A stretch of 64,000 nucleotides of DNA from Lactiplantibacillus daoliensis (GTDB taxonomy: Bacteria > Bacillota > Bacilli > Lactobacillales > Lactobacillaceae): NCBI RefSeq assembly GCF_005405005.1, contig NZ_BJDH01000010.1, forward strand, positions 1 to 64,000, given 5' to 3'. Below, in pieces: positions 1 through 64,000 of the stretch (the first letter of the stretch is position 1; each line of letters opens with the position of its first letter). The notes below the pieces were generated by a model that saw only the letters and a list, made by a program, of their open reading frames with translations, was not told the DNA's origin and searched no databases. Position numbers and translations under genes: made by a program.

Positions 1-16
1 ACCACTATAAAGTAAT

Positions 17-74
17 AGAGGCATAGGAGCACCCCGTCGGGTAACTTCTATGCCTCTAAGCTTAGTATTTTTTT
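17..74 (+). terminator. Rho-independent terminator of a gene upstream of the window
   Basis: A perfect 10-bp stem, AGAGGCATAG (17-26) with CTATGCCTCT (48-57), encloses a loop with its own CCCCGTCGGG hairpin and is followed by a T run at 68-74. It would end a plus-strand gene lying before base 1. Confidence 0.75.
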
Positions 75-82
75 ATTGGAAC

Positions 83-636
83 CACTACAGGTTGAAAGAC
101 TCAAAAACATCACAAATGTCGAAGTACCAGTGAGCTTTACGTCTAAAGTAGACTTATCTAAATTCAGCGCTCCGTCAATCAAAACCGGTGTGCTGTGGGG
201 GACGGTACCAGCCACAGTACGGTCTGGTGCCTCAATTCAAAGCAGATAAAACACGTCTTTGAATTGCCCCACGAGATTAGTCAGCCAAGAACGCTGACTA
301 ATCTTGCCAACACACCGCACACCGATTCTGACTGACTCCACTAAGCGTAAATAACGAATTTATCCAAAAAATAACTACTAATTTAGTTGGAGGCTGTTAC
401 TGATAGCATCGGACGTACAGGTGGCGTTTGACCGGCGTTCTTTGCCGACCTTACACCACGGACAGTCTGGGAGATTTGTGGTTTTAGCAAAGCTGCTGGG
501 CGAGGTTCAAGACGTTTCTAAGGCTTGAACCTCGCCCGCATGTTATCGGCAACAACCGGAAACGGTAGTAATCGACTAGTTTTCATGACCTGATTGTTGA
601 CGTAGTGGTGCAGACCGTCAATTTTTAACTTTAGTC
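83..636 (-). repeat. Copy A of a ~550-base structured repeat (full length, reversed)
   Basis: This gene-free stretch is the reverse complement of the repeats at 22252-22812 and 42856-43391. Its ends are inverted versions of each other in outline: CACTACAGGTTGAAAG (83-98) and AACTTTAGTC near 627-636. It holds two hairpin-rich domains. One includes the stem GGTTCAAG (504-511) with CTTGAACC (524-531). The other is closed by a long stem around the AAAACCGGTGTGC and GCACACCGATTCTGAC segments. No open reading frame of note and no transposase is present. It accounts for most of the first 730 bases. Confidence 0.8.
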
Positions 637-645
637 AATAACTTA

Positions 646-697
646 AATACGCCAGAACTAATCATTTAACGATGATCAGTTCTAGCGTATTCTTTTA
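646..697. terminator. Bidirectional-looking hairpin between copy A and the broken membrane-protein gene
   Basis: AATACGCCAGAACTAATCAT (646-665) pairs with ATGATCAGTTCTAGCGTATT (672-691) with two mismatches, followed on the plus strand by CTTTTA. It lies 35 bases past the end of the minus-strand reading frame at 732 and probably ends that transcript, although the minus-strand T run is short. Confidence 0.5.
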
Positions 698-731
698 TCA
701 TTATCAAATACAATAGTCACTTTATCAGGAA

Positions 732-1244
732 CTATGACCCTAAAATCAATAACAGCATGACAACGCTCAATAAAATTGTAATCATCAATACCTTGTTAAA
801 ATAATGCTTTAATTCTGGCAAGCTCGTGTCAGTTAGTGACAGCGTAAATGGCGCTTCTGCCGTCCCTTCCGATTGCCAATATTTTGTAGCAGCGAACAAT
901 AGTCGCTCATACTGCCATAATCCACACATATACCCAAGCAAGAAAATAACCAGGCCGACTAAAAGATCAAAAAAATGGCCTGTGATGAACAAACCAACAA
1001 TACTATACCCCAGTCCTAAAACGATTATCATCCAAAACACAACCAGAAATTGACGCGCATATGTGCCGTTATGATGGACCGGTTCAAATAAAAAATAACG
1101 TCGGGTTCGACTCCTTTTAAAAAAGCCATCGTTAGTCGCTTTTAAATGCAGCCACGGTAAGCGTCATAAACTAATTGACCGAATCTCCACTGAAAGCCAC
1201 AAAAGTAGCCCCCACATCATCAAGCTTAAAATAATAAATTGCAC
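732..1244 (-). pseudogene. Small membrane protein gene interrupted by an in-frame TGA
   Basis: A GTG start at 1244-1242 sits a few bases after an AGAAAGG ribosome binding site. The frame reads MQFIILSLMMWGLLLWLS and on through SISL, then meets TGA at 1166-1164 (codon 27). The same frame then continues without another stop for about 143 codons to 732. The downstream part holds a basic stretch (RSRTRRYF), two hydrophobic segments (near FWMIIVLGLGYSIVGLF and LLVGLVIFLLGYMCG), a polar loop and a final hydrophobic helix (VLMITILLSVVMLLLIL). Because start, frame and ribosome site are intact and only one codon is a stop, this looks like a recent nonsense mutation rather than an old remnant. The 102-residue tail could be translated alone from GTG at 1040, but I see no good ribosome site for it. 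I do not recognise the family. Confidence 0.6.
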
Positions 1245-1365
1245 TTATTAATCCTTTCTGGTTTATAACCAGCGTCAACGTCCAGATAACTGATTACCAC
1301 AGTTTACAAATGATTGTTTCCAAGTATAACACTATATAACGGATTATCATGTTAGTTTCGGATGA

Positions 1366-1401
1366 TAAAAAAATCCGACTCACCATGTCAGTAAGTCGGA
1401 T
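1366..1401 (-). terminator. Terminator of the LysM gene
   Basis: ATCCGACT (1373-1380) pairs with AGTCGGAT (1394-1401). Read on the minus strand the stem is followed by a T run (1367-1373), 20 bases past the stop of the LysM gene. Confidence 0.85.
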
Positions 1402-1420
1402 CGATTTGCTATTTTAAATT

Positions 1421-1996
1421 TTAGTACCAGTTATTAGCTAACCAATGTGCCTTAGCAGCACTCCATGAACCATAACGGGAGGCAACATAGCTGTCAGCAA
1501 CCTTTTCTTGGTTGGCAGCTGAGTAATCACCATTAAGATATGAGGCACTTAATTGATACTTACCAATAAATTGGCCGTTAGTGGCTGTATATGAGCCACC
1601 AGATTCTTTGTTAGCGATCCATGCTTTAGCAGCACTGTCACTATCATTGGTAGTCGTTGCAGTCGTTGTCGTATCTTGACTTGTTGATGAAGCAACATTT
1701 TCGCTTGTCGTATCAGTAGTCGTTGCAGTTGTACTTGCAGCAGCTGTGTTAGTTGAAGTTGTTGTTGCGGTCGTTGAACCGTTAACTTCAAGTTGGTCAC
1801 CGACGAAAATCAAGTTAACGTTTTTCAAGTTATTAGCCTTTTCGATGGCGTTAACAGTGGTTTGATGTTCGCTAGCAATCTTAGCGACCGTGTCACCAGA
1901 TTTAACAGTAACAGTATCGGCGTTAGCAGTCGTTGAAGCGACGGCGAACAAACCTAAAGCGGCAACAGTTGATAAAACAAGATTTTTTGCTTTCAT
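1421..1996 (-). CDS. Secreted LysM protein with Apf/transglycosylase-like C-terminus
   Basis: The 191-residue product has a clear signal peptide (residues 1-26, ending TTANA) and so is exported. A LysM peptidoglycan-binding module follows (about 27-72, with SGDTVAKIA and the NLIFVGDQL end). Next is a Thr/Ser/Ala-rich linker (about 74-120) and a conserved C-terminal domain (about 122-191) beginning AKAWIANKESGG and ending HWLANNWY. That domain resembles the C-terminus of lactobacillal aggregation-promoting-factor and resuscitation-type wall proteins, where the Glu of the KESGG motif is the presumed catalytic acid. It most likely binds and remodels peptidoglycan at the cell surface. The ribosome site AGGAG lies about 12 bases before ATG. 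The gene is monocistronic with its own terminator. Catalytic activity is inferred from family resemblance. Confidence 0.85.
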   Translation of the reverse strand: MKAKNLVLSTVAALGLFAVASTTANADTVTVKSGDTVAKIASEHQTTVNAIEKANNLKNVNLIFVGDQLEVNGSTTATTTSTNTAAASTTATTTDTTSENVASSTSQDTTTTATTTNDSDSAAKAWIANKESGGSYTATNGQFIGKYQLSASYLNGDYSAANQEKVADSYVASRYGSWSAAKAHWLANNWY

Positions 1997-2223
1997 TAAA
2001 ATACAACACTCCTATTAGTTTGGCTTAGTTTCTATCGGTTAAATTCCTATGATTCTCTTGATCAGTCATAACTAATCAACAAAATCTAGTATACCGGGTG
2101 GATGTTGCACTGGTATCAATGGGACGTTACATTTTTGAGGGTTCATTGTAATAAACGGCCGATTTCGTAATACTTTGTAATATTAATCGGTTATCTCAGC
2201 CAGTCTTTACCAGTTCAATGGTC

Positions 2224-2263
2224 AAAAAAACGCTCAACACGGCCATTTTGGCTATGTTGAGCG
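2224..2263 (-). terminator. Terminator of the ABC exporter operon
   Basis: CGCTCAACA (2231-2239) pairs with TGTTGAGCG (2255-2263). The minus-strand transcript then reads a seven-base T run (2224-2230). It lies just past the ATPase stop codon. Confidence 0.88.
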
Positions 2264-2274
2264 TCCTATTAAGT

Positions 2275-2934
2275 CTAAGCTTCGACAGTAAATTCGTGTT
2301 TTGCTAAGCGATACGATTGATCGCAGGCTGCCGCAACATCTGGTTCATGAGTGACGATAATCACACATTTATGTTGTTCGTGAGCAATTTTTTGAAATTG
2401 TTCAATGACATATTGCGTATTTTCCTCATCTAAATTCCCAGTTGGTTCATCTGCAACCACGATTTTAGCGTCACACACCATCGTCCGAGCAATCGCCACG
2501 CGCTGCTGCTGACCACCGGATAACTTCTGAACATTTTTCGTCATCTGCTCATCTGTAATTCCCAGCTTGCGTAACATGTCCATCGCAAAAGCTTTATCAC
2601 CGCGATGACTTGAATTCGTCACCGCCATTGCCGTTAACAGGTTATTTAATGGCGACATATAGGTCAATAAATTATACGATTGGAACACAATCGCGACATG
2701 TGAGCGGCGATAATTTGTTAATCCAAGTTGATTAATCGGCTCACCGTTCAACTCGATTTGACCGGCCCGTGGCTTATCTAAGCCAGCTAGCAGCGACAAA
2801 AATGTCGTTTTACCAGAACCACTTTGCCCTACAATTGCGTATGAGTGTCCCGATTTAAATTCAAGGTTCACATGCTCAAACAGGCTGTTTTCTTGGCGAT
2901 CATACCAATAACCAATATCATTTGCTTTTAACAT
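2275..2934 (-). CDS. ABC transporter ATP-binding protein, MacB/LolD type
   Basis: The product is a 219-residue ATPase that would energise the FtsX-like permease encoded just before it. Walker A is GQSGSGKTT (about residues 36-44), the signature motif is LSGGQQQ (about 138-144) and Walker B ends VVADEPTGNLD (Glu about 163). The EPTGNLD form is typical of the MacB/LolD/BceA group. I start it at ATG 2934 (MLKAND) because GGAGG lies 9-10 bases before it. A longer frame from TTG 2955 would read through that ribosome site. The gene starts 14 bases after the permease stop, so the two are co-transcribed. The substrate is unknown. The family handles lipoproteins, peptides or antimicrobial compounds. 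Confidence 0.88.
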   Translation of the reverse strand: MLKANDIGYWYDRQENSLFEHVNLEFKSGHSYAIVGQSGSGKTTFLSLLAGLDKPRAGQIELNGEPINQLGLTNYRRSHVAIVFQSYNLLTYMSPLNNLLTAMAVTNSSHRGDKAFAMDMLRKLGITDEQMTKNVQKLSGGQQQRVAIARTMVCDAKIVVADEPTGNLDEENTQYVIEQFQKIAHEQHKCVIIVTHEPDVAAACDQSYRLAKHEFTVEA

Positions 2935-2947
2935 GTTCAAATTCCTC

Positions 2948-4408
2948 CTATTCAATCAAGACTTTCTTCGGCTGCAGTCGCAGAATTCCGCCCGAGGCTA
3001 ACATAATGGACAAGAACATAATCGCTAACCCGAAACCGCCGAGTTCAACTAAATCCAGCGCCGTTACATTGATTGCTAATTCTGCTTGTTTTTGTGATGA
3101 CATTGAACTGTTGCTGCCTGGCGCACCGCCACCTTGCATATTGCCAGCCGGTTTTGTGTCAGAAGTGTTACCACCAGGAGCCCCGCCGCCAGGGCCCTGT
3201 TGCGTACTCATGGTACCGGTGGTCGTTTGTTGTGAAACGAGCTGTTTGCCAAGTTGATTCCCGACAAATTTACCGCCAGCACCCGCAATCGCAATGGAAA
3301 CAACTAAGACCATTACCATTTCGACAAAGAATTGCGCAACGATTTTCCAGCGAGCTTCACCCAATGACAGGAGCACACCAATTTCATAACGACGTTCACG
3401 AATCATTAAAATCACAATCAATGCTAAGATAATCGTTCCAGCAATGGCGACTAACCAAACGATCTTATCCGCAAATGACTTCACGTTCGCCATTGAAGCT
3501 TTGACGGTTTGATAACTACTATCATCCGTCGTCAAAGAATATCTCGACGTATTAATCAAAGCCTTCCCAGCCTTTTTGGCTGCGCTGACTTTGGCCGGAT
3601 CAGAAACATTGAAAGTAACTGAATCAGCAGTATTTTTATACTTAGTACCCTTGACCGTGTTGGCAAAAGTATATGAAGTATAAACACTGTTTGACGGATC
3701 AGTTGCGCCAGGACCTTGTTGCGTACTTGCACTAGCACTAGCTTTATAAATCCCAACGACCTTCAACGTATATGTTTGCTTCGTCCCAGTTGTGGCTTTC
3801 AACTTTATCGAGTCACCAACTTTTAAGCCATCTTCCTTGGCTAACTCACTTTCGATGACGACATTATTAGTCCCTTCATCAGCTATGGTAATCCCGCGGC
3901 CTTTGGTGATTTTGCTAGAACTATTTTCAAAAGCAGAAGTGGTGCTCGTCGAAGTGACGCCGGAAATTGCAATGTCGCCAGAACTCGTGGTACTGCCACC
4001 CATGCCTTTCATGCCACCAGCTGAACTACTGCCAGAGGTTGAAATTGCACTAAACCCTTTCGCATTAGCTGACGTAGAAACTGTCGCCGTGTAACTGGCG
4101 ATATTACTGAGTTTTGCGATCTTCTTAGCATCACTTAATTTAACCGGTGATGTCGTCAGTTTGGGCCGACTAGTCTTGCTCGTCGATGACCCACTTCGCA
4201 TCTTCTTGAATGCTGCTTCTCGATTGGCTGAGAGCGTCAGTGTTGCACCAACACGCTGCTTCGCATTACTCGTTGCCGTATCCGCGGCATTTCGAATCAA
4301 TAGGCCAGCTAAGACAAACAACATAATTGCTGACGTGACCAGAATTAATAAGATTGAACGACCTTTCTTCGCCGTTAAATTAAGCCATGCCCGTTTGAAA
4401 AAATTCAC
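2948..4408 (-). CDS. ABC transporter permease, FtsX/MacB-like, with Gly/Ser/Met-rich insert
   Basis: The 486-residue membrane partner of the ATPase has an N-terminal helix (about 15-38), a large extracellular domain (about 40-310), then three C-terminal helices (about 317-340, 365-390 and 455-475), the FtsX arrangement. Two low-complexity stretches stand out: one in the outer domain (around SSAGGMKGMGG) and one between the last helices (QQGPGGGAPGG and GGGAPGSNSS). Such Gly/Met/Pro-rich loops are not part of the core fold and may contact the wall or the substrate. It probably exports or senses an envelope compound rather than importing, as no binding protein is encoded nearby. The ATG is preceded by GAGG. 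No regulator is adjacent. Confidence 0.82.
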   Translation of the reverse strand: MNFFKRAWLNLTAKKGRSILLILVTSAIMLFVLAGLLIRNAADTATSNAKQRVGATLTLSANREAAFKKMRSGSSTSKTSRPKLTTSPVKLSDAKKIAKLSNIASYTATVSTSANAKGFSAISTSGSSSAGGMKGMGGSTTSSGDIAISGVTSTSTTSAFENSSSKITKGRGITIADEGTNNVVIESELAKEDGLKVGDSIKLKATTGTKQTYTLKVVGIYKASASASTQQGPGATDPSNSVYTSYTFANTVKGTKYKNTADSVTFNVSDPAKVSAAKKAGKALINTSRYSLTTDDSSYQTVKASMANVKSFADKIVWLVAIAGTIILALIVILMIRERRYEIGVLLSLGEARWKIVAQFFVEMVMVLVVSIAIAGAGGKFVGNQLGKQLVSQQTTTGTMSTQQGPGGGAPGGNTSDTKPAGNMQGGGAPGSNSSMSSQKQAELAINVTALDLVELGGFGLAIMFLSIMLASGGILRLQPKKVLIE

Positions 4409-4574
4409 GTTTGGCCCTCCTCAAAATTAAGTATTAGTATTGCTTTGAACTGAACAGTCCTCAATTTACAGGGCAAAAAGGATTAAACTATGAACTTCTT
4501 GGGGTCTTTCGGTGGTTAGTTACCGAATATTTTTGATAAGGCATTGCTAATGCAGTGATGAGCGGGGTTGTGGT

Positions 4575-4603
4575 CAAAAAAACCAACGAAAGAACGTCGC
4601 TGG
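4575..4603 (-). terminator. Terminator of the tag-xre unit
   Basis: CCAACGA (4583-4589) pairs with TCGCTGG (4597-4603). On the minus strand a T run (4576-4582) follows. Confidence 0.75.
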
Positions 4604-4617
4604 CTTTAGAATGCTAT

Positions 4618-4872
4618 TTAGATAAACTGAATCGTCAATCGCCGATTCATTGCAGTGGCGATATCAGACAAGCGATTCAGTGACACATTTATTGAACCGT
4701 TTTCGATTTCAACAACTGTCGCCGGTGGTTGCACAATCAGTGCAGCCAATTCGCGTTGACTCATTCCAAGTTTCTCACGAAGATCACGAACCTTGACCCC
4801 CAAGTCTAAACGGGCACTTTTTATCGCCACTAACTCGTCAGATTCTGAATCTCTCAAATCAGCGCCCCTCAT
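4618..4872 (-). CDS. XRE-family helix-turn-helix protein
   Basis: This small DNA-binding protein of about 84 residues is dominated by one XRE/Cro-type domain. The helix-turn-helix is around LREKLGMSQRELAALI, followed by the recognition-helix region PPATVVEIENG and SLNRLSDIATAM. Spacing to the end matches antitoxin-like or stand-alone XRE proteins such as HigA, but no toxin gene is adjacent. The start is uncertain. ATG 4872 overlaps the last codons of tag, and a TTG about 15 bases further in is better placed behind GAGGGG. It overlaps the 3' end of tag by 14 bases, so it is translationally coupled to the repair gene. It might act as autoregulator of that pair, which is inference. Confidence 0.75.
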   Translation of the reverse strand: MRGADLRDSESDELVAIKSARLDLGVKVRDLREKLGMSQRELAALIVQPPATVVEIENGSINVSLNRLSDIATAMNRRLTIQFI

Positions 4873-5422
4873 TCTCAGGTGCCCAATCACAGTCAGCCAA
4901 ATGATCATTAATCAGACCAGCACCTTGCAAATACGAATAAATGGTCGTTGGCCCGACAAACTTGAAACCGCGCTTTTTCAATGCCTTGGAAAGCCGTTTA
5001 GCTAAGTCATTAGTCGCTGGTATTTCAGCCGAAGTTTGCCAAGCCTGACGAATCGGCTGGTCATCGACAAATGACCAAAGCCAGTCAGCATAAGACGAAC
5101 TCGCTGACCACTTCTGAATCACTTTAGCATTATTAATTGTCGCCGCTAACTTTTGACGATGGCGAATAATACGCTCATCTTGCAGTAAACGGTCAAGATC
5201 CGCATCAGTCATCGCGGCAACACGCGCAATATCATAATTATAAAAGTCTTCCTTGAAAGCCGCCCGCTTATTTAAAACCGTCTGCCAACTTAACCCAGCC
5301 TGATAAGTCTCTAGTGACAACAGTTCAAATAACTTTTGTTGATCGTGTTGTGGTCGTCCCCACTCGTTATCATGATATTCCTGCATTAATGGTGTCGAAT
5401 TTGCCCAATCGCATCTTTTCAT
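4859..5422 (-). CDS. tag: DNA-3-methyladenine glycosylase I
   Basis: The product is a base-excision enzyme that removes 3-methyladenine from alkylated DNA in the cytoplasm. Its 187 residues match the Tag family length. The zinc-binding set known from E. coli Tag is visible: Cys4 (MKRCDW), His17 (EYHDNEWG), and a C-terminal His and Cys at about 174 and 178 (DHLADCDW). The active-site region LSLETYQAGLSW is intact. The start is ATG 5422, directly behind GGAGG. A longer frame from TTG 5437 would include that ribosome site. The xre gene overlaps its 3' end. Confidence 0.95.
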   Translation of the reverse strand: MKRCDWANSTPLMQEYHDNEWGRPQHDQQKLFELLSLETYQAGLSWQTVLNKRAAFKEDFYNYDIARVAAMTDADLDRLLQDERIIRHRQKLAATINNAKVIQKWSASSSYADWLWSFVDDQPIRQAWQTSAEIPATNDLAKRLSKALKKRGFKFVGPTTIYSYLQGAGLINDHLADCDWAPENEGR

Positions 5423-5500
5423 CTGTCCTACCTCCAACGTTTCATCTTTGATTGATTACAGCATACCACAAGAGCACAAACGTATGTTCTTGTTTAACTA

Positions 5501-5546
5501 AAAAATAATGTCCGTAGCTTAGTCTACTGACCAAGCTAACGGACAT
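5501..5546 (-). terminator. Terminator of the MmpL-like gene
   Basis: ATGTCCGTAGCTT (5508-5520) pairs with AAGCTAACGGACAT (5533-5546) with one bulge. The minus-strand T run is at 5501-5505. It lies about 30 bases past the stop. Confidence 0.85.
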
Positions 5547-5575
5547 CATTTAAATAAACACTTTAATTCAAAAAC

Positions 5576-8500
5576 TTACTTGTGTGACCGTTTCGTAGAG
5601 TCATCCGTAGTTGAGTCGTCTTCCATATTATCCGTCAAAGGATAGGTTAAACGAATCAGTGCTGGAATAACTGTTGGAATGGCAAATACCAGGATAATTA
5701 ACCCGATAATCACAACCATCGCCACTTGAATCAAAGTCAAGACACCAGATGGCATCAAGGCCGCGAACGTCCCACTTAGAATCAAGGCGGCGGATAAGAC
5801 CACAGCCCCAATTACGGAAGAAGCCCGCACAATTCGAGTACTTGGCGTGGCCGCCGTATTATCAAACTCACGGTATTTCATCATCAAGAAGATACTGTAA
5901 TCGACCCCGAGGGCAATTAACATGATGAAACCGAAGAATGGCGTGTTCCAAGTCAACATATCTTGGCCCATTAACCAACTACTCAACATCCGCGTGATAC
6001 TCAAGGACATAATGTAAGCCAATAACAAGGTCCCTAAGATGTAAAACGGTTGTAAGACAGAACGCGTGATGACCATCAAGGCCAACAAGATTCCGACTAA
6101 CATGATTGCTGCGGTCCGAATGAAGTCACTCGACGCGATAGCTTGAGTATCGTTCGTTTCAGACGTTTGACCACCAATAGCAATCGTGGAACCGCCTAAC
6201 GAAGTCCCTTTCAAGGTGTTTTGTGCTTGCGTCTGGATGGCTGAAATCTTGTTCATCGCAGCCTTTGAGCTAGGATTATCCTTTAAGACAATCGTCAACT
6301 TCGTCGCATGGTAATTATCAGACATGTAAGTGTTCAAAGCTGTCTTATACGTCTTACCTTTCAACGTACTCTTTGGTACATAGTAGGTATTCGCCGCATC
6401 AGACTTCTTCAAACCAACCAAGTAGCTATTCGCTGAACCAACACCTTTGTTGATAGTCTTGGTCCCGTCGCTAGCCGTGACTAACCCTTTTTGTAACGTA
6501 TCCATCTGGCCAACTAAACTTTGTAATGTCGTATACATCGTTTGGTTCCCAGCGGCAATTTGTGAAGCGCCTGAGGTTAAGGCCGCAGAGTTGGCAACTA
6601 ACTTGTTAGTCCCAGCATCTAGGGCACCGATAGCACTCACTAGCGTTGGTAATTGACCTTGTAAGGTTGTTAAGCCAGATGTAACTTGACTAGAGCCCGA
6701 AGCCAATTGACTCACGCCACTAGCTAATGCTGGTACTTGTGCATTTAATTGGCTATTCCCAGAAGCAAGCTGTGCAGCACCGCTATTTAATGAAGAGGAA
6801 TTAGCTGCCAATTGATTGGTTCCAGCCGTCAATGCACCGATTGCATTAGTCAACGTTGGAATTGATGCATTCAATGTACCTACACCATTATTAATCTTAT
6901 TAGCACCCGTAGCTGCCTGTGAAACATAACCAGTATATCCATTAATGCTTGAAGCAAGTGTCGCAGCACCAGTCTGCAATTTACTCAAGTTAGAGCTCAA
7001 ACTGTTCATGCTAGGAACAAAGCCTGGATTTGCAGCCGTTCCATTACCATTAAGCGCATTTTGTACGTCAGTAATTGAACCTTCTAGCTTGGTAATTGCT
7101 TCAATTGCTTTTGTATTAGCAGTCTTTGAATCGGTTGCAAGCGTTGTTAATTTGGATAACTTATCCATATTAGTACTCAAGTCTTGCAATTTAGCTGCAG
7201 CCGTACTGATGTTATTCAATTGCGTTTGTAAATCCGACAGCGCCTTTAAACCAGCACTGGCATCGGTTGAACTGCCAGCTTTAGTCGTCGCAGTACTTGA
7301 ACTGTTATTGGCACTATTTTGTGCGTTCACTTGTGAGGTTACCGCCGAACTAATCGCAGCTTTTTGTTCTGAAGTCGCTGCTGAACCAGCTGCAGCAATT
7401 GCTGCAGAAGCAACCGCATTTGCATCGACACTAGCATTGGTTGCACCAGTTTTGACATTATCTGCACTAGATGCACTTTCTAATGCACTTTGGATGGTTC
7501 CCATATCCGATTTAATCGGTGTTTGAGCTGTTGAAAAAACAGTCTTAAAATTATCGGCATCATCTTTAGCAGAACCCATCGAACTAGAGAGTTGCTGCAA
7601 TTCATCCATACTTGAATTTAACTCACTAAGTCCTGCGGTCAACTTAGCTAGATCCGTTTTAGACTGAGTAGTGTTACCGTCATTAATTTCCGTCTGCATG
7701 GTAGTTAATTGGTTGGCAATCTCCGCTGAACCACTTTGAAGTTGACCAATACTGCCAATCAATTCATTTTGCTTGTCAGCAACTGTGCCATTTTGACTTG
7801 CTAAACTGTCTAAACTTGAAGAGAGATTAGAAGTCCCATCGAATAATTCGCCAACTTTAGAACTCAGCGTTCCCGTCTGACCATTTAACTCATTCAAGCC
7901 ATTATTTACAGTATAAACACCATTTGTGTAAGTGACGACGCCTTTAGCTAACGTGTTCGAACCACTCGCCAATTGGCCCGTGGCACTCGATAAGGCACCG
8001 GTTTTACTATTCAAAGTATTCAAACCAGTTGTAACTTGCTGTGAACCCGCAGTTAATTTATTTACCCCACTAGCCAATGTGCCAGTCGAGCCATTCAACT
8101 GATTCAAGCCATTATTCACGGTATAAACACCATTTGTGTAAGTGACCAATCCAGTTGAAAGGGTCTTGGCGCCATCAGCTAAAGTTTTAGCACCACTGAC
8201 ACCGGATGACATATTTGAGCCCTTCAGTTGACTGCTAGCACTATCCAAGCCACTACTAATCTTCGTTAAGCCCTTGCTTGCTGAGTCCATCCCAGTGGTA
8301 ACTGTCCCTAATTGCTTCTTAACATATAGGTCACCGATTTCTGCACCACCCGGTTGACTCACAGAAGCAACCGTCTTGACACCCTTAACCTTCTTCAATT
8401 GACGGGTTAAGTTGTCAATAGTTTTGATATCTTTTTCATTATTTAACGCATGATCTGATTTGATATAGAGCGTTGATGGTTCCGCCGTCCCTTTCGAGAA

Positions 8501-9727
8501 ATGCGCTTGAACCACTTTGAACCCTTGTTTAGCAGGAATTGAATCATTCAGTTCTGCCAAAGTATCATAATTTAATTGATTACTATAGGTAAAGACGAAT
8601 GGTGCCGCGACACCTAAGACAACGACTAGCGCAATCAAAGGATAGCGAACGGCATTCTTCGAAATGCCATGCCACATCTTGCTAGTACTACCACCCGCGA
8701 AATTCTTAGATGGCCAGAATAACTTCGGTCCGAGTAATGCCATGAAAAATGGATTTAAAGTTAACAAAACTAACAACAGAATGGCTACCGCTACGGCGAC
8801 CCCAACAGCGGAACGATAAATCGAGAAGTTAGCTAATCCCAGGGCACTAAACCCAATTAACAGTGAGGAACCACTATACAGAATTGTCCGGCCAGCTATT
8901 CTCAACGCCCGCCCAGTCGCAGCGACTGGACTATCGCCATGACTGAGTTCTTCTTTGAACTGATCAAACATCAAAATGTTGTAGTCCGTCCCAATCCCAA
9001 AGAGGACCACGACCATAAAGACTTGCGTAAAGTTAGATAGTGGGAAATTGAATTTCTCAACTAAATTCATCACAATACTTAACGAAATAATGAACGATAG
9101 ACCAACTGACAATAACGACACAATTGGCGTAATTGGTGATTTGAAGACTAATGTCAACACAATGAAAATGAAAATGACGGTAATAATTTCAGTCTTCTGT
9201 AACCCAGTTTCCGTTTCTTGCGTGAAATCATCATTTAAGATGTCACTCCCAGTGACGTACGTTTTAACGCCACTAGTCTTGGCACCGTCGGTAATATTTT
9301 TCGTCATATTAGTAACAGTCTGATTTTCACCGACCATTAGTTGTAATAATTGCGTCGATTTATCCTTAGAGATCAATTGCTTTTTCGCAGCGGCATTATC
9401 GCTCGCTGCGGTCATTGATTTCACATGATATTTTGACTTCTGGACCTTGAAACGTTGAATCGTCCCATCGATTTCTTGCTTCTGAGTCGCAGTTAGCGGT
9501 TTATCACCGTTACTAAACACAACGACCACTTGGCGCGTATTATTTTGATGACGCCCCCAATGGTTTTGAATAACAGACGCGACCTGACTCTTCGCGCTAC
9601 TTGGCAACTGTGTCTGGCCCTTATCACGGACCAAACCGCTGACATTTGGCAAGAAGATGATGGCCGCCACCATCACTACTAACCAAACAACAGCCTGAAT
9701 GGTAAATTGTCTACGGCTCCCTTTCAA
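5576..9727 (-). CDS. Giant MmpL/RND-family membrane protein with long coiled-coil outer domain
   Basis: At 1383 residues this is the largest protein in the window. It has an N-terminal helix (about 8-27), an MmpL helix bundle (about 180-340) with the GIGTDYN motif, a very long extracytoplasmic region (about 390-1160), and a second helix bundle (about 1180-1360) with the matching GVDYSIFLMMKYREF motif. The paired motifs identify the proton-coupled RND/MmpL family (lipid, glycolipid or drug export). The outer region is built from repeated LASG, LNSG and LTAG units with Ser/Gly/Ala-rich heptads, the pattern of YhgE/Pip-type proteins, and is predicted to be coiled coil. An internal near-duplicate occurs: the stretch with YTNGVYTVNNGLNELNG is present twice. 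A TetR-type regulator lies divergently upstream with a palindrome between them, so the gene is probably inducible. The substrate is unknown. Confidence 0.82.
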   Translation of the reverse strand: MKGSRRQFTIQAVVWLVVMVAAIIFLPNVSGLVRDKGQTQLPSSAKSQVASVIQNHWGRHQNNTRQVVVVFSNGDKPLTATQKQEIDGTIQRFKVQKSKYHVKSMTAASDNAAAKKQLISKDKSTQLLQLMVGENQTVTNMTKNITDGAKTSGVKTYVTGSDILNDDFTQETETGLQKTEIITVIFIFIVLTLVFKSPITPIVSLLSVGLSFIISLSIVMNLVEKFNFPLSNFTQVFMVVVLFGIGTDYNILMFDQFKEELSHGDSPVAATGRALRIAGRTILYSGSSLLIGFSALGLANFSIYRSAVGVAVAVAILLLVLLTLNPFFMALLGPKLFWPSKNFAGGSTSKMWHGISKNAVRYPLIALVVVLGVAAPFVFTYSNQLNYDTLAELNDSIPAKQGFKVVQAHFSKGTAEPSTLYIKSDHALNNEKDIKTIDNLTRQLKKVKGVKTVASVSQPGGAEIGDLYVKKQLGTVTTGMDSASKGLTKISSGLDSASSQLKGSNMSSGVSGAKTLADGAKTLSTGLVTYTNGVYTVNNGLNQLNGSTGTLASGVNKLTAGSQQVTTGLNTLNSKTGALSSATGQLASGSNTLAKGVVTYTNGVYTVNNGLNELNGQTGTLSSKVGELFDGTSNLSSSLDSLASQNGTVADKQNELIGSIGQLQSGSAEIANQLTTMQTEINDGNTTQSKTDLAKLTAGLSELNSSMDELQQLSSSMGSAKDDADNFKTVFSTAQTPIKSDMGTIQSALESASSADNVKTGATNASVDANAVASAAIAAAGSAATSEQKAAISSAVTSQVNAQNSANNSSSTATTKAGSSTDASAGLKALSDLQTQLNNISTAAAKLQDLSTNMDKLSKLTTLATDSKTANTKAIEAITKLEGSITDVQNALNGNGTAANPGFVPSMNSLSSNLSKLQTGAATLASSINGYTGYVSQAATGANKINNGVGTLNASIPTLTNAIGALTAGTNQLAANSSSLNSGAAQLASGNSQLNAQVPALASGVSQLASGSSQVTSGLTTLQGQLPTLVSAIGALDAGTNKLVANSAALTSGASQIAAGNQTMYTTLQSLVGQMDTLQKGLVTASDGTKTINKGVGSANSYLVGLKKSDAANTYYVPKSTLKGKTYKTALNTYMSDNYHATKLTIVLKDNPSSKAAMNKISAIQTQAQNTLKGTSLGGSTIAIGGQTSETNDTQAIASSDFIRTAAIMLVGILLALMVITRSVLQPFYILGTLLLAYIMSLSITRMLSSWLMGQDMLTWNTPFFGFIMLIALGVDYSIFLMMKYREFDNTAATPSTRIVRASSVIGAVVLSAALILSGTFAALMPSGVLTLIQVAMVVIIGLIILVFAIPTVIPALIRLTYPLTDNMEDDSTTDDSTKRSHK

Positions 9728-9856
9728 TGTTATATCCCTTCCCTAATTCAGATTCTAAAACGACATCGTGACATTTAATCAACAATGTGTTTAAATAATA
9801 ACAACATGTTAGTTGAAAATTACAGAAAATTCAAGCAACAATTTTCATAATTTCGT

Positions 9857-9895
9857 CATTAAATAAACAACAGTGGCGAAATTGTTTACTTAATG
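9857..9895. promoter_or_regulatory. Operator-like inverted repeat between the MmpL-like gene and its TetR-type regulator
   Basis: CATTAAATAAACAA (9857-9870) and TTGTTTACTTAATG (9882-9895) are inverted copies with one mismatch. They lie 15 bases before the start of the regulator gene and about 130 bases from the MmpL start. A second perfect inverted repeat, GAAAATT (9825-9831) with AATTTTC (9840-9846), lies beside it. This is the usual place for a TetR operator. Binding is inferred. Confidence 0.5.
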
Positions 9896-9909
9896 AGGTG
9901 AAATAATTA

Positions 9910-10485
9910 ATGGTAGGAACAAAAAATAATCGCCGCGCCAAAATGACGGAACGGCTCATCCAAAACAGCCTGATTGAATTGTTACAAAACCAACCAATTA
10001 ATGAAATTACAGTGACTGCCGTCTGCAAATTAGCAGACATTAATCGTGGGACCTTCTATGCCCATTATGAAGATGTGAAAGATTGCGTCCACACGATCGA
10101 AGAAGACGCCACGGCAGAGTTACTTGCCGTCATTAATGAACACACTGATCCCAATTCATTGCACGCCATTTTAACGGGAATCTTCGAAATCGTGAAGAAA
10201 CGCCATGCGGTCACCTCATTTATCCTCACCACTGATCAAGACTTCTTAATGCGATTCATCGCCATTACCAAACGAGAAATTCTCGAAGATGACCGCATCA
10301 AGATTGCCAATATTGACCCTCGTGAAGGCGAGTACATGTTTGAATATTACTTAAATGGCATCGTCGGGGTTGTTCGCTACTGGCTCAAGACTGGTCTAGA
10401 AGAATCACCTGAACAGTTGGCCAATTACATTAATGATTGGTGGTATCGTGGCAAACCGTTCAAAGATATTCCAAACAAATCTTAA
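9910..10485 (+). CDS. TetR/AcrR-family transcriptional regulator
   Basis: The 191-residue regulator has an N-terminal TetR helix-turn-helix (about 10-58): MTERLIQNSLIELL, then ITVTAVCKLADINRGTFYAHY, the characteristic recognition segment. The C-terminal ligand or dimer domain (about 75-180, ending LANYINDWWYRG) looks like the TetR_C domain of lactobacillal and DhaS-like proteins. It is divergent from the MmpL-like gene and almost certainly controls it and itself through the palindromes at 9825-9895. The start ATG is preceded by GAGGTG about 10 bases upstream. Confidence 0.88.
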   Translation: MVGTKNNRRAKMTERLIQNSLIELLQNQPINEITVTAVCKLADINRGTFYAHYEDVKDCVHTIEEDATAELLAVINEHTDPNSLHAILTGIFEIVKKRHAVTSFILTTDQDFLMRFIAITKREILEDDRIKIANIDPREGEYMFEYYLNGIVGVVRYWLKTGLEESPEQLANYINDWWYRGKPFKDIPNKS

Positions 10486-10634
10486 CGATTGTTAGTCAAT
10501 CACAACCTTTCTTAAACAACCTAAAACAATAACTAACAAAATCATCATGGTTCGGTCCGCAAAGCATTCACATTTTATCAGTATGATAATCCTTGTATTA
10601 TTGATAAGGTCATACTGAAAGTGAAGTGTTCCAT

Positions 10635-10865
10635 ATGTTACTGGATAATAACCCACGCATTAAAAATATCATGGCGGCTAAAATAGTGAAAGTATTCTAT
10701 CCTCAAATCATTGTGAAAACTGAATCAGGCCAATACTTTCCAGTTAATGTCAGCGGATCTGAATTGAGTGACTCACTTTTCTGGGAAACAGTCCAAGATA
10801 TTTGGCGGGCCCAGCTCTGGGTGCCAATCGGCCGTCATTTTCATCAATTGTTGGCAGATGATTGA
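10635..10865 (+). CDS. Small orphan protein, paralogue of the 25411-25659 product
   Basis: The 76-residue acidic-basic protein begins MLLDNNPRIKNI and contains KVFYPQIIVKTESGQY, then LFWETVQDIW and LWVPIGRHFHQLL. It matches the product at 25411 over its whole length, with about half the residues identical. I set the start at ATG 10635 because the paralogue begins at the same residue. The ribosome site is weak. No signal peptide or membrane helix is present, so it is probably cytoplasmic. It stands alone, with no operon partner and no clear terminator within 50 bases. I do not recognise the family or function. Conservation of two separated copies argues that it is a real gene. Confidence 0.65.
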   Translation: MLLDNNPRIKNIMAAKIVKVFYPQIIVKTESGQYFPVNVSGSELSDSLFWETVQDIWRAQLWVPIGRHFHQLLADD

Positions 10866-10967
10866 CTTTTACCTCAACCCGATGTCAGATTGCTCAACTA
10901 ATTGATAACCATCCTAAATCTAACAAACTAAACTTGCTGCGACCTTGACTCACATCAAGGTCACCAA

Positions 10968-11006
10968 AAAAGTCCTACAAAACCATCATCGGTTTGTAGG
11001 ACTTTT
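10968..11006 (-). terminator. Terminator of the alarmone synthetase unit
   Basis: AAAAAGTCCTACAAAACC (10968-10985) pairs with GGTTTGTAGGACTTTT (10991-11006). On the minus strand the stem runs into a T run. It touches the stop codon of the synthetase gene. Confidence 0.85.
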
Positions 11007-11696
11007 CTAACGGGCACGTTTTGGTGGTTGCTGATCATACATCCGTTCCTTAATGTCGTCCATTTCTTGATCTAATTGCGTAATCAAGTGAGCCTTTTCG
11101 GTTAAGGAATGGCGCAGCGCCGCCTGATTAGGAACATTCTTCTTATAATTCAATTCATGTTCCAACGACGCCCAGAAATTCATGGCAATCGTTCGAATCT
11201 GTAATTCAACTTCAATGATGTTTGGACCATCCACCGTATAAATTGGCACACCAAGAATCAAATGTAAGCTTTGATACCCATTCGCTTTAGGGTGGTTAAT
11301 ATAATCCTTTACCTTCAACACTTTTAAATCCGCTTGCGTCGCTAATAAGTCTTCCACCGTTTTAACATCACTTAAAAACCGGACAATTAGGCGAATGCCC
11401 GCAATATCATGTAAATTATTAAAAACAGCTTCCAAAGTCAATGGCAATTGCTTACGTTGCATCTTGCCAATAATGCTCTCCGGTGACTTAATTCGTGACT
11501 GCTTGCTGTCGATCAAGGCGTAGCCATAACGTAATTCATATTCCCGACTAATATAATCCAGCTTGTCTAGAACAAGTTTCATCGCAACTTCATAACGTAA
11601 TGAATACGCTCTCAATTGATCGACCGCTTGTAATAACTCCGGCTGTGCTGGTAATAGTACATCTGGTTCATCTGCTTGAGACTCTGTCTTACTCAC
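11007..11696 (-). CDS. Small alarmone synthetase, RelA/SpoT-domain (RelP/RelQ type)
   Basis: The product would transfer pyrophosphate from ATP to GDP or GTP, making (p)ppGpp in the cytoplasm during stress. Family motifs are in order: RIKSPESIIGKM (ATP/G-loop side), DIAGIRLIVRF, HPKANGYQSLHL, then VELQIRTIAMNFWASLEHELNYK. There is no HD hydrolase, TGS or ACT domain, and the length of about 230 residues fits single-domain synthetases. I place the start at GTG 11696 (VSKTESQ) because TTGGAGCG lies 9 bases before it. A longer frame to 11813 would overlap the upstream gene by 70 bases. It is the second gene of a two-gene unit, 46 bases after the first. RelP and RelQ cannot be told apart by eye here. 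Confidence 0.85.
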   Translation of the reverse strand: MSKTESQADEPDVLLPAQPELLQAVDQLRAYSLRYEVAMKLVLDKLDYISREYELRYGYALIDSKQSRIKSPESIIGKMQRKQLPLTLEAVFNNLHDIAGIRLIVRFLSDVKTVEDLLATQADLKVLKVKDYINHPKANGYQSLHLILGVPIYTVDGPNIIEVELQIRTIAMNFWASLEHELNYKKNVPNQAALRHSLTEKAHLITQLDQEMDDIKERMYDQQPPKRAR

Positions 11697-11742
11697 TTTG
11701 CGTATCGCTCCAATGACTTTTGCAGGCCTGTTTAGACCCACA

Positions 11743-12030
11743 CTATTGAGTGGTGACGACCCATTCACGGACAATCTGATCATAATCGATTTGGTATTGT
11801 GCTTCGCCAGCACTGTAACCTAGACGACCACTAACGTCTTTAAACTCACTCGGAATTAAGCCGTGACTTTCGAGTACCTTCAAATGCCCCACGACCATCC
11901 GATCTTTTGAAAAATGCTCAAATCGGTGCCAGAAACGTTGAAAGCTTGCAAAATCAACGACGTCAAAAACCTCATTGCGCAAAACTTCGGCATCAAATTC
12001 AAGCCGAACATTCGAACTTTTTGGTGTCAA
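11743..12030 (-). CDS. Unknown small protein co-transcribed with the alarmone synthetase
   Basis: The 95-residue protein starts at TTG 12030 with GGAGG nine to ten bases before it (product MTPKSSNVRLEF). The sequence is mixed, charged and without membrane segments. It has VVDFASFQRFWHRFEHFSKD in the middle and ends IVREWVVTTQ. No motif is recognised. Its position directly upstream of the synthetase, with no terminator between, suggests joint expression. A regulatory or stress-related role is only a guess from context. Confidence 0.65.
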   Translation of the reverse strand: MTPKSSNVRLEFDAEVLRNEVFDVVDFASFQRFWHRFEHFSKDRMVVGHLKVLESHGLIPSEFKDVSGRLGYSAGEAQYQIDYDQIVREWVVTTQ

Positions 12031-12130
12031 TTGCGTTTCCTCCAATTATTCTTAATACTTCAATCATAAGCATAATCATGTCATGGTGCAATCATTAACT
12101 CGTGAATCAGGTCGGCCTTAACCGGAAATT

Positions 12131-12161
12131 AAAAAAAGTTCGAGCATCTAGTCTCGAACTT
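12131..12161 (-). terminator. Terminator of the FAD oxidase gene
   Basis: AAGTTCGAG (12136-12144) pairs perfectly with CTCGAACTT (12153-12161). The minus-strand T run is at 12131-12137. Confidence 0.88.
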
Positions 12162-12172
12162 TCCTTTTTCAC

Positions 12173-13567
12173 TTAATTAATTTTCCGTTTAGGATTTAAA
12201 ATACCCATTGGATCAAATAACGCTTTGATCTGATGTTGTAATTGATCGACGTCTTCACCTAACTCAGCGTTGTTCCATTGATTTTTTAACATTCCAACGG
12301 CGTGTTCACCGGTAATCGTCCCACCGAGTGCTAAAGTCTTGTGGAACATTTCTTGCAAGGCAACGATCACGTTATCTGGCACTTTGGTGGCCTCCTTTGG
12401 CCAAACCAACGTTGGATGCACATTTCCGTCACCGGCATGCCCCGCCGTGTAAATCTTAACGTCTAACCGTTTTGCCAAATCTGAAATGTAATCCATTAAT
12501 GGCGCCAACTGTGACAACGGCACGGCCATGTCTTCCATAATATGATTTTGGCCGGCAAAGACAGCTGGTAGCATATCGCGCCGCAATTTTTCTAATTGAG
12601 CTTGCTCTTCCGGCTTAGTCGTTATCGTGACGTTGCTGGCATCATTTTCCGCCAACAATTTACGCACAAGTTGCATGCTAGCTTCACCGCCATTGTCGAG
12701 CTTGAAGATTAACATGGCGGCACTATCTGACGCATAGTGGGTGTCTTCATAGCGATCCAATGCAGCCACGGTTTGACCGTCCAATGCTTCCAGCATGGTT
12801 GGATAAACGCCAGAAATCCGAATTGCCGCAACAGCTTTAGCTAGCTTAGTCATGTTATCAAAGAACGCCATGCCCATGACTGGTGTTCCAAGTGGAATTG
12901 GCATTAATTTGACGATAACTTCCGTGATAATGCCCAGCGTTCCTTCAGAACCAACCATCAACTGTGTCAAATCATAGCCAAATGCTTGCTTCAACGTTCG
13001 ACCACCGAGTTTGATTTCACGGCCATCTGCCAGCACAGCCTTCAAACCGAGGACGTTATCTTTAGTGGCACCATACTTCACCGTACTCATACCACCGGCA
13101 TTAGTCATGACATTGCCGCCAATACCAGAAATTGGCTTCGAGCCAGGATCTGGCGCATAGAACATGCCTTCTTTACGCGCAGCTTGATCCAAGTCACCAT
13201 TAATAACACCGGGCTCCACGACAGCCAAAGAATCAGCTTTACTGATTTCCAAGATGTGGTTCATTTTAGCGGTCGATAGAATCAACCCACCCGTAATACC
13301 ATCTGATCCAATGACAGTGCTGGTCGTTTGTGATTGCGGAATCACTGGCAAATGATATTTACGAGCAATCTTCAAAGTTCCCTGAATGTCTGCGGTGGAA
13401 TGTGCTTCAATATACGCTAACGCCAAACCACTATCATCATCCGTAAGCCGTTTGCTAAAAGAAAATTTATTTAACGTGTCTTGATCAGTAAAAACATGCT
13501 CAACTGGCACTGCTGCGGTTAAATCCGCCAAAATATCCGCGTCCGAAAACGCTTTAAATGTTGTCAA
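12173..13567 (-). CDS. FAD-binding oxidase, GlcD / D-lactate dehydrogenase-like
   Basis: The 464-residue flavoprotein is of the vanillyl-alcohol-oxidase fold. The FAD-binding PCMH domain spans about 35-215 and includes VIPQSQTTSTVIGSDGITGG, then PGSKPISGIGGNVMTNAGG (pyrophosphate loop) and VGSEGTLGIITEV. The C-terminal oxidase domain includes AGHAGDGNVHPTL (metal and substrate His cluster) and ends GEHAVGMLKNQW, then DPMGILNPKR. The family oxidises 2-hydroxyacids such as D-lactate or glycolate. No GlcE or GlcF partner is adjacent, so it probably works alone. The start is TTG 13567 with GGAGATG eight bases upstream; no better ATG is nearby. Substrate is inferred from family only. Confidence 0.85.
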   Translation of the reverse strand: MTTFKAFSDADILADLTAAVPVEHVFTDQDTLNKFSFSKRLTDDDSGLALAYIEAHSTADIQGTLKIARKYHLPVIPQSQTTSTVIGSDGITGGLILSTAKMNHILEISKADSLAVVEPGVINGDLDQAARKEGMFYAPDPGSKPISGIGGNVMTNAGGMSTVKYGATKDNVLGLKAVLADGREIKLGGRTLKQAFGYDLTQLMVGSEGTLGIITEVIVKLMPIPLGTPVMGMAFFDNMTKLAKAVAAIRISGVYPTMLEALDGQTVAALDRYEDTHYASDSAAMLIFKLDNGGEASMQLVRKLLAENDASNVTITTKPEEQAQLEKLRRDMLPAVFAGQNHIMEDMAVPLSQLAPLMDYISDLAKRLDVKIYTAGHAGDGNVHPTLVWPKEATKVPDNVIVALQEMFHKTLALGGTITGEHAVGMLKNQWNNAELGEDVDQLQHQIKALFDPMGILNPKRKIN

Positions 13568-13784
13568 ACTAACATCTCCAATTCATCAAATTATTCTACG
13601 TGATTAGTATAAGCTAACTTTTTATAATTAGCTGCATATATGTCTTCAAATCCATTTGCACACTTTCCTTTCAAAGTGTTCGTGATGGTATCTATTTTTT
13701 GAATTAAGTACACTCAAAATAGGTATTTTTAAGTCGGCCGCTAAAAAGGTATGCTTACAGCTGTAGATTCAAAAGGAGGACACT

Positions 13785-14816
13785 ATGCGACATATGGGAC
13801 ATTCAAGAGTACGACCGTGGGTGATCGCAGGGGGCTTAATCGCGCTCATTGCACTCATTACCGTGGGAGTCATTATTCGTCAAGCCCAGGCACGCTACCA
13901 GTCTGTCTATACGGGGTCAGATGCCAGCCAGACGATTAAGGCCAACCAACCAATCAGTCTCTTATTGCTAGGTGTCGACACTGGGGCTGATGGTCGTATT
14001 GACAAAGGCAATTCAGATACTATCATGATTGTCACCATCAATCCTAAGACTGAAAAGACCGTGATTACCAGTATTCCGCGTGACACGTTGGCCGAAATGG
14101 TGGGCACGAAAGAAACCAACGTCCAAAAACTAAACGCAGCTTATAATATTGGTGGCTCTAAGATGGCGAAGGCTAGCGTAAGCAAGTTATTCAACGTTCC
14201 GATCAACTATTACGCCACCATTAACATGGGCGGTTTAAAACAAATCGTGGATGCCGTGGGTGGTGTCACTATTACGAGTGACATGGACGTTACCTTTGAC
14301 CACATCACCACGACCAAAGGAACTCATCATTTAAACGGGACACAAGCATTGAGCTATACACGAATGCGGTATCAAGATCCCCGTGGCGATTATGGTCGCC
14401 AGCTTCGGCAGCAACAAGTCATGCGTGCCGTTTTAACTAAATTGGCTAAAACGAGCACCGTTTCGCATTACAGTGAGCTGTTAAGTTCACTCAAAGGAAA
14501 CCTTAAAACCGACCTTAGCTTTGACGATTTAGTCACATTGGCTACTCATGATCGTGCAAATATGAAAAATATCAAATCGACCCAAGTCGTCGGAACTGGT
14601 GCCTGGATCAATACGAGTTCCTATCAGATTCTAAGCACGAAAAAGCTTCAAACGGCATCCGATGACATGCGCACACAATTAGGACTATCAACAGAATCCT
14701 TGAGTAACATGGAAACAAAGCTCAATAAACTCAATCCAACTTACGACGGCATCAACAATCAGAATTACAATACCAATGGTTTAGACACGATTACCTATAC
14801 AGACGGCACTTATTAA
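13785..14816 (+). CDS. LytR-CpsA-Psr (LCP) family cell-wall glycopolymer ligase
   Basis: The 343-residue protein has a short cytoplasmic N-terminus, one membrane anchor (about 12-35) and an extracellular LCP domain (about 60-215). Motifs are LLLGVDTGADGR, DTIMIVTINP and TSIPRDTLAEM (Arg/Asp of the active site), NAAYNIGG, then GTQALSYTRMRYQDPRGDYGR (Arg-rich phosphate-binding site). Family members transfer teichoic acid or polysaccharide from lipid carriers onto peptidoglycan. AAAGGAGG precedes the ATG. The C-terminal tail (TYDGINNQNYNTNGLD) is polar. A plausible terminator (14941-14989) lies beyond a repeat fragment that follows the gene. Confidence 0.92.
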   Translation: MRHMGHSRVRPWVIAGGLIALIALITVGVIIRQAQARYQSVYTGSDASQTIKANQPISLLLLGVDTGADGRIDKGNSDTIMIVTINPKTEKTVITSIPRDTLAEMVGTKETNVQKLNAAYNIGGSKMAKASVSKLFNVPINYYATINMGGLKQIVDAVGGVTITSDMDVTFDHITTTKGTHHLNGTQALSYTRMRYQDPRGDYGRQLRQQQVMRAVLTKLAKTSTVSHYSELLSSLKGNLKTDLSFDDLVTLATHDRANMKNIKSTQVVGTGAWINTSSYQILSTKKLQTASDDMRTQLGLSTESLSNMETKLNKLNPTYDGINNQNYNTNGLDTITYTDGTY

Positions 14817-14821
14817 CTAAG

Positions 14822-14937
14822 GGTTGAACCGGTCCTTCGTTCACATATTATCAACAACAACCAGAAGCGGCAGTAATCGACTAGTTTTCAACGCCTGATT
14901 ATTGACATAGTGGCACAGACCGGCAATTATTAATCAA
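14822..14937 (-). repeat. Fragment B of the structured repeat (one end only)
   Basis: About 115 bases match the terminal part of copy A (roughly 515-636), including AGTAATCGACTAGTTTTCA, the CAGACCGGCAATT end and a degraded version of the arm around GAACCGGTCC. Everything beyond the first hairpin arm is missing. It lies between the LCP gene and its apparent terminator. Confidence 0.7.
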
Positions 14938-14940
14938 AAT

Positions 14941-14989
14941 ACACGTTCCAACATTGTTTAGCAGTCACAATGTTGGAACGTGTGTTTTT
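14941..14989 (+). terminator. Terminator downstream of the LCP gene
   Basis: ACACGTTCCAACATTGT (14941-14957) pairs perfectly with ACAATGTTGGAACGTGT (14967-14983), followed by GTTTTT. It lies 125 bases from the stop, with repeat fragment B between. Confidence 0.88.
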
Positions 14990-15085
14990 GTATTCTCAAT
15001 TAAGTTAAAGTGGCCCGCTGACCGTATCTGTTTCAAAACAGACATAGTTATTTTTGAAGTTCAAGGCAGCCGATCGAAGCCACGC

Positions 15086-15352
15086 TCAAGCAATTAACGA
15101 TCCTTGCCAATTTTTGAATAATGTAATTAAACCGCCCGTGTTATCATTAAACTCATATTTTTTATTTTTCGTGGCGGCAATAGCCGAATCATGTTTAATT
15201 CGTAAATCGCTCATCCGTAGCGTCAGCTCAAACGGTTTGAAAGTTTGAGTTGACCTAACCTTGATCCAATTCGCACGATGGTCAGCGACAACGTAAAAGT
15301 ACTGTGTCAGTGCCGTTTTTAGATCAGTCTGTTTTAAAATACCCGTTTCCAT
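15086..15352 (-). CDS. Hypothetical small protein
   Basis: The 88-residue reading frame starts METGILKQTDLK and ends LITLFKNWQGSLIA. It is polar and basic, without membrane segment or recognised motif. The start is ATG 15352 or the GTG just before it; AAAGGA lies 12-17 bases upstream, so translation signals are only fair. A TTGACC box is visible further upstream. I cannot assign a function, and it might be a remnant of a longer gene. Confidence 0.45.
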   Translation of the reverse strand: METGILKQTDLKTALTQYFYVVADHRANWIKVRSTQTFKPFELTLRMSDLRIKHDSAIAATKNKKYEFNDNTGGLITLFKNWQGSLIA

Positions 15353-15583
15353 CACGCACGCCCCATTTCCTTTAATTCCTATTATTAGGATAAGGGATGA
15401 AACGCATTTCAGGTCAAGCAAAAACGATTAAAAAATTTAAACTGAAATTTTAATTGTTACACTTTAATAACACTTACTTAAAGTACTAGGCTTATTAGTC
15501 AAATGGTTGTACTATATACTTAAATGTTAATTCACTGGCTTGCTAATCGTGCAAGTTATCTCAAGTTAAAGGAGTTGCCCACC

Positions 15584-15895
15584 ATGATTAAGACTGAACC
15601 AGTTCATCAGCAGAAATTTTGCTACCTAATTGAATTAACCGGTGATATCCATACTGATTTACTCGCCTCACTCTCGGCTGATGAGCAAAAACTGGGCGAT
15701 TGGGAACGCGTTTATTCCGCCAAACTGCCAACTTGGCGTCTCTGGTCTGACGAAAATGCCGACACCATTCGCTATGTAGTCTCACACGTGATTGCCCGGT
15801 ACTCACTGCCGCAGAATGATTATTGGTTAATTCAATACATTGGCACGGATCACCAACATCCAACGATGTTACACCCACGTTTCCACACACGCTAA
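15584..15895 (+). CDS. Hypothetical protein of 103 residues
   Basis: The start is ATG 15584 behind AAAGGAG, giving MIKTEPVHQQKFCYLIELTG and continuing to HPRFHTR. The protein is soluble, rich in Trp and Tyr (WERVYSAKLPTWRLW, NDYWLIQYIG), with no recognised domain. A good terminator follows. It appears monocistronic. Confidence 0.65.
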   Translation: MIKTEPVHQQKFCYLIELTGDIHTDLLASLSADEQKLGDWERVYSAKLPTWRLWSDENADTIRYVVSHVIARYSLPQNDYWLIQYIGTDHQHPTMLHPRFHTR

Positions 15896-15928
15896 GTTGA
15901 TCATCAATTTAATAATGAAGATAGCAAC

Positions 15929-15956
15929 GGAACTCGATTTTAGAGTTCCTTTTTTA
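15929..15956 (+). terminator. Terminator after the 103-residue gene
   Basis: GGAACTC (15929-15935) pairs with GAGTTCC (15943-15949), followed by six T. Confidence 0.8.
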
Positions 15957-15989
15957 ATCGCCGATTTGTAAGGAAACTTCGCCAACTGA

Positions 15990-17078
15990 TTATGGGGTCA
16001 CTGGTCCGCTAAAATACGGTTCATTAATCGTAATCGTTCCCACGTCAAAATTTATCGTTGTGGCTGCTCCATAAGGCGGTGCAGTTCTTGGATAGGCATG
16101 ACCAAAATTAACATTCATTAAAATTGGGATCTGTGCATCCGCCGTCGCCTGCAATAATAACAACCGGTATTCTTCATAAAAGCGCTCATTTTGTGGCTTT
16201 CCGACAATGATTCCAGCAACCGCATCCAAAATACCAACTGCTTTTAGCTTGGTCAACATGGTTGAGAAAAGTTCCGGACTAGGCTGTTCATCACTAGTTT
16301 CGATGAATAAGAGGTGTCCACGCCAGTCTTTTGCCGCCGGTACCAGCCCATATTGTTGCGCCACCCGAGCTTCATCTGGATAACGCGTCGTCGTGAGTAA
16401 ATCGTAAATGCTATCTAAGCAACCACCAAGTAAACGACCAGTCACCTGACCACTACCACGTAACACCTCGTAATGCCGCCTTTCTACATGACTGACACGT
16501 TCCTGATCTAGCGCGGCTGAGCTAAAGTCAGTACGTTCATCATACCAAGTTGGACTACTTTTGATAGCCGTAGTTGCCGGATTCTCAAAATAATGGGAAA
16601 TCGTGGTCGCTGTGTAAGGTAACAACATGGGTCCTAATTCAGCGAAGTCATTTAAAAAGTTTGGGCCATAAAAGGTCTGCAAGCCTAGTTGGTAAAACAT
16701 CAAATGGTCAACGGTTGTATCTGAAAAACCAGTAAACAGCTTGGGATGCTGCCGTACCGCTTGAACGAACTCGGGATCAGCCATCAACGTTGGTACAAGC
16801 CGATAAGTATCATCGCCACCGATTGCACAAATAATTCCTTTAATGCGATCATCTAAAAAAGCACGTTTCAAATCGGCAGCTCTATCCTCGGGATGCGTCT
16901 TTAACGCCGCCAAACCTTGCAACGCATTCGGCATGATTACTGGTTTTAAGCCCAACTGTTGTAAGCGTGCCAACCCGCGGTTCAATTGATGTTCACTGCT
17001 CGACTCTCCTAATACTCCACTAGACAAACTCACAATTGCAACTCGATCCCCACGTTTTAACGCTACTGGTTTTTCCAT
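15990..17078 (-). CDS. LD-carboxypeptidase / MccF-like serine peptidase (family S66)
   Basis: The 362-residue protein has the S66 layout: an N-terminal segment GDRVAIVSLSSGVLG, IICAIGGDDTYRL, the nucleophile region FTGFSDTTVDHL (Ser), a later Glu region (LLFIETSDEQPSPE) and the His in NVNFGHAYPRTAPP. Family members cleave LD-peptide bonds in murein tetrapeptides, or the amide of microcin C-type antibiotics. At this length and with this C-terminal region the MccF subgroup is possible, and the two cannot be separated by eye. I prefer ATG 17078 because GAGG lies 7 bases before it, too close to the ATG at 17084. Confidence 0.85.
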   Translation of the reverse strand: MEKPVALKRGDRVAIVSLSSGVLGESSSEHQLNRGLARLQQLGLKPVIMPNALQGLAALKTHPEDRAADLKRAFLDDRIKGIICAIGGDDTYRLVPTLMADPEFVQAVRQHPKLFTGFSDTTVDHLMFYQLGLQTFYGPNFLNDFAELGPMLLPYTATTISHYFENPATTAIKSSPTWYDERTDFSSAALDQERVSHVERRHYEVLRGSGQVTGRLLGGCLDSIYDLLTTTRYPDEARVAQQYGLVPAAKDWRGHLLFIETSDEQPSPELFSTMLTKLKAVGILDAVAGIIVGKPQNERFYEEYRLLLLQATADAQIPILMNVNFGHAYPRTAPPYGAATTINFDVGTITINEPYFSGPVTP

Positions 17079-17158
17079 TGACATGCCTCGTTCTAATTTT
17101 ATTTTAATCTTTTAGCCATTCTATTATATTATCTTGGTTTTGCCAATCTAAAATCGGC

Positions 17159-17185
17159 AAAAAAAGAACCCACCGAAGTGAGTCC
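17159..17185 (-). terminator. Terminator of the EIIC gene, with UUCG-type loop
   Basis: GAACCCAC (17166-17173) pairs with GTGAGTCC (17178-17185). On the minus strand the loop reads TTCG and a T run follows (17159-17165). Confidence 0.88.
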
Positions 17186-17199
17186 TTTCAAAGTTCAAC

Positions 17200-18528
17200 T
17201 TAAGCTTTAGCAGTTTGGGCTGCAGCAGCAGCTTCTTTTGCAGCGAAAGTCTTTTCTTCTTTAACTTTATCACGATCCAAAGCCTTGAAGAAGAAGTAGT
17301 AAATCGCGCCATCAAGAACGATGTTAACGATTTGCATTACGGCACCGGAAACGTGACCAGTTGCCAAGTAACCAGAGATAATTGGCGGCGTGGTCCAAGG
17401 AACCATGACACCCATTGTCTTAGCAACCAAGCCAGTCGACATCGCAACATAAGTTGTAACAACGTTGGTTAATGGGGCCAAGATAAATGGAATCGCCATC
17501 CGGTAGTTCATAACAATTGGCAAACCAAAGACGATTGGTTCGTTAATGTTAAAGATTGCAGGTCCAATAATCAATTTACCTAAAGTCTTAAATTCAGCAC
17601 TCCGTGAAACAAAGGCAATCATAAATGCTAACCCAAGGGTCGCACCAGAACCACCCATGTGGATGAAGTTATCGAAGAATTGTGACGTAACGATGTTAGG
17701 AATAGCTTTACCAGCACTAACAGCGTGCGCGTTTTGTGACATTGCTGATAACCAGATTGGTGACATAACGCCGGAAACGACGTTGGCACCATGAATCCCG
17801 AAGATCCAAAGTAAACAGATCAAGAATTCAGCAACTAAGGCACCTGGTAAGGTGTTACTCAATAAGCCTAATGGTTTAGCTAAGACAAATGAGATCACGT
17901 TAGGAATACTGCCCATTGGGGTAGCTTCAACCAGTAAACGTAATACCCAGATCAAAACTAAGATAATGGCACCAGGGACTAAGGCAGCAAATGAGTTGCT
18001 GACTGCCGGTGGCACACTTTCAGGCATCTTAATCGTCCAATTGCGATGAACCATGAACACATACAGGTCGGTAATAAATAAACCAATAAGAAGAGCAGTA
18101 AACAAACCAGCCGAATCAAGTTGTGTTAATGGTACCCATAAGGCCCCTGCCTTATCAGTGTTTAGCGGAATTGTTAATAACCAAGCACTCATAGCAACAA
18201 TGGACGCTGAGATTGGATCGACTTTGTAACTCTTAGCCATGTTATAAGAAATCCCAATAACGGCAATTAACCCCATGACATGGAATGATGCGTTGGTTGG
18301 ATATTGAACAATGGTTGCCCAGTTCTTACCAAAGGTATTTAACATAAAGTTTTGATAACCTTGGATTGGGAATTGAGCAATGATCATGAAGACTGACCCG
18401 ATGATGATCATTGGTACGGCTAATGTCATCCCATCACGTAACGCGATTAAGTGACGAGAACCAGCAATCTTACCAAATAATGGGACGAGTCGGTCATTAA
18501 CGAAACTAGATTTATTGTCTTCGCTCAT
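17200..18528 (-). CDS. PTS EIIC permease, lactose/cellobiose family
   Basis: The 442-residue permease domain of the lactose-N,N'-diacetylchitobiose-beta-glucoside family has about ten hydrophobic segments. Family motifs include ALRDGMTLAVPMIIIGSVF, FGIHGANVVSGVM, GGSGATLGLAF and NINEPIVFGLPIVMN (the substrate-site Asn-Glu-Pro). It carries out sugar translocation with separate EIIA and EIIB proteins. None is encoded nearby, so partners must come from elsewhere in the genome. A cre-like site and a TATAAT box lie upstream, and an RpiR-type regulator is encoded next on the same strand. The C-terminal tail is Ala-rich (KEAAAAAQTAKA). The sugar is probably a beta-glucoside. Confidence 0.88.
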   Translation of the reverse strand: MSEDNKSSFVNDRLVPLFGKIAGSRHLIALRDGMTLAVPMIIIGSVFMIIAQFPIQGYQNFMLNTFGKNWATIVQYPTNASFHVMGLIAVIGISYNMAKSYKVDPISASIVAMSAWLLTIPLNTDKAGALWVPLTQLDSAGLFTALLIGLFITDLYVFMVHRNWTIKMPESVPPAVSNSFAALVPGAIILVLIWVLRLLVEATPMGSIPNVISFVLAKPLGLLSNTLPGALVAEFLICLLWIFGIHGANVVSGVMSPIWLSAMSQNAHAVSAGKAIPNIVTSQFFDNFIHMGGSGATLGLAFMIAFVSRSAEFKTLGKLIIGPAIFNINEPIVFGLPIVMNYRMAIPFILAPLTNVVTTYVAMSTGLVAKTMGVMVPWTTPPIISGYLATGHVSGAVMQIVNIVLDGAIYYFFFKALDRDKVKEEKTFAAKEAAAAAQTAKA

Positions 18529-18704
18529 GTCGTTGACCCCCTAGAATAATTTAAAAACGCATTGCTCTAAAATCAACGTCTTGGATATCGCAAGACCAAC
18601 TGCATCAACGCCCACTTCAATAATGGCCAATTATTTGACGCTAATGCAATTGATTGAATAATAGCATGTTTCTTGTCAGTGGCTGTTCTAGCTCACGCAA
18701 CAAC

Positions 18705-18718
18705 TGAATGCGCTTTCT
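18705..18718. promoter_or_regulatory. cre-like site and promoter of the EIIC gene
   Basis: On the minus strand AGAAAGCGCATTCA matches the catabolite-responsive consensus TGWAANCGNTNWCA at 12 of 14 positions. A TATAAT box for the EIIC gene lies at 18733-18728, just upstream of it. A site placed after the -10 box suits CcpA roadblock repression. Confidence 0.5.
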
Positions 18719-18778
18719 ATAAATTCTATTATACCCATCATTGTGGTAATGTATACCCTTTCAAAACATATTGTGTAG

Positions 18779-18815
18779 TGTTTCCTATAAAGAAACATGT
18801 TCCATTTAAGGAACA
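18779..18815. promoter_or_regulatory. Two adjacent palindromes, candidate RpiR operator
   Basis: TGTTTC (18779-18784) with GAAACA (18792-18797) and, directly abutting, TGTTCC (18798-18803) with GGAACA (18810-18815) form two neighbouring inverted repeats. They lie about 50 bases upstream of the TATAAT of the EIIC gene and next to the 3' end of the rpiR gene, a position that fits activation as well as repression. Assignment to the adjacent RpiR protein is inference. Confidence 0.45.
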
Positions 18816-18842
18816 TATTCCTGGTTATTTTAGTAAAAAGGT

Positions 18843-19574
18843 CTAACCCAATTTCTGAACGCCCATAGCCATTTGCTCCAAAAAATAAATGACCGGTAAC
18901 TGTGAAAGTGTGCTACCACCAGTAATTGCCTGGACTTCTGGGGTATCATATGTCAGCACCACATCGCCAATTCCGGCGGCCGTTGAATGACTGCTAGCCG
19001 TAATCACAACTAATTTCGCCCCATTCTGTTGATAGAAAATGCCCTGTTGCATCACATCTTCAGATTCTCCCGAAGCAGATAATAATAGCAACGCAGTATC
19101 TGATAAATCAACTGCAGTTACTGGCAAGGGCTGCGCCGTTTCATTGATCTGCAAGGCATAAACACCAAAGTTGGCTAATAAATGGGTGCCATAACTGGCG
19201 AGACCTTTGCTTGTCCCAGCCCCAATCAAGACGACCGTTTTCGCTTGGCGAATCAACGCCGTAGCGGCCCGAATATCACTTGTGACAGTCGGCACATCCA
19301 TCCGATCAAAAAAGGTTCGCATTGAAACGACGGTTTGTGAAACCGGTTGGGCCGCATCCTTACGCAATTGTTCCTTTAGTGTGAACTTGAATTCCGCGTA
19401 ACCGTCATACCCCATCCGTTTCAGAAATCTCAAAATTGTCGTGGCGGAAACATGACTTTGACTTGCCAGTTGCCGAATCGTCATCGTACTGACTTCGGCC
19501 GGATGCCCCATGATATACTTATAAATCTCAATTTCTAGGCGATTCAGTTGCTGAACTTGATCATATGAAAACAT
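18843..19574 (-). CDS. RpiR-family transcriptional regulator (HTH + SIS domain)
   Basis: The 243-residue regulator has an N-terminal HTH_6 domain (about 1-75): IYKYIMGHPAEVSTMTIRQL, then ASQSHVSATTILRFLKRMGY. A SIS phosphosugar-binding domain follows (about 100-230): TVVLIGAGTSKGLASYG, then LLLLSASGESEDVMQ. Family members sense a phosphosugar. It is encoded directly upstream of the EIIC gene on the same strand with 314 bases between and probably controls it. A GGGAGG ribosome site lies before the ATG. Confidence 0.9.
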   Translation of the reverse strand: MFSYDQVQQLNRLEIEIYKYIMGHPAEVSTMTIRQLASQSHVSATTILRFLKRMGYDGYAEFKFTLKEQLRKDAAQPVSQTVVSMRTFFDRMDVPTVTSDIRAATALIRQAKTVVLIGAGTSKGLASYGTHLLANFGVYALQINETAQPLPVTAVDLSDTALLLLSASGESEDVMQQGIFYQQNGAKLVVITASSHSTAAGIGDVVLTYDTPEVQAITGGSTLSQLPVIYFLEQMAMGVQKLG

Positions 19575-19655
19575 CGCGGCACACCTCCCAAACTTTTAAA
19601 TTGGTCTAATCATAAATTGATGACTACAACCATAATTTGTAGGAACAAATTCCAA

Positions 19656-19943
19656 TTAACGATCGCCCCAACGACCATCCATTTCTGGTTTAACGTCTAA
19701 ATCAGTCATTTCGAGTGAACAATCAGCCAAAGCGGTCGTAAACTTCGCCATAAATTCTTTAGTTTTGTATGGTGAATCAATATGCCAAGTTCGAAAACTC
19801 GGGGTCCGACTCACCGTTCCCAAAGCCACAATCGCAGGTACATCTTTGGGATCAACCTTTGCCGCCGTTTTTTTCACGTTAATTGAGTAACCATAGTGCC
19901 CACTGTGATACATCGCTTGCATCGCGTCATTAAAGATTCCCAT
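19656..19943 (-). CDS. Hypothetical protein of 95 residues
   Basis: The small soluble protein begins MGIFNDAMQAMYHSGHYGYS and ends EMDGRWGDR. No membrane segment or known motif is seen. ATG 19943 is preceded by AGTAGGG. It is divergent from the two-component system at 20112 and 80 bases upstream of the rpiR gene on the same strand. Function unknown. Confidence 0.6.
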   Translation of the reverse strand: MGIFNDAMQAMYHSGHYGYSINVKKTAAKVDPKDVPAIVALGTVSRTPSFRTWHIDSPYKTKEFMAKFTTALADCSLEMTDLDVKPEMDGRWGDR

Positions 19944-20111
19944 GCTTATCCCTACTTCCTCAAATTTGTTAACCCAAGTTTACCATATTTCGCTAAGGCG
20001 CTTACATTTACGAGATGAATTTGTAAAAATAACACCTTTTATCGTCAACCTTTCACAACTATTGGCTATAATAGTCATAACTTAGATTATATAGAAGGGA
20101 TTATTTTCATT

Positions 20112-20816
20112 ATGAAAAAGACGATTCTGATTGTTGAAGACGAACTAAGCCTCTCTGGCTATCTCACGAAAGAACTCCAATTTGAAGATTTCAATGTGCT
20201 CGTGGCCAATGACGGTCTCGCCGCAATGGACATGTACGCTGAACATCAAAACGAACTACTTCTAATCTTACTCGACTGGATGTTACCTAAATTAGACGGG
20301 ATGGAAGTCTTGCGACGCATCCGCAAACACGATCAGGTTCCCGTAATTATCATGACCGCCCGCGACTATATTGGTGACAAGGTCGCCGGATTAGATAACG
20401 GCGCCGACGACTACATCACTAAACCATTTGAAATTGAGGAACTGCTGGCACGAATTCGTGTTATTCAACGACGTGCTGAAAACCAACTTGACCCGAATCA
20501 GATCTATCAACTAGATGACATCACGCTGGATACCAAAGCCCATCGCGTCACGAACGCTGATGCTGAAGTCCAACTGACCCACCGTGAATATGACTTGTTA
20601 CAATTTTTCTTAGCTCATCCTGACGAAGTCTTCACGCGCGACGATCTCCTTGACCAAGTTTGGGGCGCCGATTTTCTCGGACAACAAAATGTCGTTGACG
20701 TTTATGTCGGTTATTTGCGCAATAAATTAGCCACTCCGAACGCGGGACCACTGATTCAAACCGTCCGCGGCGTCGGTTACAAATTAAGGGAGTCGATTGC
20801 GAATGGCGAAAAATAA
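20112..20816 (+). CDS. Two-component response regulator, OmpR/PhoB family
   Basis: The 234-residue regulator has a receiver domain (about 4-115) with the acidic pair Glu9-Asp10, phosphorylation site Asp55 (LLDWMLPKLDG), Thr82 (MTARD) and Lys104 (ITKPF). A winged-helix DNA-binding domain follows (about 130-230): VQLTHREYDLLQFFLAHPDE, VWGADFLGQQNVVDVYVGYL, TVRGVGYKL. A TATAAT box lies about 40 bases upstream of the start, and AGAAGGGA is the ribosome site. The kinase gene overlaps its 3' end, so they are translationally coupled. The target genes are unknown. Confidence 0.94.
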   Translation: MKKTILIVEDELSLSGYLTKELQFEDFNVLVANDGLAAMDMYAEHQNELLLILLDWMLPKLDGMEVLRRIRKHDQVPVIIMTARDYIGDKVAGLDNGADDYITKPFEIEELLARIRVIQRRAENQLDPNQIYQLDDITLDTKAHRVTNADAEVQLTHREYDLLQFFLAHPDEVFTRDDLLDQVWGADFLGQQNVVDVYVGYLRNKLATPNAGPLIQTVRGVGYKLRESIANGEK

Positions 20817-22179
20817 GGCGATTCCAACGTATGAACAGCTCATCAACCAAGCTATCAAACGGTTAGTACTGACTATCACGCTGACCATCAGTGCTGTTAT
20901 TTTGATTGTCGTTGGCACGCAGCAAACGGTGAACACGTCGCATGAGGCTCGTTCCTTGATGAGTAGTCTGCATCAAGCAAACATTAAAGATGTCCCTAGC
21001 TTTATTCAATGGAACAACACCACGACTCGCAACAGCAAGCAACCGGCTTTTATCCGGGTAACCACTAAAAAGGCGACCCTGACGACGGCCACCAAAACTA
21101 AACAGACGATTTTGACATCGCCATCGTCGAAAGCCTTCTTCGCACGTCCACAAACCCACGTTTTAGGCGCCCTAGTCCACGTACGGGGCTTTGGTTTCTT
21201 TCTATCCTATACACAAACCGATGGGCAAAACACTTATCAATTATGGGTTAGTCTCCGGCGCCTGATAAATAGCCTAGTCATCTTGATTTGTCTCATTATT
21301 TTCGTGACCCTGCTGACATTAGCTGCCGGTACTTGGTGGGCGCACCGCTTGGCTGCAAGTCTTAGTGCCCCAACCATTAGTCTGCTTCACGAAACGAAAT
21401 ACACGTCCAATAATCCCGATACGGATCAACCAACGCTGACAGTGCCCACAAGTCCACGAGAAATTAACGATCTCGGCCAAGCCTTCAATGAATTACTGGT
21501 CGCACAAAATCAACGATTACAACATGAACGGCAATTTATTTCTGATGCTTCCCATGAACTCCGTACGCCGATTGCCGCAATTCGTGGCAATTTGAGTTTA
21601 ATCCGCCGTCGTGGGACGGCTCATCCAGAAGTCATTCCAGAATCACTAAACTTTATCGACGAAGAATCCTTACGTATGCAGCATTTAATTGAAAATTTGC
21701 TCCATTTATCGCGCGCAGATCGTGCCAAATTAACCCTCACCGATCAGGATTTATCATTCCTAATGTTGCAACTTGGTGAACATTACCAGCCATCACTATC
21801 ACAGCCACTCAAATTAGCCATTGACCCAGACATTCACGTCGCGGGTAATGCCGAAATGTTGCAGCAAATCGTAGTTGCCCTGCTGGATAACGCTCACAAA
21901 TACTCGCCAGCTGATCAACTAATCACGTTGAGTCTCCATGCAACCGAACAGGAAGTACGTTTAGCAGTAGCCGATCTTGGCGAAGGCATTCCCGACGACC
22001 AAAAAGCTGCCATTTTCCAACGGTTCTATCGAGTCGATCAATCACGCTCGCAAGAAGTTGAAGGCAGTGGTTTAGGATTAGCCATTGTGCAACAACTGGT
22101 CACTTTGAATCATGCCAAAATTGAAGTGACTGATAACAACCCCCAAGGGAGCGTCTTTACTTTGATTTGGAAAAAGTAA
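20803..22179 (+). CDS. Sensor histidine kinase
   Basis: The 458-residue membrane kinase is the partner of the preceding regulator. It has one helix at about 20-38, an extracellular domain of about 115 residues, and a second helix (about 155-176). A HAMP-like linker is followed by HisKA with the phospho-acceptor His at about 251 (FISDASHELRTP). The ATPase domain carries N box DNAHKYSP, G1 DLGEGIPDD and G2 GSGLGLAIV. The ATG at 20803 lies inside the last codons of the regulator gene and follows AAGGGAG, so I prefer it to an upstream start. The outer domain is not one I recognise, so the signal is unknown. Confidence 0.93.
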   Translation: MAKNKAIPTYEQLINQAIKRLVLTITLTISAVILIVVGTQQTVNTSHEARSLMSSLHQANIKDVPSFIQWNNTTTRNSKQPAFIRVTTKKATLTTATKTKQTILTSPSSKAFFARPQTHVLGALVHVRGFGFFLSYTQTDGQNTYQLWVSLRRLINSLVILICLIIFVTLLTLAAGTWWAHRLAASLSAPTISLLHETKYTSNNPDTDQPTLTVPTSPREINDLGQAFNELLVAQNQRLQHERQFISDASHELRTPIAAIRGNLSLIRRRGTAHPEVIPESLNFIDEESLRMQHLIENLLHLSRADRAKLTLTDQDLSFLMLQLGEHYQPSLSQPLKLAIDPDIHVAGNAEMLQQIVVALLDNAHKYSPADQLITLSLHATEQEVRLAVADLGEGIPDDQKAAIFQRFYRVDQSRSQEVEGSGLGLAIVQQLVTLNHAKIEVTDNNPQGSVFTLIWKK

Positions 22180-22234
22180 AACAACCGTGTTCAAGTTCAC
22201 CCAATTCGGGCTAAACTTGAACACGGTTGTTTTG
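22180..22234 (+). terminator. Terminator of the two-component operon
   Basis: AACAACCGTGTTCAAGTT (22180-22197) pairs perfectly with AACTTGAACACGGTTGTT (22214-22231), followed by TTG. It starts on the stop codon. Confidence 0.88.
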
Positions 22235-22251
22235 TCATTTATTAAGTTATC

Positions 22252-22812
22252 ATCTAAAAGTTGCAAGTAGAAAATTGCGACCTACAACACTACGTCAATA
22301 ATCAGGTAATGAAAACTAGTCGAATACCGCCGCTTCCAGTTGTTACTGATAACATGCAGATGAGGGACCGGTTCAAGCCTTAGGAACGTCTTGAACCTCG
22401 CCCGAAAGCTTTGCTAAGATCGCAAATCTCCCGAACCGTCCGTGGTGTAAGGCCGGCAAAGAACGTCGGTCAAACGCCACCTGCACGTCCGATGCTATCA
22501 GTAACAACCTCCAGCTAAGTCAGTGGTTTTTTTGGCTAAATTCGTTATTTACGTTTAGCGGAGTCAGTCGGAATCGGTGTGCAGTGTCGGTAAGATTAGT
22601 CGGCGTTTTTAGCTGACTAAGCTTGCGGGGCAATTCAAAGACGTGTTTTTCCGGCTTTGAATTGAGGCACCAGACCGTACCTTGGCTGGCGCCATCCCCC
22701 ACAGCACACCGATTTTGACTGACGGCGCGCTAAAGTTGGTAAGTCTACTTTAGATGTGACGGTCACTGGTACTGGGACATTTGTGATGTTTTTCCTATTT
22801 TCAACGTTTAGT
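22252..22812 (+). repeat. Copy C of the structured repeat (full length)
   Basis: The roughly 560-base element ends in similar inverted arms: TCTAAAAGTTGCAAG at the left and TTTTCAACGTTTAGTG (22798-22813) at the right. Domain 1 includes GGTTCAAG (22370-22377) with CTTGAACC (22390-22397). Domain 2 includes an imperfect stem, 22590-22602 with 22614-22626, and an outer stem built from AATCGGTGTGC and GCACACCGATT. It carries no gene. Its right end lies two bases from the stop codon of the P-type ATPase gene on the opposite strand. Confidence 0.82.
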
Positions 22813-22814
22813 GA

Positions 22815-25154
22815 TCATTTCCATCGAATCCGACTCAGCACGCGGTGACCAAGACCATTTTGTAACAGAATGAAGACCGGATAAGCACTTAACATTAACG
22901 GGAGATAAATCATCGCCAAATGCCAATCCAGCAAATTGACTAATGAGAAGATTCGCCCACCAAACAGAAAAGCGAGAACGAACAACGTTGCCATCAACGA
23001 AACGAGACCAATCTTAAATCGATTTAATGGCCGCGCCGCAATCAAAAGTGCATTTAAGCTAATAATTCCGGTCAGTAAAACGTTCAGCGTTGAGGTCGTT
23101 GCAAAATCCAACTGGAATTCTGCGCCAAGCAAATCAATTACGACGATATAACCAACAACAGCAATCGCGGCCGGTACCGCAATTTCCATCACTTGCTTCA
23201 TAAAACGACTGGTAATTCGCGTATAGTCCGGTTGCAGTGCTAAGAAGAACGTTGGAATCCCAACCATTAGTGACGAGATTGGTGTCAGCTGAATGGGCTC
23301 AAATGGATAACTGTGGGGCATAAAAATAAAGATGACCGTCAATGCGACGGAATACATGGTTTTAATCAAATATAACGCGGCAACCCGTTCGATATTATTA
23401 ATTACTCGGCGACCTTCGTTCAAAACCTGAATCATCGCATCAAAATTAGAATCCAATAGCACGAAATCAGCCAAGCTCTTTGTCGCTTCACTCCCACTGG
23501 CCATCGCGATACTACAATCAGATTGACGCATGGCCAACAAATCATTCACCCCATCGCCAGTCATCGCTACCGTATGGCCCGCAGTTTGGTAGGCTTTGAT
23601 CAAGCCAGCCTTTTGCTGGGGTGTCACTCGGCCAAAAACATTATAGGTTGCGACCAACTGATCATAGTCTGGTGTTGTCCCGACCTGACTCATATCAATT
23701 AACTGATCCGCGCCAGCAATGCCCGCACGCTTAGCGATACTTGCAACCGTGACGGGATTATCACCCGAAATGACCTTCAACGCAACGTCTTGTTTGGCAA
23801 AAAAGCCAAAAGTTGCTTGCGCATTTGGCCGCAACTCATCCGTAATTAAGATCAACCCTAACGCTTCTGGTTCAGTCGGCTTGGGTGTCGTCAATTGTGC
23901 TACTTTAGCTAGTACTAAGACACGAAACCCCTGTTGTGCGAGTTGGTGAATTCGCTGTTTTAAAGCTGGTGAGACTTCCCTGAAAATGAATTCAGGAGCG
24001 CCCATGACATACGCTTGACCATCAAAACTCGCACCGCTCCATTTACGACCAGACGAAAACGGCATGACTTCATCCGGTGACACGACTGGTTTGCCTAATC
24101 CCGACTGAATCGCCTGAGCCGTTTCGTTATCGTCATTAATCGCACTCACCAATTTAGCAAGGGTGTCCTGAACCGTTGCCGCTGCAATATCGGCCCAAGG
24201 TTCAATCCGTTCAAATTTTAAATTACCACTCGTGATGGTCCCCGTTTTATCGAGACATAAAATATCAACCCGCGCTAAAGCTTCAATTGCAGGTAATTCT
24301 CGCACTAAAACTTGATGACGCCCCAACGTAAAGGCCCCCGCAGCCAAGGCAACCGACGTCAACAACACCAAGCCTTCTGGAATCATGCCGACCATCGCAG
24401 CTACCGTTCCAAGAATGGCTCGATTTTGACCAGCCCCACGCATTAGGGTGGAGATAAATAAGGCGGTCCCTAACGGAATAATGGTGAACGTTAATATTTT
24501 GATAATCCGATTAATAATCGTCAGCAATTGACTGGGCGTCCGATGATCCGACTTGGCCGAACGCGCTAATTGCTTAATATAGCTCCCGTGGCCCACCACC
24601 GTAGCTTGTACGGTTCCATGACCACCTAATAGCACACTCCCAGAAATCAGATTATCTCCGTTGCCTTTGATAATCGGTTCAGACTCACCGGTAATTTGCG
24701 ATTCGTCTACTTCTAACCCAGTAGTTTCGCGAACGACAACATCCACCGGCAGTTGATCCCCACGAGTCACGCTAATCAAGTCATCTTGCACCAAGTCAGC
24801 TTGATCGACAGCAACCAACTGCCCATCACGCCAAACATTCATCTTGGCCGCTGACAAAATCGTCAATTTATCCACTTGGCGTTTCGCTCGAATTTCCTGA
24901 AAAATACCAATCGCCGTATTCATAATCACAACAAATAAAAATAGTAAATTTTTGTAACTTCCTGTCAGGAAGACCAAGCAACCTAACAAGACATTAATTA
25001 AGTTAAATAAGGTCAATAAGTTATCTCGAAAAATTTGCTGCACACTTCTCGTCAGTGGCGGTAGTGGTTCATTGTGTTGACCCGCCGCCATCCGTTGTTG
25101 AACCTCGGCAGTCGTTAAGCCTTGTTTTAACGGTGATAAGTCCCGTTCGGTCAT
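22815..25154 (-). CDS. P-type cation-transporting ATPase
   Basis: The 779-residue ion pump carries the phosphorylation motif LCLDKTGTITSG, the TGES-type actuator motif (QITGESEP), the hinge GDGVNDLLAMRQSD, and PEGL in the fourth membrane helix (GMIPEGLVLLTS). The membrane region near the end (about 640-775) has further helices. The PEGL motif and overall length resemble CtpE/CaxP-type pumps linked to calcium or other cations, rather than the PEGL-containing SERCA type with longer C-termini. The ion is not certain. Its 3' end touches repeat copy C, and I see no ordinary terminator of its own. An AGGGGGCTTACC segment lies before the ATG. Confidence 0.88.
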   Translation of the reverse strand: MTERDLSPLKQGLTTAEVQQRMAAGQHNEPLPPLTRSVQQIFRDNLLTLFNLINVLLGCLVFLTGSYKNLLFLFVVIMNTAIGIFQEIRAKRQVDKLTILSAAKMNVWRDGQLVAVDQADLVQDDLISVTRGDQLPVDVVVRETTGLEVDESQITGESEPIIKGNGDNLISGSVLLGGHGTVQATVVGHGSYIKQLARSAKSDHRTPSQLLTIINRIIKILTFTIIPLGTALFISTLMRGAGQNRAILGTVAAMVGMIPEGLVLLTSVALAAGAFTLGRHQVLVRELPAIEALARVDILCLDKTGTITSGNLKFERIEPWADIAAATVQDTLAKLVSAINDDNETAQAIQSGLGKPVVSPDEVMPFSSGRKWSGASFDGQAYVMGAPEFIFREVSPALKQRIHQLAQQGFRVLVLAKVAQLTTPKPTEPEALGLILITDELRPNAQATFGFFAKQDVALKVISGDNPVTVASIAKRAGIAGADQLIDMSQVGTTPDYDQLVATYNVFGRVTPQQKAGLIKAYQTAGHTVAMTGDGVNDLLAMRQSDCSIAMASGSEATKSLADFVLLDSNFDAMIQVLNEGRRVINNIERVAALYLIKTMYSVALTVIFIFMPHSYPFEPIQLTPISSLMVGIPTFFLALQPDYTRITSRFMKQVMEIAVPAAIAVVGYIVVIDLLGAEFQLDFATTSTLNVLLTGIISLNALLIAARPLNRFKIGLVSLMATLFVLAFLFGGRIFSLVNLLDWHLAMIYLPLMLSAYPVFILLQNGLGHRVLSRIRWK

Positions 25155-25303
25155 CTTGGTAAGCCCCCTCAGTTTGCTTTACTTTCTATTGTAAGCATTT
25201 TTAAACCTTTATGACGATTCTAACGCTCAAAATTTTTTTGACTTAACGTATTTTTAAGCAACCCCGGGTTCCAAACAACGATTATCAAAACTATAAGTAA
25301 CTT

Positions 25304-25320
25304 TCTAAGAAATTCTTAGA
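25304..25320. promoter_or_regulatory. Perfect palindrome upstream of the small three-gene unit
   Basis: TCTAAGA (25304-25310) and TCTTAGA (25314-25320) are separated by AAT, a perfect 17-base dyad about 90 bases before the first gene. A TAAACT box lies about 40 bases before that gene. It may be an operator; no regulator is encoded beside it. Confidence 0.35.
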
Positions 25321-25410
25321 TTAGATTTACAAAAAGTCGATAGTTACGCGGTCAATTTGCCGGTAAACTAAAGTCATTCAAGTCAAGCAAGTTACTAAGG
25401 AGCTGGAAAT

Positions 25411-25659
25411 ATGTTATTAGATACCGATCCTAAAATTAAAAATATTACCGCAGTCCATTTGGTGAAAGTCTTTTATCCACTGATCATTGCGAAAACGGAA
25501 CAAGGCGAGTACGTCAAGGTTAAATTAAGTAATGACCAACTCAACGATCCGTTGTTTTGGGACACGGCTCGTAACATTTGCCAATCCGAATTATGGGTGC
25601 CCCTTGGTCGTAAATTCCACCAACTACTTTCAAACGACTGGCTTGTCCCGGTCGCCTAA
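25411..25659 (+). CDS. Small orphan protein, paralogue of the 10635-10865 product
   Basis: The 82-residue soluble protein begins MLLDTDPKIKNI, with KVFYPLIIAKTEQGEY, LFWDTARNI and LWVPLGRKFHQLLSNDW. It aligns end to end with the product at 10635, sharing about half the residues, with six extra residues at the end. AAGGAG lies nine bases before ATG. It is the first of three genes in one direction (gaps of 31 and 34 bases) that end at a strong terminator. Function unknown. Confidence 0.75.
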   Translation: MLLDTDPKIKNITAVHLVKVFYPLIIAKTEQGEYVKVKLSNDQLNDPLFWDTARNICQSELWVPLGRKFHQLLSNDWLVPVA

Positions 25660-25690
25660 CTAACACACAACTAAAAGGAGTCCGATTATT

Positions 25691-25993
25691 ATGAAAAACA
25701 CTTTAAAAAAATTAACGATTACCCTGATGGCCGCCGGAACCTTATTCGCAACTACTGGAACGGCCCTCGCAGACACGACCGCCGCTAAACCCACCCCCAC
25801 TTCAACCGCCTTAGTTAGCCATGTAAACAAAGGTACGAGCTTGGCGACGCGGCCAACACAACCGAATCCTGCCAATGACCTAACCCCCCACGCAACTAAA
25901 TTAGTTACCAAAACGATGCAAAATCAGGTGATCGACACGATTGACACCAGTAGTCAAAATTTAGACAAGTTGCGCTACCAACCAACTAAATAG
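25691..25993 (+). CDS. Small secreted protein
   Basis: The 100-residue precursor has a typical signal peptide (MKNTLKKLTITLMAAGTLFA, cleavage likely after TGTALA). The mature part, about 73 residues, is rich in Thr, Pro and Ala, disordered in character, and has no Cys. The AAAAGGAG ribosome site is strong. It is the second gene of the unit, between the orphan paralogue and the ANL-like gene. No domain is recognised. A bacteriocin or signalling peptide is conceivable but nothing specific supports it: no double-Gly leader and no immunity or exporter gene. Confidence 0.72.
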   Translation: MKNTLKKLTITLMAAGTLFATTGTALADTTAAKPTPTSTALVSHVNKGTSLATRPTQPNPANDLTPHATKLVTKTMQNQVIDTIDTSSQNLDKLRYQPTK

Positions 25994-26027
25994 CCAATAC
26001 TGATGTGATCGAAAGGAGTGTGACCAG

Positions 26028-26654
26028 ATGTCGACACTGACCGAAAAAATTGAAGCCCAACTACGCCGAAGCTACCAACAACCCCTGCTGCAAAACCAAA
26101 GTCAGGGCATCTGGTACACGGGTGCCGACCTTCTGGAAGACCTGCCGCTATGTCGGACAAGCTTACAGCAACAAGCCCTTAAACCTGGGCAGTCCATCTT
26201 AATCAGTACGACTAATCTGGCGCCCATTCCCCTCCTCTTACTCGCTAGTTGGCAACTAGGACTAACCATAACCCTGACACCACCAACAACTGAAGAGCCC
26301 AAGCTGCCATTGAAACGCTATGCCGCGATGGTGTATTCCGTACCACAAACGCTGCGACTCATGCAGCAGATTGATCCACAACAAGTGAGCCACCTCACGT
26401 TACTACTAAACACAGCACCAGACTTTGCTTATTTCGTCCATGATCTAGCGCCAACCGCTATGATGACATCGCCAACAGCCCTAATCCTGCCACACCATCA
26501 GGCCAGACTTTCACAAGACGACTTACTCACGGCAGTCACTGCTCAAACTTGGCCAGCCACGATTAGCAATTTATATGATTTAAAAAACGGCATTCTGCCG
26601 CTACTCGCAAATCTACTTAACCCCACCCCTTTTTCACTAGCAACAGCCATCTAA
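26028..26654 (+). CDS. Short protein resembling a degenerate N-terminal part of an acyl-adenylating (ANL) enzyme
   Basis: The 208-residue product is rich in Leu and Pro. Its layout recalls the first third of an AMP-binding ligase: an initial helix, LLEDLPLCRTSLQQQALKPG, ISTTNLAPIPLLLLASWQLG and LTITLTPPTTEE (the substrate-entry strand pattern), then a point where the P-loop should be. There it reads MTSPTALILPHHQARLSQDD instead of the glycine-rich TSGTTGxPK motif. The remaining two-thirds of the enzyme are absent. It is therefore probably not a ligase. It could be a binding or scaffold derivative, or a decaying gene, although the frame is clean. GAAAGGAG precedes ATG. Similarity is by eye only. 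Confidence 0.55.
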   Translation: MSTLTEKIEAQLRRSYQQPLLQNQSQGIWYTGADLLEDLPLCRTSLQQQALKPGQSILISTTNLAPIPLLLLASWQLGLTITLTPPTTEEPKLPLKRYAAMVYSVPQTLRLMQQIDPQQVSHLTLLLNTAPDFAYFVHDLAPTAMMTSPTALILPHHQARLSQDDLLTAVTAQTWPATISNLYDLKNGILPLLANLLNPTPFSLATAI

Positions 26655-26657
26655 ACA

Positions 26658-26695
26658 ACAAAAAAAGTGCTGAAAATTAATTCAGCACTTTTTTA
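26658..26695. terminator. Shared terminator, three-gene unit (+) and mntH (-)
   Basis: AAAAAAGTGCTGAA (26661-26674) pairs with TTCAGCACTTTTTT (26681-26694). With A and T runs on both sides it serves both directions. Confidence 0.9.
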
Positions 26696-26710
26696 CTATT
26701 TCAATTCAAT

Positions 26711-28111
26711 TTAAACTAAGCCGACCGTTTGTAAAATAAGATAAATGTTCAAGATGATCAAGACAGCCGTAATAATCCAAGCTGTCCATTCAACCCAGCG
26801 TCGGTTCTTGAAGTTCCCCATCAGTTTTGAATCACTGGTAAACTTAACCAGTGGAATCATTGCAAATGGTAACGCGATACTCAAGAAGACTTGCGAGAAG
26901 GTTAAGAGACTTTCAATCTTCGCTTCATTACCATGGTAATAGATCGCAAAAGCTAGCACTGGCGCGACCGAGATCAAACGGGTCAATAACCGTTGTGCCC
27001 ACAATGGCATCTTCAACCGAATGAAACCTTCCATGATAATTTGACCAGATAACGTCCCAGTAATCGTTGAACTTTGACCGGAAGATAACAAGGCAACAGC
27101 GAATAACATACTCAAGACTGGACTCGCAATCGAGCCAACAATCTTGCTATCCCCTAAGGCATTATACAAGTCAACGAATCGACCCAAGTCACCTTTCGTC
27201 CCGAAGAATAACGCTGCCCCCAAGATCAAAAGCAAGCTGTTAACGACGAAGGCCACGGACAATTGAATATTAGAATCAATCGTGGTAAATTTAACGGCTT
27301 TGGCAACTTCTTTTTCATCACTCCGGTCAACGGCCCGAGTTTGTGAAATGGAAGAACCTAAGTACAAATTATGTGGCATAACCGTCGCTCCAACAATCCC
27401 CAATGCTAAGTAGAGCATGGACTGATTGCTGACGATTTGAGTTGTTGGCACATACCCCTTTAACATTTCAGGGACGTTCGGTTGTGAAATAATCACTTCG
27501 TATAAGAAGACGAATAAGATCACAGCCACCAACGTTGCAACAATGGCTTCAATTTTACGGAAACCTAGCTTCATTAATAACAATAAAATCAATACATCAG
27601 CGGTCGTAATCAAGATACCGACAATCAGCGGGAAACCGAATAACAGTTTCAACGCAATCCCAGAACCAATAATTTCAGCCACATCAGTCGCCATAATGGC
27701 TAATTCAGTAATAATCCAGAGGAAGATACCCATTCTCTTTGACGTCCGTTCCCGGGTCAATTGGGCTAAATCTTTCCCAGTGACAATTCCCAACCGCGCC
27801 GCCATGGCTTGTAACAGCATCGCAATCAAACTTGAAAGTAAGATTACAGATAGCAACGCGTACTTATACTGTGAACCCCCAGCAATCGATGTAATCCAGT
27901 TACCCGGATCCATGTACCCGACTGCGACTAAAGCACCCGGTCCCGTATATGCGATTAGCGTACGCCAGAAACTCGCATTTTTCGGAACCCGAACACTCCC
28001 ATTCACTTCGTCCAAGCTTTTACTATCGGTCCCAGTCGAATGTATCCCACTACCGGTACTCCCTTTGGTGGCTAACATCGCTGAACGGTCCTTCGTTTTT
28101 GCTAGTTTCAT
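26711..28111 (-). CDS. mntH: Nramp-family Mn2+/metal-proton symporter
   Basis: The 466-residue membrane transporter imports Mn2+ (and other divalent metals) with protons. Family motifs are [19 protein letters not shown] (helix 1, metal-ligating Asp-Pro-Gly-Asn) and [15 protein letters not shown] (helix 6, Met-Pro-His). About eleven helices span 50-465, with a polar Ser/Thr-rich N-terminal tail of about 45 residues. The ribosome site AGAGAGGG lies before ATG. L. plantarum relies on manganese against oxidative stress, which fits the gene. A TetR gene precedes it on the same strand. Confidence 0.94.
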
Positions 28112-28223
28112 AATGAAACCCTCTCTTCTATTGGTTTAGAATTCAGGTTGTGGACTACTGTGTGATCCTCAACAGCCAACACTCGTTCTTGCTGATTGAG
28201 CGCTTGCTTCAATTCCAATTGGT

Positions 28224-28251
28224 AGTATATCATCCATGAGATAATAGTCAA
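28224..28251 (-). promoter_or_regulatory. Promoter of mntH
   Basis: On the minus strand TTGACT (28251-28246) and TATACT (28229-28224) are separated by 16 bases, 113 bases before the mntH start. No clear MntR palindrome is seen beside it. Confidence 0.65.
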
Positions 28252-28300
28252 CTATTTTTATTTTATTGTTTGGCAGTCCTAAACCTGTGTCACCGCTGAT

Positions 28301-28978
28301 TTAATCCACATGTAAGGGCATTCGACGTGGGCTCAATCCATTTACTAAGAAATCACTGAGATAACGGACAGTTTGTTTGGTATCAAGTTGATTTAAATCC
28401 GGATACAGCACTTTTTCAACTAAATAGCCCCCAAGTGTTGAAAATAATAATTGCAAAATCATTCGATTGGGCCAATCTACTAGCTCACCAGCAGTTTTCA
28501 AGCGATCCATCACCACATTGGCTTGGGTCAAAATTTCTGGGGAGACCATTCCCATGACGGCTGCGCGATCTTTTTCATTATTAAAAAATTGTGACAAAAT
28601 CACGGCCAGCGATTCTTGGTTACGCGCCGCGAAAGCCACTCGGTCCGTGACTAGCGCAACAATGAACGCATCTAACGTTTGACTGTCACCATCTAAGACT
28701 GCTTGATCTAAAGTATTCAGCATCGTGGGTAAAATATTCTGCATGATTGGTTGCATAATCGCATCCAAAATTCCATTCTTATTAACAAAATTATGGAAGA
28801 GCGTCCCCTCGGCTACCCCGGCCCGATCCGCAATTTCACGTGTTCCAACTTCTTCGTAGCTCTTCTCAGCAAACAGTGCCAAAGCAGCCGCTAAAATCTT
28901 TTGTTGCGTTTTAGTTATTTGGCCATCCTTCCCCAATGAGGCGGCATAATACGCCTGGATGGTTTCAATTTCACTCAT
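28301..28978 (-). CDS. TetR-family transcriptional regulator
   Basis: The 225-residue regulator has its TetR domain at about 20-65: ILAAALALFAEKSYEEVGTR, then EIADRAGVAEGTLFHNFVNK. The C-terminal domain (about 80-210) is helical and would bind a ligand. AAAGGAGC precedes the ATG. It lies upstream of mntH on the same strand and divergent from the Rrf2-type gene. A perfect palindrome at 29041-29058 may be its operator. The target is unknown. Confidence 0.87.
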   Translation of the reverse strand: MSEIETIQAYYAASLGKDGQITKTQQKILAAALALFAEKSYEEVGTREIADRAGVAEGTLFHNFVNKNGILDAIMQPIMQNILPTMLNTLDQAVLDGDSQTLDAFIVALVTDRVAFAARNQESLAVILSQFFNNEKDRAAVMGMVSPEILTQANVVMDRLKTAGELVDWPNRMILQLLFSTLGGYLVEKVLYPDLNQLDTKQTVRYLSDFLVNGLSPRRMPLHVD

Positions 28979-29040
28979 GTCACTAGCTCCTTTTTGAAGT
29001 AACTGCTCAATTCATCATCACTAAGATAACCGATTTTATG

Positions 29041-29058
29041 ATAATAAGCAATTATTAT
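29041..29058. promoter_or_regulatory. Perfect inverted repeat between the tetR and rrf2-type genes
   Basis: ATAATAA (29041-29047) and TTATTAT (29052-29058) flank GCAA. It lies 63 bases before the tetR start and 40 bases upstream of the -35 box of the rrf2-type gene. Confidence 0.35.
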
Positions 29059-29098
29059 TGATGAAAAGTTACATGATATTTCGGGTAAAAGGGGATAA

Positions 29099-29127
29099 TT
29101 GCTTTAATTAAAAGAATCAGATATAAT
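29099..29127 (+). promoter_or_regulatory. Promoter of the Rrf2-type regulator
   Basis: TTGCTT (29099-29104) and TATAAT (29122-29127) are 17 bases apart, 36 bases before the start codon. Confidence 0.65.
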
Positions 29128-29162
29128 CACGGTAATTAATCTAGTTACAGGAAGTGATTGAC

Positions 29163-29603
29163 ATGCGTGTTTCTACTCGGTTCAGTGATTCAATTCATTT
29201 ACTCGCCTTCATAAAAATTTATGCTGGCGCGCATCTGACTAGTGACTTAATTGCTAGCAGCATCGAAACCAGTCCAGTCGTTGTCCGGCGGTTAATGGGT
29301 AAGCTCCGTCATGCCGGACTTATTACGACAACACCAGGGACAGCCCAACCGATTCTAGCCAAACCGTTGAATGAAATCTCACTCTTGACCGTTTTCTACG
29401 CCGTCGAAGGTGACAAATCATTATTCGCGGTTGATCCAAAAACCAATCCGGACTGCATTGTAGGTGGCAACATCCAAACCGTCTTACAACAATACTATCA
29501 AGACGCCCAGACTGCCGCAGAGGCACGATTAGCCAAAACCAGTTTGCAAGATATCGTGGATAATCTGCTCGTCGAACAAGCGAAAAAAGACGCCATTCAC
29601 TAA
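29163..29603 (+). CDS. Rrf2-family transcriptional regulator without the Fe-S cysteines
   Basis: The 146-residue protein has a winged helix at about 1-75: MRVSTRFSDSIHLLAFIKIY, SDLIASSIETSPVVVRRLMG, then KLRHAGLITTTPG. It has the Rrf2 layout (YwnA/CymR-like). Only one Cys is present (NPDCIVGG), so the three-Cys iron-sulphur site of IscR/NsrR is absent and it must sense something else. ATG 29163 follows AGGAAG. Repeat copy D begins 16 bases after its stop. The lpd genes are convergent beyond that, and a regulatory link is not shown. Confidence 0.82.
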   Translation: MRVSTRFSDSIHLLAFIKIYAGAHLTSDLIASSIETSPVVVRRLMGKLRHAGLITTTPGTAQPILAKPLNEISLLTVFYAVEGDKSLFAVDPKTNPDCIVGGNIQTVLQQYYQDAQTAAEARLAKTSLQDIVDNLLVEQAKKDAIH

Positions 29604-29618
29604 TATCAGTGCGCTACT

Positions 29619-29902
29619 GACTAAAGTTGAATTACAGGAATTATCCACCGACAGCGTGCTAAATTTGAACCAGTCTATTTCGGTTACTGGTATATTTGTG
29701 TCGCTTCCGGTTGTTGCCGATAACATGCGGACGAGGGACCGGTTCAAGCCTGGAAGTTTTGCCAAAACCACAAATCTCCCAGACCGTTCTTCGGCTGGCG
29801 CCGTCCCCCACAGCACACCGATTTTGACTGACGGAGTGCTCGGTTTAGACGTAAAGGGTATTTGGTTCGTACCGTTTCTTTGAGCCTTTCAATCTTTAGT
29901 TA
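29619..29902 (+). repeat. Copy D of the structured repeat (internally deleted)
   Basis: Both ends are kept: GACTAAAGTTGAATTAC (29619-29635) and CTTTCAATCTTTAGTTA (29886-29902), inverted versions of each other. The middle joins the first part of domain 1 (TTGCCGATAACATGCGGAC, GGTTCAAGCC) to the last part of domain 2 (GGCTGGCGCCGTCC, GCACACCGATTTTGACTGAC). About 300 bases are missing compared with copies C and E. Confidence 0.78.
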
Positions 29903-29906
29903 ACTA

Positions 29907-29950
29907 AATAAGCGTCGTAATTGATTTTTTAAGGTCAATTACAACGCTTA
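29907..29950. terminator. Hairpin between repeat copy D and lpdD
   Basis: AATAAGCGTCGTAATTGA (29907-29924) pairs with TCAATTACAACGCTTATT (29935-29952) with one mismatch. TTTTATTTT follows on the plus strand. On the minus strand the T run is poor. It may terminate both the rrf2 and the lpd transcripts. Confidence 0.65.
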
Positions 29951-29952
29951 TT

Positions 29953-30363
29953 TTATTTTGGGCTTTCATCATTGCCATAATATTCTGGCTTAGGGACAAT
30001 AATTGGGTTTGCAGTCAACCACTCAATAATTTGTTGACTCAATGTCATGGTCATCGGCGCAGCGGCCGCAATTTGAGCCTTAGTAATTTGATTAACATGA
30101 ATACCCGCCGTAATCGTACAACTACCAAGTAAGTATGGCTTCAAGGCCGCCGCCATACGCTCGGAAATAAAATTATCTTTATGCAGCCGTCCATCATGAC
30201 TAGGAAATCTTACCGTCTGGGCACTGGTCTTAGCTGTTACCATTGTCACATCGCCAATGTGTGGATTCGTTCCGCCGGTCACGACGATCAATAAATCACG
30301 TCCGATCACTTGTAACACGGCAGTCATCGCATACCCAGCCTGTTCAGTTTTAAAAGTCGGCAT
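29953..30363 (-). CDS. lpdD: Gallate/protocatechuate decarboxylase subunit D
   Basis: The 136-residue small subunit of the non-oxidative gallate decarboxylase system matches L. plantarum LpdD as I know it. It starts MPTFKTEQAGYAMTAVLQVI, includes VVTGGTNPHIGDVTMVTA, and ends PEYYGNDESPK. In the published system the UbiD-like LpdC is the catalytic subunit, LpdB makes its prenylated flavin, and LpdD is not essential for activity; its exact role is unclear. It starts three bases after lpdB and has its own GGAAGGGG ribosome site. Confidence 0.85.
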   Translation of the reverse strand: MPTFKTEQAGYAMTAVLQVIGRDLLIVVTGGTNPHIGDVTMVTAKTSAQTVRFPSHDGRLHKDNFISERMAAALKPYLLGSCTITAGIHVNQITKAQIAAAAPMTMTLSQQIIEWLTANPIIVPKPEYYGNDESPK

Positions 30364-30366
30364 CGG

Positions 30367-30930
30367 CTAATCCCCTTCCCAACGTCGGTCATTTTTAGTT
30401 GGCATGTGGAAAGCATCCAAAACCTTCATTGTTTGATGATCAACCAAATCCTGAATCGTCTGTGGGTGATTATAAAAAGCCGGGATTGGCGGAATAATTT
30501 GTGCGCCTAATTTAGCTAACTTCGTCAGATTTTCCAGATGAATGACGCTTAACGGAGTTTCACGTGGCACAATCACTAGCTTACGCTGTTCTTTAATGGT
30601 CACATCCGCAGCTCGGGAAATTAAATTATCTCCAAAACCATAGGCAATCCCAGCCACAGTCTTCATACTGGCGGGAACAATCACCATACCATCATTTAAA
30701 AAGGACCCACTCGCAATGGTCGCCCCTTGATCATTGATATGATAAGTATAATCAGCCAACGCCTGTAACTGTTTGAGTGTCATGGTCGTTTCCAATTCTA
30801 AATTTTTCTTAGCCCAAGTACTCATTACTAAATGGACCTCGACTGTTGGTATTTCGTGCAATTTTTTCAACAAATCAACTGCATAAACAGTTCCGGACGC
30901 TCCTGTAATTCCAACAATAAGTCGCTTCAT
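30367..30930 (-). CDS. lpdB: UbiX/Pad1-type flavin prenyltransferase, subunit B of gallate decarboxylase
   Basis: The 187-residue enzyme transfers a dimethylallyl group to FMN, making prenyl-FMN for the UbiD-type partner. Markers are the N-terminal FMN site MKRLIVGITGASGTVYAVDL, then MKTVAGIAYGFGDNLISRAA, RKLVIVPRETPLSVIHLENL and IIPPIPAFYNHPQT. The length is standard for UbiX. No ubiD-like lpdC gene is in this window. In L. plantarum lpdC is known to lie elsewhere in the chromosome, which fits. GTGAGGGTG precedes the ATG. Substrates of the completed system are gallate and protocatechuate from tannin breakdown. Confidence 0.92.
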   Translation of the reverse strand: MKRLIVGITGASGTVYAVDLLKKLHEIPTVEVHLVMSTWAKKNLELETTMTLKQLQALADYTYHINDQGATIASGSFLNDGMVIVPASMKTVAGIAYGFGDNLISRAADVTIKEQRKLVIVPRETPLSVIHLENLTKLAKLGAQIIPPIPAFYNHPQTIQDLVDHQTMKVLDAFHMPTKNDRRWEGD

Positions 30931-31071
30931 TTTGTCACCCTCACTTTTTAACAGTCATCAGCATGTTTAATCCCATTCTAGCGACAACCATTAGGCCGAA
31001 CAACTCATATTCAGACTGAGTATTATTCCTTTTAGGACTAATAAATTTTGACAATAACTTTTCAATCTAAT

Positions 31072-31125
31072 TTAAAACCCAGCAAGTCATCACCAGTTAA
31101 TCCCTGGCAAGTCACTTACTGGGTT
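31072..31125 (-). terminator. Terminator of the GH65 gene
   Basis: AAACCCAGCAAGTCA (31076-31090) pairs with TGACTTACTGGGTTT (with small bulges), the second arm ending at 31125. It lies 5 bases past the stop. Confidence 0.7.
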
Positions 31126-31129
31126 TCAG

Positions 31130-33319
31130 TTATTTCGCTGCTTTAATGATAATTGTTCGTTGTTCCTGATCAATCGTCACTTCATCATCAATCGCACCGG
31201 TAACTGTTAACTCGGTTGCAGTCACATTGATGGTATAAATCGTGCCGCGATAGCAAAGCTTAAAGCGACATTGCGTCCAACCAGTTGGCAGATAAGGCTT
31301 GAGTTCAGCGGCATCATCATTCACCATTAATCCCATCATTCCCCAAGCAAACGTAATCCAACTGCCACCCATCGCGGCCAAATGAAGCCCATCAGCGGTA
31401 TTGCCTTGTTTGTTCTTCAAGTCAGTATTAATTGTCCGCTTGAAGAAATCAATGGCGCCGTCATGTTTGCCCAAACGTGCTGCCGCAATCGCATAGATCG
31501 CTGGCGACAACGAAGAGTCATGCGTTGTCAGTGGTTCATAGTAATCGTAGTTCGTCTGGACTTGCGCATCACTAAATTGTTCTGACAATAAGACCATGGC
31601 TAAGAGCAAGTCCGCCTGCTTCAAAACTTGTAAACGATAAAGCACTAATGGATGAAAATGAGTCAGTAATGGAAACTGGTCTTTGGGAATCCGACTCAAG
31701 TCAAGCCGTTTTTTGGATAAGAAACTATCGTCTTGCGCAATCAACTCACCGTGCGTTTCAAAGTACATCTGATCCGCAGCGGCTTTGAAACTCGTCCATT
31801 CCCGTTGTGAGACCTTGAAACGACCAATATCTTTTTGCGTGAAATGATCCGTCAAATAACGTAATTCAAATTGAACCAAATAATTCGTATAGGCATTATT
31901 ATTAACCAAAGCCGTATATTCGTCAGGACCAGTAACCGTATTTAAAACGAACCCTTTATCATCATCAAAGTTCCCGTAACTCAGATAAAAACGGCTCGTT
32001 TCAACTAGTAACTCCTGTCCATAGTCTCGCATAAAGGTCGCATCATGCGTGATCTGATAGTAGCGAATGACCAAATAAGCAATATCAGCGTCAATATGGA
32101 TGGCCGCGGTGCTAGCTGGGAAATAGGCCGAAGCTTCTTCCCCGTTAATCGTCCGCCAAGGGAACAATGCCCCATCTAATCCAAGTGATTGGGCATAAGC
32201 CTTGGCATGAGACAATTGTTGATACCGGACCATTAAAAGCCGTTTGGCTAATTCTGGATGATTCCAATAGAAGAATGGTGCTTCATAAATCTCGGTATCC
32301 CAGAAGTAATGACCATTATAGCCACTACCAGTCAGCCCTTTGGCGGCGATACCGCGACCACCGGCGTGCAGACCAACTGCTTGTAACAAACCAAATTGGG
32401 AGAATCGAATGCCAAGTTGTGATTCAGCATCACCGGTAATTTCAATATCACTTGTCGCCCAAAAGTCAGCTAAGGCTGCCGATTGAGCTGTCGTAATCGT
32501 ATCGAAAGTTGCCGTCAAATTAGTTTGCGCATCCACGTTCAGCTCAGCAGCACCTAATTCGGCCCAAATCTTCTTCGTCACTGCCACCGGCGTTGAACTT
32601 AAGTCGAATTCACCCATCCAGTTGCCATCAGCGACCCAATCACCGGCCTGATCATAACTCGTCAATAGACTTAATTGCTGCTCGCTTTGTGGTGCTTTAA
32701 AAGTCAGGCTGCGAACGGTTGGTGATAATTGTGTCACTTGCTGATTGTCTAAAATTTCTGCAGCATCATAATGTGTTAATCGGGGGTCAAAGTCAGCGGA
32801 CTTGTGGGTCACCGGTGTCTGCATTCCAGAAATCACCCGAAGTTTCCCCGTTTTAAAGTTAAGCGCCGTGACGGCAACTTGTTGCATCAATAACGCTGCC
32901 GTTTTCAAACTGGTCAACCGCGTAATCGTAATGGCTAACTGTCGACCAGTAGCCGTTTCTTCCCAGACTAAATTATGGGTGTACTGACCTGTCTGCATCG
33001 ACAACGCATAGTCTTGTGAAACTAGCTTGCCTTGTTCCAAGTCAACTGGGACATCATCCAGCCACAAATCAAAACGCGTTGGTGCAGGCAATGGAATCAT
33101 CGTTTGGTTGCGTTGCGGAAAACCAAATTGTGCCTCGCCGTACTGAATTGGTTCATAATCATAGAAGCCGTTGACATAAACCACCGATGCCGTTTGTGGC
33201 CCCTCTTGTAATTGTGGGACTTCGGTCAAATCCTTGACGCCTACCAAACCATTGCTGACCGTTAGCTTAGACGCTAACTCATGCGTTGGTTGCGTGGCGG
33301 TAATTTTCCATAAATCCAT
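31130..33319 (-). CDS. GH65 family disaccharide phosphorylase (maltose/trehalose/kojibiose type)
   Basis: The 729-residue cytoplasmic enzyme of glycoside hydrolase family 65 cleaves an alpha-glucoside with phosphate, giving beta-glucose 1-phosphate. Visible are an N-terminal beta-sandwich (about 1-260), the active-site run GYNGHYFWDTEIYEAPFFYW (Trp-Asp), the general acid Glu in TGPDEYTALVNNNAYTNY, and the phosphate-site segment DGLHLAAMGGSWITFAWG. The substrate cannot be told by eye, and no beta-phosphoglucomutase gene is adjacent. ATG 33319 follows GAGGGGG; a TTG/GTG extension of five codons is unlikely. A cre site and TATAAT upstream indicate CcpA repression. It is transcribed alone. Confidence 0.88.
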   Translation of the reverse strand: MDLWKITATQPTHELASKLTVSNGLVGVKDLTEVPQLQEGPQTASVVYVNGFYDYEPIQYGEAQFGFPQRNQTMIPLPAPTRFDLWLDDVPVDLEQGKLVSQDYALSMQTGQYTHNLVWEETATGRQLAITITRLTSLKTAALLMQQVAVTALNFKTGKLRVISGMQTPVTHKSADFDPRLTHYDAAEILDNQQVTQLSPTVRSLTFKAPQSEQQLSLLTSYDQAGDWVADGNWMGEFDLSSTPVAVTKKIWAELGAAELNVDAQTNLTATFDTITTAQSAALADFWATSDIEITGDAESQLGIRFSQFGLLQAVGLHAGGRGIAAKGLTGSGYNGHYFWDTEIYEAPFFYWNHPELAKRLLMVRYQQLSHAKAYAQSLGLDGALFPWRTINGEEASAYFPASTAAIHIDADIAYLVIRYYQITHDATFMRDYGQELLVETSRFYLSYGNFDDDKGFVLNTVTGPDEYTALVNNNAYTNYLVQFELRYLTDHFTQKDIGRFKVSQREWTSFKAAADQMYFETHGELIAQDDSFLSKKRLDLSRIPKDQFPLLTHFHPLVLYRLQVLKQADLLLAMVLLSEQFSDAQVQTNYDYYEPLTTHDSSLSPAIYAIAAARLGKHDGAIDFFKRTINTDLKNKQGNTADGLHLAAMGGSWITFAWGMMGLMVNDDAAELKPYLPTGWTQCRFKLCYRGTIYTINVTATELTVTGAIDDEVTIDQEQRTIIIKAAK

Positions 33320-33363
33320 GCTGGACCCCCTCATTGATTTTTGTTTCCGTTTACAATTAGCTT

Positions 33364-33393
33364 TAAAAGCGCTAACAGTTACTTTTAATTATA
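33364..33393 (-). promoter_or_regulatory. cre site and -10 box of the GH65 gene
   Basis: TAAAAGCGCTAACA (33364-33377) matches the cre consensus TGWAANCGNTNWCA at 13 of 14 positions. On the minus strand a TATAAT box (33393-33388) lies just upstream, so CcpA bound here would block initiation. It is 45 bases before the start codon. Confidence 0.7.
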
Positions 33394-33526
33394 CCCCGAA
33401 AACCGGCTCAATATCGCCTTTCACCACCGATTCCCTAAAATCATAGTCGATTTGGAACTAATCTGTGTTGCCAACACGATTTTGACCTATAATTAAGGCA
33501 GTTTATCATTGAAGGAGGGACGGCCA

Positions 33527-34303
33527 ATGGCAAAACGACGAATTAATCATGATCCAAATCAATTCGTAAATACTGACGACCATCGCCGACAGCTGCAACT
33601 TGCAGTCCAAACGGCGTTGCCGACAAACGTGCATGTCTTGGCCCGTAACTTTGCCCGCTCTAGCGCCAGTTCCTATTGGCTCTTAATGCTTGACCCAATC
33701 AAAGGAACAATGCCACGGTTTCTAACCTTACGTATCGCCGACCATAGCTTATGGCTGAGCAATCATGACCAGTTAGCGGTTACTTGGGAAGCCGGCAACT
33801 TCACGACGATTCAACAGACGTTACGCCAGCGCTTGACACCAGCCACGTTACGTCAATACAGCTACGAGTTAGGCAATCTTGATATTGTCACCTTGCGTCT
33901 TATTTTACATTTGGAACAACATCAATTGATTTGGTTAGTTCAGCTCTCGCCAAACATTGCTAAAGCTTACAAAAATCAGCGATTGGATTTGCATGATGAC
34001 TTTCCCAGCGCTAAATTATTGTTAGGAAATATGAATAATAGCAGTTTACAGCTGGTGCCAGTTAAGCAATCAGCATTTCAAGCCAGGTTGGGTCAATATT
34101 TTGGCCGCAACTTGCTATTTTCACAGTTCACGAGTCACCAGTTGTTACGTTTATTACCGACAAATCAATGGATTCGACCGTTGTTGCGCCAGTTACCACC
34201 AACGCCACATTTGGAACAGCAACTCGCAGCCACGTATGGCACCGATTTTGTCCGTATTTATGTAGAGGCCATTCAGCAACAGGCACAGTTACAGGCGATT
34301 TAA
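33527..34303 (+). CDS. Hypothetical protein of 258 residues
   Basis: The start is ATG 33527 behind GAAGGAGGG, giving MAKRRINHDPNQFVNTDDHR. The protein is soluble, Leu/Gln-rich, with patterned helices (LRQRLTPATLRQYSYELGNL, LRLILHLEQHQLIWLV) and no membrane segment or recognised motif. It ends AIQQQAQLQAI. It is divergent from the GH65 gene and is followed by a terminator. Clean start signals and length support a real gene. Function unknown. Confidence 0.7.
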   Translation: MAKRRINHDPNQFVNTDDHRRQLQLAVQTALPTNVHVLARNFARSSASSYWLLMLDPIKGTMPRFLTLRIADHSLWLSNHDQLAVTWEAGNFTTIQQTLRQRLTPATLRQYSYELGNLDIVTLRLILHLEQHQLIWLVQLSPNIAKAYKNQRLDLHDDFPSAKLLLGNMNNSSLQLVPVKQSAFQARLGQYFGRNLLFSQFTSHQLLRLLPTNQWIRPLLRQLPPTPHLEQQLAATYGTDFVRIYVEAIQQQAQLQAI

Positions 34304-34308
34304 GACTT

Positions 34309-34352
34309 AGAAGACACCTGAGTTGGTCAATTAAACTCAAGCGTCTTTTTTA
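34309..34352 (+). terminator. Terminator after the 258-residue gene
   Basis: AGACACCTGAGTT (34312-34324) pairs imperfectly with AACTCAAGCGTCT (34334-34346), followed by six T. Confidence 0.75.
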
Positions 34353-34455
34353 TGGCCTAAATATGCACCCAGTTGATAAACTGCCATCACAATCGTCAAT
34401 TGGTCTATGTTAACTCATTTGCTTTTTACAATATAAAAGTTAGTTTGGATTGGCT

Positions 34456-34484
34456 TTGACAATCAATAATTCAGTCATTTATCT
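34456..34484 (+). promoter_or_regulatory. Candidate promoter of the aspartase gene
   Basis: TTGACA (34456-34461) and TTATCT (34479-34484) are 17 bases apart, 120 bases before the start. The rest of the 250-base gap shows no other clear signal to me. Confidence 0.45.
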
Positions 34485-34603
34485 CGATAACTTAATATTA
34501 TTCAGAGTTAGTGATCAAGTATTGTATTAAAACCGTAATGGTCTAAACTCTAGTCATTCATGTAAGAAGTTCTAACATGAAATCTAAATAAGAAGGTTAT
34601 GAC

Positions 34604-36001
34604 ATGCGGATTGAAGAGGATTGCATTGGCAAATTACCAATTGATGAACAGGCGTTATACGGTATTCACACGGTGCGGGCGGTACGAAATTTTCCAATTA
34701 GTCACGAGCCACTGGATCCATTGATCATTCAAAGCTTAATTCAGATCAAGAAAGCTGCGGCGATGACGAATCAAGCCGCCGGAACGTTGTCAGCTGAAAA
34801 GCAGGTTGCCATCGTTGCAGCCTGCAACCAATTATTAATTGGCCGCCATGCCGATAGCTTTATCGTTCCCGCGATTCAAGGTGGCGCCGGAACTTCAGCA
34901 AACATGAATGTCAATGAAGTCGTTGCTAACTTGGGACATCGGTTAAATCCAGCAGTCAAGTTGCAACCCAATGACGACGTTAATCAATCACAATCGACTA
35001 ATGACACCTTTCCAACCGCTGGTAAGATGGCCTTGCTTCAGCAATTACCCGGTTTATTAGGCGCTGTTGGTCAGCTGGTTCAAACCTTACTCGTCCAATC
35101 CAACCGTTATCGTGAAACAATTAAGGTGGGCCGAACACAACTTCAAGACGCTGTGCCAACAACCTATGGCCGCACCTTCCTGGCTTATTACCATTTATTC
35201 AAACGAGATTTAACTCGGCTTCAAACGGCCGGCGAACACCTACAGATTGTTAATTTAGGCGGAACAGCAATTGGCACTGGTGTTAATGCCACCCGCTACT
35301 ATCAAACGCATATCTTAACTGTGCTTAATCAAAATACCAAGCTTAATTTGCAAACAGCCCCCGATCTGATCGATGCCACACAAAACTGTGACAATTTCGT
35401 TGAATTTTCAGGCGCCATGAAGACGCTCGCTGTCAACTTATCGAAGTTCAGTAATGACTTACGTTTATTGTCGAGTGGCCCTCAAGCTGGTTTAGGTGAA
35501 CTCAATCTGCCAGCCAAACAAGCCGGCTCTTCAATCATGCCAGGCAAAGTCAATCCGGTTATTCCCGAAGTCGTCAATCAAGTTTGCTTCGAAGTCATCG
35601 GCAATGATGTTACCGTGACCATGGCCGCTGAAGCTGGTCAACTAGAATTGAATGCCTTCGAGCCAATCATGCTTCGTGACTTACTTGCCAATGAACGCTA
35701 TTTGCAGCAAGCCATGCACACCCTCGTTAAGAACTGTCTTCGTGATTTGACGGTTAACGAGACTGCTTGTGCCACTGCAGTTGAGCAGTCAGCCATCACT
35801 GCTACCGTATTGACACCTTATTTAGGCTACATGGCAACGACCAAATTAATCAAACAGGCCGTGGCACAGCACCAATCCGTCAAAGCCCTTTTATTAAAAG
35901 AAAATTTATTGCCCGCTGCCTTAATTGACCAGCTTTTTAGCTCAGCTAGTCTGACACAGCCGCGAAACGTTAAATCGGCATCTATTCAAAATCAAGCCTA
36001 A
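34604..36001 (+). CDS. Aspartate ammonia-lyase (fumarase/aspartase superfamily)
   Basis: The 465-residue enzyme interconverts aspartate with fumarate plus ammonia. Superfamily features are an N-terminal RIEEDCIGKLPIDEQALYGI pattern followed by HTVRAVRNFPIS (typical of AspA, not class II fumarase), a GGAGTSANMNVNEVVANL segment, TNDTFPTAGKMAL, and the signature loop AGSSIMPGKVNPVIPE with the catalytic Ser. AspA is preferred over fumarase because of the LRAVENF-like segment and overall resemblance. An argininosuccinate lyase is excluded by the N-terminus. AAGAAGG precedes ATG. It supplies fumarate or nitrogen in the cytoplasm and is monocistronic with a strong terminator. Confidence 0.87.
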   Translation: MRIEEDCIGKLPIDEQALYGIHTVRAVRNFPISHEPLDPLIIQSLIQIKKAAAMTNQAAGTLSAEKQVAIVAACNQLLIGRHADSFIVPAIQGGAGTSANMNVNEVVANLGHRLNPAVKLQPNDDVNQSQSTNDTFPTAGKMALLQQLPGLLGAVGQLVQTLLVQSNRYRETIKVGRTQLQDAVPTTYGRTFLAYYHLFKRDLTRLQTAGEHLQIVNLGGTAIGTGVNATRYYQTHILTVLNQNTKLNLQTAPDLIDATQNCDNFVEFSGAMKTLAVNLSKFSNDLRLLSSGPQAGLGELNLPAKQAGSSIMPGKVNPVIPEVVNQVCFEVIGNDVTVTMAAEAGQLELNAFEPIMLRDLLANERYLQQAMHTLVKNCLRDLTVNETACATAVEQSAITATVLTPYLGYMATTKLIKQAVAQHQSVKALLLKENLLPAALIDQLFSSASLTQPRNVKSASIQNQA

Positions 36002-36012
36002 TGCAGGCACAC

Positions 36013-36052
36013 AAAAAAGGAGGTTGAGACCATCAAGTCTCGACCTCCTTTT
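36013..36052. terminator. Terminator of the aspartase gene
   Basis: AAAAGGAGGTTGAGAC (36015-36030) pairs with GTCTCGACCTCCTTTT (36037-36052). A and T runs on both sides also suit the minus-strand treA transcript. Confidence 0.88.
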
Positions 36053-36058
36053 AATCAT

Positions 36059-36091
36059 TGCCTAAAGGCTGCAAGTTGAAAATGCTTGTCC
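36059..36091 (+). repeat. End remnant of the structured repeat
   Basis: CCTAAAGGCTGCAAGTTGAA and the following bases resemble the left end of copy C (TCTAAAAGTTGCAAGTAGAA) at about three quarters of positions. Nothing else of the element is present. It sits between the aspA terminator and the treA stop. Confidence 0.4.
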
Positions 36092-36104
36092 TGATTTCCT
36101 CCTC

Positions 36105-37754
36105 TTACTTTTGCTCAAGTAGCAAGGCCACCGATTGGTAGGGTTTAAGTACCAACTTCGGTTGAACCTTAACGTCATCATAATTTGATAATAAGACGGT
36201 TGCATCTAGCATCTCTGCCGGCAACTCAACGGTGGTTGTCGTGGCGTAAAAATTATTTAAAACGAGTAGTCGTTGGGTTCCGAGCTCACGCCAATAACCG
36301 AAGACTTGATCATCATCTAAACGCCAAGTCTGGTAACTGCCATCCGCCACAATTGGCATCGTCTGACGTAATTTAATTAATTGCTGATAATACTTAAAAA
36401 TTTCGCCATGTGCTAATTCAGCCGCCACATTAATCTTGGCCTGATTCGTTGGCCGTAACCATGGTCGCCCAGTCGTAAAGCCAGCGGTCGCACTCGCATC
36501 CCATTGCATCGGCGTCCGGGAATTATCGCGGGCCTTCGTTTTAACGATCGTAAACGCGTCGGCATGACTGTAACCGCTTCTAACCAGGGCACGGTAGGCA
36601 TTCAGTGCCTCAACATCTACGTAATCTGCCATTGAGTCATAATCAGGATCAGTCATCCCAATTTCTTCACCCATATAGATGAACGGCGTGCCACGTAATA
36701 AATGAATCACTGTAGCCAACATCTCTGCGGATTTAACCCGATAATGACCAACATCACCAAAGCGATTGAGCGCTCGTGGTTGGTCATGATTATTCCAGAA
36801 CAAGGCTTGCCACCCATCGCCAGCCGCCATTCCAGTCGCCCAACCATCCAGCAAATGTTTCAAGCGTGGAAAATCAAAGGCGGTTCGCGACCATTTACGC
36901 CCATCAACATAATCCGTCTTCAGATGATGGAAATTGAAGACCATCGACAATTCGTGATTGGCTGGATTCGTGTAGCCAATACTATTTTTAATCGTCGTCG
37001 ATGACATTTCACCGACCGTGACACTAGCTGCATCCTGACCAAAACTGTTAGCATTCAATTCTTTTAAATAATCTTGAACGATCGGCGTATCAGTATAAAG
37101 TGTCTTGCTAGCAACACCTTTAGGCGCATCGACCAACTGATCAGCTTTCCCAGTGACATTTATGACGTCAAAACGGAAGCCTTTGACACCTTTCCCCCGC
37201 CAATAATTCACCACTTCAGCGCAGGCTGCTCGTACCGCTGGATTATGCCAATCCAAATCGGCTTGCGTCGGATCATATAAATGTAAATAGTACAGATCCG
37301 TCTCGCCAAACGGACTCCAGGCTGGCCCGCCAAATTTAGATTCCCAATTAGTCGGGAGACTGCCATCTGGCTTGGCGTGTCGCAAGTAATAAAATTGTTG
37401 ATATTTCTGGTCACCGGCCAATGCTTTTTGGAACCAAGCGTGTTCGGTCGAAGTATGATTAAATACCATGTCTAGCATGACCCCGATACCAACCGCCTTC
37501 AACTTGGCGACTAATTCTTCAAAATCACTCATGGTGCCAAAAGTTGGATCAATCCGGTAATAATCGGCAATGTCGTAACCGCTATCATTTTGTGGCGAAA
37601 CGAAGAATGGATTAAACCAGATCATATCGACATTGAGCTTTTGAATATACGGAATCTTATCAATGATCCCGCGCAGATCACCAATACCATCACCATCACT
37701 ATCGTAAAAAGATTTTGGATAAATCTGATAAATCACTTGTTGCGATAATTTCAT
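36105..37754 (-). CDS. treA: Alpha,alpha-phosphotrehalase (GH13)
   Basis: The 549-residue cytoplasmic enzyme splits trehalose 6-phosphate into glucose and glucose 6-phosphate. Its GH13 (TreC) catalytic residues are visible: nucleophile Asp in KGFRFDVINV, acid Glu in VTVGEMSST, and the transition-state Asp in NNHDQPR. The start MKLSQQVIYQIYPKSFYDSD and the ISPQN-like FVSPQNDSGYDIADY are typical of oligo-1,6-glucosidase/TreC. Assignment to trehalose-P is supported by the treR gene just upstream (21-base gap) and by its operator. No EII for trehalose uptake lies next to it, which is unusual. GAGGGAAAGAG precedes ATG. Confidence 0.9.
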   Translation of the reverse strand: MKLSQQVIYQIYPKSFYDSDGDGIGDLRGIIDKIPYIQKLNVDMIWFNPFFVSPQNDSGYDIADYYRIDPTFGTMSDFEELVAKLKAVGIGVMLDMVFNHTSTEHAWFQKALAGDQKYQQFYYLRHAKPDGSLPTNWESKFGGPAWSPFGETDLYYLHLYDPTQADLDWHNPAVRAACAEVVNYWRGKGVKGFRFDVINVTGKADQLVDAPKGVASKTLYTDTPIVQDYLKELNANSFGQDAASVTVGEMSSTTIKNSIGYTNPANHELSMVFNFHHLKTDYVDGRKWSRTAFDFPRLKHLLDGWATGMAAGDGWQALFWNNHDQPRALNRFGDVGHYRVKSAEMLATVIHLLRGTPFIYMGEEIGMTDPDYDSMADYVDVEALNAYRALVRSGYSHADAFTIVKTKARDNSRTPMQWDASATAGFTTGRPWLRPTNQAKINVAAELAHGEIFKYYQQLIKLRQTMPIVADGSYQTWRLDDDQVFGYWRELGTQRLLVLNNFYATTTTVELPAEMLDATVLLSNYDDVKVQPKLVLKPYQSVALLLEQK

Positions 37755-37775
37755 GTCTCTTTCCCTCTCTGCTCG

Positions 37776-38498
37776 TTACTTTTTAGTCCGGCGTGCAAAA
37801 TCACGAAAGCGGAATTTATCGGCGCGATGCCGTGATTCGGTAAATTGAAACGGCGTGGCATCTGCCAAGCTCGTAACACTACGAACCACCGCAACATAGG
37901 CGCCAGGATCGAGGTGGAGCTGCTCACGGTCTTCGTCATTCGCCGGTTCCATCGTAATTTCCTTCGTCGCATACGCAATTTCTAAGCCTAAATCATTTTC
38001 AAAATAAGCATATAAAGAATCTTGCGCTGCCGCCTTAGGTAATTTCGGGACGATTGCTGTTAAAATATAATCTTTATCAATAATATCTGGTTCACCATCA
38101 ATGACCCGTAGCCGTTTAACTGCCGTGACTGGTTCTGCCGTCATCTCCACCCTCAACGAAGTAAACATCTGAACGGGCAAACTGACGTGTTCTTCAAATC
38201 CATACACCACATTTTCAGTGGTTACATTCATCTTTTCTGCTAATTCCTTGTAACTCACAATGCCTGAGACGGGAAATTCGTATTGTCGATGTTCAATAAC
38301 GATCGACCCTTTGCCACGAATTTTTTGAATATAGCCATCCTCAGCTAATTCCGCCAAGGCTTTACGGCCAGTTTCACGCGAGATGCCATAGAGCTGACAG
38401 AGCTGATTTTCACTTGGCAAATACGTGCCAGGCTGATAAACATCTCGATCAATTTTTTGTCGCAAGTCATCATAAACTAGTGCTGATTTATTCACCAT
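37776..38498 (-). CDS. treR: Trehalose operon repressor, GntR family
   Basis: The 240-residue regulator has a GntR winged helix (about 1-70): YDDLRQKIDRDVYQPGTYLP, SENQLCQLYGISRETGRKAL, then AELAEDGYIQKIRGKGSIV. A UTRA ligand domain follows (about 90-235, including VTAVKRLRVIDGEPDIIDKD and ESRHRADKFRFRDFARRTKK). In the family trehalose 6-phosphate releases it from DNA. AAGGAGG precedes ATG. It is the first gene of treR-treA, driven by the promoter at 38542-38570 whose spacer is its own operator. Confidence 0.9.
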   Translation of the reverse strand: MVNKSALVYDDLRQKIDRDVYQPGTYLPSENQLCQLYGISRETGRKALAELAEDGYIQKIRGKGSIVIEHRQYEFPVSGIVSYKELAEKMNVTTENVVYGFEEHVSLPVQMFTSLRVEMTAEPVTAVKRLRVIDGEPDIIDKDYILTAIVPKLPKAAAQDSLYAYFENDLGLEIAYATKEITMEPANDEDREQLHLDPGAYVAVVRSVTSLADATPFQFTESRHRADKFRFRDFARRTKK

Positions 38499-38541
38499 TC
38501 AAACTAGCCTCCTTAGCATTCAGTAATCGCTTACAGGATTC

Positions 38542-38570
38542 ATTTTAAACTTGTTTAGACAAGTTGTCAA
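38542..38570 (-). promoter_or_regulatory. tre promoter with TreR operator in the spacer
   Basis: On the minus strand TTGACA (38570-38565) and TAAAAT (38547-38542) are 17 bases apart. The spacer itself is the palindrome ACTTGT with ACAAGT (within 38548-38565), like the known TreR operator. A bound repressor would cover the promoter completely. Confidence 0.8.
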
Positions 38571-38626
38571 TATTTGAATTTTAACCGCTTAAAACTGCGC
38601 TATCACAACGATTCGTCAAATCTTTT

Positions 38627-38643
38627 GACTTGTATAACAAGTC
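38627..38643. promoter_or_regulatory. Second TreR-like operator
   Basis: GACTTGTATAACAAGTC is a near-perfect palindrome that resembles the operator in the tre promoter. It lies about 57 bases upstream of the -35 box and may allow looping between two repressor dimers. Confidence 0.65.
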
Positions 38644-38669
38644 TATACAGGTTGACATAAAAACGCGAC

Positions 38670-38698
38670 AAAAAAGACCAAGTCTGCTTGACTTGGTC
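38670..38698 (-). terminator. Terminator of the PnuC-family gene
   Basis: GACCAAGTC (38676-38684) pairs perfectly with GACTTGGTC (38690-38698). The minus-strand T run is at 38670-38675. Confidence 0.88.
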
Positions 38699-38733
38699 CA
38701 ACTGCCGGAAAGTTGATTCCGAGTGATTTATTT

Positions 38734-39516
38734 TTAGGCTTGGTGATTTAGGCCATAAACATTAGCTTCAGTTGATTTCTCAGCTGCCGCACTAGCCTTT
38801 TCTTCTGCAATTAACCGGGCCCGTTCGTGCTTGTTATACCAAGGTGAAACGGTGAAAGCTAACACATCATTCATCAAATAAACTGAACTGTTGATGAACA
38901 TTGCTAACGTTGCGGAACCCTGACGGAATGAAATGAACCAGAGCACCATTTGTGCTAATCCTGAAGCAATCCACCAGAAGTACTGATTGTTGTAGCGTAA
39001 GAAGCAAATAACCCCCGCCGTTAAACAGATCGCAAAACTAATCGCATCGACCCATGGCCGTGGATCATCAGTTAGCGCCCCGATTAAGTAACCAGAAATA
39101 CCATAAACAACTAGCGTTGAGACAATGGCAACAATCCAAGTTTTACCAGTGAATTTCCGGATTTTTGAAACCATGTTGACATTCCAGCTAGCACTCAGTA
39201 ACACTGGAATATCCAAAGTAACCACATAGGCCAATTGTTCACCAATGCTTAAATAGTTTTTAGCTGAAAAGCCCACCACAATAAAGCAAGCTGCCGAGAT
39301 AACCCCTAATAAACCGTTAACTGATTTTGCAGCATTGATTGCTAAAACACATAGAACCCCCAAAGTGGTCCCAATAAATGTTAGAATAGATAACGCCGTG
39401 ATTGGTGCACTGACCAAAGTCATCACTTGGCAACCTAAGCTAAAGTAGAACAAATAGTAGTTTTGTTGTGGCCAACCTTTTAATTGGTGCGATAAAAATT
39501 TAAAATAATTACTCAA
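38734..39516 (-). CDS. PnuC-family nucleoside transporter, probably for deoxynucleosides (PnuN-like)
   Basis: The membrane protein of about 260 residues has seven or eight helices and PnuC hallmarks: LLGVISAACFIVVGFSAKNY, then FWWIASGLAQMVLWF and FINSSVYLMNDVLAF. Classical PnuC imports nicotinamide riboside. Here two NrdR-like boxes upstream point instead to the deoxynucleoside branch (called PnuN in comparative studies of the NrdR regulon), because NrdR controls ribonucleotide reductase genes. I choose TTG 39516 (MSNYFKFLSHQLKG), which follows AGAGG at 8-9 bases. A longer frame from TTG 39543 reads through that ribosome site. The C-terminal tail is charged (EEKASAAAEKS). Confidence 0.78.
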   Translation of the reverse strand: MSNYFKFLSHQLKGWPQQNYYLFYFSLGCQVMTLVSAPITALSILTFIGTTLGVLCVLAINAAKSVNGLLGVISAACFIVVGFSAKNYLSIGEQLAYVVTLDIPVLLSASWNVNMVSKIRKFTGKTWIVAIVSTLVVYGISGYLIGALTDDPRPWVDAISFAICLTAGVICFLRYNNQYFWWIASGLAQMVLWFISFRQGSATLAMFINSSVYLMNDVLAFTVSPWYNKHERARLIAEEKASAAAEKSTEANVYGLNHQA

Positions 39517-39587
39517 AATCAACTTCCTCTTTCCGTCTATCAAGATAACGTTGCGTCATCATAGTTGGCCAACTATCACGTTTCACA

Positions 39588-39634
39588 CCACAATATATAG
39601 TGTTTTCTGTTTGAAACAACACTATATATTGTAT
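39588..39634. promoter_or_regulatory. Pair of NrdR-like boxes
   Basis: CCACAATATATAGTGT (39588-39603) and ACACTATATATTGTAT (39619-39634) match the NrdR box ACACWATATMTWGTGT at 14 and 15 of 16 positions. Their centres are 31 bases apart, three helical turns, as in known NrdR sites. They lie about 75-120 bases before the PnuC-family gene. A TATATT -10 box inside the promoter-proximal box is possible. Confidence 0.75.
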
Positions 39635-39829
39635 CATTATCTTTTTGGATGGAAAGGACTAATTTTCAAATATTAATTCAGTTGTAAGCAACGAATCCGG
39701 TTACTTCCCGTCAGCACGGTGGTTTTGTGCGGACGAATTTTTTTGAATTTTTTTCAAATTAACCGCCGTTACCACCAAGACTCAAATTGGGACTTATTCT
39801 GACTAATCGCCGCTCGCAAACATTGCCTT

Positions 39830-39858
39830 TTGTCGGAACTAGTCGCCTGGAGTATACT
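39830..39858 (+). promoter_or_regulatory. Promoter of the methionine aminopeptidase gene
   Basis: TTGTCG (39830-39835) and TATACT (39853-39858) are 17 bases apart, 50 bases before the start. Confidence 0.65.
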
Positions 39859-39908
39859 AGATATGGAAACTTTTTTACTTACAATATTCAAATTTTTTTG
39901 GAGGAAAT

Positions 39909-40697
39909 ATGATAACTCTTAAATCAGATCGAGAGATTAAGGGCATGCAAGCAGCCGGCGACATCATGGTCGGTTTGTTCCATGCACTCGAAGATTACAT
40001 TAAGCCTGGGTTGACGACCTGGGATGTTGATCACTTTGCCTATGAATACATCATTGCACACGATGCCACTCCTGGTGAACTCAACTTTGAAGGCTACAAA
40101 TACTCAACTTGTGTCAGCGTTAATGACATGATTTGTCACGGTTGCCCAAGTAAAGACATCTTAATTAAAGACGGTGACTTGTTGAAAGTCGATACCGTCA
40201 TTAACTATCACGGCTACTTAAGCGACTCTTGCCACGCCTTTGTTGCTGGTAAGACCTCACCAGAAGTTCAAAAATTAATGGACGTGACCTTGAAAGCCTT
40301 ATACCTTGGCATCGACCAAGCCGTTGTTGGCAACCGGATCGGTGACATTGGCTGGGCCATTCAAAACTACGCTGAAAACCAAATGGGTTATGGCGTGGTT
40401 CGCGAATACATCGGTCATGGTATCGGACCGACGATGCACGAAAAGCCTGACGTTCCTCATTACGGCGAAGCTGGTCATGGGACACGCTTAAAGGCCGGCA
40501 TGACCATCACCATTGAACCAATGGTTAACGTTGGTGACTGGCGTTCTGGCGAAACCGCCGATGATGGTTGGACGGTTCGCACGATGGACGGTAGTTTAAG
40601 CTGCCAATATGAACATACTTTAGTCGTCACAGATGATGGTCCTAAGATTTTATCCTCTTACGATCATGATTTTGATGCTAAATATTTATTGAAATAA
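39909..40697 (+). CDS. map: Methionine aminopeptidase, type I
   Basis: The 262-residue cytoplasmic metalloprotease removes the first methionine of new proteins. Metal-binding residues are present in order: Asp in LLKVDTVINY, Asp in YLSDSCHAFVAG, His in IGHGIGPTMHEKP, Glu in TITIEPMVNVG, and Glu in QYEHTLVVTD. The start MITLKSDREIKGMQAAGDIM is typical. TTGGAGG precedes ATG. A strong terminator follows. This looks like a full-length functional gene. Confidence 0.95.
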   Translation: MITLKSDREIKGMQAAGDIMVGLFHALEDYIKPGLTTWDVDHFAYEYIIAHDATPGELNFEGYKYSTCVSVNDMICHGCPSKDILIKDGDLLKVDTVINYHGYLSDSCHAFVAGKTSPEVQKLMDVTLKALYLGIDQAVVGNRIGDIGWAIQNYAENQMGYGVVREYIGHGIGPTMHEKPDVPHYGEAGHGTRLKAGMTITIEPMVNVGDWRSGETADDGWTVRTMDGSLSCQYEHTLVVTDDGPKILSSYDHDFDAKYLLK

Positions 40698-40701
40698 AAC
40701 C

Positions 40702-40741
40702 AAAAAGTTCCGCTGACAATTGATGTCAACGGAACTTTTTT
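40702..40741 (+). terminator. Terminator of map
   Basis: AAAAAGTTCCG (40702-40712) pairs with CGGAACTTTTT (40730-40740) and extends into a loop with its own pairing (TGACA, TGTCA). Confidence 0.85.
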
Positions 40742-40779
40742 GTGTTAAACGCCTGGCAATTGTGAGACAAACACTGTAT

Positions 40780-42129
40780 TTAAATTAATTCCAAAAAAGT
40801 CTGATAATCCTTCTCCACCTGGGTCACGTAAGCCTCGGCCCAGTTAGCCATGGCATCGTCAAACTTAGCAGAACTACCAATATAGCCGCGAATCATTGCA
40901 GCAGTTGGACTTTGTGCATGCGCCTGTGCCAAAATCATTGCACAAGTATTAGCATAAGCTTGGAACCGTCCCCATGACAACGTTGGAATATCAATTGATT
41001 CTTTCATATCACGGAACTGCCGAACATAAAAACTCTTGTCGGCCATCTGGAAATAGCCTAAAAAGACATCTGAGGTCGATTGTAAAATTCGCTGTGAACT
41101 GACAATTCGTTGGCCTTCGGTGAGTTCCATTGCCGCAGTTAAGGCTTGCCGTGCTTGACTCCCGACTTTACGAGTGGGCAAAGCTTCCTTGATTTGAAGC
41201 ACCATGTGACTACCATCTGTACTGGTAAGTAGGACTAAATAGCACAGCGATCCAAAACTTCCTACCCCCACACTATGGCGGATAATATCTGTGACTTCAT
41301 ATTGTGACAAAAGTAAGGCGACATCCGTCCGTACCGTCTGAAGATACTGGGTAATTCCTTGCTTCAAGGCTTGATAAGTCTTTTCATCAATATGCACCGA
41401 TCGTGGCGCGTTATCCTTAAATTGACGCTCGCCTTGGCTATTCGTCCAAGTAAACTTCCGGACCACTTGTTCCGAGTTTCGCTTCGTCGCTTTTTTAACT
41501 AAATCAGCAATGAAATCAGCTGTATCTGCCGGTTCACCACCAAAGTTCAAGACTGCTTGAACTTCATTATCCCGATAAAAACGTTCAAGCGTCGTCTGAT
41601 TAAACATCCGCTTGATGGCTTCACGGTAGCTTGCGCTGGCTTCGTGGACCAGGGCATCGACTTTTTTCGGCTTAAAATCAGAATTTCGAGCCGCTAGAAT
41701 AACACTGACTAGTAGCCGCCGTAGATCCCATTCCCATGGATGTACACCTGCTTCATCAAAATCATTCAAATCGAAAACTAAGCGACGTTCTGGTGAGGCA
41801 TAGAAGCCAAAGTTCCCAATGTGCGCGTCGCCGCACACAACGGCGGGAATTTCAGTTGAGTTTTGATAATCTAAATCATAATCCATTAATTCAACGGAGC
41901 CACGAAAAAAGGCAAACGCAGACGTGGACATCCGTTCTTGGCGTAGTGGTAATAATTCTGGCACTAACATCTCACGGACCCGTTTTAAATAGCCCGCCGC
42001 GTCTCGTTCTACTGGCTTGAAAGTCCCGAGCTGTTCAAACGACGTGACTAACCGGCGTGCTTTGCCTAACGCAATCAGTTCGGCCACGGTATGATGTTGG
42101 CGAATATGTGATAAATCAAGTGGTGGCAT
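40780..42129 (-). CDS. DUF2252 family protein
   Basis: The protein of about 449 residues has the DUF2252 layout: FAFFRGSVELMDYDL, then VCGDAHIGNFGFYASPERRL and VFDLNDFDEAGVHPWEWDLR. These residues resemble a kinase-like fold (HxxN and DxD metal-binding patterns in aminoglycoside-phosphotransferase relatives). Further on are GSFGSLCYLVLL and LQIKEALPT. The role of the family is unknown; small-molecule phosphotransfer is an inference from the motif pattern. I use ATG 42129 (MPPLDL), nine bases after AAAGGA. It is divergent from ndk. Confidence 0.85.
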   Translation of the reverse strand: MPPLDLSHIRQHHTVAELIALGKARRLVTSFEQLGTFKPVERDAAGYLKRVREMLVPELLPLRQERMSTSAFAFFRGSVELMDYDLDYQNSTEIPAVVCGDAHIGNFGFYASPERRLVFDLNDFDEAGVHPWEWDLRRLLVSVILAARNSDFKPKKVDALVHEASASYREAIKRMFNQTTLERFYRDNEVQAVLNFGGEPADTADFIADLVKKATKRNSEQVVRKFTWTNSQGERQFKDNAPRSVHIDEKTYQALKQGITQYLQTVRTDVALLLSQYEVTDIIRHSVGVGSFGSLCYLVLLTSTDGSHMVLQIKEALPTRKVGSQARQALTAAMELTEGQRIVSSQRILQSTSDVFLGYFQMADKSFYVRQFRDMKESIDIPTLSWGRFQAYANTCAMILAQAHAQSPTAAMIRGYIGSSAKFDDAMANWAEAYVTQVEKDYQTFLELI

Positions 42130-42335
42130 GAACATCAATCCTTTGTTTTAAACTGTTTCCATTATAACGATTTATGTTGTCAAAACGAAAGGATTACGCC
42201 GACAATTTCATTAAATTAATTGTCAGCAGTCATCAATTAAACCGGTCTTCCATTGACGCCCGTCGCGGATTCAGCTACAATTTAAGTTATCAAGGAATGG
42301 AAGCGTTTTCTAAAACTAAGGAGGAATTTCATACT

Positions 42336-42806
42336 ATGGCAAATTCAGAAAAAACTTTAGTACTAGTTAAACCCGATGGTGTCGCTGAAGGACATATTGG
42401 GGATATCATTTCCCGTTTAGAACGTAAAAGTTATCAGATTACCGCTTTGAAAGTTATCACCGCAACCCCTGAGCAACTACGGCAACATTATCGTGAAAAG
42501 GTTGAAAAACCTTACTTTGCCGAAATTGAAACTTACATGACGGAAGGCCCACTTGTTGCCATTATTGTGAGTGGCACTGGCGTTGTTAAGTCTGTCCATA
42601 ACTTGGCCGGCAAAACCAGACCAAATGATGCGCAACCTGGAACGATTCGAGGCGACTTTGCTCATGAATATCCAGATGGTATCTTGCGTAACATTATTCA
42701 TACTTCCGACAGTCGTGAAAATGCGCACCACGAAATCGCAATTTGGTTCCCCGAACTAGCGGTAAAAGCGCGCAAAGATGAAGCCACTAAGGCTGCTAAA
42801 AAATAA
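42336..42806 (+). CDS. ndk: Nucleoside diphosphate kinase
   Basis: The 156-residue enzyme transfers the terminal phosphate between nucleoside triphosphates and diphosphates. The active-site His is in RNIIHTSDSRENAHHEI, with the KPDGV nucleotide segment at the start (TLVLVKPDGVAEG) and RPNDAQPGTIRGDFA before it. The usual family motif is NIIHGSDS. Here Thr replaces Gly, a minor change. ATG 42336 follows AAGGAGG. A frame extending back to 42174 lacks any ribosome site and is not used. A terminator follows at 42815. Confidence 0.93.
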   Translation: MANSEKTLVLVKPDGVAEGHIGDIISRLERKSYQITALKVITATPEQLRQHYREKVEKPYFAEIETYMTEGPLVAIIVSGTGVVKSVHNLAGKTRPNDAQPGTIRGDFAHEYPDGILRNIIHTSDSRENAHHEIAIWFPELAVKARKDEATKAAKK

Positions 42807-42814
42807 CCTATCAG

Positions 42815-42851
42815 ACACATTGGTGCTTTACTGGCCAATGTGTTTTTTTAG
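42815..42851 (+). terminator. Terminator of ndk
   Basis: ACACATTGG pairs with CCAATGTGT around a short loop, followed by seven T ending near 42850. It separates ndk from repeat copy E. Confidence 0.85.
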
Positions 42852-42855
42852 TTAA

Positions 42856-43391
42856 CACTAAAGGTTGAAAGTTAAAAAATACTGGTCTGCACGAGGACGG
42901 CAACAATCAGGTAATGAAAACTAGTCGCTTACTGCCGTTTCCTGTTGTTGCCGATAACATGCGGACGAGGGACCGGCGCAAGCCTTAGGGACGTCTTGCG
43001 CCTCGCCCGAAAGCTTTGCAAAAACCGCAAATCTCCCGAACCGTCCGTGGTGTAAGTCCGGCAAAGAAACGCCGGGCAAACGCCACCTGCACGTCCGATG
43101 CTACCAGCAACAAGCTCCAACTAATCAGTGGTTTTGAGGGGATAAATCATTTAATTACACTTAGCGGAGTCAGTCAAAATCGGTGTGCAGTGTCGGCGAG
43201 AATAGTCGGCATTCTTGGCTGACTATTCTCGCGGGGCAATTCAAAGACGTGGTTTTTCGGCTTTGAAGTGAGGCGCCAGACCGTACTTTGGCTGGCACCG
43301 TCCCCCACAGCACACCGATTTTGACTGATGGAGTACTTTCAGAAACAACCGCGGTAACTGACATAGACGGTGTTCACAGTAACCTTTAATC
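42856..43391 (+). repeat. Copy E of the structured repeat (near full length)
   Basis: Left end CACTAAAGGTTGAAAG; the right end is weaker (AACCTTTAA near 43382). Domain 1 is closed by 42945-42966 with 43093-43113. It contains GGCGCAAG (42975-42982) with CTTGCGCC (42995-43002), and GTGGTGTAAGTCCGGC with GCCGGGCAAACGCCAC. Domain 2 is closed by 43169-43188 with 43310-43328 and contains the perfect 12-bp stem GCGAGAATAGTC (43196-43207) with GACTATTCTCGC (43221-43232). The last 60 bases before the right end differ from copies A, C and D. No gene is present. It fills most of the 720-base gap after ndk; from 43392 to 43530 I see no clear feature apart from a ribosome site. Confidence 0.8.
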
Positions 43392-43530
43392 AACACGCTC
43401 TTGTTAATCAGTCTTACAAAGCCCTCCCGTAAAGTGACGTAACTAACTTGCTAGAAAAGTCGCAATGTTCGTGTCCAACACGCTAAGTCCGTATGATTAA
43501 GTTATCAAATAAAGATTTGGGGGGATCATG

Positions 43531-43917
43531 ATGAACTTAGTTGTCGGACCGTTTTTACGCAAACCACACGAACAATCAGCTAATCACTATTCAATGTACG
43601 CCGCCTCAGAACGCGTTGATGAGTGCTTACGCCTGATCACTAAGACTGGTGTTCTAGGACTAACCGACTCGGCTGCAACGTTAGGTCTCAATTTGACCTA
43701 TTTAATCGGTGCGGATGTTGTCGTCACCAATGATCACCAAACTTTTACAATTATCGTTCAATCCCACGAAACCACTTTTATGATAACTGGCACGATTATT
43801 CAAGACAGCTTCCACAACATCTTGAATCCGCTCCAACCGAGCTACTTGATTTCCTTAAATCGACAGTTAATTACTAATAGCGATGATTTAATTGAAGCCT
43901 TGTATACCCATCTATAA
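43531..43917 (+). CDS. Hypothetical protein of 128 residues
   Basis: The start is ATG 43531 (or the ATG three bases before) behind GGGGGG, giving MNLVVGPFLRKPHEQSANHY. Soluble, with alternating beta-like stretches (TFTIIVQSHETTFMITGTII) and a helical end (SDDLIEALYTHL). No recognised motif. A strong terminator follows. Function unknown. Confidence 0.65.
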   Translation: MNLVVGPFLRKPHEQSANHYSMYAASERVDECLRLITKTGVLGLTDSAATLGLNLTYLIGADVVVTNDHQTFTIIVQSHETTFMITGTIIQDSFHNILNPLQPSYLISLNRQLITNSDDLIEALYTHL

Positions 43918-43962
43918 TTTAAACCAGTTACCGTTAGTTTTAAAACATTATCTGACAAAACT

Positions 43963-44010
43963 AAATCGCTCCTAGTCAATGTAAGCAACCCTTGACTAGG
44001 AGCGATTTTT
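43963..44010. terminator. Shared strong terminator, 43531 gene (+) and 44019 gene (-)
   Basis: AAATCGCTCCTAGTCAA (43963-43979) pairs perfectly with TTGACTAGGAGCGATTT (43992-44008), followed by TT. Confidence 0.88.
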
Positions 44011-44018
44011 AATGATTA

Positions 44019-44234
44019 CTATCCAGCTAGTTGGACAAGTTTATTCTCTGGTAATGGCGCCACCACCGGTAATCCCTCAGTCAAACGAGCCTGTTCACCG
44101 TTTTTTGTGCCTGGCACGTCATGCGCAACTTGTGCCTGTTCAACTAGCACAATAGAAGCTTGCCGCTGCTGATACATTAAAATCGCACTCAAGCCGACAA
44201 TCCCAACACCAACCGCTAACATCAATCGCTTCAT
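44019..44234 (-). CDS. Small membrane-anchored or secreted protein
   Basis: The 71-residue product has an N-terminal hydrophobic segment (MKRLMLAVGVGIVGLSAILM) after two basic residues and a polar tail rich in Val, Gln and Glu. No lipobox Cys is present, so it is more likely an anchor than a lipoprotein. ATG 44234 follows AGAGGGGG. The frame could extend eight codons further but would read through that site. Unknown family. Confidence 0.6.
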   Translation of the reverse strand: MKRLMLAVGVGIVGLSAILMYQQRQASIVLVEQAQVAHDVPGTKNGEQARLTEGLPVVAPLPENKLVQLAG

Positions 44235-44440
44235 GTGTCCCCCTCTATTCAAACCCAATCGTCCACAAGTTAATTAAGGATACCATCGAATTTTGATTTA
44301 TATTTAGTCATTGGGAACGGGTTTAATTATTAATAACAGCTCCAGGTTAAAGGCCATTCAATCAAGCCATAATGTTTCACCATTTCACTGGAATTTAATT
44401 TGACAGTAACTCGCATTTATCTATCTTATTACGGAATTAA

Positions 44441-44473
44441 TAATAAAAGAGACCGCCAGCCTGGCAGTCTCTT
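44441..44473 (-). terminator. Terminator of the thioredoxin gene
   Basis: AGAGACCGCCAG (44448-44459) pairs with CTGGCAGTCTCT (44461-44472); a T-rich stretch follows on the minus strand. Confidence 0.75.
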
Positions 44474-44477
44474 CCAC

Positions 44478-44810
44478 TTAATCAGCCGTCACTTCGACTA
44501 ATTTTTGATCTAAATATTTTTTTAACGCACTTTGGGGGTGGAACCCAACTACTTTTTCAGCCGGTTTGCCATGTTTGAAAACGACTAACGCCGGAATACT
44601 CATAATTTCGAAATGCTCGGCAATGGCTTTATTAGCATCTACGTCCAGTGACGCAAATTTAATCTTACCGTCGTATTCTTCGTCTAAAGCTTCCAACGCA
44701 GGCGTCTGCATCTTACAAGGGCCACACCAATCCGCCCAAAAATCAACGACAGTTAAGTCGGTGCCTTCAGCCACCTTATCAAATTCAGCCCCATTGACTG
44801 GTTCAATCAT
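44478..44810 (-). CDS. trxA: Thioredoxin
   Basis: The 110-residue thioredoxin has the active-site motif ADWCGPCKM and the cis-proline loop MSIPALVVF. It reduces disulphides in cytoplasmic proteins with thioredoxin reductase. The length is standard. TGAGG precedes ATG. It is transcribed alone; L. plantarum usually has several thioredoxin genes and this is one of them. Confidence 0.95.
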   Translation of the reverse strand: MIEPVNGAEFDKVAEGTDLTVVDFWADWCGPCKMQTPALEALDEEYDGKIKFASLDVDANKAIAEHFEIMSIPALVVFKHGKPAEKVVGFHPQSALKKYLDQKLVEVTAD

Positions 44811-44990
44811 TGTAATTCCTCATTTCAACGCTATTTAGGTTTTATGATAGCACGTTTTTCCCAACCACCGCATACTTAAAGTTTTCATCAACGACGGATA
44901 ATGACCTGTAGCAATCAATTCCCTACGCAAGCAGACAAAAGTTCGCTATAATAACGTTATAGAAACGATATTTGCAAGGAGGAATTTAAA

Positions 44991-45500
44991 TTGCCAACCA
45001 CAACCATGCAACCAGAACAACACACTAAACTAGTCGCTTCCGTGGCCGCGGAACAACTTGGTATCAAGGCCGTGACATTGCGAAAATATAGCACGATGAT
45101 TGAAAAGCAGCTCAACAATGAGGATTTATTTAGAACGAACGGGACCAGTCACCGACTCTATACTGCCGCAGATTTAGCGGCTTTTAAAGCTGCAATTGTC
45201 TTAACTGAACAAGGCACAACCTTGGCTGAGGCGCTACAACAAAGTTTTGATCAGCCACAGCCTAAAGTCCTCGTTGAACATACCATGCCAAGTAAACCGG
45301 CGGCTTCATCAAAACCACAGACAACGGTCAAAGTGCCGCAATCAACTGAACCGTCTAACGAAGAACTTTACAAGCAACAACAGATTATAATTCGGCGTCT
45401 AGACTCCCTGAGCCAGCGTCTAAATCAAGTTCTAATCAAACTAGACCAACAGGCGGCTCCTAAGCCACAGCATCCATGGTGGCAATTCTGGCGCTACTAA
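44991..45500 (+). CDS. MerR-like HTH protein with coiled coil and aromatic C-terminal tail
   Basis: The 169-residue protein begins at TTG 44991 behind GGAGG. It has a MerR-type winged-helix segment (about 12-75: VASVAAEQLGIKAVTLRKYS, then TSHRLYTAADLAAFKAAIVL), a Ser/Pro/Lys linker (about 95-118), a coiled coil (about 121-155: EELYKQQQIIIRRLDSLSQR, then LNQVLIKLDQQ) and a short end, HPWWQFWRY. The Trp-rich tail could insert into the membrane, as in proteins that tether DNA to the membrane, such as the RacA type. That role is inference. Similar architectures also occur in plasmid replication accessory proteins. It has its own terminator. Confidence 0.72.
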   Translation: MPTTTMQPEQHTKLVASVAAEQLGIKAVTLRKYSTMIEKQLNNEDLFRTNGTSHRLYTAADLAAFKAAIVLTEQGTTLAEALQQSFDQPQPKVLVEHTMPSKPAASSKPQTTVKVPQSTEPSNEELYKQQQIIIRRLDSLSQRLNQVLIKLDQQAAPKPQHPWWQFWRY

Positions 45501-45537
45501 GAACCATTTGGGATCGACAAAACCAGCAGATAGACAC

Positions 45538-45578
45538 AAAAGGACTGATTAGCGCAAATCGCTAATCAGTCCTTTTGT
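45538..45578. terminator. Shared terminator, MerR-like gene (+) and mtlD (-)
   Basis: AAAGGACTGATTAGCG (45538-45554 region) pairs with CGCTAATCAGTCCTTTT (ending 45576). Runs of A and T on both sides allow use in both directions. Confidence 0.9.
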
Positions 45579-45587
45579 TAACCAGCC

Positions 45588-46742
45588 TTACTTTTCAGCT
45601 AAGTGCTTTTCGTAAGCGGCTTTAATTTCTTTGATCAAATCTTCATCTTTCAACCCAGTGGTTTCACGAATCACTTGGTCAATTGGTTCATCCTTAAGCA
45701 TTTGTTGTAACTTAACGCTTTCGCTATCGTTTGGATAGTTGAAGAAGAACATCATACCAGCAGTGTCAACCAAGGCACTGTAGTCACGACCACGTTCCTT
45801 CAATTCGCGAATTGGGCGAATGAAACGTTCGTCAAATCCCAACTTCCGAATTGGGGTCCGGCCAACCCGTTCAATATCATCTGAGATATAAGGGTTTTCA
45901 AACCGGCTCAAAATCTTCTTTTGGTAAGCGTGGTGAACTTCGGGATCAAAGCCCCACTTTTGAATGAGTAAGTCACCCGTTTCAGCCAAGACATGCTTAG
46001 CTTGTTCAACGACGCTGTCATCTTTGACCGCTTCACCGATAGTCTTGTAACCCTTCATATTACCAGTGTAGGCAACGGTCGCATGCCCAGTGTTAACGGA
46101 GAATAACTTCCGTTCGATATAAGGTTCCAAGTCTTCCGCATAGTCGACACCCTTGAGTTCAATCTTAGGATTTTTCATTTGTGACTTGTCGATAACCCAT
46201 TCTTTAAATGGTTCTACGGAAACGAACAATGGATCGTCATGCTTTTGTAAAGGCACGATGCGGTCAACTGCGGCGTTAGGGAAACCAATATATTGGTCAG
46301 CCCAAGTTTTTTCATCGTCATTCAAAGCTTCATAAACAGACTTCTTCAATGATTGACTCCCGCCAATCATATTTTCACAAGCAATCACGTCAATCGGCGT
46401 AGTATTGTTGTTAGCTTGGCGTAACTTAATCCCGTCAGCAATTAAGGGTGCAATGAACTTTAAGATCTTAGGACCAATAGCGGTTGTCACCATATCAGCG
46501 TTAGCAATTTCTGCTGCGACTGCTTTTGGATCCTTACCATTGTTAATCCCTTTGACATCATGAACTTCGATATGCTTTTGACCTTCTGCAGCCAATTCAA
46601 TGGTATAACCATTGCGTTTGTTCAATTCATCGATCAACGTTTCGTTAACATCAACGAAAGTAATCTTAAAGCCATTGTCAGCCAAAGTTTCGCCAATGAA
46701 ACCCCGACCAATATTACCTGCACCAAAATGTACGTCTAACAT
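45588..46742 (-). CDS. mtlD: Mannitol-1-phosphate 5-dehydrogenase
   Basis: The 384-residue NAD-dependent enzyme oxidises mannitol 1-phosphate to fructose 6-phosphate. The N-terminal Rossmann site [20 protein letters not shown] is intact, as is the family segment with the catalytic Lys in [21 protein letters not shown] 46742 lies one base after the mtlF stop and follows AAGGAAG, so I choose it over an upstream in-frame start. It is the last gene of mtlA-mtlR-mtlF-mtlD. Confidence 0.96.
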
Positions 46743-46743
46743 G

Positions 46744-47193
46744 CTAATCAACTTCCTTTAATAGATTAATAATTTCATCTTCAGATTGAGCGTCCGCCAA
46801 CTTAGCAACGTTTGCCACGTCACTGCAGTATATTGCAATCTGAGACAAAAGGTTCAAGTGCTCACCATTCAAGCCGGCAATCCCGAAAATCACGGTAACG
46901 GTCTTATCGTCATCATCATTTTCTGGGTCACCCCAGCTCACACCCATTGGTACTTGGACGACTGAGATACCAGTCTTCTTAATATACTTCATGCCATCTT
47001 CAGTACCATGGGGGATGGCAATGAAATTACCCATATAAACAGAAACATCTTTGTTCCGTGCTTGCATCGCATCAATGTATTCCGGTTCAACACAACCGCC
47101 GTCGACCAATAACTGACCGGCTAAGCGGATGCCTTCTGCCTGCGTTGCCACTTGTTGGTTTAACGCAATCATTTTCTTATCTAAAGCTTCCAT
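46744..47193 (-). CDS. mtlF: Mannitol-specific PTS EIIA
   Basis: The 149-residue phosphocarrier has its active-site His at about residue 62 ([11 protein letters not shown]), preceded by [17 protein letters not shown]. It takes the phosphate from HPr and passes it to the IIB domain of MtlA. It is a separate protein here, as in other Gram-positive bacteria. The start ATG 47193 follows a TAGGTG that overlaps the end of mtlR. A GTG nine bases upstream is less well placed. Confidence 0.94.
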
Positions 47194-47207
47194 TTTATTC
47201 ACCTACG

Positions 47208-49283
47208 CTATTTCGTTAGTTCGTTCAAAAACGCACTGCTAATTAACTGATAAAGCTGTTGGTGACTGCCGGCCATGAAAGTCTCAGTATTTTCTTGACT
47301 CTCGATGACTAACGCACTCAACTTACCCATTAGTCGATTTTCATAATCGCTAATGTCTGCAGGACCAAGCATCAAAACAATTCGTTGTAAACGGATCGTC
47401 TTAGCATCCATACTTTTAAACTCGATTGGCACTGCCAGTTCAAAGATTGCGCAATACGGTGCGGTCACCTGTTGACTCAAGGTATGGACTAACGCCAAGT
47501 TGGTATTCGGAATTCCAACCGGGGCTAGGCCAATCCGGTGTAATAACTTACCCGCAACTTCTAGGGGATCGCGAATCAAGTTTGGATCAATATGCCGCGT
47601 GATTTTGACTAGCGTTTCCGCCATCGTTTCATGTTCATTATTGATTGCAGAAATCGTGAAACGATTTAAAATCTGCTTGGCAATCGTCATCCGTTGATAC
47701 ACCGTGTCGAAATCCAGTGTCGTAACCGGCTGGGGGGCCGGTTGTGGGTCATTCATTTGCGTACTTGGAAAATACTGATGAATGTACTCACGTAACGAAC
47801 TGACTTCATTTTCAAGTAACAACGGGCTAACCACCCGATAGTTCAATTTGAAACCTGGCAACTGAGTCGTCGAAAGAATCATGTCAAATTGTTGTAAGTC
47901 AATCTGCCCAAGACTACCAATTCGAGCAACTTCAATCGTGGTAATTTCTGGTAACAACCGTGCTAGTCGCATTTTTAAAATACGAGCGGTCGTCATCCCG
48001 TTGGGACAAAGGACCAAAACTTTCAACGTTTGATGACTCAACTGTTGCTCATAGGTACTGGCAAAATGAATCAACAGATACGTTAACTCATCAATTTGAA
48101 AGTTCTGATCGGGGAACGTTGCCGCAAAGCCTCGTACTACGGCCGCATATAACTTTGGATATTGTGAGCGGACCGCTTGTAACTCTGGACTTGGTGGCAC
48201 TGGTCCTGGCATGCCATTACGTTGTAGCGCAACTTGCATGTGGGCCGTTAAATTATTCAACAACTGATCATCCGTTCCAAATGACCAATCAAAGTTCGTC
48301 GCAACCGCGTCAATCAACTTTTTCACGCGGTATGTGAGTTGTAAATCATAATTAGATAACGCTGACTCTTGCTCAATTCGAAACGTCAATCCTTTAATTT
48401 GTTGGGCAAGAAAATCAATTTCGGCACCAGTAATCTGACTTTTAATCGTATCAGGCAACTGTGTCAAGATGGCTAAGGCCAAGCGTTGATACTTCAAGAA
48501 ATCATCGCGGTTAATCCCGCGCAAGTATGTCACTTGCTGACCATGCTGGATGCGCATGACTGCGGTAGTTAACGTAATGATCAACTGTTGTAGTTGCCCA
48601 TCCGGTACCGATGAAAAATACTTCTTTTTTAAACTGCGCACAGCCAGATAACAATGTAATAACACCGTCGGATCTAACTGTTGTAAGAAGTAGGATTGTT
48701 CATCCGTCGCCGCAATCGCGAGTCCCCGCTGTAGCTTACCAATCGTTTTGAAGAATTCGTAATCATTGATTGCGTTATTCAAAATAGTAGCGAAGAGACT
48801 GCGAACATTGCTTTCGGTGCCGGCAACTTGAATTCCCCGCGACTTGAGCCGTTCAATCGATAAATCGTAATCGGCAAACGGCGCCGCTAAGGTAGTCAAG
48901 TCGTTAGAGATGGTGGCAATACTGACATCGAAATCCAATGCCAATTCTTTGAGCTTCATGGATCGATTCGCCATCAAGATCCGACAAGCCAGGGCATTCT
49001 GTCGCGTTTGCGAATCAAACGCCGGCGCAATGCCATGACTGTCTGACAATTGAGCTTGAAAGTCAACCAAATCGGTGGCTGTTCCGCTTAATTGAAAACG
49101 ATGATCTTGATTGACAATCTGTAATTTGGCATTAGCTAAGACTAATTCCAAGTTACTAAATTCGCGGTAAATCGTCCGACGACTGCTATTGATGGCGGTT
49201 TCAATCTGACTCATGCTCAAGCCAGCTGGCGTTGCCAGTAATAGTTGTAATAGGTCGTCTTGACGTTGTGTGAACTTAACCAT
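47208..49283 (-). CDS. mtlR: Mannitol operon transcriptional activator (PRD type)
   Basis: The 691-residue regulator has an N-terminal HTH (about 5-65), a second HTH (about 100-150), two PTS regulation domains (about 190-400), an EIIB-like domain (about 415-505) with a Cys in VLVLCPNGMTTARIL, and a C-terminal EIIA-like domain (about 540-690) with His in LALVHTLS. Phosphorylation at PRD and EIIB-like sites by PTS proteins sets its activity, so it responds to mannitol and to preferred sugars. It is encoded inside the operon it controls, 24 bases after mtlA, with GAGGTGG before the ATG. Confidence 0.94.
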   Translation of the reverse strand: MVKFTQRQDDLLQLLLATPAGLSMSQIETAINSSRRTIYREFSNLELVLANAKLQIVNQDHRFQLSGTATDLVDFQAQLSDSHGIAPAFDSQTRQNALACRILMANRSMKLKELALDFDVSIATISNDLTTLAAPFADYDLSIERLKSRGIQVAGTESNVRSLFATILNNAINDYEFFKTIGKLQRGLAIAATDEQSYFLQQLDPTVLLHCYLAVRSLKKKYFSSVPDGQLQQLIITLTTAVMRIQHGQQVTYLRGINRDDFLKYQRLALAILTQLPDTIKSQITGAEIDFLAQQIKGLTFRIEQESALSNYDLQLTYRVKKLIDAVATNFDWSFGTDDQLLNNLTAHMQVALQRNGMPGPVPPSPELQAVRSQYPKLYAAVVRGFAATFPDQNFQIDELTYLLIHFASTYEQQLSHQTLKVLVLCPNGMTTARILKMRLARLLPEITTIEVARIGSLGQIDLQQFDMILSTTQLPGFKLNYRVVSPLLLENEVSSLREYIHQYFPSTQMNDPQPAPQPVTTLDFDTVYQRMTIAKQILNRFTISAINNEHETMAETLVKITRHIDPNLIRDPLEVAGKLLHRIGLAPVGIPNTNLALVHTLSQQVTAPYCAIFELAVPIEFKSMDAKTIRLQRIVLMLGPADISDYENRLMGKLSALVIESQENTETFMAGSHQQLYQLISSAFLNELTK

Positions 49284-49307
49284 GGGGCCACCTCGTATGA
49301 TAACGGT

Positions 49308-51143
49308 TTATTTTAGCGCTAATACCATCTTATCATATTTAGGTGAGTTCAGAAGGTCGTCGGTGACTAGCACTTGGACCTGGGTATAACGAGTACGGAG
49401 ATTCTTGGCAGCTTCTGGACTAGAAACAACTAACAAGCTATTTTCGTCTTGAAGTTCATCGATACCAACATTCTTAACGGTGACTTGCTTATTGGCTTTC
49501 TTGATCCGATCTTTCATCAGAGAAGTTGCCATTGTGGCAGTTCCTAAATGACCATCGTGATGAACAAAGACAATTTGGTTAACAACTGATAAATTCAAGC
49601 CGGCTGGCAAATCAGTGGCATCGGCTGCTGGTGCTTGTGGTGCGGCAGAAGCTGGTGCCGGTTCAGAACTAACTTGGTCACGAGCCTTCAAGTTCACAAC
49701 AACTTGATCATATTTTGGACTGCTCAAGAAGTTATCAACTGCTAAACGTAAGGCATGTGGTGCTTTTTGTTCTGCTCGGTCAGCGAGTTCATTTTGCGTA
49801 ATGACCAACAACCCTGGTTCATCTTTCAAGTTGCTAATCGCGGTATTGGTAACAGACATATCGATGCCAGCCTTCTTGACCTTGTCACGAAGTAAGGAAG
49901 CACCCATTGCGGATGATCCCATCCCAGCGTCACAAGCGAAGATAATATGGTCAACATCTTTATAAGAAGCAATCACATCAGCTGGTTCAGCGTCACTCGT
50001 TTCAACGGTGGCACCGCCATTCTTCATATTACTCATTTGACCTTGGGCAGCGGCTAATGAGTCGTCAACCATGGTCTTGTCACGCTTCAAGATAACCGCG
50101 GCAACCAAGAATGAAACCAAGGTCGCTAAGGTAACCCCTAAGAGCAAGCCCAAGTAGTTAGAAACGCTACGTGGTGACATAACAAATAACATGATGATTG
50201 AACCAGGTGATGGGGTTGATTTCAAACCGACATCTAACAAACTAAACGTTGCTGTCCCAGTAACACCACCGGCGATAACAGCTAAGAACAAAGCTGGTTT
50301 CATTAAAACGTATGGGAAGTAAATTTCATGAATCCCACCGAAGAAATGGATAATCATCGCACTTGGTGCAGAAGCCTTGGCAGTTCCTTTACCAAACAAG
50401 GCAAAGGCTAATAGTAACCCAAGACCTGGACCTGGATCTGGTTCAAGCAAGAACAGAATTGACTTGCCGGCACTAGCCGCCGCTTGAATCCCAAGTGGCG
50501 TCAAAATACCTTGGTTAATCGCATTGTTCAAGAACAAAATCTTAGCTGGTTCAATGAAGACATTGGCTAATGGTAATAAGTTAACTTTGATAATCCAGTT
50601 AACACCTACAGCCATAGCAGCACTGGCACCGGCAACTAATGGGCCGATTCCAAAGTAACCAATAATTGCTAATAACATCCCCATAATCCCAGCGGAGAAG
50701 TTATTAACTAACATTTCAAAACCACTGTGGACTTTATCAGAAATGGCGTCATCCCATTTCTTGATTGCCCAGCCGCCTAAAGGTCCCATAATCATGGCAC
50801 CGATAAACATTGGAATGGATGACCCCACGATGACACCCATCGTGGCAATGGCCCCAACAACCCCACCACGATGACCGGCAATCATATTCCCACCGGTAAA
50901 CGCGATTAATAATGGTAGTAAGTAGTGCACCATTGGTTGAATCATTTTGGCTAAATCAGCATTTGGGAACCAACCACCGGCCATAAAGATCGCGGTAATT
51001 AACCCCCAAGCGATGAAGGCGCCGATATTTGGCATCACCATATTACTTAAAGCGCTACCAAATTTTTGAACGCGGGCTTTCAGTCCCACTTTCTTCTTTG
51101 GTGCGGGTGACGTCGTATTTTTATTTACATTTGCTTCACTCAT
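49308..51143 (-). CDS. mtlA: Mannitol PTS permease EIICB with a second, Cys-less IIB-like domain
   Basis: The 611-residue permease has a IIC domain (about 1-340, with helices and the EPDPGPGLGLLLAF and HFFGGIHEIYFPYVLM motifs of MtlA). A linker leads to a IIB domain (about 395-485) with the phospho-Cys at about 404 (FACDAGMGSSAMGASLLRDK). After a Pro/Ala linker (SSEPAPASAAPQAPAA) there is a second IIB-like domain (about 516-611). Both end in SPKYDQVV or SPKYDKMV, showing they are repeats. In the second, His at about 529 replaces the Cys (VHHDGHLGTATMATSLM), so it cannot take phosphate at a Cys. ATG 51143 follows AAGGAG; an upstream in-frame extension has no ribosome site. Confidence 0.94.
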   Translation of the reverse strand: MSEANVNKNTTSPAPKKKVGLKARVQKFGSALSNMVMPNIGAFIAWGLITAIFMAGGWFPNADLAKMIQPMVHYLLPLLIAFTGGNMIAGHRGGVVGAIATMGVIVGSSIPMFIGAMIMGPLGGWAIKKWDDAISDKVHSGFEMLVNNFSAGIMGMLLAIIGYFGIGPLVAGASAAMAVGVNWIIKVNLLPLANVFIEPAKILFLNNAINQGILTPLGIQAAASAGKSILFLLEPDPGPGLGLLLAFALFGKGTAKASAPSAMIIHFFGGIHEIYFPYVLMKPALFLAVIAGGVTGTATFSLLDVGLKSTPSPGSIIMLFVMSPRSVSNYLGLLLGVTLATLVSFLVAAVILKRDKTMVDDSLAAAQGQMSNMKNGGATVETSDAEPADVIASYKDVDHIIFACDAGMGSSAMGASLLRDKVKKAGIDMSVTNTAISNLKDEPGLLVITQNELADRAEQKAPHALRLAVDNFLSSPKYDQVVVNLKARDQVSSEPAPASAAPQAPAADATDLPAGLNLSVVNQIVFVHHDGHLGTATMATSLMKDRIKKANKQVTVKNVGIDELQDENSLLVVSSPEAAKNLRTRYTQVQVLVTDDLLNSPKYDKMVLALK

Positions 51144-51176
51144 GATCAAAGCTCCTTCCGTTTTCTTAACGTCTCT

Positions 51177-51205
51177 ATCATATCGGCTAAAGAAAACGGT
51201 TTCAA
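51177..51205 (-). promoter_or_regulatory. mtl promoter overlapped by cre
   Basis: On the minus strand TTGAAA (51205-51200) and TATGAT (51182-51177) are 17 bases apart. AGAAAACGGTTTCA (51191-51204) matches the cre consensus at 13 of 14 positions and covers the -35 box and spacer, so CcpA would exclude polymerase. Confidence 0.75.
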
Positions 51206-51236
51206 GAAGTTCTAGGCAGACCCGTGGCACAGGAAG

Positions 51237-51285
51237 TTGTGCCAAAATTAAACTCACCGATTCACAAATCAATCTTTTGGCACAA
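51237..51285. promoter_or_regulatory. Candidate MtlR operator, long-spaced inverted repeat
   Basis: TTGTGCCAAAA (51237-51247) and TTTTGGCACAA (51275-51285) are perfect inverted copies separated by 27 bases, 32 bases upstream of the -35 box. A third half-site, TGGCACA, lies at about 51225-51231. An upstream activator site suits MtlR. Binding is inferred from position. Confidence 0.65.
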
Positions 51286-51446
51286 CGCGCATAAATATTG
51301 TTATATTAAGATTTAAAACATCTCAATAACTAATTTTATACTGAATCTGTCGGTAATTTCACAAGCGGTTTAGACCGATTGTGGTGATTCGACATTGTAT
51401 TCCCTCAGTGGACTCTTATACTGGAAGTACAAAGGGGGCAGAACTA

Positions 51447-52868
51447 ATGTTGAAAAAAAGTTCTGATTGTACCGAAATTCTCGTCGGCAAAGCTGCTACC
51501 ATTGATGGCTCGACGATCGTGGCTCGTAACGAAGATGGTTACGGCCCAATTAATCCAATTAAATTCGTGGTTCATCCAGCCAAGGATCAAACCAAAGCTG
51601 AATTTAAATCTGTAACCACTGGCGTGACTGTCCCATTACCAGATCACGCTTACCGCTACACGGCGACACCACAGGCTGACCAGAGCGATGGCCAATATGA
51701 GGAAGCCGGCATTAATGAGTTAAACGTCGGCATGAGCGCAACCGAAACCACCGCGACAAATGCACGTGTTCTTGGCTACGATCCATTAGTCGATGACGGC
51801 GTTAATGAAGAAGCAATGCTAACACTCGTTCTTCCCTATATTAAGACTGCCAAAGAAGGCGTCCAACGACTTGGTGCTTTGATTGAAAAATATGGGACTG
51901 GTGAAAGTAACAGTATCGCCTTTAACGACCATAACGACATCTGGATTCTAGAAACTGCTGGTGGTCATCATTGGGGCGCTATGCGCTTACCTGACGACAC
52001 TTATGCAATTGTACCTAACCAGACTGTTGTCGAAGACCTAGATTTGAGCGACGCTGACAACTATCTTGGTGCAACTGACCTAGCAGAATTTGTCGAAAAG
52101 TATCATTTAAATCCCACACCAGGCCAATTTAATTTCCGTGAAATCTTTGGCACGCACGGCGAAGACGATGCTTATTACAACACGCCGCGGACTTGGTACG
52201 GTCAGAAATTGTTCAATCCCGAAATTGGAGACCAACAGCCGACCGATCAAACGATGCCGATGTGCCGCAAGCCTAGCAAGTTATTAGCCATCGAAGACGT
52301 GCAATTCTTCTTAGCTTCCCATTATAATGGCACACCCTATGATCCATTTGACACCTATGCTTCCGGCACTGCCAATGACCAAAAGAAATACCGGTCGATC
52401 GCCATGGATCGTAACCAATGTCAATCGATTTTGCAGATACGTAACGATGTGCCTGCTGAACAAGCTGCCATCCAATGGGTTGCGATGGGTTTCTTTGCCT
52501 ATGCGCCATCAGTGCCATTCTTTACCAACATCAACGACACCCCACTTGATTACCGCAATACGACGGCAACCGTCGATGTGCATAATGTTTACTGGCTCAA
52601 CAAAACGTTATCAACGTTGATCGAACCACATTGGCATGAATTTGCCGAAGCCGTCAACGCTTATCGCAACGGCTGTCAATCTTATGCTCGCGGTCGTGTC
52701 GCGGCAACTGATGTCAATGTGACTGGTGATGTGACCGACTATTTAACGAAAGCCAACGCTGAAACTGCCGGTGAAATTTCCAAGCGGACCTATGCATTAT
52801 TTGACGAACTCGTTAAACACGGCTTGTTACTATCAAAAACAAGTTGGGAAAAAGGCCAAAATCTATAA
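51447..52868 (+). CDS. Dipeptidase, peptidase family C69
   Basis: The 473-residue N-terminal-nucleophile-type dipeptidase begins MLKKSSDCTEILVGKAATID with the candidate nucleophile Cys8, followed by GSTIVARNEDGYGP. Further C69 features are NSIAFNDHNDIWILETAGGH and WGAMRLPDDTYAIVPNQ. It cleaves dipeptides in the cytoplasm, likely PepD-like. ATG 51447 follows AAGGGGGC. The frame could extend 22 codons further upstream but has no ribosome site there. It is divergent from the mtl operon and probably independent. Confidence 0.9.
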   Translation: MLKKSSDCTEILVGKAATIDGSTIVARNEDGYGPINPIKFVVHPAKDQTKAEFKSVTTGVTVPLPDHAYRYTATPQADQSDGQYEEAGINELNVGMSATETTATNARVLGYDPLVDDGVNEEAMLTLVLPYIKTAKEGVQRLGALIEKYGTGESNSIAFNDHNDIWILETAGGHHWGAMRLPDDTYAIVPNQTVVEDLDLSDADNYLGATDLAEFVEKYHLNPTPGQFNFREIFGTHGEDDAYYNTPRTWYGQKLFNPEIGDQQPTDQTMPMCRKPSKLLAIEDVQFFLASHYNGTPYDPFDTYASGTANDQKKYRSIAMDRNQCQSILQIRNDVPAEQAAIQWVAMGFFAYAPSVPFFTNINDTPLDYRNTTATVDVHNVYWLNKTLSTLIEPHWHEFAEAVNAYRNGCQSYARGRVAATDVNVTGDVTDYLTKANAETAGEISKRTYALFDELVKHGLLLSKTSWEKGQNL

Positions 52869-52894
52869 TTAAATTATGATACCATTTCATCAAT

Positions 52895-52941
52895 AAAAGC
52901 GTGTGCTTACTCATTAATCTCGAGTAAACACACGCTTTTTG
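52895..52941. terminator. Shared terminator, dipeptidase (+) and TetR gene (-)
   Basis: AAAAGCGTGTGCTTACTC (52895-52912) pairs with GAGTAAACACACGCTTTT (about 52922-52939) with small mismatches. Confidence 0.85.
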
Positions 52942-52956
52942 TCTGACTAGCTTGAC

Positions 52957-53517
52957 TCAACCACGAATCATTAAATGACTAATCAACTGCGCAATTTGTT
53001 GCGACGACAATCCCTGCTGTTGTCGCTGATGGGCATAACTATCACTTTTTAACATGGCAATCAGCATATCCGCCCGAAAAGTAAGTTCTGTTTCATCAAT
53101 TTTCTCATTAACCGGTGTCAAAACTTGTTTGAATAGGTCGACTAATTGCTGATACAAGGCACTTTGATAATAAGTCGCCATGACCGTTGGCCCATTTTCA
53201 AATGCCGTTAGCAACTGCAGGCGTCGTTCCCGAAAAGTCAAATACTGCGCTAAGATCTGCTGAAATTGTTCCACTGGCGTTGCCGTCGTTTGAGCTAAAT
53301 ACTGTTGACTTGTCGTGATGAACTGCTGAATAAAGTCTACTGCTAGAGCTAGGCACAACTCGCTCTTATTAGGGTAGTTGCGATACAGGGTGCCGGTACC
53401 AATCTGGGCCGCACTGGCAATGTCCTTCATGCTAACCACCTGAACTGATCGTTGTTCAAACAACTGCCCGGCCGCAGCCAAGATTTTGGCACGATTTTGT
53501 TCTGCATCTTTACGCAT
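52957..53517 (-). CDS. TetR-family transcriptional regulator
   Basis: The 186-residue regulator has its TetR domain at about 9-55: ILAAAGQLFEQRSVQVVSMK, then DIASAAQIGTGTLYRNYPNK. The C-terminal ligand domain is helical and Gln-rich (VEQFQQILAQYLTFRERR). It is divergent from the TauE-like gene (about 116 bases between the starts) and likely regulates it and itself. Confidence 0.87.
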   Translation of the reverse strand: MRKDAEQNRAKILAAAGQLFEQRSVQVVSMKDIASAAQIGTGTLYRNYPNKSELCLALAVDFIQQFITTSQQYLAQTTATPVEQFQQILAQYLTFRERRLQLLTAFENGPTVMATYYQSALYQQLVDLFKQVLTPVNEKIDETELTFRADMLIAMLKSDSYAHQRQQQGLSSQQIAQLISHLMIRG

Positions 53518-53633
53518 TTCTTACACCCGCTTCCAGCTTTGCTATCAGCTTACGCTAACCATGCCTTCTTGACAAGTGGAGCATGCTCCGTTTATAGTTA
53601 ACATGCTTTTACTCTGTGAAGAAGGTCAAGGAT

Positions 53634-54371
53634 ATGCTCATTTTCAGCTATGGTTTAATTATCGGTATTTTTGTCAGCCTAATCGGCGGGGGCGGTGCTG
53701 CCCTTTATCTCGGTGTCCTCACTAGTCAGATTGGTTTAGCAACCGCAGTGGCTGTTCCGACTTCGCTACTAGTTGCACTACCCGCGTTGTTTTTCGGCTT
53801 TTTAACGCAAACTCGGATTAAGAATGTTAATTTTCACGTTGGTAATCAAATGATACTCGCTGCTATTCCTGGCATCTTGGTGGGAACAATCAGTGCCCAA
53901 TTTATTCCACAAAAATTGTATAACTGGATCGTTGGCACAATCTTTATCGTGATGGGTGGCATGGTGTTGCTTAAAGCCATCCGGCGTCAAAAGAAATCTC
54001 GTGAAACGACTCAGCAAATCTGGATTGCCCGCGGCTTTGGCCTACTCAGTGGCCTAATGGTCGGTATCGGTGGCCTAAGTGGTGGGGCCACAACGGCGGC
54101 CGGGCTGACTATTTTAGGATTAACCGCAGTCGAAGCAGCTGGTACTGCCACCTACGTGCTGACAACTATGTCGGCAATTAGTCTGGTCAGTCACCTATTC
54201 ACCAGTACCTTTGCTTGGCAAGCGGGTTGGCTATTGATGATTGGTGCCATTATTGGCGCAGTCATCACGCCGCTAGTCATCCGTCGATTGGACTTAGACA
54301 AAGTCAATCGGGTATTAACGCCATTTCTTGGTCTACTGATTATTTACTTTGGTGTCAAAATGTTTATTTAG
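53634..54371 (+). CDS. TauE/SafE-family membrane transporter
   Basis: The 245-residue membrane protein has about eight helices and the family markers ISLIGGGGAALYLGVL near the start (the GGGG turn in helix 1) and the repeat-half equivalent GIGGLSGGATTAAGLTILG at about 150. The family exports or imports sulphite, sulphoacetate or other small anions. The substrate here is unknown. ATG 53634 is preceded by AGAAGGTC. The adjacent, divergent TetR gene suggests control by a toxic compound. Confidence 0.85.
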   Translation: MLIFSYGLIIGIFVSLIGGGGAALYLGVLTSQIGLATAVAVPTSLLVALPALFFGFLTQTRIKNVNFHVGNQMILAAIPGILVGTISAQFIPQKLYNWIVGTIFIVMGGMVLLKAIRRQKKSRETTQQIWIARGFGLLSGLMVGIGGLSGGATTAAGLTILGLTAVEAAGTATYVLTTMSAISLVSHLFTSTFAWQAGWLLMIGAIIGAVITPLVIRRLDLDKVNRVLTPFLGLLIIYFGVKMFI

Positions 54372-54373
54372 CA

Positions 54374-54423
54374 AATAGGCCACCGTCATCGTGAGTTTAA
54401 CGATGACAGTGACCTATTTTTTG
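54374..54423 (+). terminator. Terminator of the TauE-like gene
   Basis: AATAGGCCACCGTCATCG (54376-54393) pairs with CGATGACAGTGACCTATT (54403-54420) with two mismatches, followed by TTTT. Confidence 0.85.
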
Positions 54424-54467
54424 TGTTTACTTTAAGCACTGCCAAGCAATTTCATCACAATGCCACT

Positions 54468-55634
54468 TTAATTGTATTGCACTGCGGCGTTGAGTTTACG
54501 ACGATTAAATAAATAGATAATTGCTGTTAAAGGAACGACGAGTAACATCACTGGGTAAAAGAACTTTAGTGGCAAAATAGTCGATAGAATACCACCAATG
54601 ATCGGTCCAATCGACATCCCAATATCGCTTCCCAAATAATAAGTCGCATTAGCGAGTCCCTGTTCTTTCATGGGAGCTAACAAGAGCTCTGTTGATTGAG
54701 AAACAGAAACCATCACCCCAAAACCAACCGCCATTAACCCGGCTGCCAAGATCATCTCGAAGTTATTTTGCATGATCGTTAATAGGATGATATAACCAAT
54801 CGTTGCCATTATGCAGATAGCAAACCAAATGCCAAATGAAATTGTATCAAAATAATTTTTTAACAGCATCCGAATAACGATTAAAACAAGTGAGTAACAT
54901 AGGAAGAATAGACTGACAGTAATAGTTAAATGACGTTCTTGAACATACATGACGATATCAGCTTGAGTCACAAAATAAGGAATAGACAATAGTGAAAAAA
55001 TCATGGCTACCGGCAAGGCATCGCGTTGAATAATCTTAAAATGTTGGTCTTTTAAGTCGACTGACGGTTTGGCACGATTATCGATCAATTGTATGACAAC
55101 TACCATTGCTACAGCGCTCAAGGCTGCCAAGCCGATAATGAATTTATAGCCTAAAAGTTGATAGATACTAATTGCTAGCGCTGGCGCAATCGCCATTGCC
55201 AGCGCGTTTAATAAGCCATAATATCCCATCGCGGCGCCAAGATGTTGTCGTGGCACTAAATAAGCCATCCAAGTCGCTAAACAAACGGTACATAGGACGA
55301 AGCCTAACCCATTGATGATTCTGAAAAATAATAACCAGGGTGCACCTAAGGAAAAAAGGTAACCAAAATCACTAATCGCGCATAAGCTACCACCGATTAG
55401 TGCTAATCGATATTTAGAAATTCGATCAGTTAAATTGCCGGCAAAAGGTCTTAATACCATTGACGTCAGACTCATAATGCCCACAATAATACCGGCAAAA
55501 GTGCTACTAATCCCTAAATTACGAGCATAGCCGTTCATTAGAGGGTTGACCGCTTGAATACTAAACTGGTAAAAAAAGGTTGCTAACATCACGCAAACAA
55601 TATCTTTTGAAAAAAATGAAAATTTCTTTGTCAA
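54468..55634 (-). CDS. Major facilitator superfamily transporter
   Basis: The transporter of about 388 residues has twelve hydrophobic segments. MFS motif A is in the loop RPFAGNLTDRISKYR, and a central polar loop lies at about 183-200. Start chosen at TTG 55634 (MTKKFSFF) because AAAGGAGCAG lies just before it; the longer frame from 55688 has none. It follows the esterase gene with a 68-base gap that holds a small terminator-like hairpin, so expression may be partial or regulated by read-through. The substrate is unknown; it may carry the ester or its product. Confidence 0.85.
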   Translation of the reverse strand: MTKKFSFFSKDIVCVMLATFFYQFSIQAVNPLMNGYARNLGISSTFAGIIVGIMSLTSMVLRPFAGNLTDRISKYRLALIGGSLCAISDFGYLFSLGAPWLLFFRIINGLGFVLCTVCLATWMAYLVPRQHLGAAMGYYGLLNALAMAIAPALAISIYQLLGYKFIIGLAALSAVAMVVVIQLIDNRAKPSVDLKDQHFKIIQRDALPVAMIFSLLSIPYFVTQADIVMYVQERHLTITVSLFFLCYSLVLIVIRMLLKNYFDTISFGIWFAICIMATIGYIILLTIMQNNFEMILAAGLMAVGFGVMVSVSQSTELLLAPMKEQGLANATYYLGSDIGMSIGPIIGGILSTILPLKFFYPVMLLVVPLTAIIYLFNRRKLNAAVQYN

Positions 55635-55667
55635 ATTCTGCTCCTTTAAAATTTGTTTAAACCAAAT

Positions 55668-55689
55668 AAAAAAGGCGGCTATAACCACC
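55668..55689 (-). terminator. Intercistronic terminator/attenuator between esterase and MFS genes
   Basis: On the minus strand GGTGGT (55689-55684), loop, and GCCGCC (55679-55674) are followed by a T run (55673-55668). It is short but G/C-rich and would cut read-through into the transporter gene. Confidence 0.55.
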
Positions 55690-55702
55690 TTTCTTATATT
55701 TA

Positions 55703-57130
55703 CTATGGCCGAGCAATGCCTTTGAATAACTGTAGCACAGTTTTGGCATGTTCAACTCCGTTATAAGGTCTCTGACCAATATCTTTGATGATTATTTGAT
55801 CTGGTTTCACTGGTGACCATAACTTTTCATGTTGATCAGTCGCAAAATCGAGTAATGTTCGACTAATAAACCCATCACGTTCGAGTTGTTCTTGACTCGC
55901 ATCAGGTGCAACTTGGCCGACAATACCGTACATATCAGTCCCATGATAAGCGGGAGAACCTTCGACTGGACCGACACTTAGTTGATAAACGTGGCCACCT
56001 GCTTGAGCATGATCGTGGGCTTCCCGAATCGCTGGTAAGGTAAAATTATAATCTGTAAAGAAGCGGGTTCTAACATCAAGCGGTGACGCTTTGCCAGCAC
56101 CACAATGTAATGCAATTGCCTCGGCTTGTTTGCGTGGAATATGGCAATCATAAACCATTTCATCAACCACAGCTTCAATGGTTTTGGGATCAACATTATC
56201 TGGAACATTAGCTGCATACCAGCTTGCTTCGGCCGTTGTTGAAGTGATGATTAAATCAACATCTTTATGTTCCCCACTTTTAATCACATCAGCAGGATTG
56301 GCCTTCAAAACGCCATTTGGTAAAAATTCATCTTCGACAATGCCAATTGAAATGGTATTTAGATTGCCACGTTTCAAAACGTCAGTTGGTAAAACTTGAT
56401 TAACCGCAGCCGTTAGTGATTTAGCATCAACCGTTAACAACTGCTCTGGTGACGTTAGTTCTAGTGTTTTTAAAACTTTATCCGCTAATTCTTCAGCCCA
56501 CCATGCTGGAATATAACGGGCAGCATAGCCAGAGAACGCTGCTAGTTTGCGATATAATCCATCAGCTTCTGGTACCGCTAAAAGTGTTAAAAGTGAAAAT
56601 GAACCGGCACTATGACCCGTAAGTGTCACTTGATTGGCGTCGCCACCAAATGACCCAATATATTGGTGAATCCACTTTAAAGCTAGGACCATATCTTGCA
56701 GTCCTAAATTACTGGCATCCTTAAATTTCCCGCCATATTGAGATAGTTCAAGCCACCCCAGCGCTCCTAGACGATAATTAATGGAAACACCGACTACCTT
56801 ACCGCTAGCAACCAACCCAGATAGATCAGAAGTATCTTGAGAATTAGCCCCATAAGTCCAACCACCCCCATGGATATACACAACCACAGGCAGTTTTTCT
56901 TGAACATTATCTGGCGCCCAAATATTAAGATTTAAGCAATCTTCACTTTCACCTTTGTCGGAACTTAAAAAAGCAGGATCCGTGAATTGCATTGATGCTG
57001 GTCCACTTTGACTATAGTCGTGGTTAGGGTCAAACGGAACAATTTGAGCTTTTTGAAACCGATCAGCAGTACCATAAGGGACTCCGAGCCATTCTTGCAC
57101 ATTATTAAACTTCTTATTAAGATGTGACAT
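55703..57130 (-). CDS. Carboxylesterase, type B
   Basis: The 475-residue alpha/beta hydrolase has the carboxylesterase B hallmarks EDCLNLNIWAP and VVYIHGGGWTYGA (oxyanion hole), and the catalytic Ser in TLTGHSAGSFSLL. The catalytic acid is probably the Glu in the TTAEASWYAA region, and a His follows later (SPAYHGTDMYG region). No signal peptide is present, so it is cytoplasmic. It hydrolyses carboxylic esters; the natural substrate is unknown. Co-directional with the MFS gene. GAAGGAAT lies before ATG. Confidence 0.88.
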   Translation of the reverse strand: MSHLNKKFNNVQEWLGVPYGTADRFQKAQIVPFDPNHDYSQSGPASMQFTDPAFLSSDKGESEDCLNLNIWAPDNVQEKLPVVVYIHGGGWTYGANSQDTSDLSGLVASGKVVGVSINYRLGALGWLELSQYGGKFKDASNLGLQDMVLALKWIHQYIGSFGGDANQVTLTGHSAGSFSLLTLLAVPEADGLYRKLAAFSGYAARYIPAWWAEELADKVLKTLELTSPEQLLTVDAKSLTAAVNQVLPTDVLKRGNLNTISIGIVEDEFLPNGVLKANPADVIKSGEHKDVDLIITSTTAEASWYAANVPDNVDPKTIEAVVDEMVYDCHIPRKQAEAIALHCGAGKASPLDVRTRFFTDYNFTLPAIREAHDHAQAGGHVYQLSVGPVEGSPAYHGTDMYGIVGQVAPDASQEQLERDGFISRTLLDFATDQHEKLWSPVKPDQIIIKDIGQRPYNGVEHAKTVLQLFKGIARP

Positions 57131-57183
57131 TTCAAATTCCTTCTTCTACACTTTTTTATATCGCTTTGTTTCAGTATCCCTCC

Positions 57184-57214
57184 AGTTTAAACTATGTCCT
57201 AACGTTACAGTCAA
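57184..57214 (-). promoter_or_regulatory. Esterase promoter with long (19-base) spacer
   Basis: On the minus strand TTGACT (57214-57209) and TAAACT (57189-57184) are 19 bases apart, 54 bases before the start. A 19-base spacer is longer than optimal and often seen where an activator is needed. Confidence 0.4.
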
Positions 57215-57336
57215 CTGAATTTCAATGAAAAAAATTAAACGCGGTTATTTCAGCAAAATATATTAATTAATTCCGTTTCATATCCTATAAGTACCACATA
57301 AATTCGTAGCTAGCATGGAAATACCCTCAGGAAACG

Positions 57337-57380
57337 AAAAAAAGCCAATTTGAAATCGTCGGATTTCAAATTGGCTTTTT
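57337..57380 (-). terminator. Terminator of nagB
   Basis: AAAAAGCCAATTTGAAATC (57339-57357) pairs perfectly with GATTTCAAATTGGCTTTTT (57362-57380). Long A and T runs make it usable in both directions. Confidence 0.92.
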
Positions 57381-57409
57381 AGAGTCATTAATTTGCTTAA
57401 GTTTAAATT

Positions 57410-58123
57410 CTAGTATTTTTTGCTTAACTTGCTGGCTGCGGCTTCATCAATGATAACCGTAACATCAGGATGATTTTGCAAAATTGAAGCTGGGCAATCA
57501 ACTGTGTCAGGCCCTTCGATCATACCCTTAACTGCGTCAGCCTTGTTGTCGCCAAAAGCTTCGAGAATCAAATGCTTGCTCTTCATGATTGAAGCTAAGC
57601 CCATTGAGAAGGCTTGCTTAGGAACATCATTTTCGCTAGCAAAGAAACGTGCGTTAGCTTCGATAGTTGATTCCGTTAAGTCAACAACATGAGTTGTCAC
57701 GTCGCGGGCAGTCCCTGGTTCGTTAAAGCCAATGTGACCATTACGGCCAATACCTAAGATTTGTAAGTCGATTGGATGTTCGTCGATCACTTTGTCATAA
57801 CGCTTAACTTCTTCAGCTGGGTTAGCAGCTAAACCGTTTGGCAAGAATGATTCTTTAAATGGTTTTTGGTCAAATAAATGTGATTGCATGAAGTACTTGT
57901 AACTTTGGTCGTTATCTGGTGCAATACCAACATATTCATCCAAGTTAACGGATGTGCAGTTACTGAAATCTAAGTCACTCTTTACGATTTCTTGATAAGT
58001 TGTAACGGGTGTCGAACCAGTTGCCAACCCAAATACTTTAGCCCCATTGTCTAAGGCATTCTTAAATACTTTGTATCCTTCTACACCGCCGGCAGCTTGA
58101 TCCTTTACTACGATAACTTTCAT
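57410..58123 (-). CDS. nagB: Glucosamine-6-phosphate deaminase
   Basis: The 237-residue enzyme converts glucosamine 6-phosphate to fructose 6-phosphate and ammonia. Family motifs are [27 protein letters not shown], the catalytic run [14 protein letters not shown] and [17 protein letters not shown]. The length fits the short Gram-positive form without the E. coli allosteric tail. Upstream are two GntR-type (NagR/YvoA-like) operators and a cre, so it is controlled by amino-sugar phosphates and by CcpA. GAGGGAG precedes ATG. Confidence 0.96.
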
Positions 58124-58145
58124 AATTAACTGACTCCCTCTTTAT

Positions 58146-58180
58146 TTGGTATAGTCCAATTGTATATTGGTCTAGACTAA
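58146..58180. promoter_or_regulatory. Two NagR/YvoA-like operators before nagB
   Basis: TTGGTATAGTCCAA (58146-58159) and ATTGGTCTAGACTAA (58166-58180) are imperfect palindromes of the TGGTNTAGACCA type known for GntR/HutC-family NagR. They lie 23-57 bases before nagB. Confidence 0.7.
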
Positions 58181-58217
58181 AATTCAAGAGGTTTGTTCGA
58201 AATAGTTAATTTTTATG

Positions 58218-58231
58218 TGTAACCGTTACCA
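58218..58231. promoter_or_regulatory. cre site upstream of nagB
   Basis: TGTAACCGTTACCA matches the cre consensus TGWAANCGNTNWCA at 13 of 14 positions. It lies about 95 bases before nagB. Confidence 0.65.
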
Positions 58232-58269
58232 CTTACAGCCAACTATCGGCTCACAAAATAACATATTAA

Positions 58270-58298
58270 TTGTATTATCCTATCAATTTGCCTATACT
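58270..58298 (+). promoter_or_regulatory. Promoter of a candidate small RNA
   Basis: TTGTAT (58270-58275) and TATACT (58293-58298) are exactly 17 bases apart. No reading frame begins downstream for 370 bases; hairpins and a terminator do. Confidence 0.65.
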
Positions 58299-58301
58299 TA
58301 A

Positions 58302-58373
58302 GGAGTTCGTAACTCCGTAGAGCGTGAAAAACTCTACGACTAGCCAAGGCTGCAAAGTCGTTGGCTATTTTTT
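58302..58373 (+). ncRNA. Candidate small RNA with three hairpins
   Basis: Three stems follow the promoter in turn: GGAGTT with AACTCC (58302-58316), GTAGAG (58317-58322) with CTCTAC (58332-58337), and TAGCCAA (58341-58347) with TTGGCTA (58361-58367) followed by a six-base T run (58368-58373). The last is a normal terminator, so the predicted transcript is about 70 nucleotides. CGAC before the third stem can also pair with GTCG inside its loop, allowing a pseudoknot or alternative fold. I recognise no RNA family. Confidence 0.5.
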
Positions 58374-58377
58374 ATGA

Positions 58378-58489
58378 GTGCAACTCAGGGCGTACAGCCA
58401 CCGAGCATTACCTAGCTAACCAATGACTCGGTGATTTCTCCGAGTTGTTGATTAGCGTAGCAAGCACAGGTTGCTGCCCTGAATTGCAC
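58378..58489 (+). ncRNA. Junction-like RNA fold of unknown family
   Basis: GTGCAACTCAGGGC (58378-58391) and GCCCTGAATTGCAC (58476-58489) close a 112-base unit with 13 of 14 pairs. Inside are ACCGAG (58400-58405) with CTCGGT (58427-58432), ACTCGG (58426-58431) with CCGAGT (58439-58444), and AGCAA (58459-58463) with TTGCT (58471-58475). The first two pairings share CTCGG and cannot form together. The unit has no T run after it. It may be a leader element reached by read-through of the first terminator, or may act on the minus strand. Confidence 0.4.
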
Positions 58490-58670
58490 GTTACGACTAT
58501 CAAGATAAACCCAACACCCCGCCACGTTTTGTCCAAGAACCAACCACTAAAAATTACACACAAGCATACACAATCATCACAAAATTTTTTTCTAAAACAA
58601 AAATTCAAATTTTCAACAAAGTGCGTTAAACTATTCCCAGTAAAATCCAACAAATGCGAGGTTTTATCAC

Positions 58671-59141
58671 ATGGAACCAACTTTTAATAAAATGACCCCA
58701 GCGGGCTATCATGCCATTGAGCAAGAAATTGCCGATTTAATTGCGCAGCGACCACACCGAATCAAAGTATTAGCCGCTGCGGCTGCATTGGGGGATCGGT
58801 CCGAAAACGCCGAATATACTAATGCCAAACGGGACTTAGGCCGCCTGGAAAGTCGGGTCCGTTTCCTGAATAAACAATTACAATACGCTAAAGTCGTTGA
58901 ACCAGCTGATAATGACCAGCTCGACATCGGCAAAACCGTGACACTCGAATTCATGGACGATCACGATCAAGTCACCTATCAACTAGTTGGTAAACAAGAA
59001 GCAAATCTAGAACAAAATAAGATTTCCTTCACTTCGCCAATCGGAGCCGCACTTGATCATCACACCGTCAACGATGTTGTTACAGTCACTGCACCAAATG
59101 GAAATTACCAAGTTAAAATCATCGAAATTCATCGCAGCTAA
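58671..59141 (+). CDS. GreA/GreB-type transcription elongation factor
   Basis: The 156-residue factor has an N-terminal coiled coil (about 8-75: HAIEQEIADLIAQRPHRIKV, then AAALGDRSENAEYTNAKRD with the acidic tip) and a C-terminal FKBP-like domain (about 80-156). It helps stalled RNA polymerase cleave its transcript. The coiled-coil tip DRSENAEY matches the conserved Gre tip. This is an additional Gre-like paralogue in this genome type. TTCAAA and TAAACT lie 17 bases apart upstream, and GCGAGG precedes the ATG. Confidence 0.88.
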   Translation: MEPTFNKMTPAGYHAIEQEIADLIAQRPHRIKVLAAAAALGDRSENAEYTNAKRDLGRLESRVRFLNKQLQYAKVVEPADNDQLDIGKTVTLEFMDDHDQVTYQLVGKQEANLEQNKISFTSPIGAALDHHTVNDVVTVTAPNGNYQVKIIEIHRS

Positions 59142-59213
59142 AAAGTTAATTTAGCCGTTAGATCAGCAAAATACTTAAAAGTATGTTGCAATTTTTTCAG
59201 CACTGTATTACTT

Positions 59214-59249
59214 AGTCCTTTTTGACGAAAAATATCGTCAAAAAGGACT
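59214..59249 (+). terminator. Perfect hairpin after the greA-like gene
   Basis: AGTCCTTTTTGACGA (59214-59228) pairs perfectly with TCGTCAAAAAGGACT (59235-59249), then TTATATT. Terminator for the greA-like gene, 73 bases past its stop. Confidence 0.75.
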
Positions 59250-59386
59250 TTATATTATAAAGCCTAAAAGCACGAAATCTTCAGTTGGTACCGCTTTAAA
59301 CTTAAGAATCTAACGTTTTTAACGTAAAATACAAAAAAAAAGAAAACCCTAATCTTTCTTTAATGGTTCTCAAATGACACGAGCAA

Positions 59387-59400
59387 TGTAAACGCTACAA
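59387..59400. promoter_or_regulatory. cre-like site in the promoter of the 51-residue ORF
   Basis: TGTAAACGCTACAA matches the cre consensus at 12 of 14 positions. It overlaps a possible -10 box (TACAAT) with ATGACA sixteen bases upstream. Confidence 0.35.
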
Positions 59401-59433
59401 TAGAATCGTAAAGTAAACAGAAAAGGGTGAATA

Positions 59434-59589
59434 ATGATGGTATTGAGTATTATTACTATTTTAGGTATGGGTTTGATTGCAGCAACGGGTGCACATTTTG
59501 TGAATGGCGCACACACAATGCACATGAAGTCGGCAGAACACCAATATGGTAAAATGCCAGCAAACCTCCACCAAATCGACTTTCTTTAA
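59434..59589 (+). CDS. Small protein of 51 residues with one membrane segment
   Basis: ATG 59434 (or the ATG at 59437) follows AAAAGGG by about seven bases. The product begins MMVLSIITILGMGLIAATGA, a single hydrophobic helix, then a His/Met-rich stretch (HFVNGAHTMHMKSAEHQYG) and ends LHQIDFL. His and Met are abundant for its size, which may allow metal binding; this is speculative. It has a promoter-like region and a terminator, so it is likely expressed. Confidence 0.55.
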   Translation: MMVLSIITILGMGLIAATGAHFVNGAHTMHMKSAEHQYGKMPANLHQIDFL

Positions 59590-59656
59590 ATCACTTGTTT
59601 AGTCATTACAAGGAATCGAAGTGAGCCAACAGTTGACTACAGAATGGTCATTAATC

Positions 59657-59709
59657 ACTGGATAGTCAGTTTCCGTTACACGATTGGAAACTCGCTACCC
59701 AGTTTTTTT
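59657..59709 (+). terminator. Terminator of the 51-residue gene
   Basis: ACTGGATAG and AGTTTCC on the left pair with GGAAACT and CTACCCAGT on the right, with small bulges; seven T follow. It covers about 59657-59709. Confidence 0.75.
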
Positions 59710-59784
59710 GCCTTGTGACAAGCCTTGATCCGGTCTTTTTGGGCATGAACTAACCCTTATTTTTCAAACAAATCAAACGACAAC

Positions 59785-59828
59785 AAAGCCCTAAGATTTG
59801 GCAATTTTTGCCTAACCTTAGGGCTTTT
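59785..59828 (-). terminator. Terminator of the aldo/keto reductase gene
   Basis: AAAGCCCTAAG (59785-59795) pairs with CTTAGGGCTTT (59817-59827). An inner stem GGC with GCC lies in the loop. Confidence 0.8.
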
Positions 59829-59856
59829 CTATTTCTAAAAACCGATTAACTTTTCA

Positions 59857-60687
59857 CTAAAATTCTTGATAAACCGCTGGATCTTGATTATTCAAGCGTC
59901 CATCCGCCGAGCTCAGCCCATTAATGGTTGCCATATCCGCAGCTGAAATCTCAAAATCAAACAAGTCGAGATTACCGGCCTGCCGCTTTGGTGTTGAAGA
60001 CTTTGGAATCGGCAGCGTGCCTAGCTGTAACTCCCAACGTAAAATCAATTGACCAACATTTTTACCATATTCGGCTGCAATTTGCTTCAACGTTGGATTT
60101 TGCAATAATTCAACGGCCCGGCCAAGCGGACTCCAATCTTGGGTCAAAATACCATGGGCTGCGTCATACTCGCGCTGCGCTTGTTGATTGAAATAAGGAT
60201 GTAGTTCAATCTGGTTAATCACTGGCTGCACGCCGGTCTCTTTTGCCAAACGATCTAAATGCGCCGGTAGAAAATTTGAAACACCGATCGAACGTACCAG
60301 ACCAAATTTTTGCGCATCAATCAACGCCTGCCAGGCTTCGACATAGTGATCTTCTTTCGGATTCGGCCAATGAATCAAATAAAGATCATAATAGTCCAAT
60401 CCAGCCCGATATAGTGACTCTTGAATCGTGTTGATGGCCGCGTGATAGTCATGATGACGTCCGGGTAACTTCGATGAAATCAGTAACTCCGACCGCGGCA
60501 CGGATGACCGCCGAACTGCTTCACCAACCGCACCTTCATTTTCATAGTTAAAAGCCGTATCTAACAATCGATAACCGCGGTCAATCGCAGAATCAATGAC
60601 GTTGACACCATGAGCACCATTTAAGTTATAAGTTCCAAATCCAACCTTAGGTAAAGTCAAACCATCACGTAATGTATAGGTTTCCAA
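59857..60687 (-). CDS. Aldo/keto reductase
   Basis: The reductase of about 276 residues uses NADPH on small aldehydes or ketones. The catalytic tetrad is visible: Asp in YRLLDTAFNY, Tyr in FNYENE, Lys in LISSKLPG and His in LYLIHWPNP. Substrate and cofactor segments GVSNFLPAHLDRL and IPKSSTPKRQAGNL are present. I choose TTG 60687 (LETYTLRDGL), nine bases after GAGGAGG; the frame from TTG 60705 would include that site. It is preceded by the glutathione peroxidase gene on the same strand, 45 bases away, so they may be co-transcribed. Confidence 0.9.
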   Translation of the reverse strand: METYTLRDGLTLPKVGFGTYNLNGAHGVNVIDSAIDRGYRLLDTAFNYENEGAVGEAVRRSSVPRSELLISSKLPGRHHDYHAAINTIQESLYRAGLDYYDLYLIHWPNPKEDHYVEAWQALIDAQKFGLVRSIGVSNFLPAHLDRLAKETGVQPVINQIELHPYFNQQAQREYDAAHGILTQDWSPLGRAVELLQNPTLKQIAAEYGKNVGQLILRWELQLGTLPIPKSSTPKRQAGNLDLFDFEISAADMATINGLSSADGRLNNQDPAVYQEF

Positions 60688-60731
60688 ACCAAGCAGCCTC
60701 CTCAAATGATAATACTAATTTCATAGCGTGA

Positions 60732-61205
60732 TCACCGATCAGCAAGGGCATCACGAATCGCCGTTTCAAATGTGAGCGGTCGTGTCGTTGGCGCAAAGCG
60801 TTCCAAAACTTGTCCATCCCGACCAATCAAGAACTTAGTGAAGTTCCACTTGATCCGACCATGGCCAGCCTCCTGCTTTAAATAACTAAATAACGGATCG
60901 GCTTCATCACCATTGACCATCACCCGCTTTGTCATTGGAAAAGTAACCCCATAATGACGCTGACAATAATCGTGAGTCGTTTCATCATCCGCTTTTTCTT
61001 GATGAAATTGATTGGACGGTAGCCCTAAAACGACTAGCCCTTCCGATTGATATTTTTGATATAGGGCTTCTAGGCCCTTAAACTGAGGGGCTAGGCCACA
61101 ATTACTGGCGGTATTCACAATCAATAAGACTTGTCCACGATAGGTTTCAAGGGCAATTTCTTCACCGCTCATTTCAGTTTCTTTAAAATCATAAATTGTT
61201 GTCAT
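60732..61205 (-). CDS. Glutathione peroxidase family protein
   Basis: The 157-residue thiol peroxidase has the active-site Cys at about 36 (NTASNCGLAPQ), with Gln in LGLPSNQFHQE and the Trp-Asn pair in KWNFTKFLIG. Cys rather than selenocysteine is used. Bacteria of this group often reduce it with thioredoxin instead of glutathione. It defends against peroxides. GGAGGC precedes ATG. It is the first gene of a likely two-gene unit with the aldo/keto reductase. Confidence 0.93.
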   Translation of the reverse strand: MTTIYDFKETEMSGEEIALETYRGQVLLIVNTASNCGLAPQFKGLEALYQKYQSEGLVVLGLPSNQFHQEKADDETTHDYCQRHYGVTFPMTKRVMVNGDEADPLFSYLKQEAGHGRIKWNFTKFLIGRDGQVLERFAPTTRPLTFETAIRDALADR

Positions 61206-61315
61206 CTAATTAGCCTCCAACTCGTTGGTCAATTAATCTGCGAGTCTTACTAACTTATAGTAAAGCACAAAATCGTGACTTTCTAATGAACTTTGCTCAG
61301 TGACAAAAATATTAA

Positions 61316-61344
61316 TTGCGTTGCTGCTTGAATTCGGTTACACT
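61316..61344 (+). promoter_or_regulatory. Promoter of the TPP-riboswitch operon
   Basis: TTGCGT (61316-61321) and TACACT (61339-61344) are 17 bases apart, just before the riboswitch. Confidence 0.6.
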
Positions 61345-61357
61345 AAGGACAATCATT

Positions 61358-61440
61358 CATAGCAACTGGGGTGCCATTCGGCTGAGATAATACCCATTGA
61401 ACCTGATCTGGATAATGCCAGCGCAAGGGAGCAATGCTTA
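61358..61440 (+). promoter_or_regulatory. TPP (THI-box) riboswitch
   Basis: The conserved core is clear: GGGGTGCC, CGGCTGAGATAATACCC, GAACCTGATCTGGATAATGC, CAGCGCAAGGGAGCA. It is followed by a terminator and then by the transporter genes, so thiamine pyrophosphate binding would stop transcription. This identifies the downstream genes as thiamine or thiamine-precursor related. Confidence 0.95.
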
Positions 61441-61470
61441 TCTGGGGAACCATCAATACGGACTTTAGCC

Positions 61471-61515
61471 GGTCATCACTTAGTTGTCAAAACTAGTGAT
61501 GACCGTTTTTTTTTT
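61471..61515 (+). terminator. Riboswitch-controlled terminator
   Basis: GGTCATCACT (61471-61480) pairs perfectly with AGTGATGACC (61495-61504), followed by G and ten T. It is the expression platform of the TPP riboswitch. Confidence 0.9.
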
Positions 61516-61557
61516 CACGGTGGCATGAATGATAACAATTTTGGGAGGTTTTATCGA

Positions 61558-62136
61558 ATGAAATGGGCAAAAGCATGGCGACTAAGTGACATTATCTTAA
61601 TCGCATTAATTGGTATCTTTTTCGGTGCCATCTTTATGGGAACGAACTATGTTTACGACGTTTTAACCGCAGCATTGGCACCAGTTGGATTATCCGGACT
61701 CGCTAACGAGCTCTTGTTAGGCTTGTGGTGTATGCCCGGAATGCTGGCCGGTTATGTGTTACGCCTCAAAGGTTCAGCCACTTTGGGCGAATTACTAGCC
61801 GCGACGGTTGAAATGTTTTTCGGCGGTCAATGGGGAATTTCAACCTTGATCTCTGGTGTGACTCAAGGTTTTGGGGCTGAATTAGGCTATATCGTTACGC
61901 GTTATAAACACTATGACTGGCTTGGTTTAACGGCTTCAGTGCTAACAACAACGCTCGTCACCTTTGGCTGGGACTTAGCTCGGAATGGTTACTTCAAATT
62001 GCAGTTATGGCTACTGATCTTATATTTCGTCGTCCGATTCTGTTCAATGTTCCTATTCGGTGGCGTTTTAACCCGCTTAATCACGGATATGTTGGACCGC
62101 AGTCACGTTTTAAAATCAACGCACACTAACAATTAG
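61558..62136 (+). CDS. ykoE: ECF transporter S component, YkoE family (thiamine precursor)
   Basis: The membrane protein of about 192 residues has six helices and the substrate-binding role in an energy-coupling-factor transporter. YkoE markers are MKWAKAWRLSDIILIALIGI, then GMLAGYVLRLKGSA, LLAATVEMFFGGQWG and SGVTQGFGAELGYIVTRYKH. The YkoE-YkoD-YkoC system is assigned to hydroxymethylpyrimidine or thiamine uptake, and the TPP riboswitch agrees. ATG 61558 lies seven to eight bases after GGGAGG; the frame from 61525 reads through that site. Confidence 0.9.
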   Translation: MKWAKAWRLSDIILIALIGIFFGAIFMGTNYVYDVLTAALAPVGLSGLANELLLGLWCMPGMLAGYVLRLKGSATLGELLAATVEMFFGGQWGISTLISGVTQGFGAELGYIVTRYKHYDWLGLTASVLTTTLVTFGWDLARNGYFKLQLWLLILYFVVRFCSMFLFGGVLTRLITDMLDRSHVLKSTHTNN

Positions 62137-62151
62137 AAACGAGGGAGCAAC

Positions 62152-63570
62152 ATGGCGAACATTGCGCTGAAAAATTTAACCTATACCTATCCTGAGGCGC
62201 AAGCGCCAACCCTGAATCACGTTCAGCTCACATTCAAAGCGCATCAATTTACGCTACTAACCGGGCCTTCTGGCACAGGTAAATCTACATTGTTAAAATT
62301 GATGACTGGGCTCTTAAACTTACCTAGTGATCAAGGCACAATTAGTTACGATGGTCAGCCCCTGTCCCAAATTGACCCGACGATGCGTGCAGGTCAAGTG
62401 GCTTTAATGTTTCAAAATCCCAATCAACAATTCGCGATGGATACGGTGGAAAATGAGCTTATTTTCGCTTTAGAAAACCGACGCGTTCAACCTGATAAAA
62501 TAGCCGAAAAAATCACGACTGCTTTAGCTTTTGTTGAGATTAGTAACTTGCGTTCACGTGAGCTCAATCAACTATCCGGTGGTGAAAAGCAAAAGGTGGC
62601 TTTAGCCGTCATCGTTGCCATGGACAGTGATGTCATCTTATTAGATGAGCCCTTCGCGAGCGTTGACCCAGCTGCACGCACTAGTTTGTTAAAACGACTT
62701 GTTCAGTTGCGTGATGACGCTGGCAAGACAATTATTTTAGCCGATCACGACCTAACCGATTACGCGACAATTGTCGACCAAGTTGTCCGTATCACCGCAG
62801 ACCGGCAGTTGACCACCATGCCAACTGCCGATTGGCCGAACCTGTTTGCTGCCTTTGCCAAGACTAATCACTCTGATCAGCTTTGGCCATTACCAACCGA
62901 ACCACAAACACCCTTGTTTCGGTTCAACCAGCTTGGTCTCAAACAAGGTCAGCACGAGCTCTTAAGAACGACTGACTTAATGCTATTACAACACCACAAC
63001 ACCTTGATTACTGGCCCTAATGGCAGTGGTAAATCGACCTTATTTGAGAGCCTCGTCCGCTTAACAACTTACGACGGGCAGATTACCTATTTAAATAACG
63101 ACATTAAAACACTACGTCGAAAGCGCTATGCCCGCCAAGTTGCTTTATTATTTCAAGATGCCGAGACGCAATTCTTAAACATTACCGTTGCGGAAGAATT
63201 AGCTCAAAGCAAAAAATACGCCTATGGTAACTACTTCACTAGTACCCGCATCGCCTTAGCCATGACACAATTAAACTTGACCGGGCATGAGGACCAAGTC
63301 ATTTACACCTTGAGCGAAGGCCAAAAGAAAAAGCTCCAAATTTTACTCATGCTAATTATGCAGTCTCCGGTCTTACTGATGGATGAACCGCTTAAGGGAC
63401 TGGATTTAAAATCAGTACGCGCCCTCGTGTCATTATTAAAGTCGACCATTGCTGTCACAAAACAAACTTTGATTATCATTAGTCATCAACTAACTGGCTT
63501 GACACCGCTGATCGACTACCACTTACGTTTTGATCATCAACAGCTCACTTACCGGGAGGCGATCGAATGA
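62152..63570 (+). CDS. ykoD: ECF transporter duplicated ATPase, YkoD
   Basis: The 472-residue protein has two fused ABC domains. Domain 1 (about 1-225) carries Walker A TGPSGTGKSTLLKL, signature QLSGGEKQKVALA and Walker B ILLDEPFASVDP. Domain 2 (about 255-470) carries Walker A TGPNGSGKSTLFE, a changed signature (TLSEGQKKKLQ) and Walker B LLMDEPLKGLDL. Both have Q-loops (MFQNPNQQ, LFQDAETQ). It drives the YkoE/YkoC transporter. It starts 15 bases after ykoE and overlaps ykoC by four bases (ATGA). Confidence 0.93.
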   Translation: MANIALKNLTYTYPEAQAPTLNHVQLTFKAHQFTLLTGPSGTGKSTLLKLMTGLLNLPSDQGTISYDGQPLSQIDPTMRAGQVALMFQNPNQQFAMDTVENELIFALENRRVQPDKIAEKITTALAFVEISNLRSRELNQLSGGEKQKVALAVIVAMDSDVILLDEPFASVDPAARTSLLKRLVQLRDDAGKTIILADHDLTDYATIVDQVVRITADRQLTTMPTADWPNLFAAFAKTNHSDQLWPLPTEPQTPLFRFNQLGLKQGQHELLRTTDLMLLQHHNTLITGPNGSGKSTLFESLVRLTTYDGQITYLNNDIKTLRRKRYARQVALLFQDAETQFLNITVAEELAQSKKYAYGNYFTSTRIALAMTQLNLTGHEDQVIYTLSEGQKKKLQILLMLIMQSPVLLMDEPLKGLDLKSVRALVSLLKSTIAVTKQTLIIISHQLTGLTPLIDYHLRFDHQQLTYREAIE

Positions 63571-64000
63571 ATCCCAGTATTAAGCTCTTATTGCTTTTTA
63601 TCATTGCGTTAGAAATCTCGTTCACGACTATTATTAGTTTGAACGTGGCCTTAATTGTGCTGGCGATTGCTTACTTACTCATTCACCACACCAAACTACG
63701 GACCATCGGTTGGCTATTGATTGTCCCTTTACTACCAGCGATTGGTCTTTGGAGTACCCAGTATATTAATGGAAGTGGCAACAAAACATTGATGGCGTGG
63801 GTCCTATTTAGCCGTATCTATACTTTCGTTTTTACCGGTGCCACGTTTACCTTGACTACCAATATTTTGCAGCTCGCCGACTCACTGGAACAGAATTGGC
63901 ATTTACCGGCCAAGTTTGCTTATGGCGTGCTCGCCGCCTATAACTTGGTGCCAAAAATTCAGCACGAAGTTAAGATTATTCGGGCTGCGGGCCTAATGCG
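63567..64000 (+). CDS. ykoC: ECF transporter T component, YkoC (partial, cut by the window end)
   Basis: The ATG at 63567 overlaps the ykoD stop as ATGA, giving MNPSIKLLLLFIIALEISFT. The 144 codons present have helices at about 5-40, 46-63 and 80-105, and end at the coupling-helix region KIQHEVKIIRAAGLMR, the usual Ala-Arg-Gly type site of T components (here Ala-Ala-Gly). It continues past base 64000. It couples the ATPase to the S component YkoE. Confidence 0.88.
   Translation, partial: MNPSIKLLLLFIIALEISFTTIISLNVALIVLAIAYLLIHHTKLRTIGWLLIVPLLPAIGLWSTQYINGSGNKTLMAWVLFSRIYTFVFTGATFTLTTNILQLADSLEQNWHLPAKFAYGVLAAYNLVPKIQHEVKIIRAAGLM

What the first reader, a model, noticed from the sequence alone, without database searches (positions are those of the whole stretch)
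83..43391. A family of ~550-base structured, gene-free repeats with inverted ends
Three long copies (83-636 reversed, 22252-22812, 42856-43391), one deleted copy (29619-29902), one half copy (14822-14937) and one end remnant (36059-36091) share the same plan. The ends resemble ACTAAAGGTTGAAAG and CTTTCAACCTTTAGT. Between them are two domains, each closed by a long stem with inner hairpins. No transposase frame is inside. This could be a MITE-like element moved by a transposase encoded elsewhere, or a family of structured RNAs. I do not know a named family that fits.
Basis: partly seen in the sequence, partly recalled or inferred. Interest (0 to 1): 0.85.

Follow-up and report, generated by a model that had tools for sequence, protein, structure and literature searches.

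The report
Jumping pair of mirrored structured RNAs
A gene-free jumping element, repeated many times in this lactic acid bacterium, carries two mirror-image copies of one elaborately folded domain that is probably an RNA; relatives of that domain turn up in lactobacilli and streptococci, and the RNA catalogue consulted covers only a fragment of it.

Summary
The repeat is real: a ~550-bp element with 14-bp inverted ends. In sister genome G020, ten full copies are 93-99% identical and 11 of 17 sites keep a target duplication of 7 bp or more (swapped flanks 1 of 272). G020 also holds a 1567-bp IS4-family insertion sequence with the same ends, so this is best read as a MITE moved in trans; the window's genome has no such transposase match at E 1e-60. 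Terminator-like sites flank 25 of 47 copies (control 69 of 540).

The interior is the surprise. 37 of 54 pairs covary, and the units diverge less than linker, arms or ends. The unit occurs in 82 of 397 Lactobacillaceae genomes, often as a head-to-head pair, and in 102 of 197 genomes of a genus taken to be Streptococcus, mostly once, often between purD and purE. Of 398 Bacillota genomes only two matched, both Lactobacillales. Rfam has only a sub-threshold overlap with SSRC8_2.

Mobility is well supported, RNA action likely, its task unknown.

The parts
84..634 (-). Long copy 1 (profile positions 10-562); right inverted end at 85-107
   Evidence: nhmmer 604.6 bits, E 3.2e-182; end motif with 1 mismatch
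171..338 (-). Right-hand unit (D2) of copy 1, unit sense on - strand
   Evidence: R1 155.1 bits, E 8.2e-46
390..560 (+). Left-hand unit (D1) of copy 1, unit sense on + strand
   Evidence: R1 45.0 bits, E 5.9e-12
14817..14933 (-). Fragment: left arm and first part of D1 (profile 16-132)
   Evidence: nhmmer 89.3 bits, E 3.6e-26
22254..22812 (+). Long copy 2, the full profile (2-562), both ends present
   Evidence: nhmmer 619.9 bits, E 7.7e-187
22335..22511 (-). D1 unit of copy 2, unit sense on - strand
   Evidence: R1 61.0 bits, E 7.2e-17
22561..22726 (+). D2 unit of copy 2, unit sense on + strand
   Evidence: R1 169.9 bits, E 2.4e-50
29682..29900 (+). Internally deleted copy: profile 60-188 joined to 419-562, right end present
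   Evidence: two nhmmer pieces, 83.6 and 74.5 bits; right end with 3 mismatches
36062..36082 (+). Left-end remnant
   Evidence: end motif, 3 mismatches in 21
42858..43337 (+). Long copy 3 (profile 2-480): left end, D1 and D2; right arm and right end not recognisable
   Evidence: nhmmer 556.2 bits, E 1.5e-167; left end exact
42940..43117 (-). D1 unit of copy 3, unit sense on - strand
   Evidence: R1 50.8 bits, E 9.9e-14
43167..43332 (+). D2 unit of copy 3, unit sense on + strand
   Evidence: R1 173.6 bits, E 1.7e-51

Best explanation
A non-autonomous transposon of the MITE type, mobilised in trans by an IS4-family transposase that recognises the CTAAAGGTTGAAAG ends, duplicates about 8-9 bp of target and is found preferentially beside intrinsic terminators. 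Its cargo is a head-to-head pair of one conserved ~170-nt structured unit: a long closing stem, hairpin 1, and hairpins 2 and 3, probably held together by a short GGGG/CCCC-type helix and each with an AGAC...GGCU motif with a bulged A. Shown by sequence: ends, duplications, an insertion sequence with the same ends, the inverted-homologue architecture, covariation, and lower divergence of the units than of the rest of the element. Inferred: that this kind of transposase moves it (about 0.9); that the unit acts as RNA in transcripts running through gene ends or between operon genes, shaping 3'-end processing, stability or read-through (about 0.5); and that the inverted pair supplies a sense unit whichever strand is transcribed. 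That the conserved fold is real I put at about 0.97.
For: Mobility: G020 duplications 11 of 17 sites against 1 of 272 swapped flanks; own genome 7 of 30 against 7 of 870; ten full G020 copies 93.4-98.9% identical; site occupied in G004 and empty in G016; 1567-bp insertion sequence with the same ends and a DDE transposase matching NCBIfam IS4 model NF049925 at 460 bits, cut-off 250; relatives with the same or nearly the same ends in G008, G019 and G010. Target: terminator-like site on either side in 25 of 47 copies against 69 of 540 intergenic points, odds ratio 7.8. Unit: R1, built from 23 D2 units of 7 genomes, finds all three D1 units of the long window copies on the opposite strand; 93.4% of cells paired, 37 of 54 pairs with changes on both sides against a shuffled mean of 20.4, slid controls 32-41% paired. 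Constraint: D1 93.0% and D2 91.1% to consensus against 82-89% for linker, arms and ends in all hits of 60 bits or more in two contigs. RNA sense: G-U against A-C 227:76 in D2 and 161:85 in D1 read in unit sense; sense orientation in 30 of 31 streptococcal-type loci.
Against: No transcript was seen; the only expression evidence is published for a partial relative (SSRC8). With all pairs counted D1 shows no strand preference (162:163), nor does the small streptococcal and f5 set (7:8; 18:8, p 0.08, in the larger streptococcal set). G-U and A-C are both rare there, so arm-to-arm copying or a DNA fold is not excluded. No transposase match at E 1e-60 exists in the window's genome, so movement there is past or the source is lost. 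The terminator control is not matched for closeness to gene ends. No terminal repeats were seen in three genomes of other genera, so how the unit spread there is unknown.
Confidence: 0.78

Rival explanations
1. Purely selfish DNA: the interior is palindromic filler whose stem arms stay complementary because replication template switching or gene conversion copies one arm onto the other; there is no RNA function.
For: Two-sided changes greatly outnumber one-sided ones in the streptococcal-type set (397 cells against few wobble states); hairpin domains are lost whole or in part at orthologous sites; D1 with all pairs counted shows G-U 162 to A-C 163.
Against: Loop and junction sequences are conserved across genera while stems change, which arm copying does not predict; G-U exceeds A-C in D2, 227:76; the unit keeps its place between purD and purE in 23 of 31 loci examined.
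Confidence: 0.2
2. The fold works as single-stranded or extruded DNA, for example as a recognition structure for a transposase, recombinase or other host protein, and RNA is irrelevant.
For: Element is mobile and symmetric (two inverted units); in the streptococcal-type set non-Watson-Crick states are rare in general.
Against: G-U excess in unit sense in both domains when pairs with a wobble as commonest state are left out; sense orientation in 30 of 31 streptococcal-type loci.
Confidence: 0.15
3. Each unit is a free-standing small RNA gene, a paralogue of the streptococcal sRNA SSRC8, acting in trans.
For: All 12 streptococcal-type and f5 loci given to Rfam overlap SSRC8_2 on the strand of the unit; SSRC8 is reported as seen on Northern blots with ends mapped by RACE in S. 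pyogenes (PMC3675131, passages).
Against: All those matches are below the gathering score (24.9-39.8 of 72 bits) and cover 58-98 of 281 model positions; I looked for no promoter with a tool, and saw none by eye in the linker of the window copies.
Confidence: 0.15

Closest known systems
MITEs (non-autonomous derivatives of insertion sequences)
   Same: No coding frame, terminal inverted repeats, target duplications, matching insertion sequence in a related genome, intergenic
   Different: Long for the class; interior is not derived from the insertion sequence (only 13-16 bp of the ends are shared) but is a pair of inverted units with a structure conserved beyond the transposon
IS4-family insertion sequences (NCBIfam NF049925)
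   Same: The G020 insertion sequence is a full match and has the MITE's ends
   Different: It carries a transposase and none of the units
Rfam RF02616 SSRC8_2 (Streptococcus sRNA 8)
   Same: Hairpin 2-3 region overlaps, same strand
   Different: 24.9-39.8 of 72 bits; 58-98 of 281 positions; no repeat or mirrored pair in the passages seen
Pneumococcal BOX, RUP and SPRITE repeats (PMC3049150, passages)
   Same: Multi-copy, structured, MITE-like repeats thought to affect co-transcribed genes
   Different: Described there as rare outside S. pneumoniae and S. mitis; my recall of their sequences shows no resemblance, not tested by alignment
MRSC-65-2 motif (PMC11109978, passages)
   Same: Multi-copy motif with strong covariation, possibly selfish, RNA or DNA left open
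   Different: A single long stem with a UYCCGG repeat from diverse phyla; this unit is multi-branched and was found here only in Lactobacillales

Membership tests
MITE | No transposase or other long frame inside | tested here: met
   No ORF of 80 aa or more overlaps the three long copies
MITE | Terminal inverted repeats | tested here: met
   CTAAAGGTTGAAAG and its complement at both ends
MITE | Target duplications | tested here: met
   11 of 17 in G020, 7 of 30 in the window's genome; swapped flanks 1 of 272 and 7 of 870
MITE | Autonomous element with the same ends | tested here: met
   In G020, G008, G019 and, with a split frame, G010; none in the window's genome at E 1e-60
MITE | Movement by that transposase | not testable with these tools
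   Needs a transposition assay
IS4 family (the partner insertion sequence) | Transposase above the curated cut-off | tested here: met
   NF049925 460.3 bits, cut-off 250; Pfam DDE_5 and DDE_Tnp_1
Rfam SSRC8_2 | Score at or above the gathering threshold | tested here: not met
   24.9-39.8 of 72 bits in 12 of 12 streptococcal-type and f5 loci; no match in the window
Any Rfam 15 family | Gathering-score match over the element | tested here: not met
   Window: only a TPP riboswitch elsewhere; one window copy and ten loci of other species at relaxed thresholds: sub-threshold matches only
Structured RNA | Covariation beyond controls | tested here: met
   A3, aligned by sequence: 37 of 54 pairs, covariation 0.420 against 0.173 shuffled
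Structured RNA | G-U preferred over A-C in the transcribed sense | tested here: inconclusive
   D2 227:76 and D1 161:85 in unit sense, but D1 162:163 with all pairs and 7:8 in nine streptococcal-type and f5 units
Structured RNA | Transcription | not testable with these tools
   Only a published Northern signal for the partial relative SSRC8 (PMC3675131, passages)

The most novel reading that the evidence does not exclude
The unit is a new class of large structured RNA of Lactobacillales with its own molecular partner. It sits once in an operon in many streptococci and has become, in lactobacilli, the cargo of a transposon that spreads it as mirrored pairs to many gene ends, where selection then keeps the RNA fold while the transposon ends decay.
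Probability: 0.35. Interest if true: 0.9.

Novelty: new variant of a known kind. Interest (0 to 1): 0.72.

Why it matters
It ties a mobile element to a covarying fold that is present in lactobacilli and streptococci and is covered only in part by Rfam 15. The natural series (single copies in pur operons, pairs without these ends in other genera, young transposing copies, old copies with kept folds and decayed ends) makes the question whether transposons spread functional RNAs directly testable in harmless food bacteria. The covariance models would also annotate many intergenic regions in such genomes.

Tried and rejected
Plasmid and phage collections: no match to a window copy, to a streptococcal-type unit in phages or to a stretch with a unit of another genus in plasmids. 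Rfam at relaxed thresholds: one chance isrN match for a window copy; T-box and mir-335 below threshold in L184. The idea that insertions face one way after a terminator was dropped: terminator-like sites are about equal on both sides (left 6 and 7, right 5 and 8, in G020 and the own genome). The idea of two unrelated domains was dropped. A DNA-only reading from D1 (162:163) was weakened, not removed, by reading the domains in unit sense and leaving out pairs whose commonest state is a wobble. An R1 profile run gave 88 D2 hits that were D1 read backwards; they were dropped before the counts. From G020, 17 of 19 elements were used for target duplications; L086 and the divergent L095/L103 were left out. 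The alignments A4, A7 and A8 were fitted to the models and lean towards them; 41 of 54 pairs of A8 were used, the rest being poorly paired.

Literature: ten searches listed no description of this element; several listings were off-topic and one term was badly chosen, so absence from print is not established. Seen as passages only: PMC2267715 (L. johnsonii is its one mention of Lactobacillus), PMC11109978, PMC8632094, PMC10969869, PMC3675131, PMC3049150. PMC8040213 held none of the terms asked. Not done: promoter scan, protein structure prediction, viral collection.

Full report
Observation. Chance is excluded: the three long copies score E 1.5e-167 or better, and the copy at 22245-22815 has 40 scored places among 126 first-look candidates in its own genome. 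In two contigs of that genome (365 kb of 2.63 Mb) the unit model finds 13 right-hand units of 119 bits or more and 14 left-hand units of 45-69 bits, besides weaker matches. About a hundred elements per genome is an extrapolation from this, not a count.

The element. In sister genome G020 ten full-length copies are 93.4-98.9% identical. Of 17 sites (of 19 elements seen), 11 have direct repeats of at least 7 bp directly outside the ends, against 1 of 272 when flanks are swapped between copies. In the window's genome copies are older, 81-90% identical to the query, and 7 of 30 keep such a repeat, against 7 of 870 swapped. The genomes G004 and G016 are colinear over long blocks, mostly 90-97% identical. 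They show one site occupied in G004 with GTTAAATAAC on both sides and holding a single GTTAAATAA in G016, sites with internal deletions, one where the D2 unit alone is missing, and one where the element lies in opposite orientations.

The mover. The end motif occurs as a facing pair 1567 bp apart in G020, around a 457-aa ORF that matches the IS4-family model NF049925 at 460 bits, cut-off 250. The insertion sequence and the MITE share only 13-16 bp at their ends. Related transposases in G008 (56%) and G019 (57%, one stop inside) and a split one in G010 have the same or nearly the same ends; a truncated one in G020 contig C3 has none nearby. 4 of 21 genomes of the genus have a match at E 1e-60; the window's genome has none, and no facing pair of ends 1-3 kb apart is in its lists (read by eye). 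Terminator-like sites flank 25 of 47 copies on one side or the other and 69 of 540 random intergenic points of the own genome (odds ratio 7.8, p 6e-10). The control is not matched for distance to gene ends. Among own-genome copies with both neighbours seen, 13 of 28 lie between convergent genes, against 34 of 180 element-free gaps (a slightly different ORF cut-off).

The interior. After three iterations the D2 profile also picked up D1 on the opposite strand. A covariance model, R1, built from 23 D2 units of 7 genomes, found the D1 units of all three long window copies on the strand opposite to their D2, full length, at E 7e-17, 1e-13 and 6e-12. The element is thus a head-to-head pair of one unit. 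The opposite strand of D2 itself also gives weak matches (26-37 bits), as long stems will; the D1 matches (45-61 bits) are stronger and lie elsewhere.

Structure. In A3, aligned by sequence alone, 93.4% of cells pair, 37 of 54 pairs change on both sides (shuffled mean 20.4, reached in 0 of 500) and slid controls fall to 32-41% paired. Sets A4 (38 units of 24 loci) and A8 (32 units of 31 streptococcal-type loci) agree, with 46 and 42 of 54 pairs, but these were fitted to the models. A helix of GGGG/CCCC type probably encloses hairpins 2 and 3; it was read from columns and not tested against controls, and few of its changes are on both sides.

Constraint. In 31 chosen copies D1 and D2 are 93% identical to consensus against 82-87% for linker, arms and ends. 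In all hits of 60 bits or more in two contigs (12-18 copies per region) the figures are 93.0 and 91.1 against 82-89%. Decayed ends beside kept units point to constraint after insertion; gene conversion or arm-to-arm copying could contribute.

RNA or DNA. If RNA matters, G-U should exceed A-C in the transcribed sense. Among pairs whose commonest state is Watson-Crick, D2 has 227 to 76 and D1, in unit sense, 161 to 85. Against this: with all pairs counted D1 is 162 to 163; nine streptococcal-type and f5 units give 7 to 8; the larger streptococcal set gives 18 to 8, p 0.08. The balance favours RNA without settling it.

Distribution. R1: 82 of 397 Lactobacillaceae genomes, 9 of 40 genera, and 22 of 395 Lactobacillales genomes. 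R2, trained on 55 units including non-Lactobacillaceae ones: 68 of 395 Lactobacillales, 102 of 197 genomes of genus g20, and 2 of 398 Bacillota genomes, the window's own and one of g20. These searches use strict filters and score a few candidates per genome, so they are lower bounds. The tool does not name g20; I take it to be Streptococcus from genome size, gene order and the Rfam overlap. A pattern scan of named genomes stopped at 120 stretches; all 80 listed titles are lactobacilli, of Levilactobacillus, Companilactobacillus, Secundilactobacillus, Lactiplantibacillus or unassigned Lactobacillus. Equal contig lengths identify G016 as L. xiangfangensis LMG 26013, G018 as L. herbarum TCF032-E4 and G035 as Lev. 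fuyuanensis 244-4, so the window's genus is inferred to be Lactiplantibacillus. A head-to-head pair is seen in 11 of 24 loci of other species, 7 of 19 outside the genus. No common terminal repeats were seen by eye in G363, G351 and G322.

Streptococcal-type loci. Of 31 loci, chosen by score and not at random, 23 lie between purD and purE, all on the sense strand (names by NCBIfam for one locus, and by similarity to it for the others). The other eight: between TatD-type and ribonuclease M5 genes (three; one scanned, two read from ORF starts), before a dTDP-glucose dehydratase gene (two; one scanned), beside rbfA (one, antisense), before tuf (one) and near a lactate dehydrogenase-like gene (one). 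That makes 30 of 31 sense. The 12 streptococcal-type and f5 loci given to Rfam all overlap SSRC8_2 at 24.9-39.8 of 72 bits. SSRC8 is reported as seen on Northern blots and mapped by RACE in S. pyogenes (PMC3675131, passages). That is the only expression evidence, and it concerns a partial relative.

Verdict. Confirmed, and more interesting than stated: an IS4-type MITE whose cargo is a mirrored pair of an order-wide structured unit. MITE membership is met on four sequence features, with movement untested. Membership in SSRC8_2 is not met. Function remains an inference.

Noticed in passing
window 61357-61449 (+): TPP riboswitch, 62.2 bits against a gathering score of 54.3.
   Followed up: no
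G004 contig C67:189383-189788 and G016 contig C100:107833-108243: The same intergenic site holds the element in opposite orientations in two closely related genomes.
   Followed up: partly
window 29677-29835 (+): Deletion between the first half of D1 and the second half of D2 leaves a chimera that still scores as one full-length unit, 26.4 bits.
   Followed up: no
L368:1294-1437 and 1501-1643; G1142 contig C1:405662 and 405868: Streptococcal-type units can lie in direct tandem, not as a mirrored pair.
   Followed up: no
G510 and G685 (L349-L352): Two genomes of another family (f5) carry at least 7 units each; neighbours were not examined.
   Followed up: partly
L184:1312-1432 (-): Sub-threshold T-box match, 46.5 of 93 bits, beside a unit.
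   Followed up: no
A3 and A8, hairpins 2 and 3: Both hairpins share an AGAC...GGCU motif with a bulged A, perhaps a repeated binding site (read).
   Followed up: no
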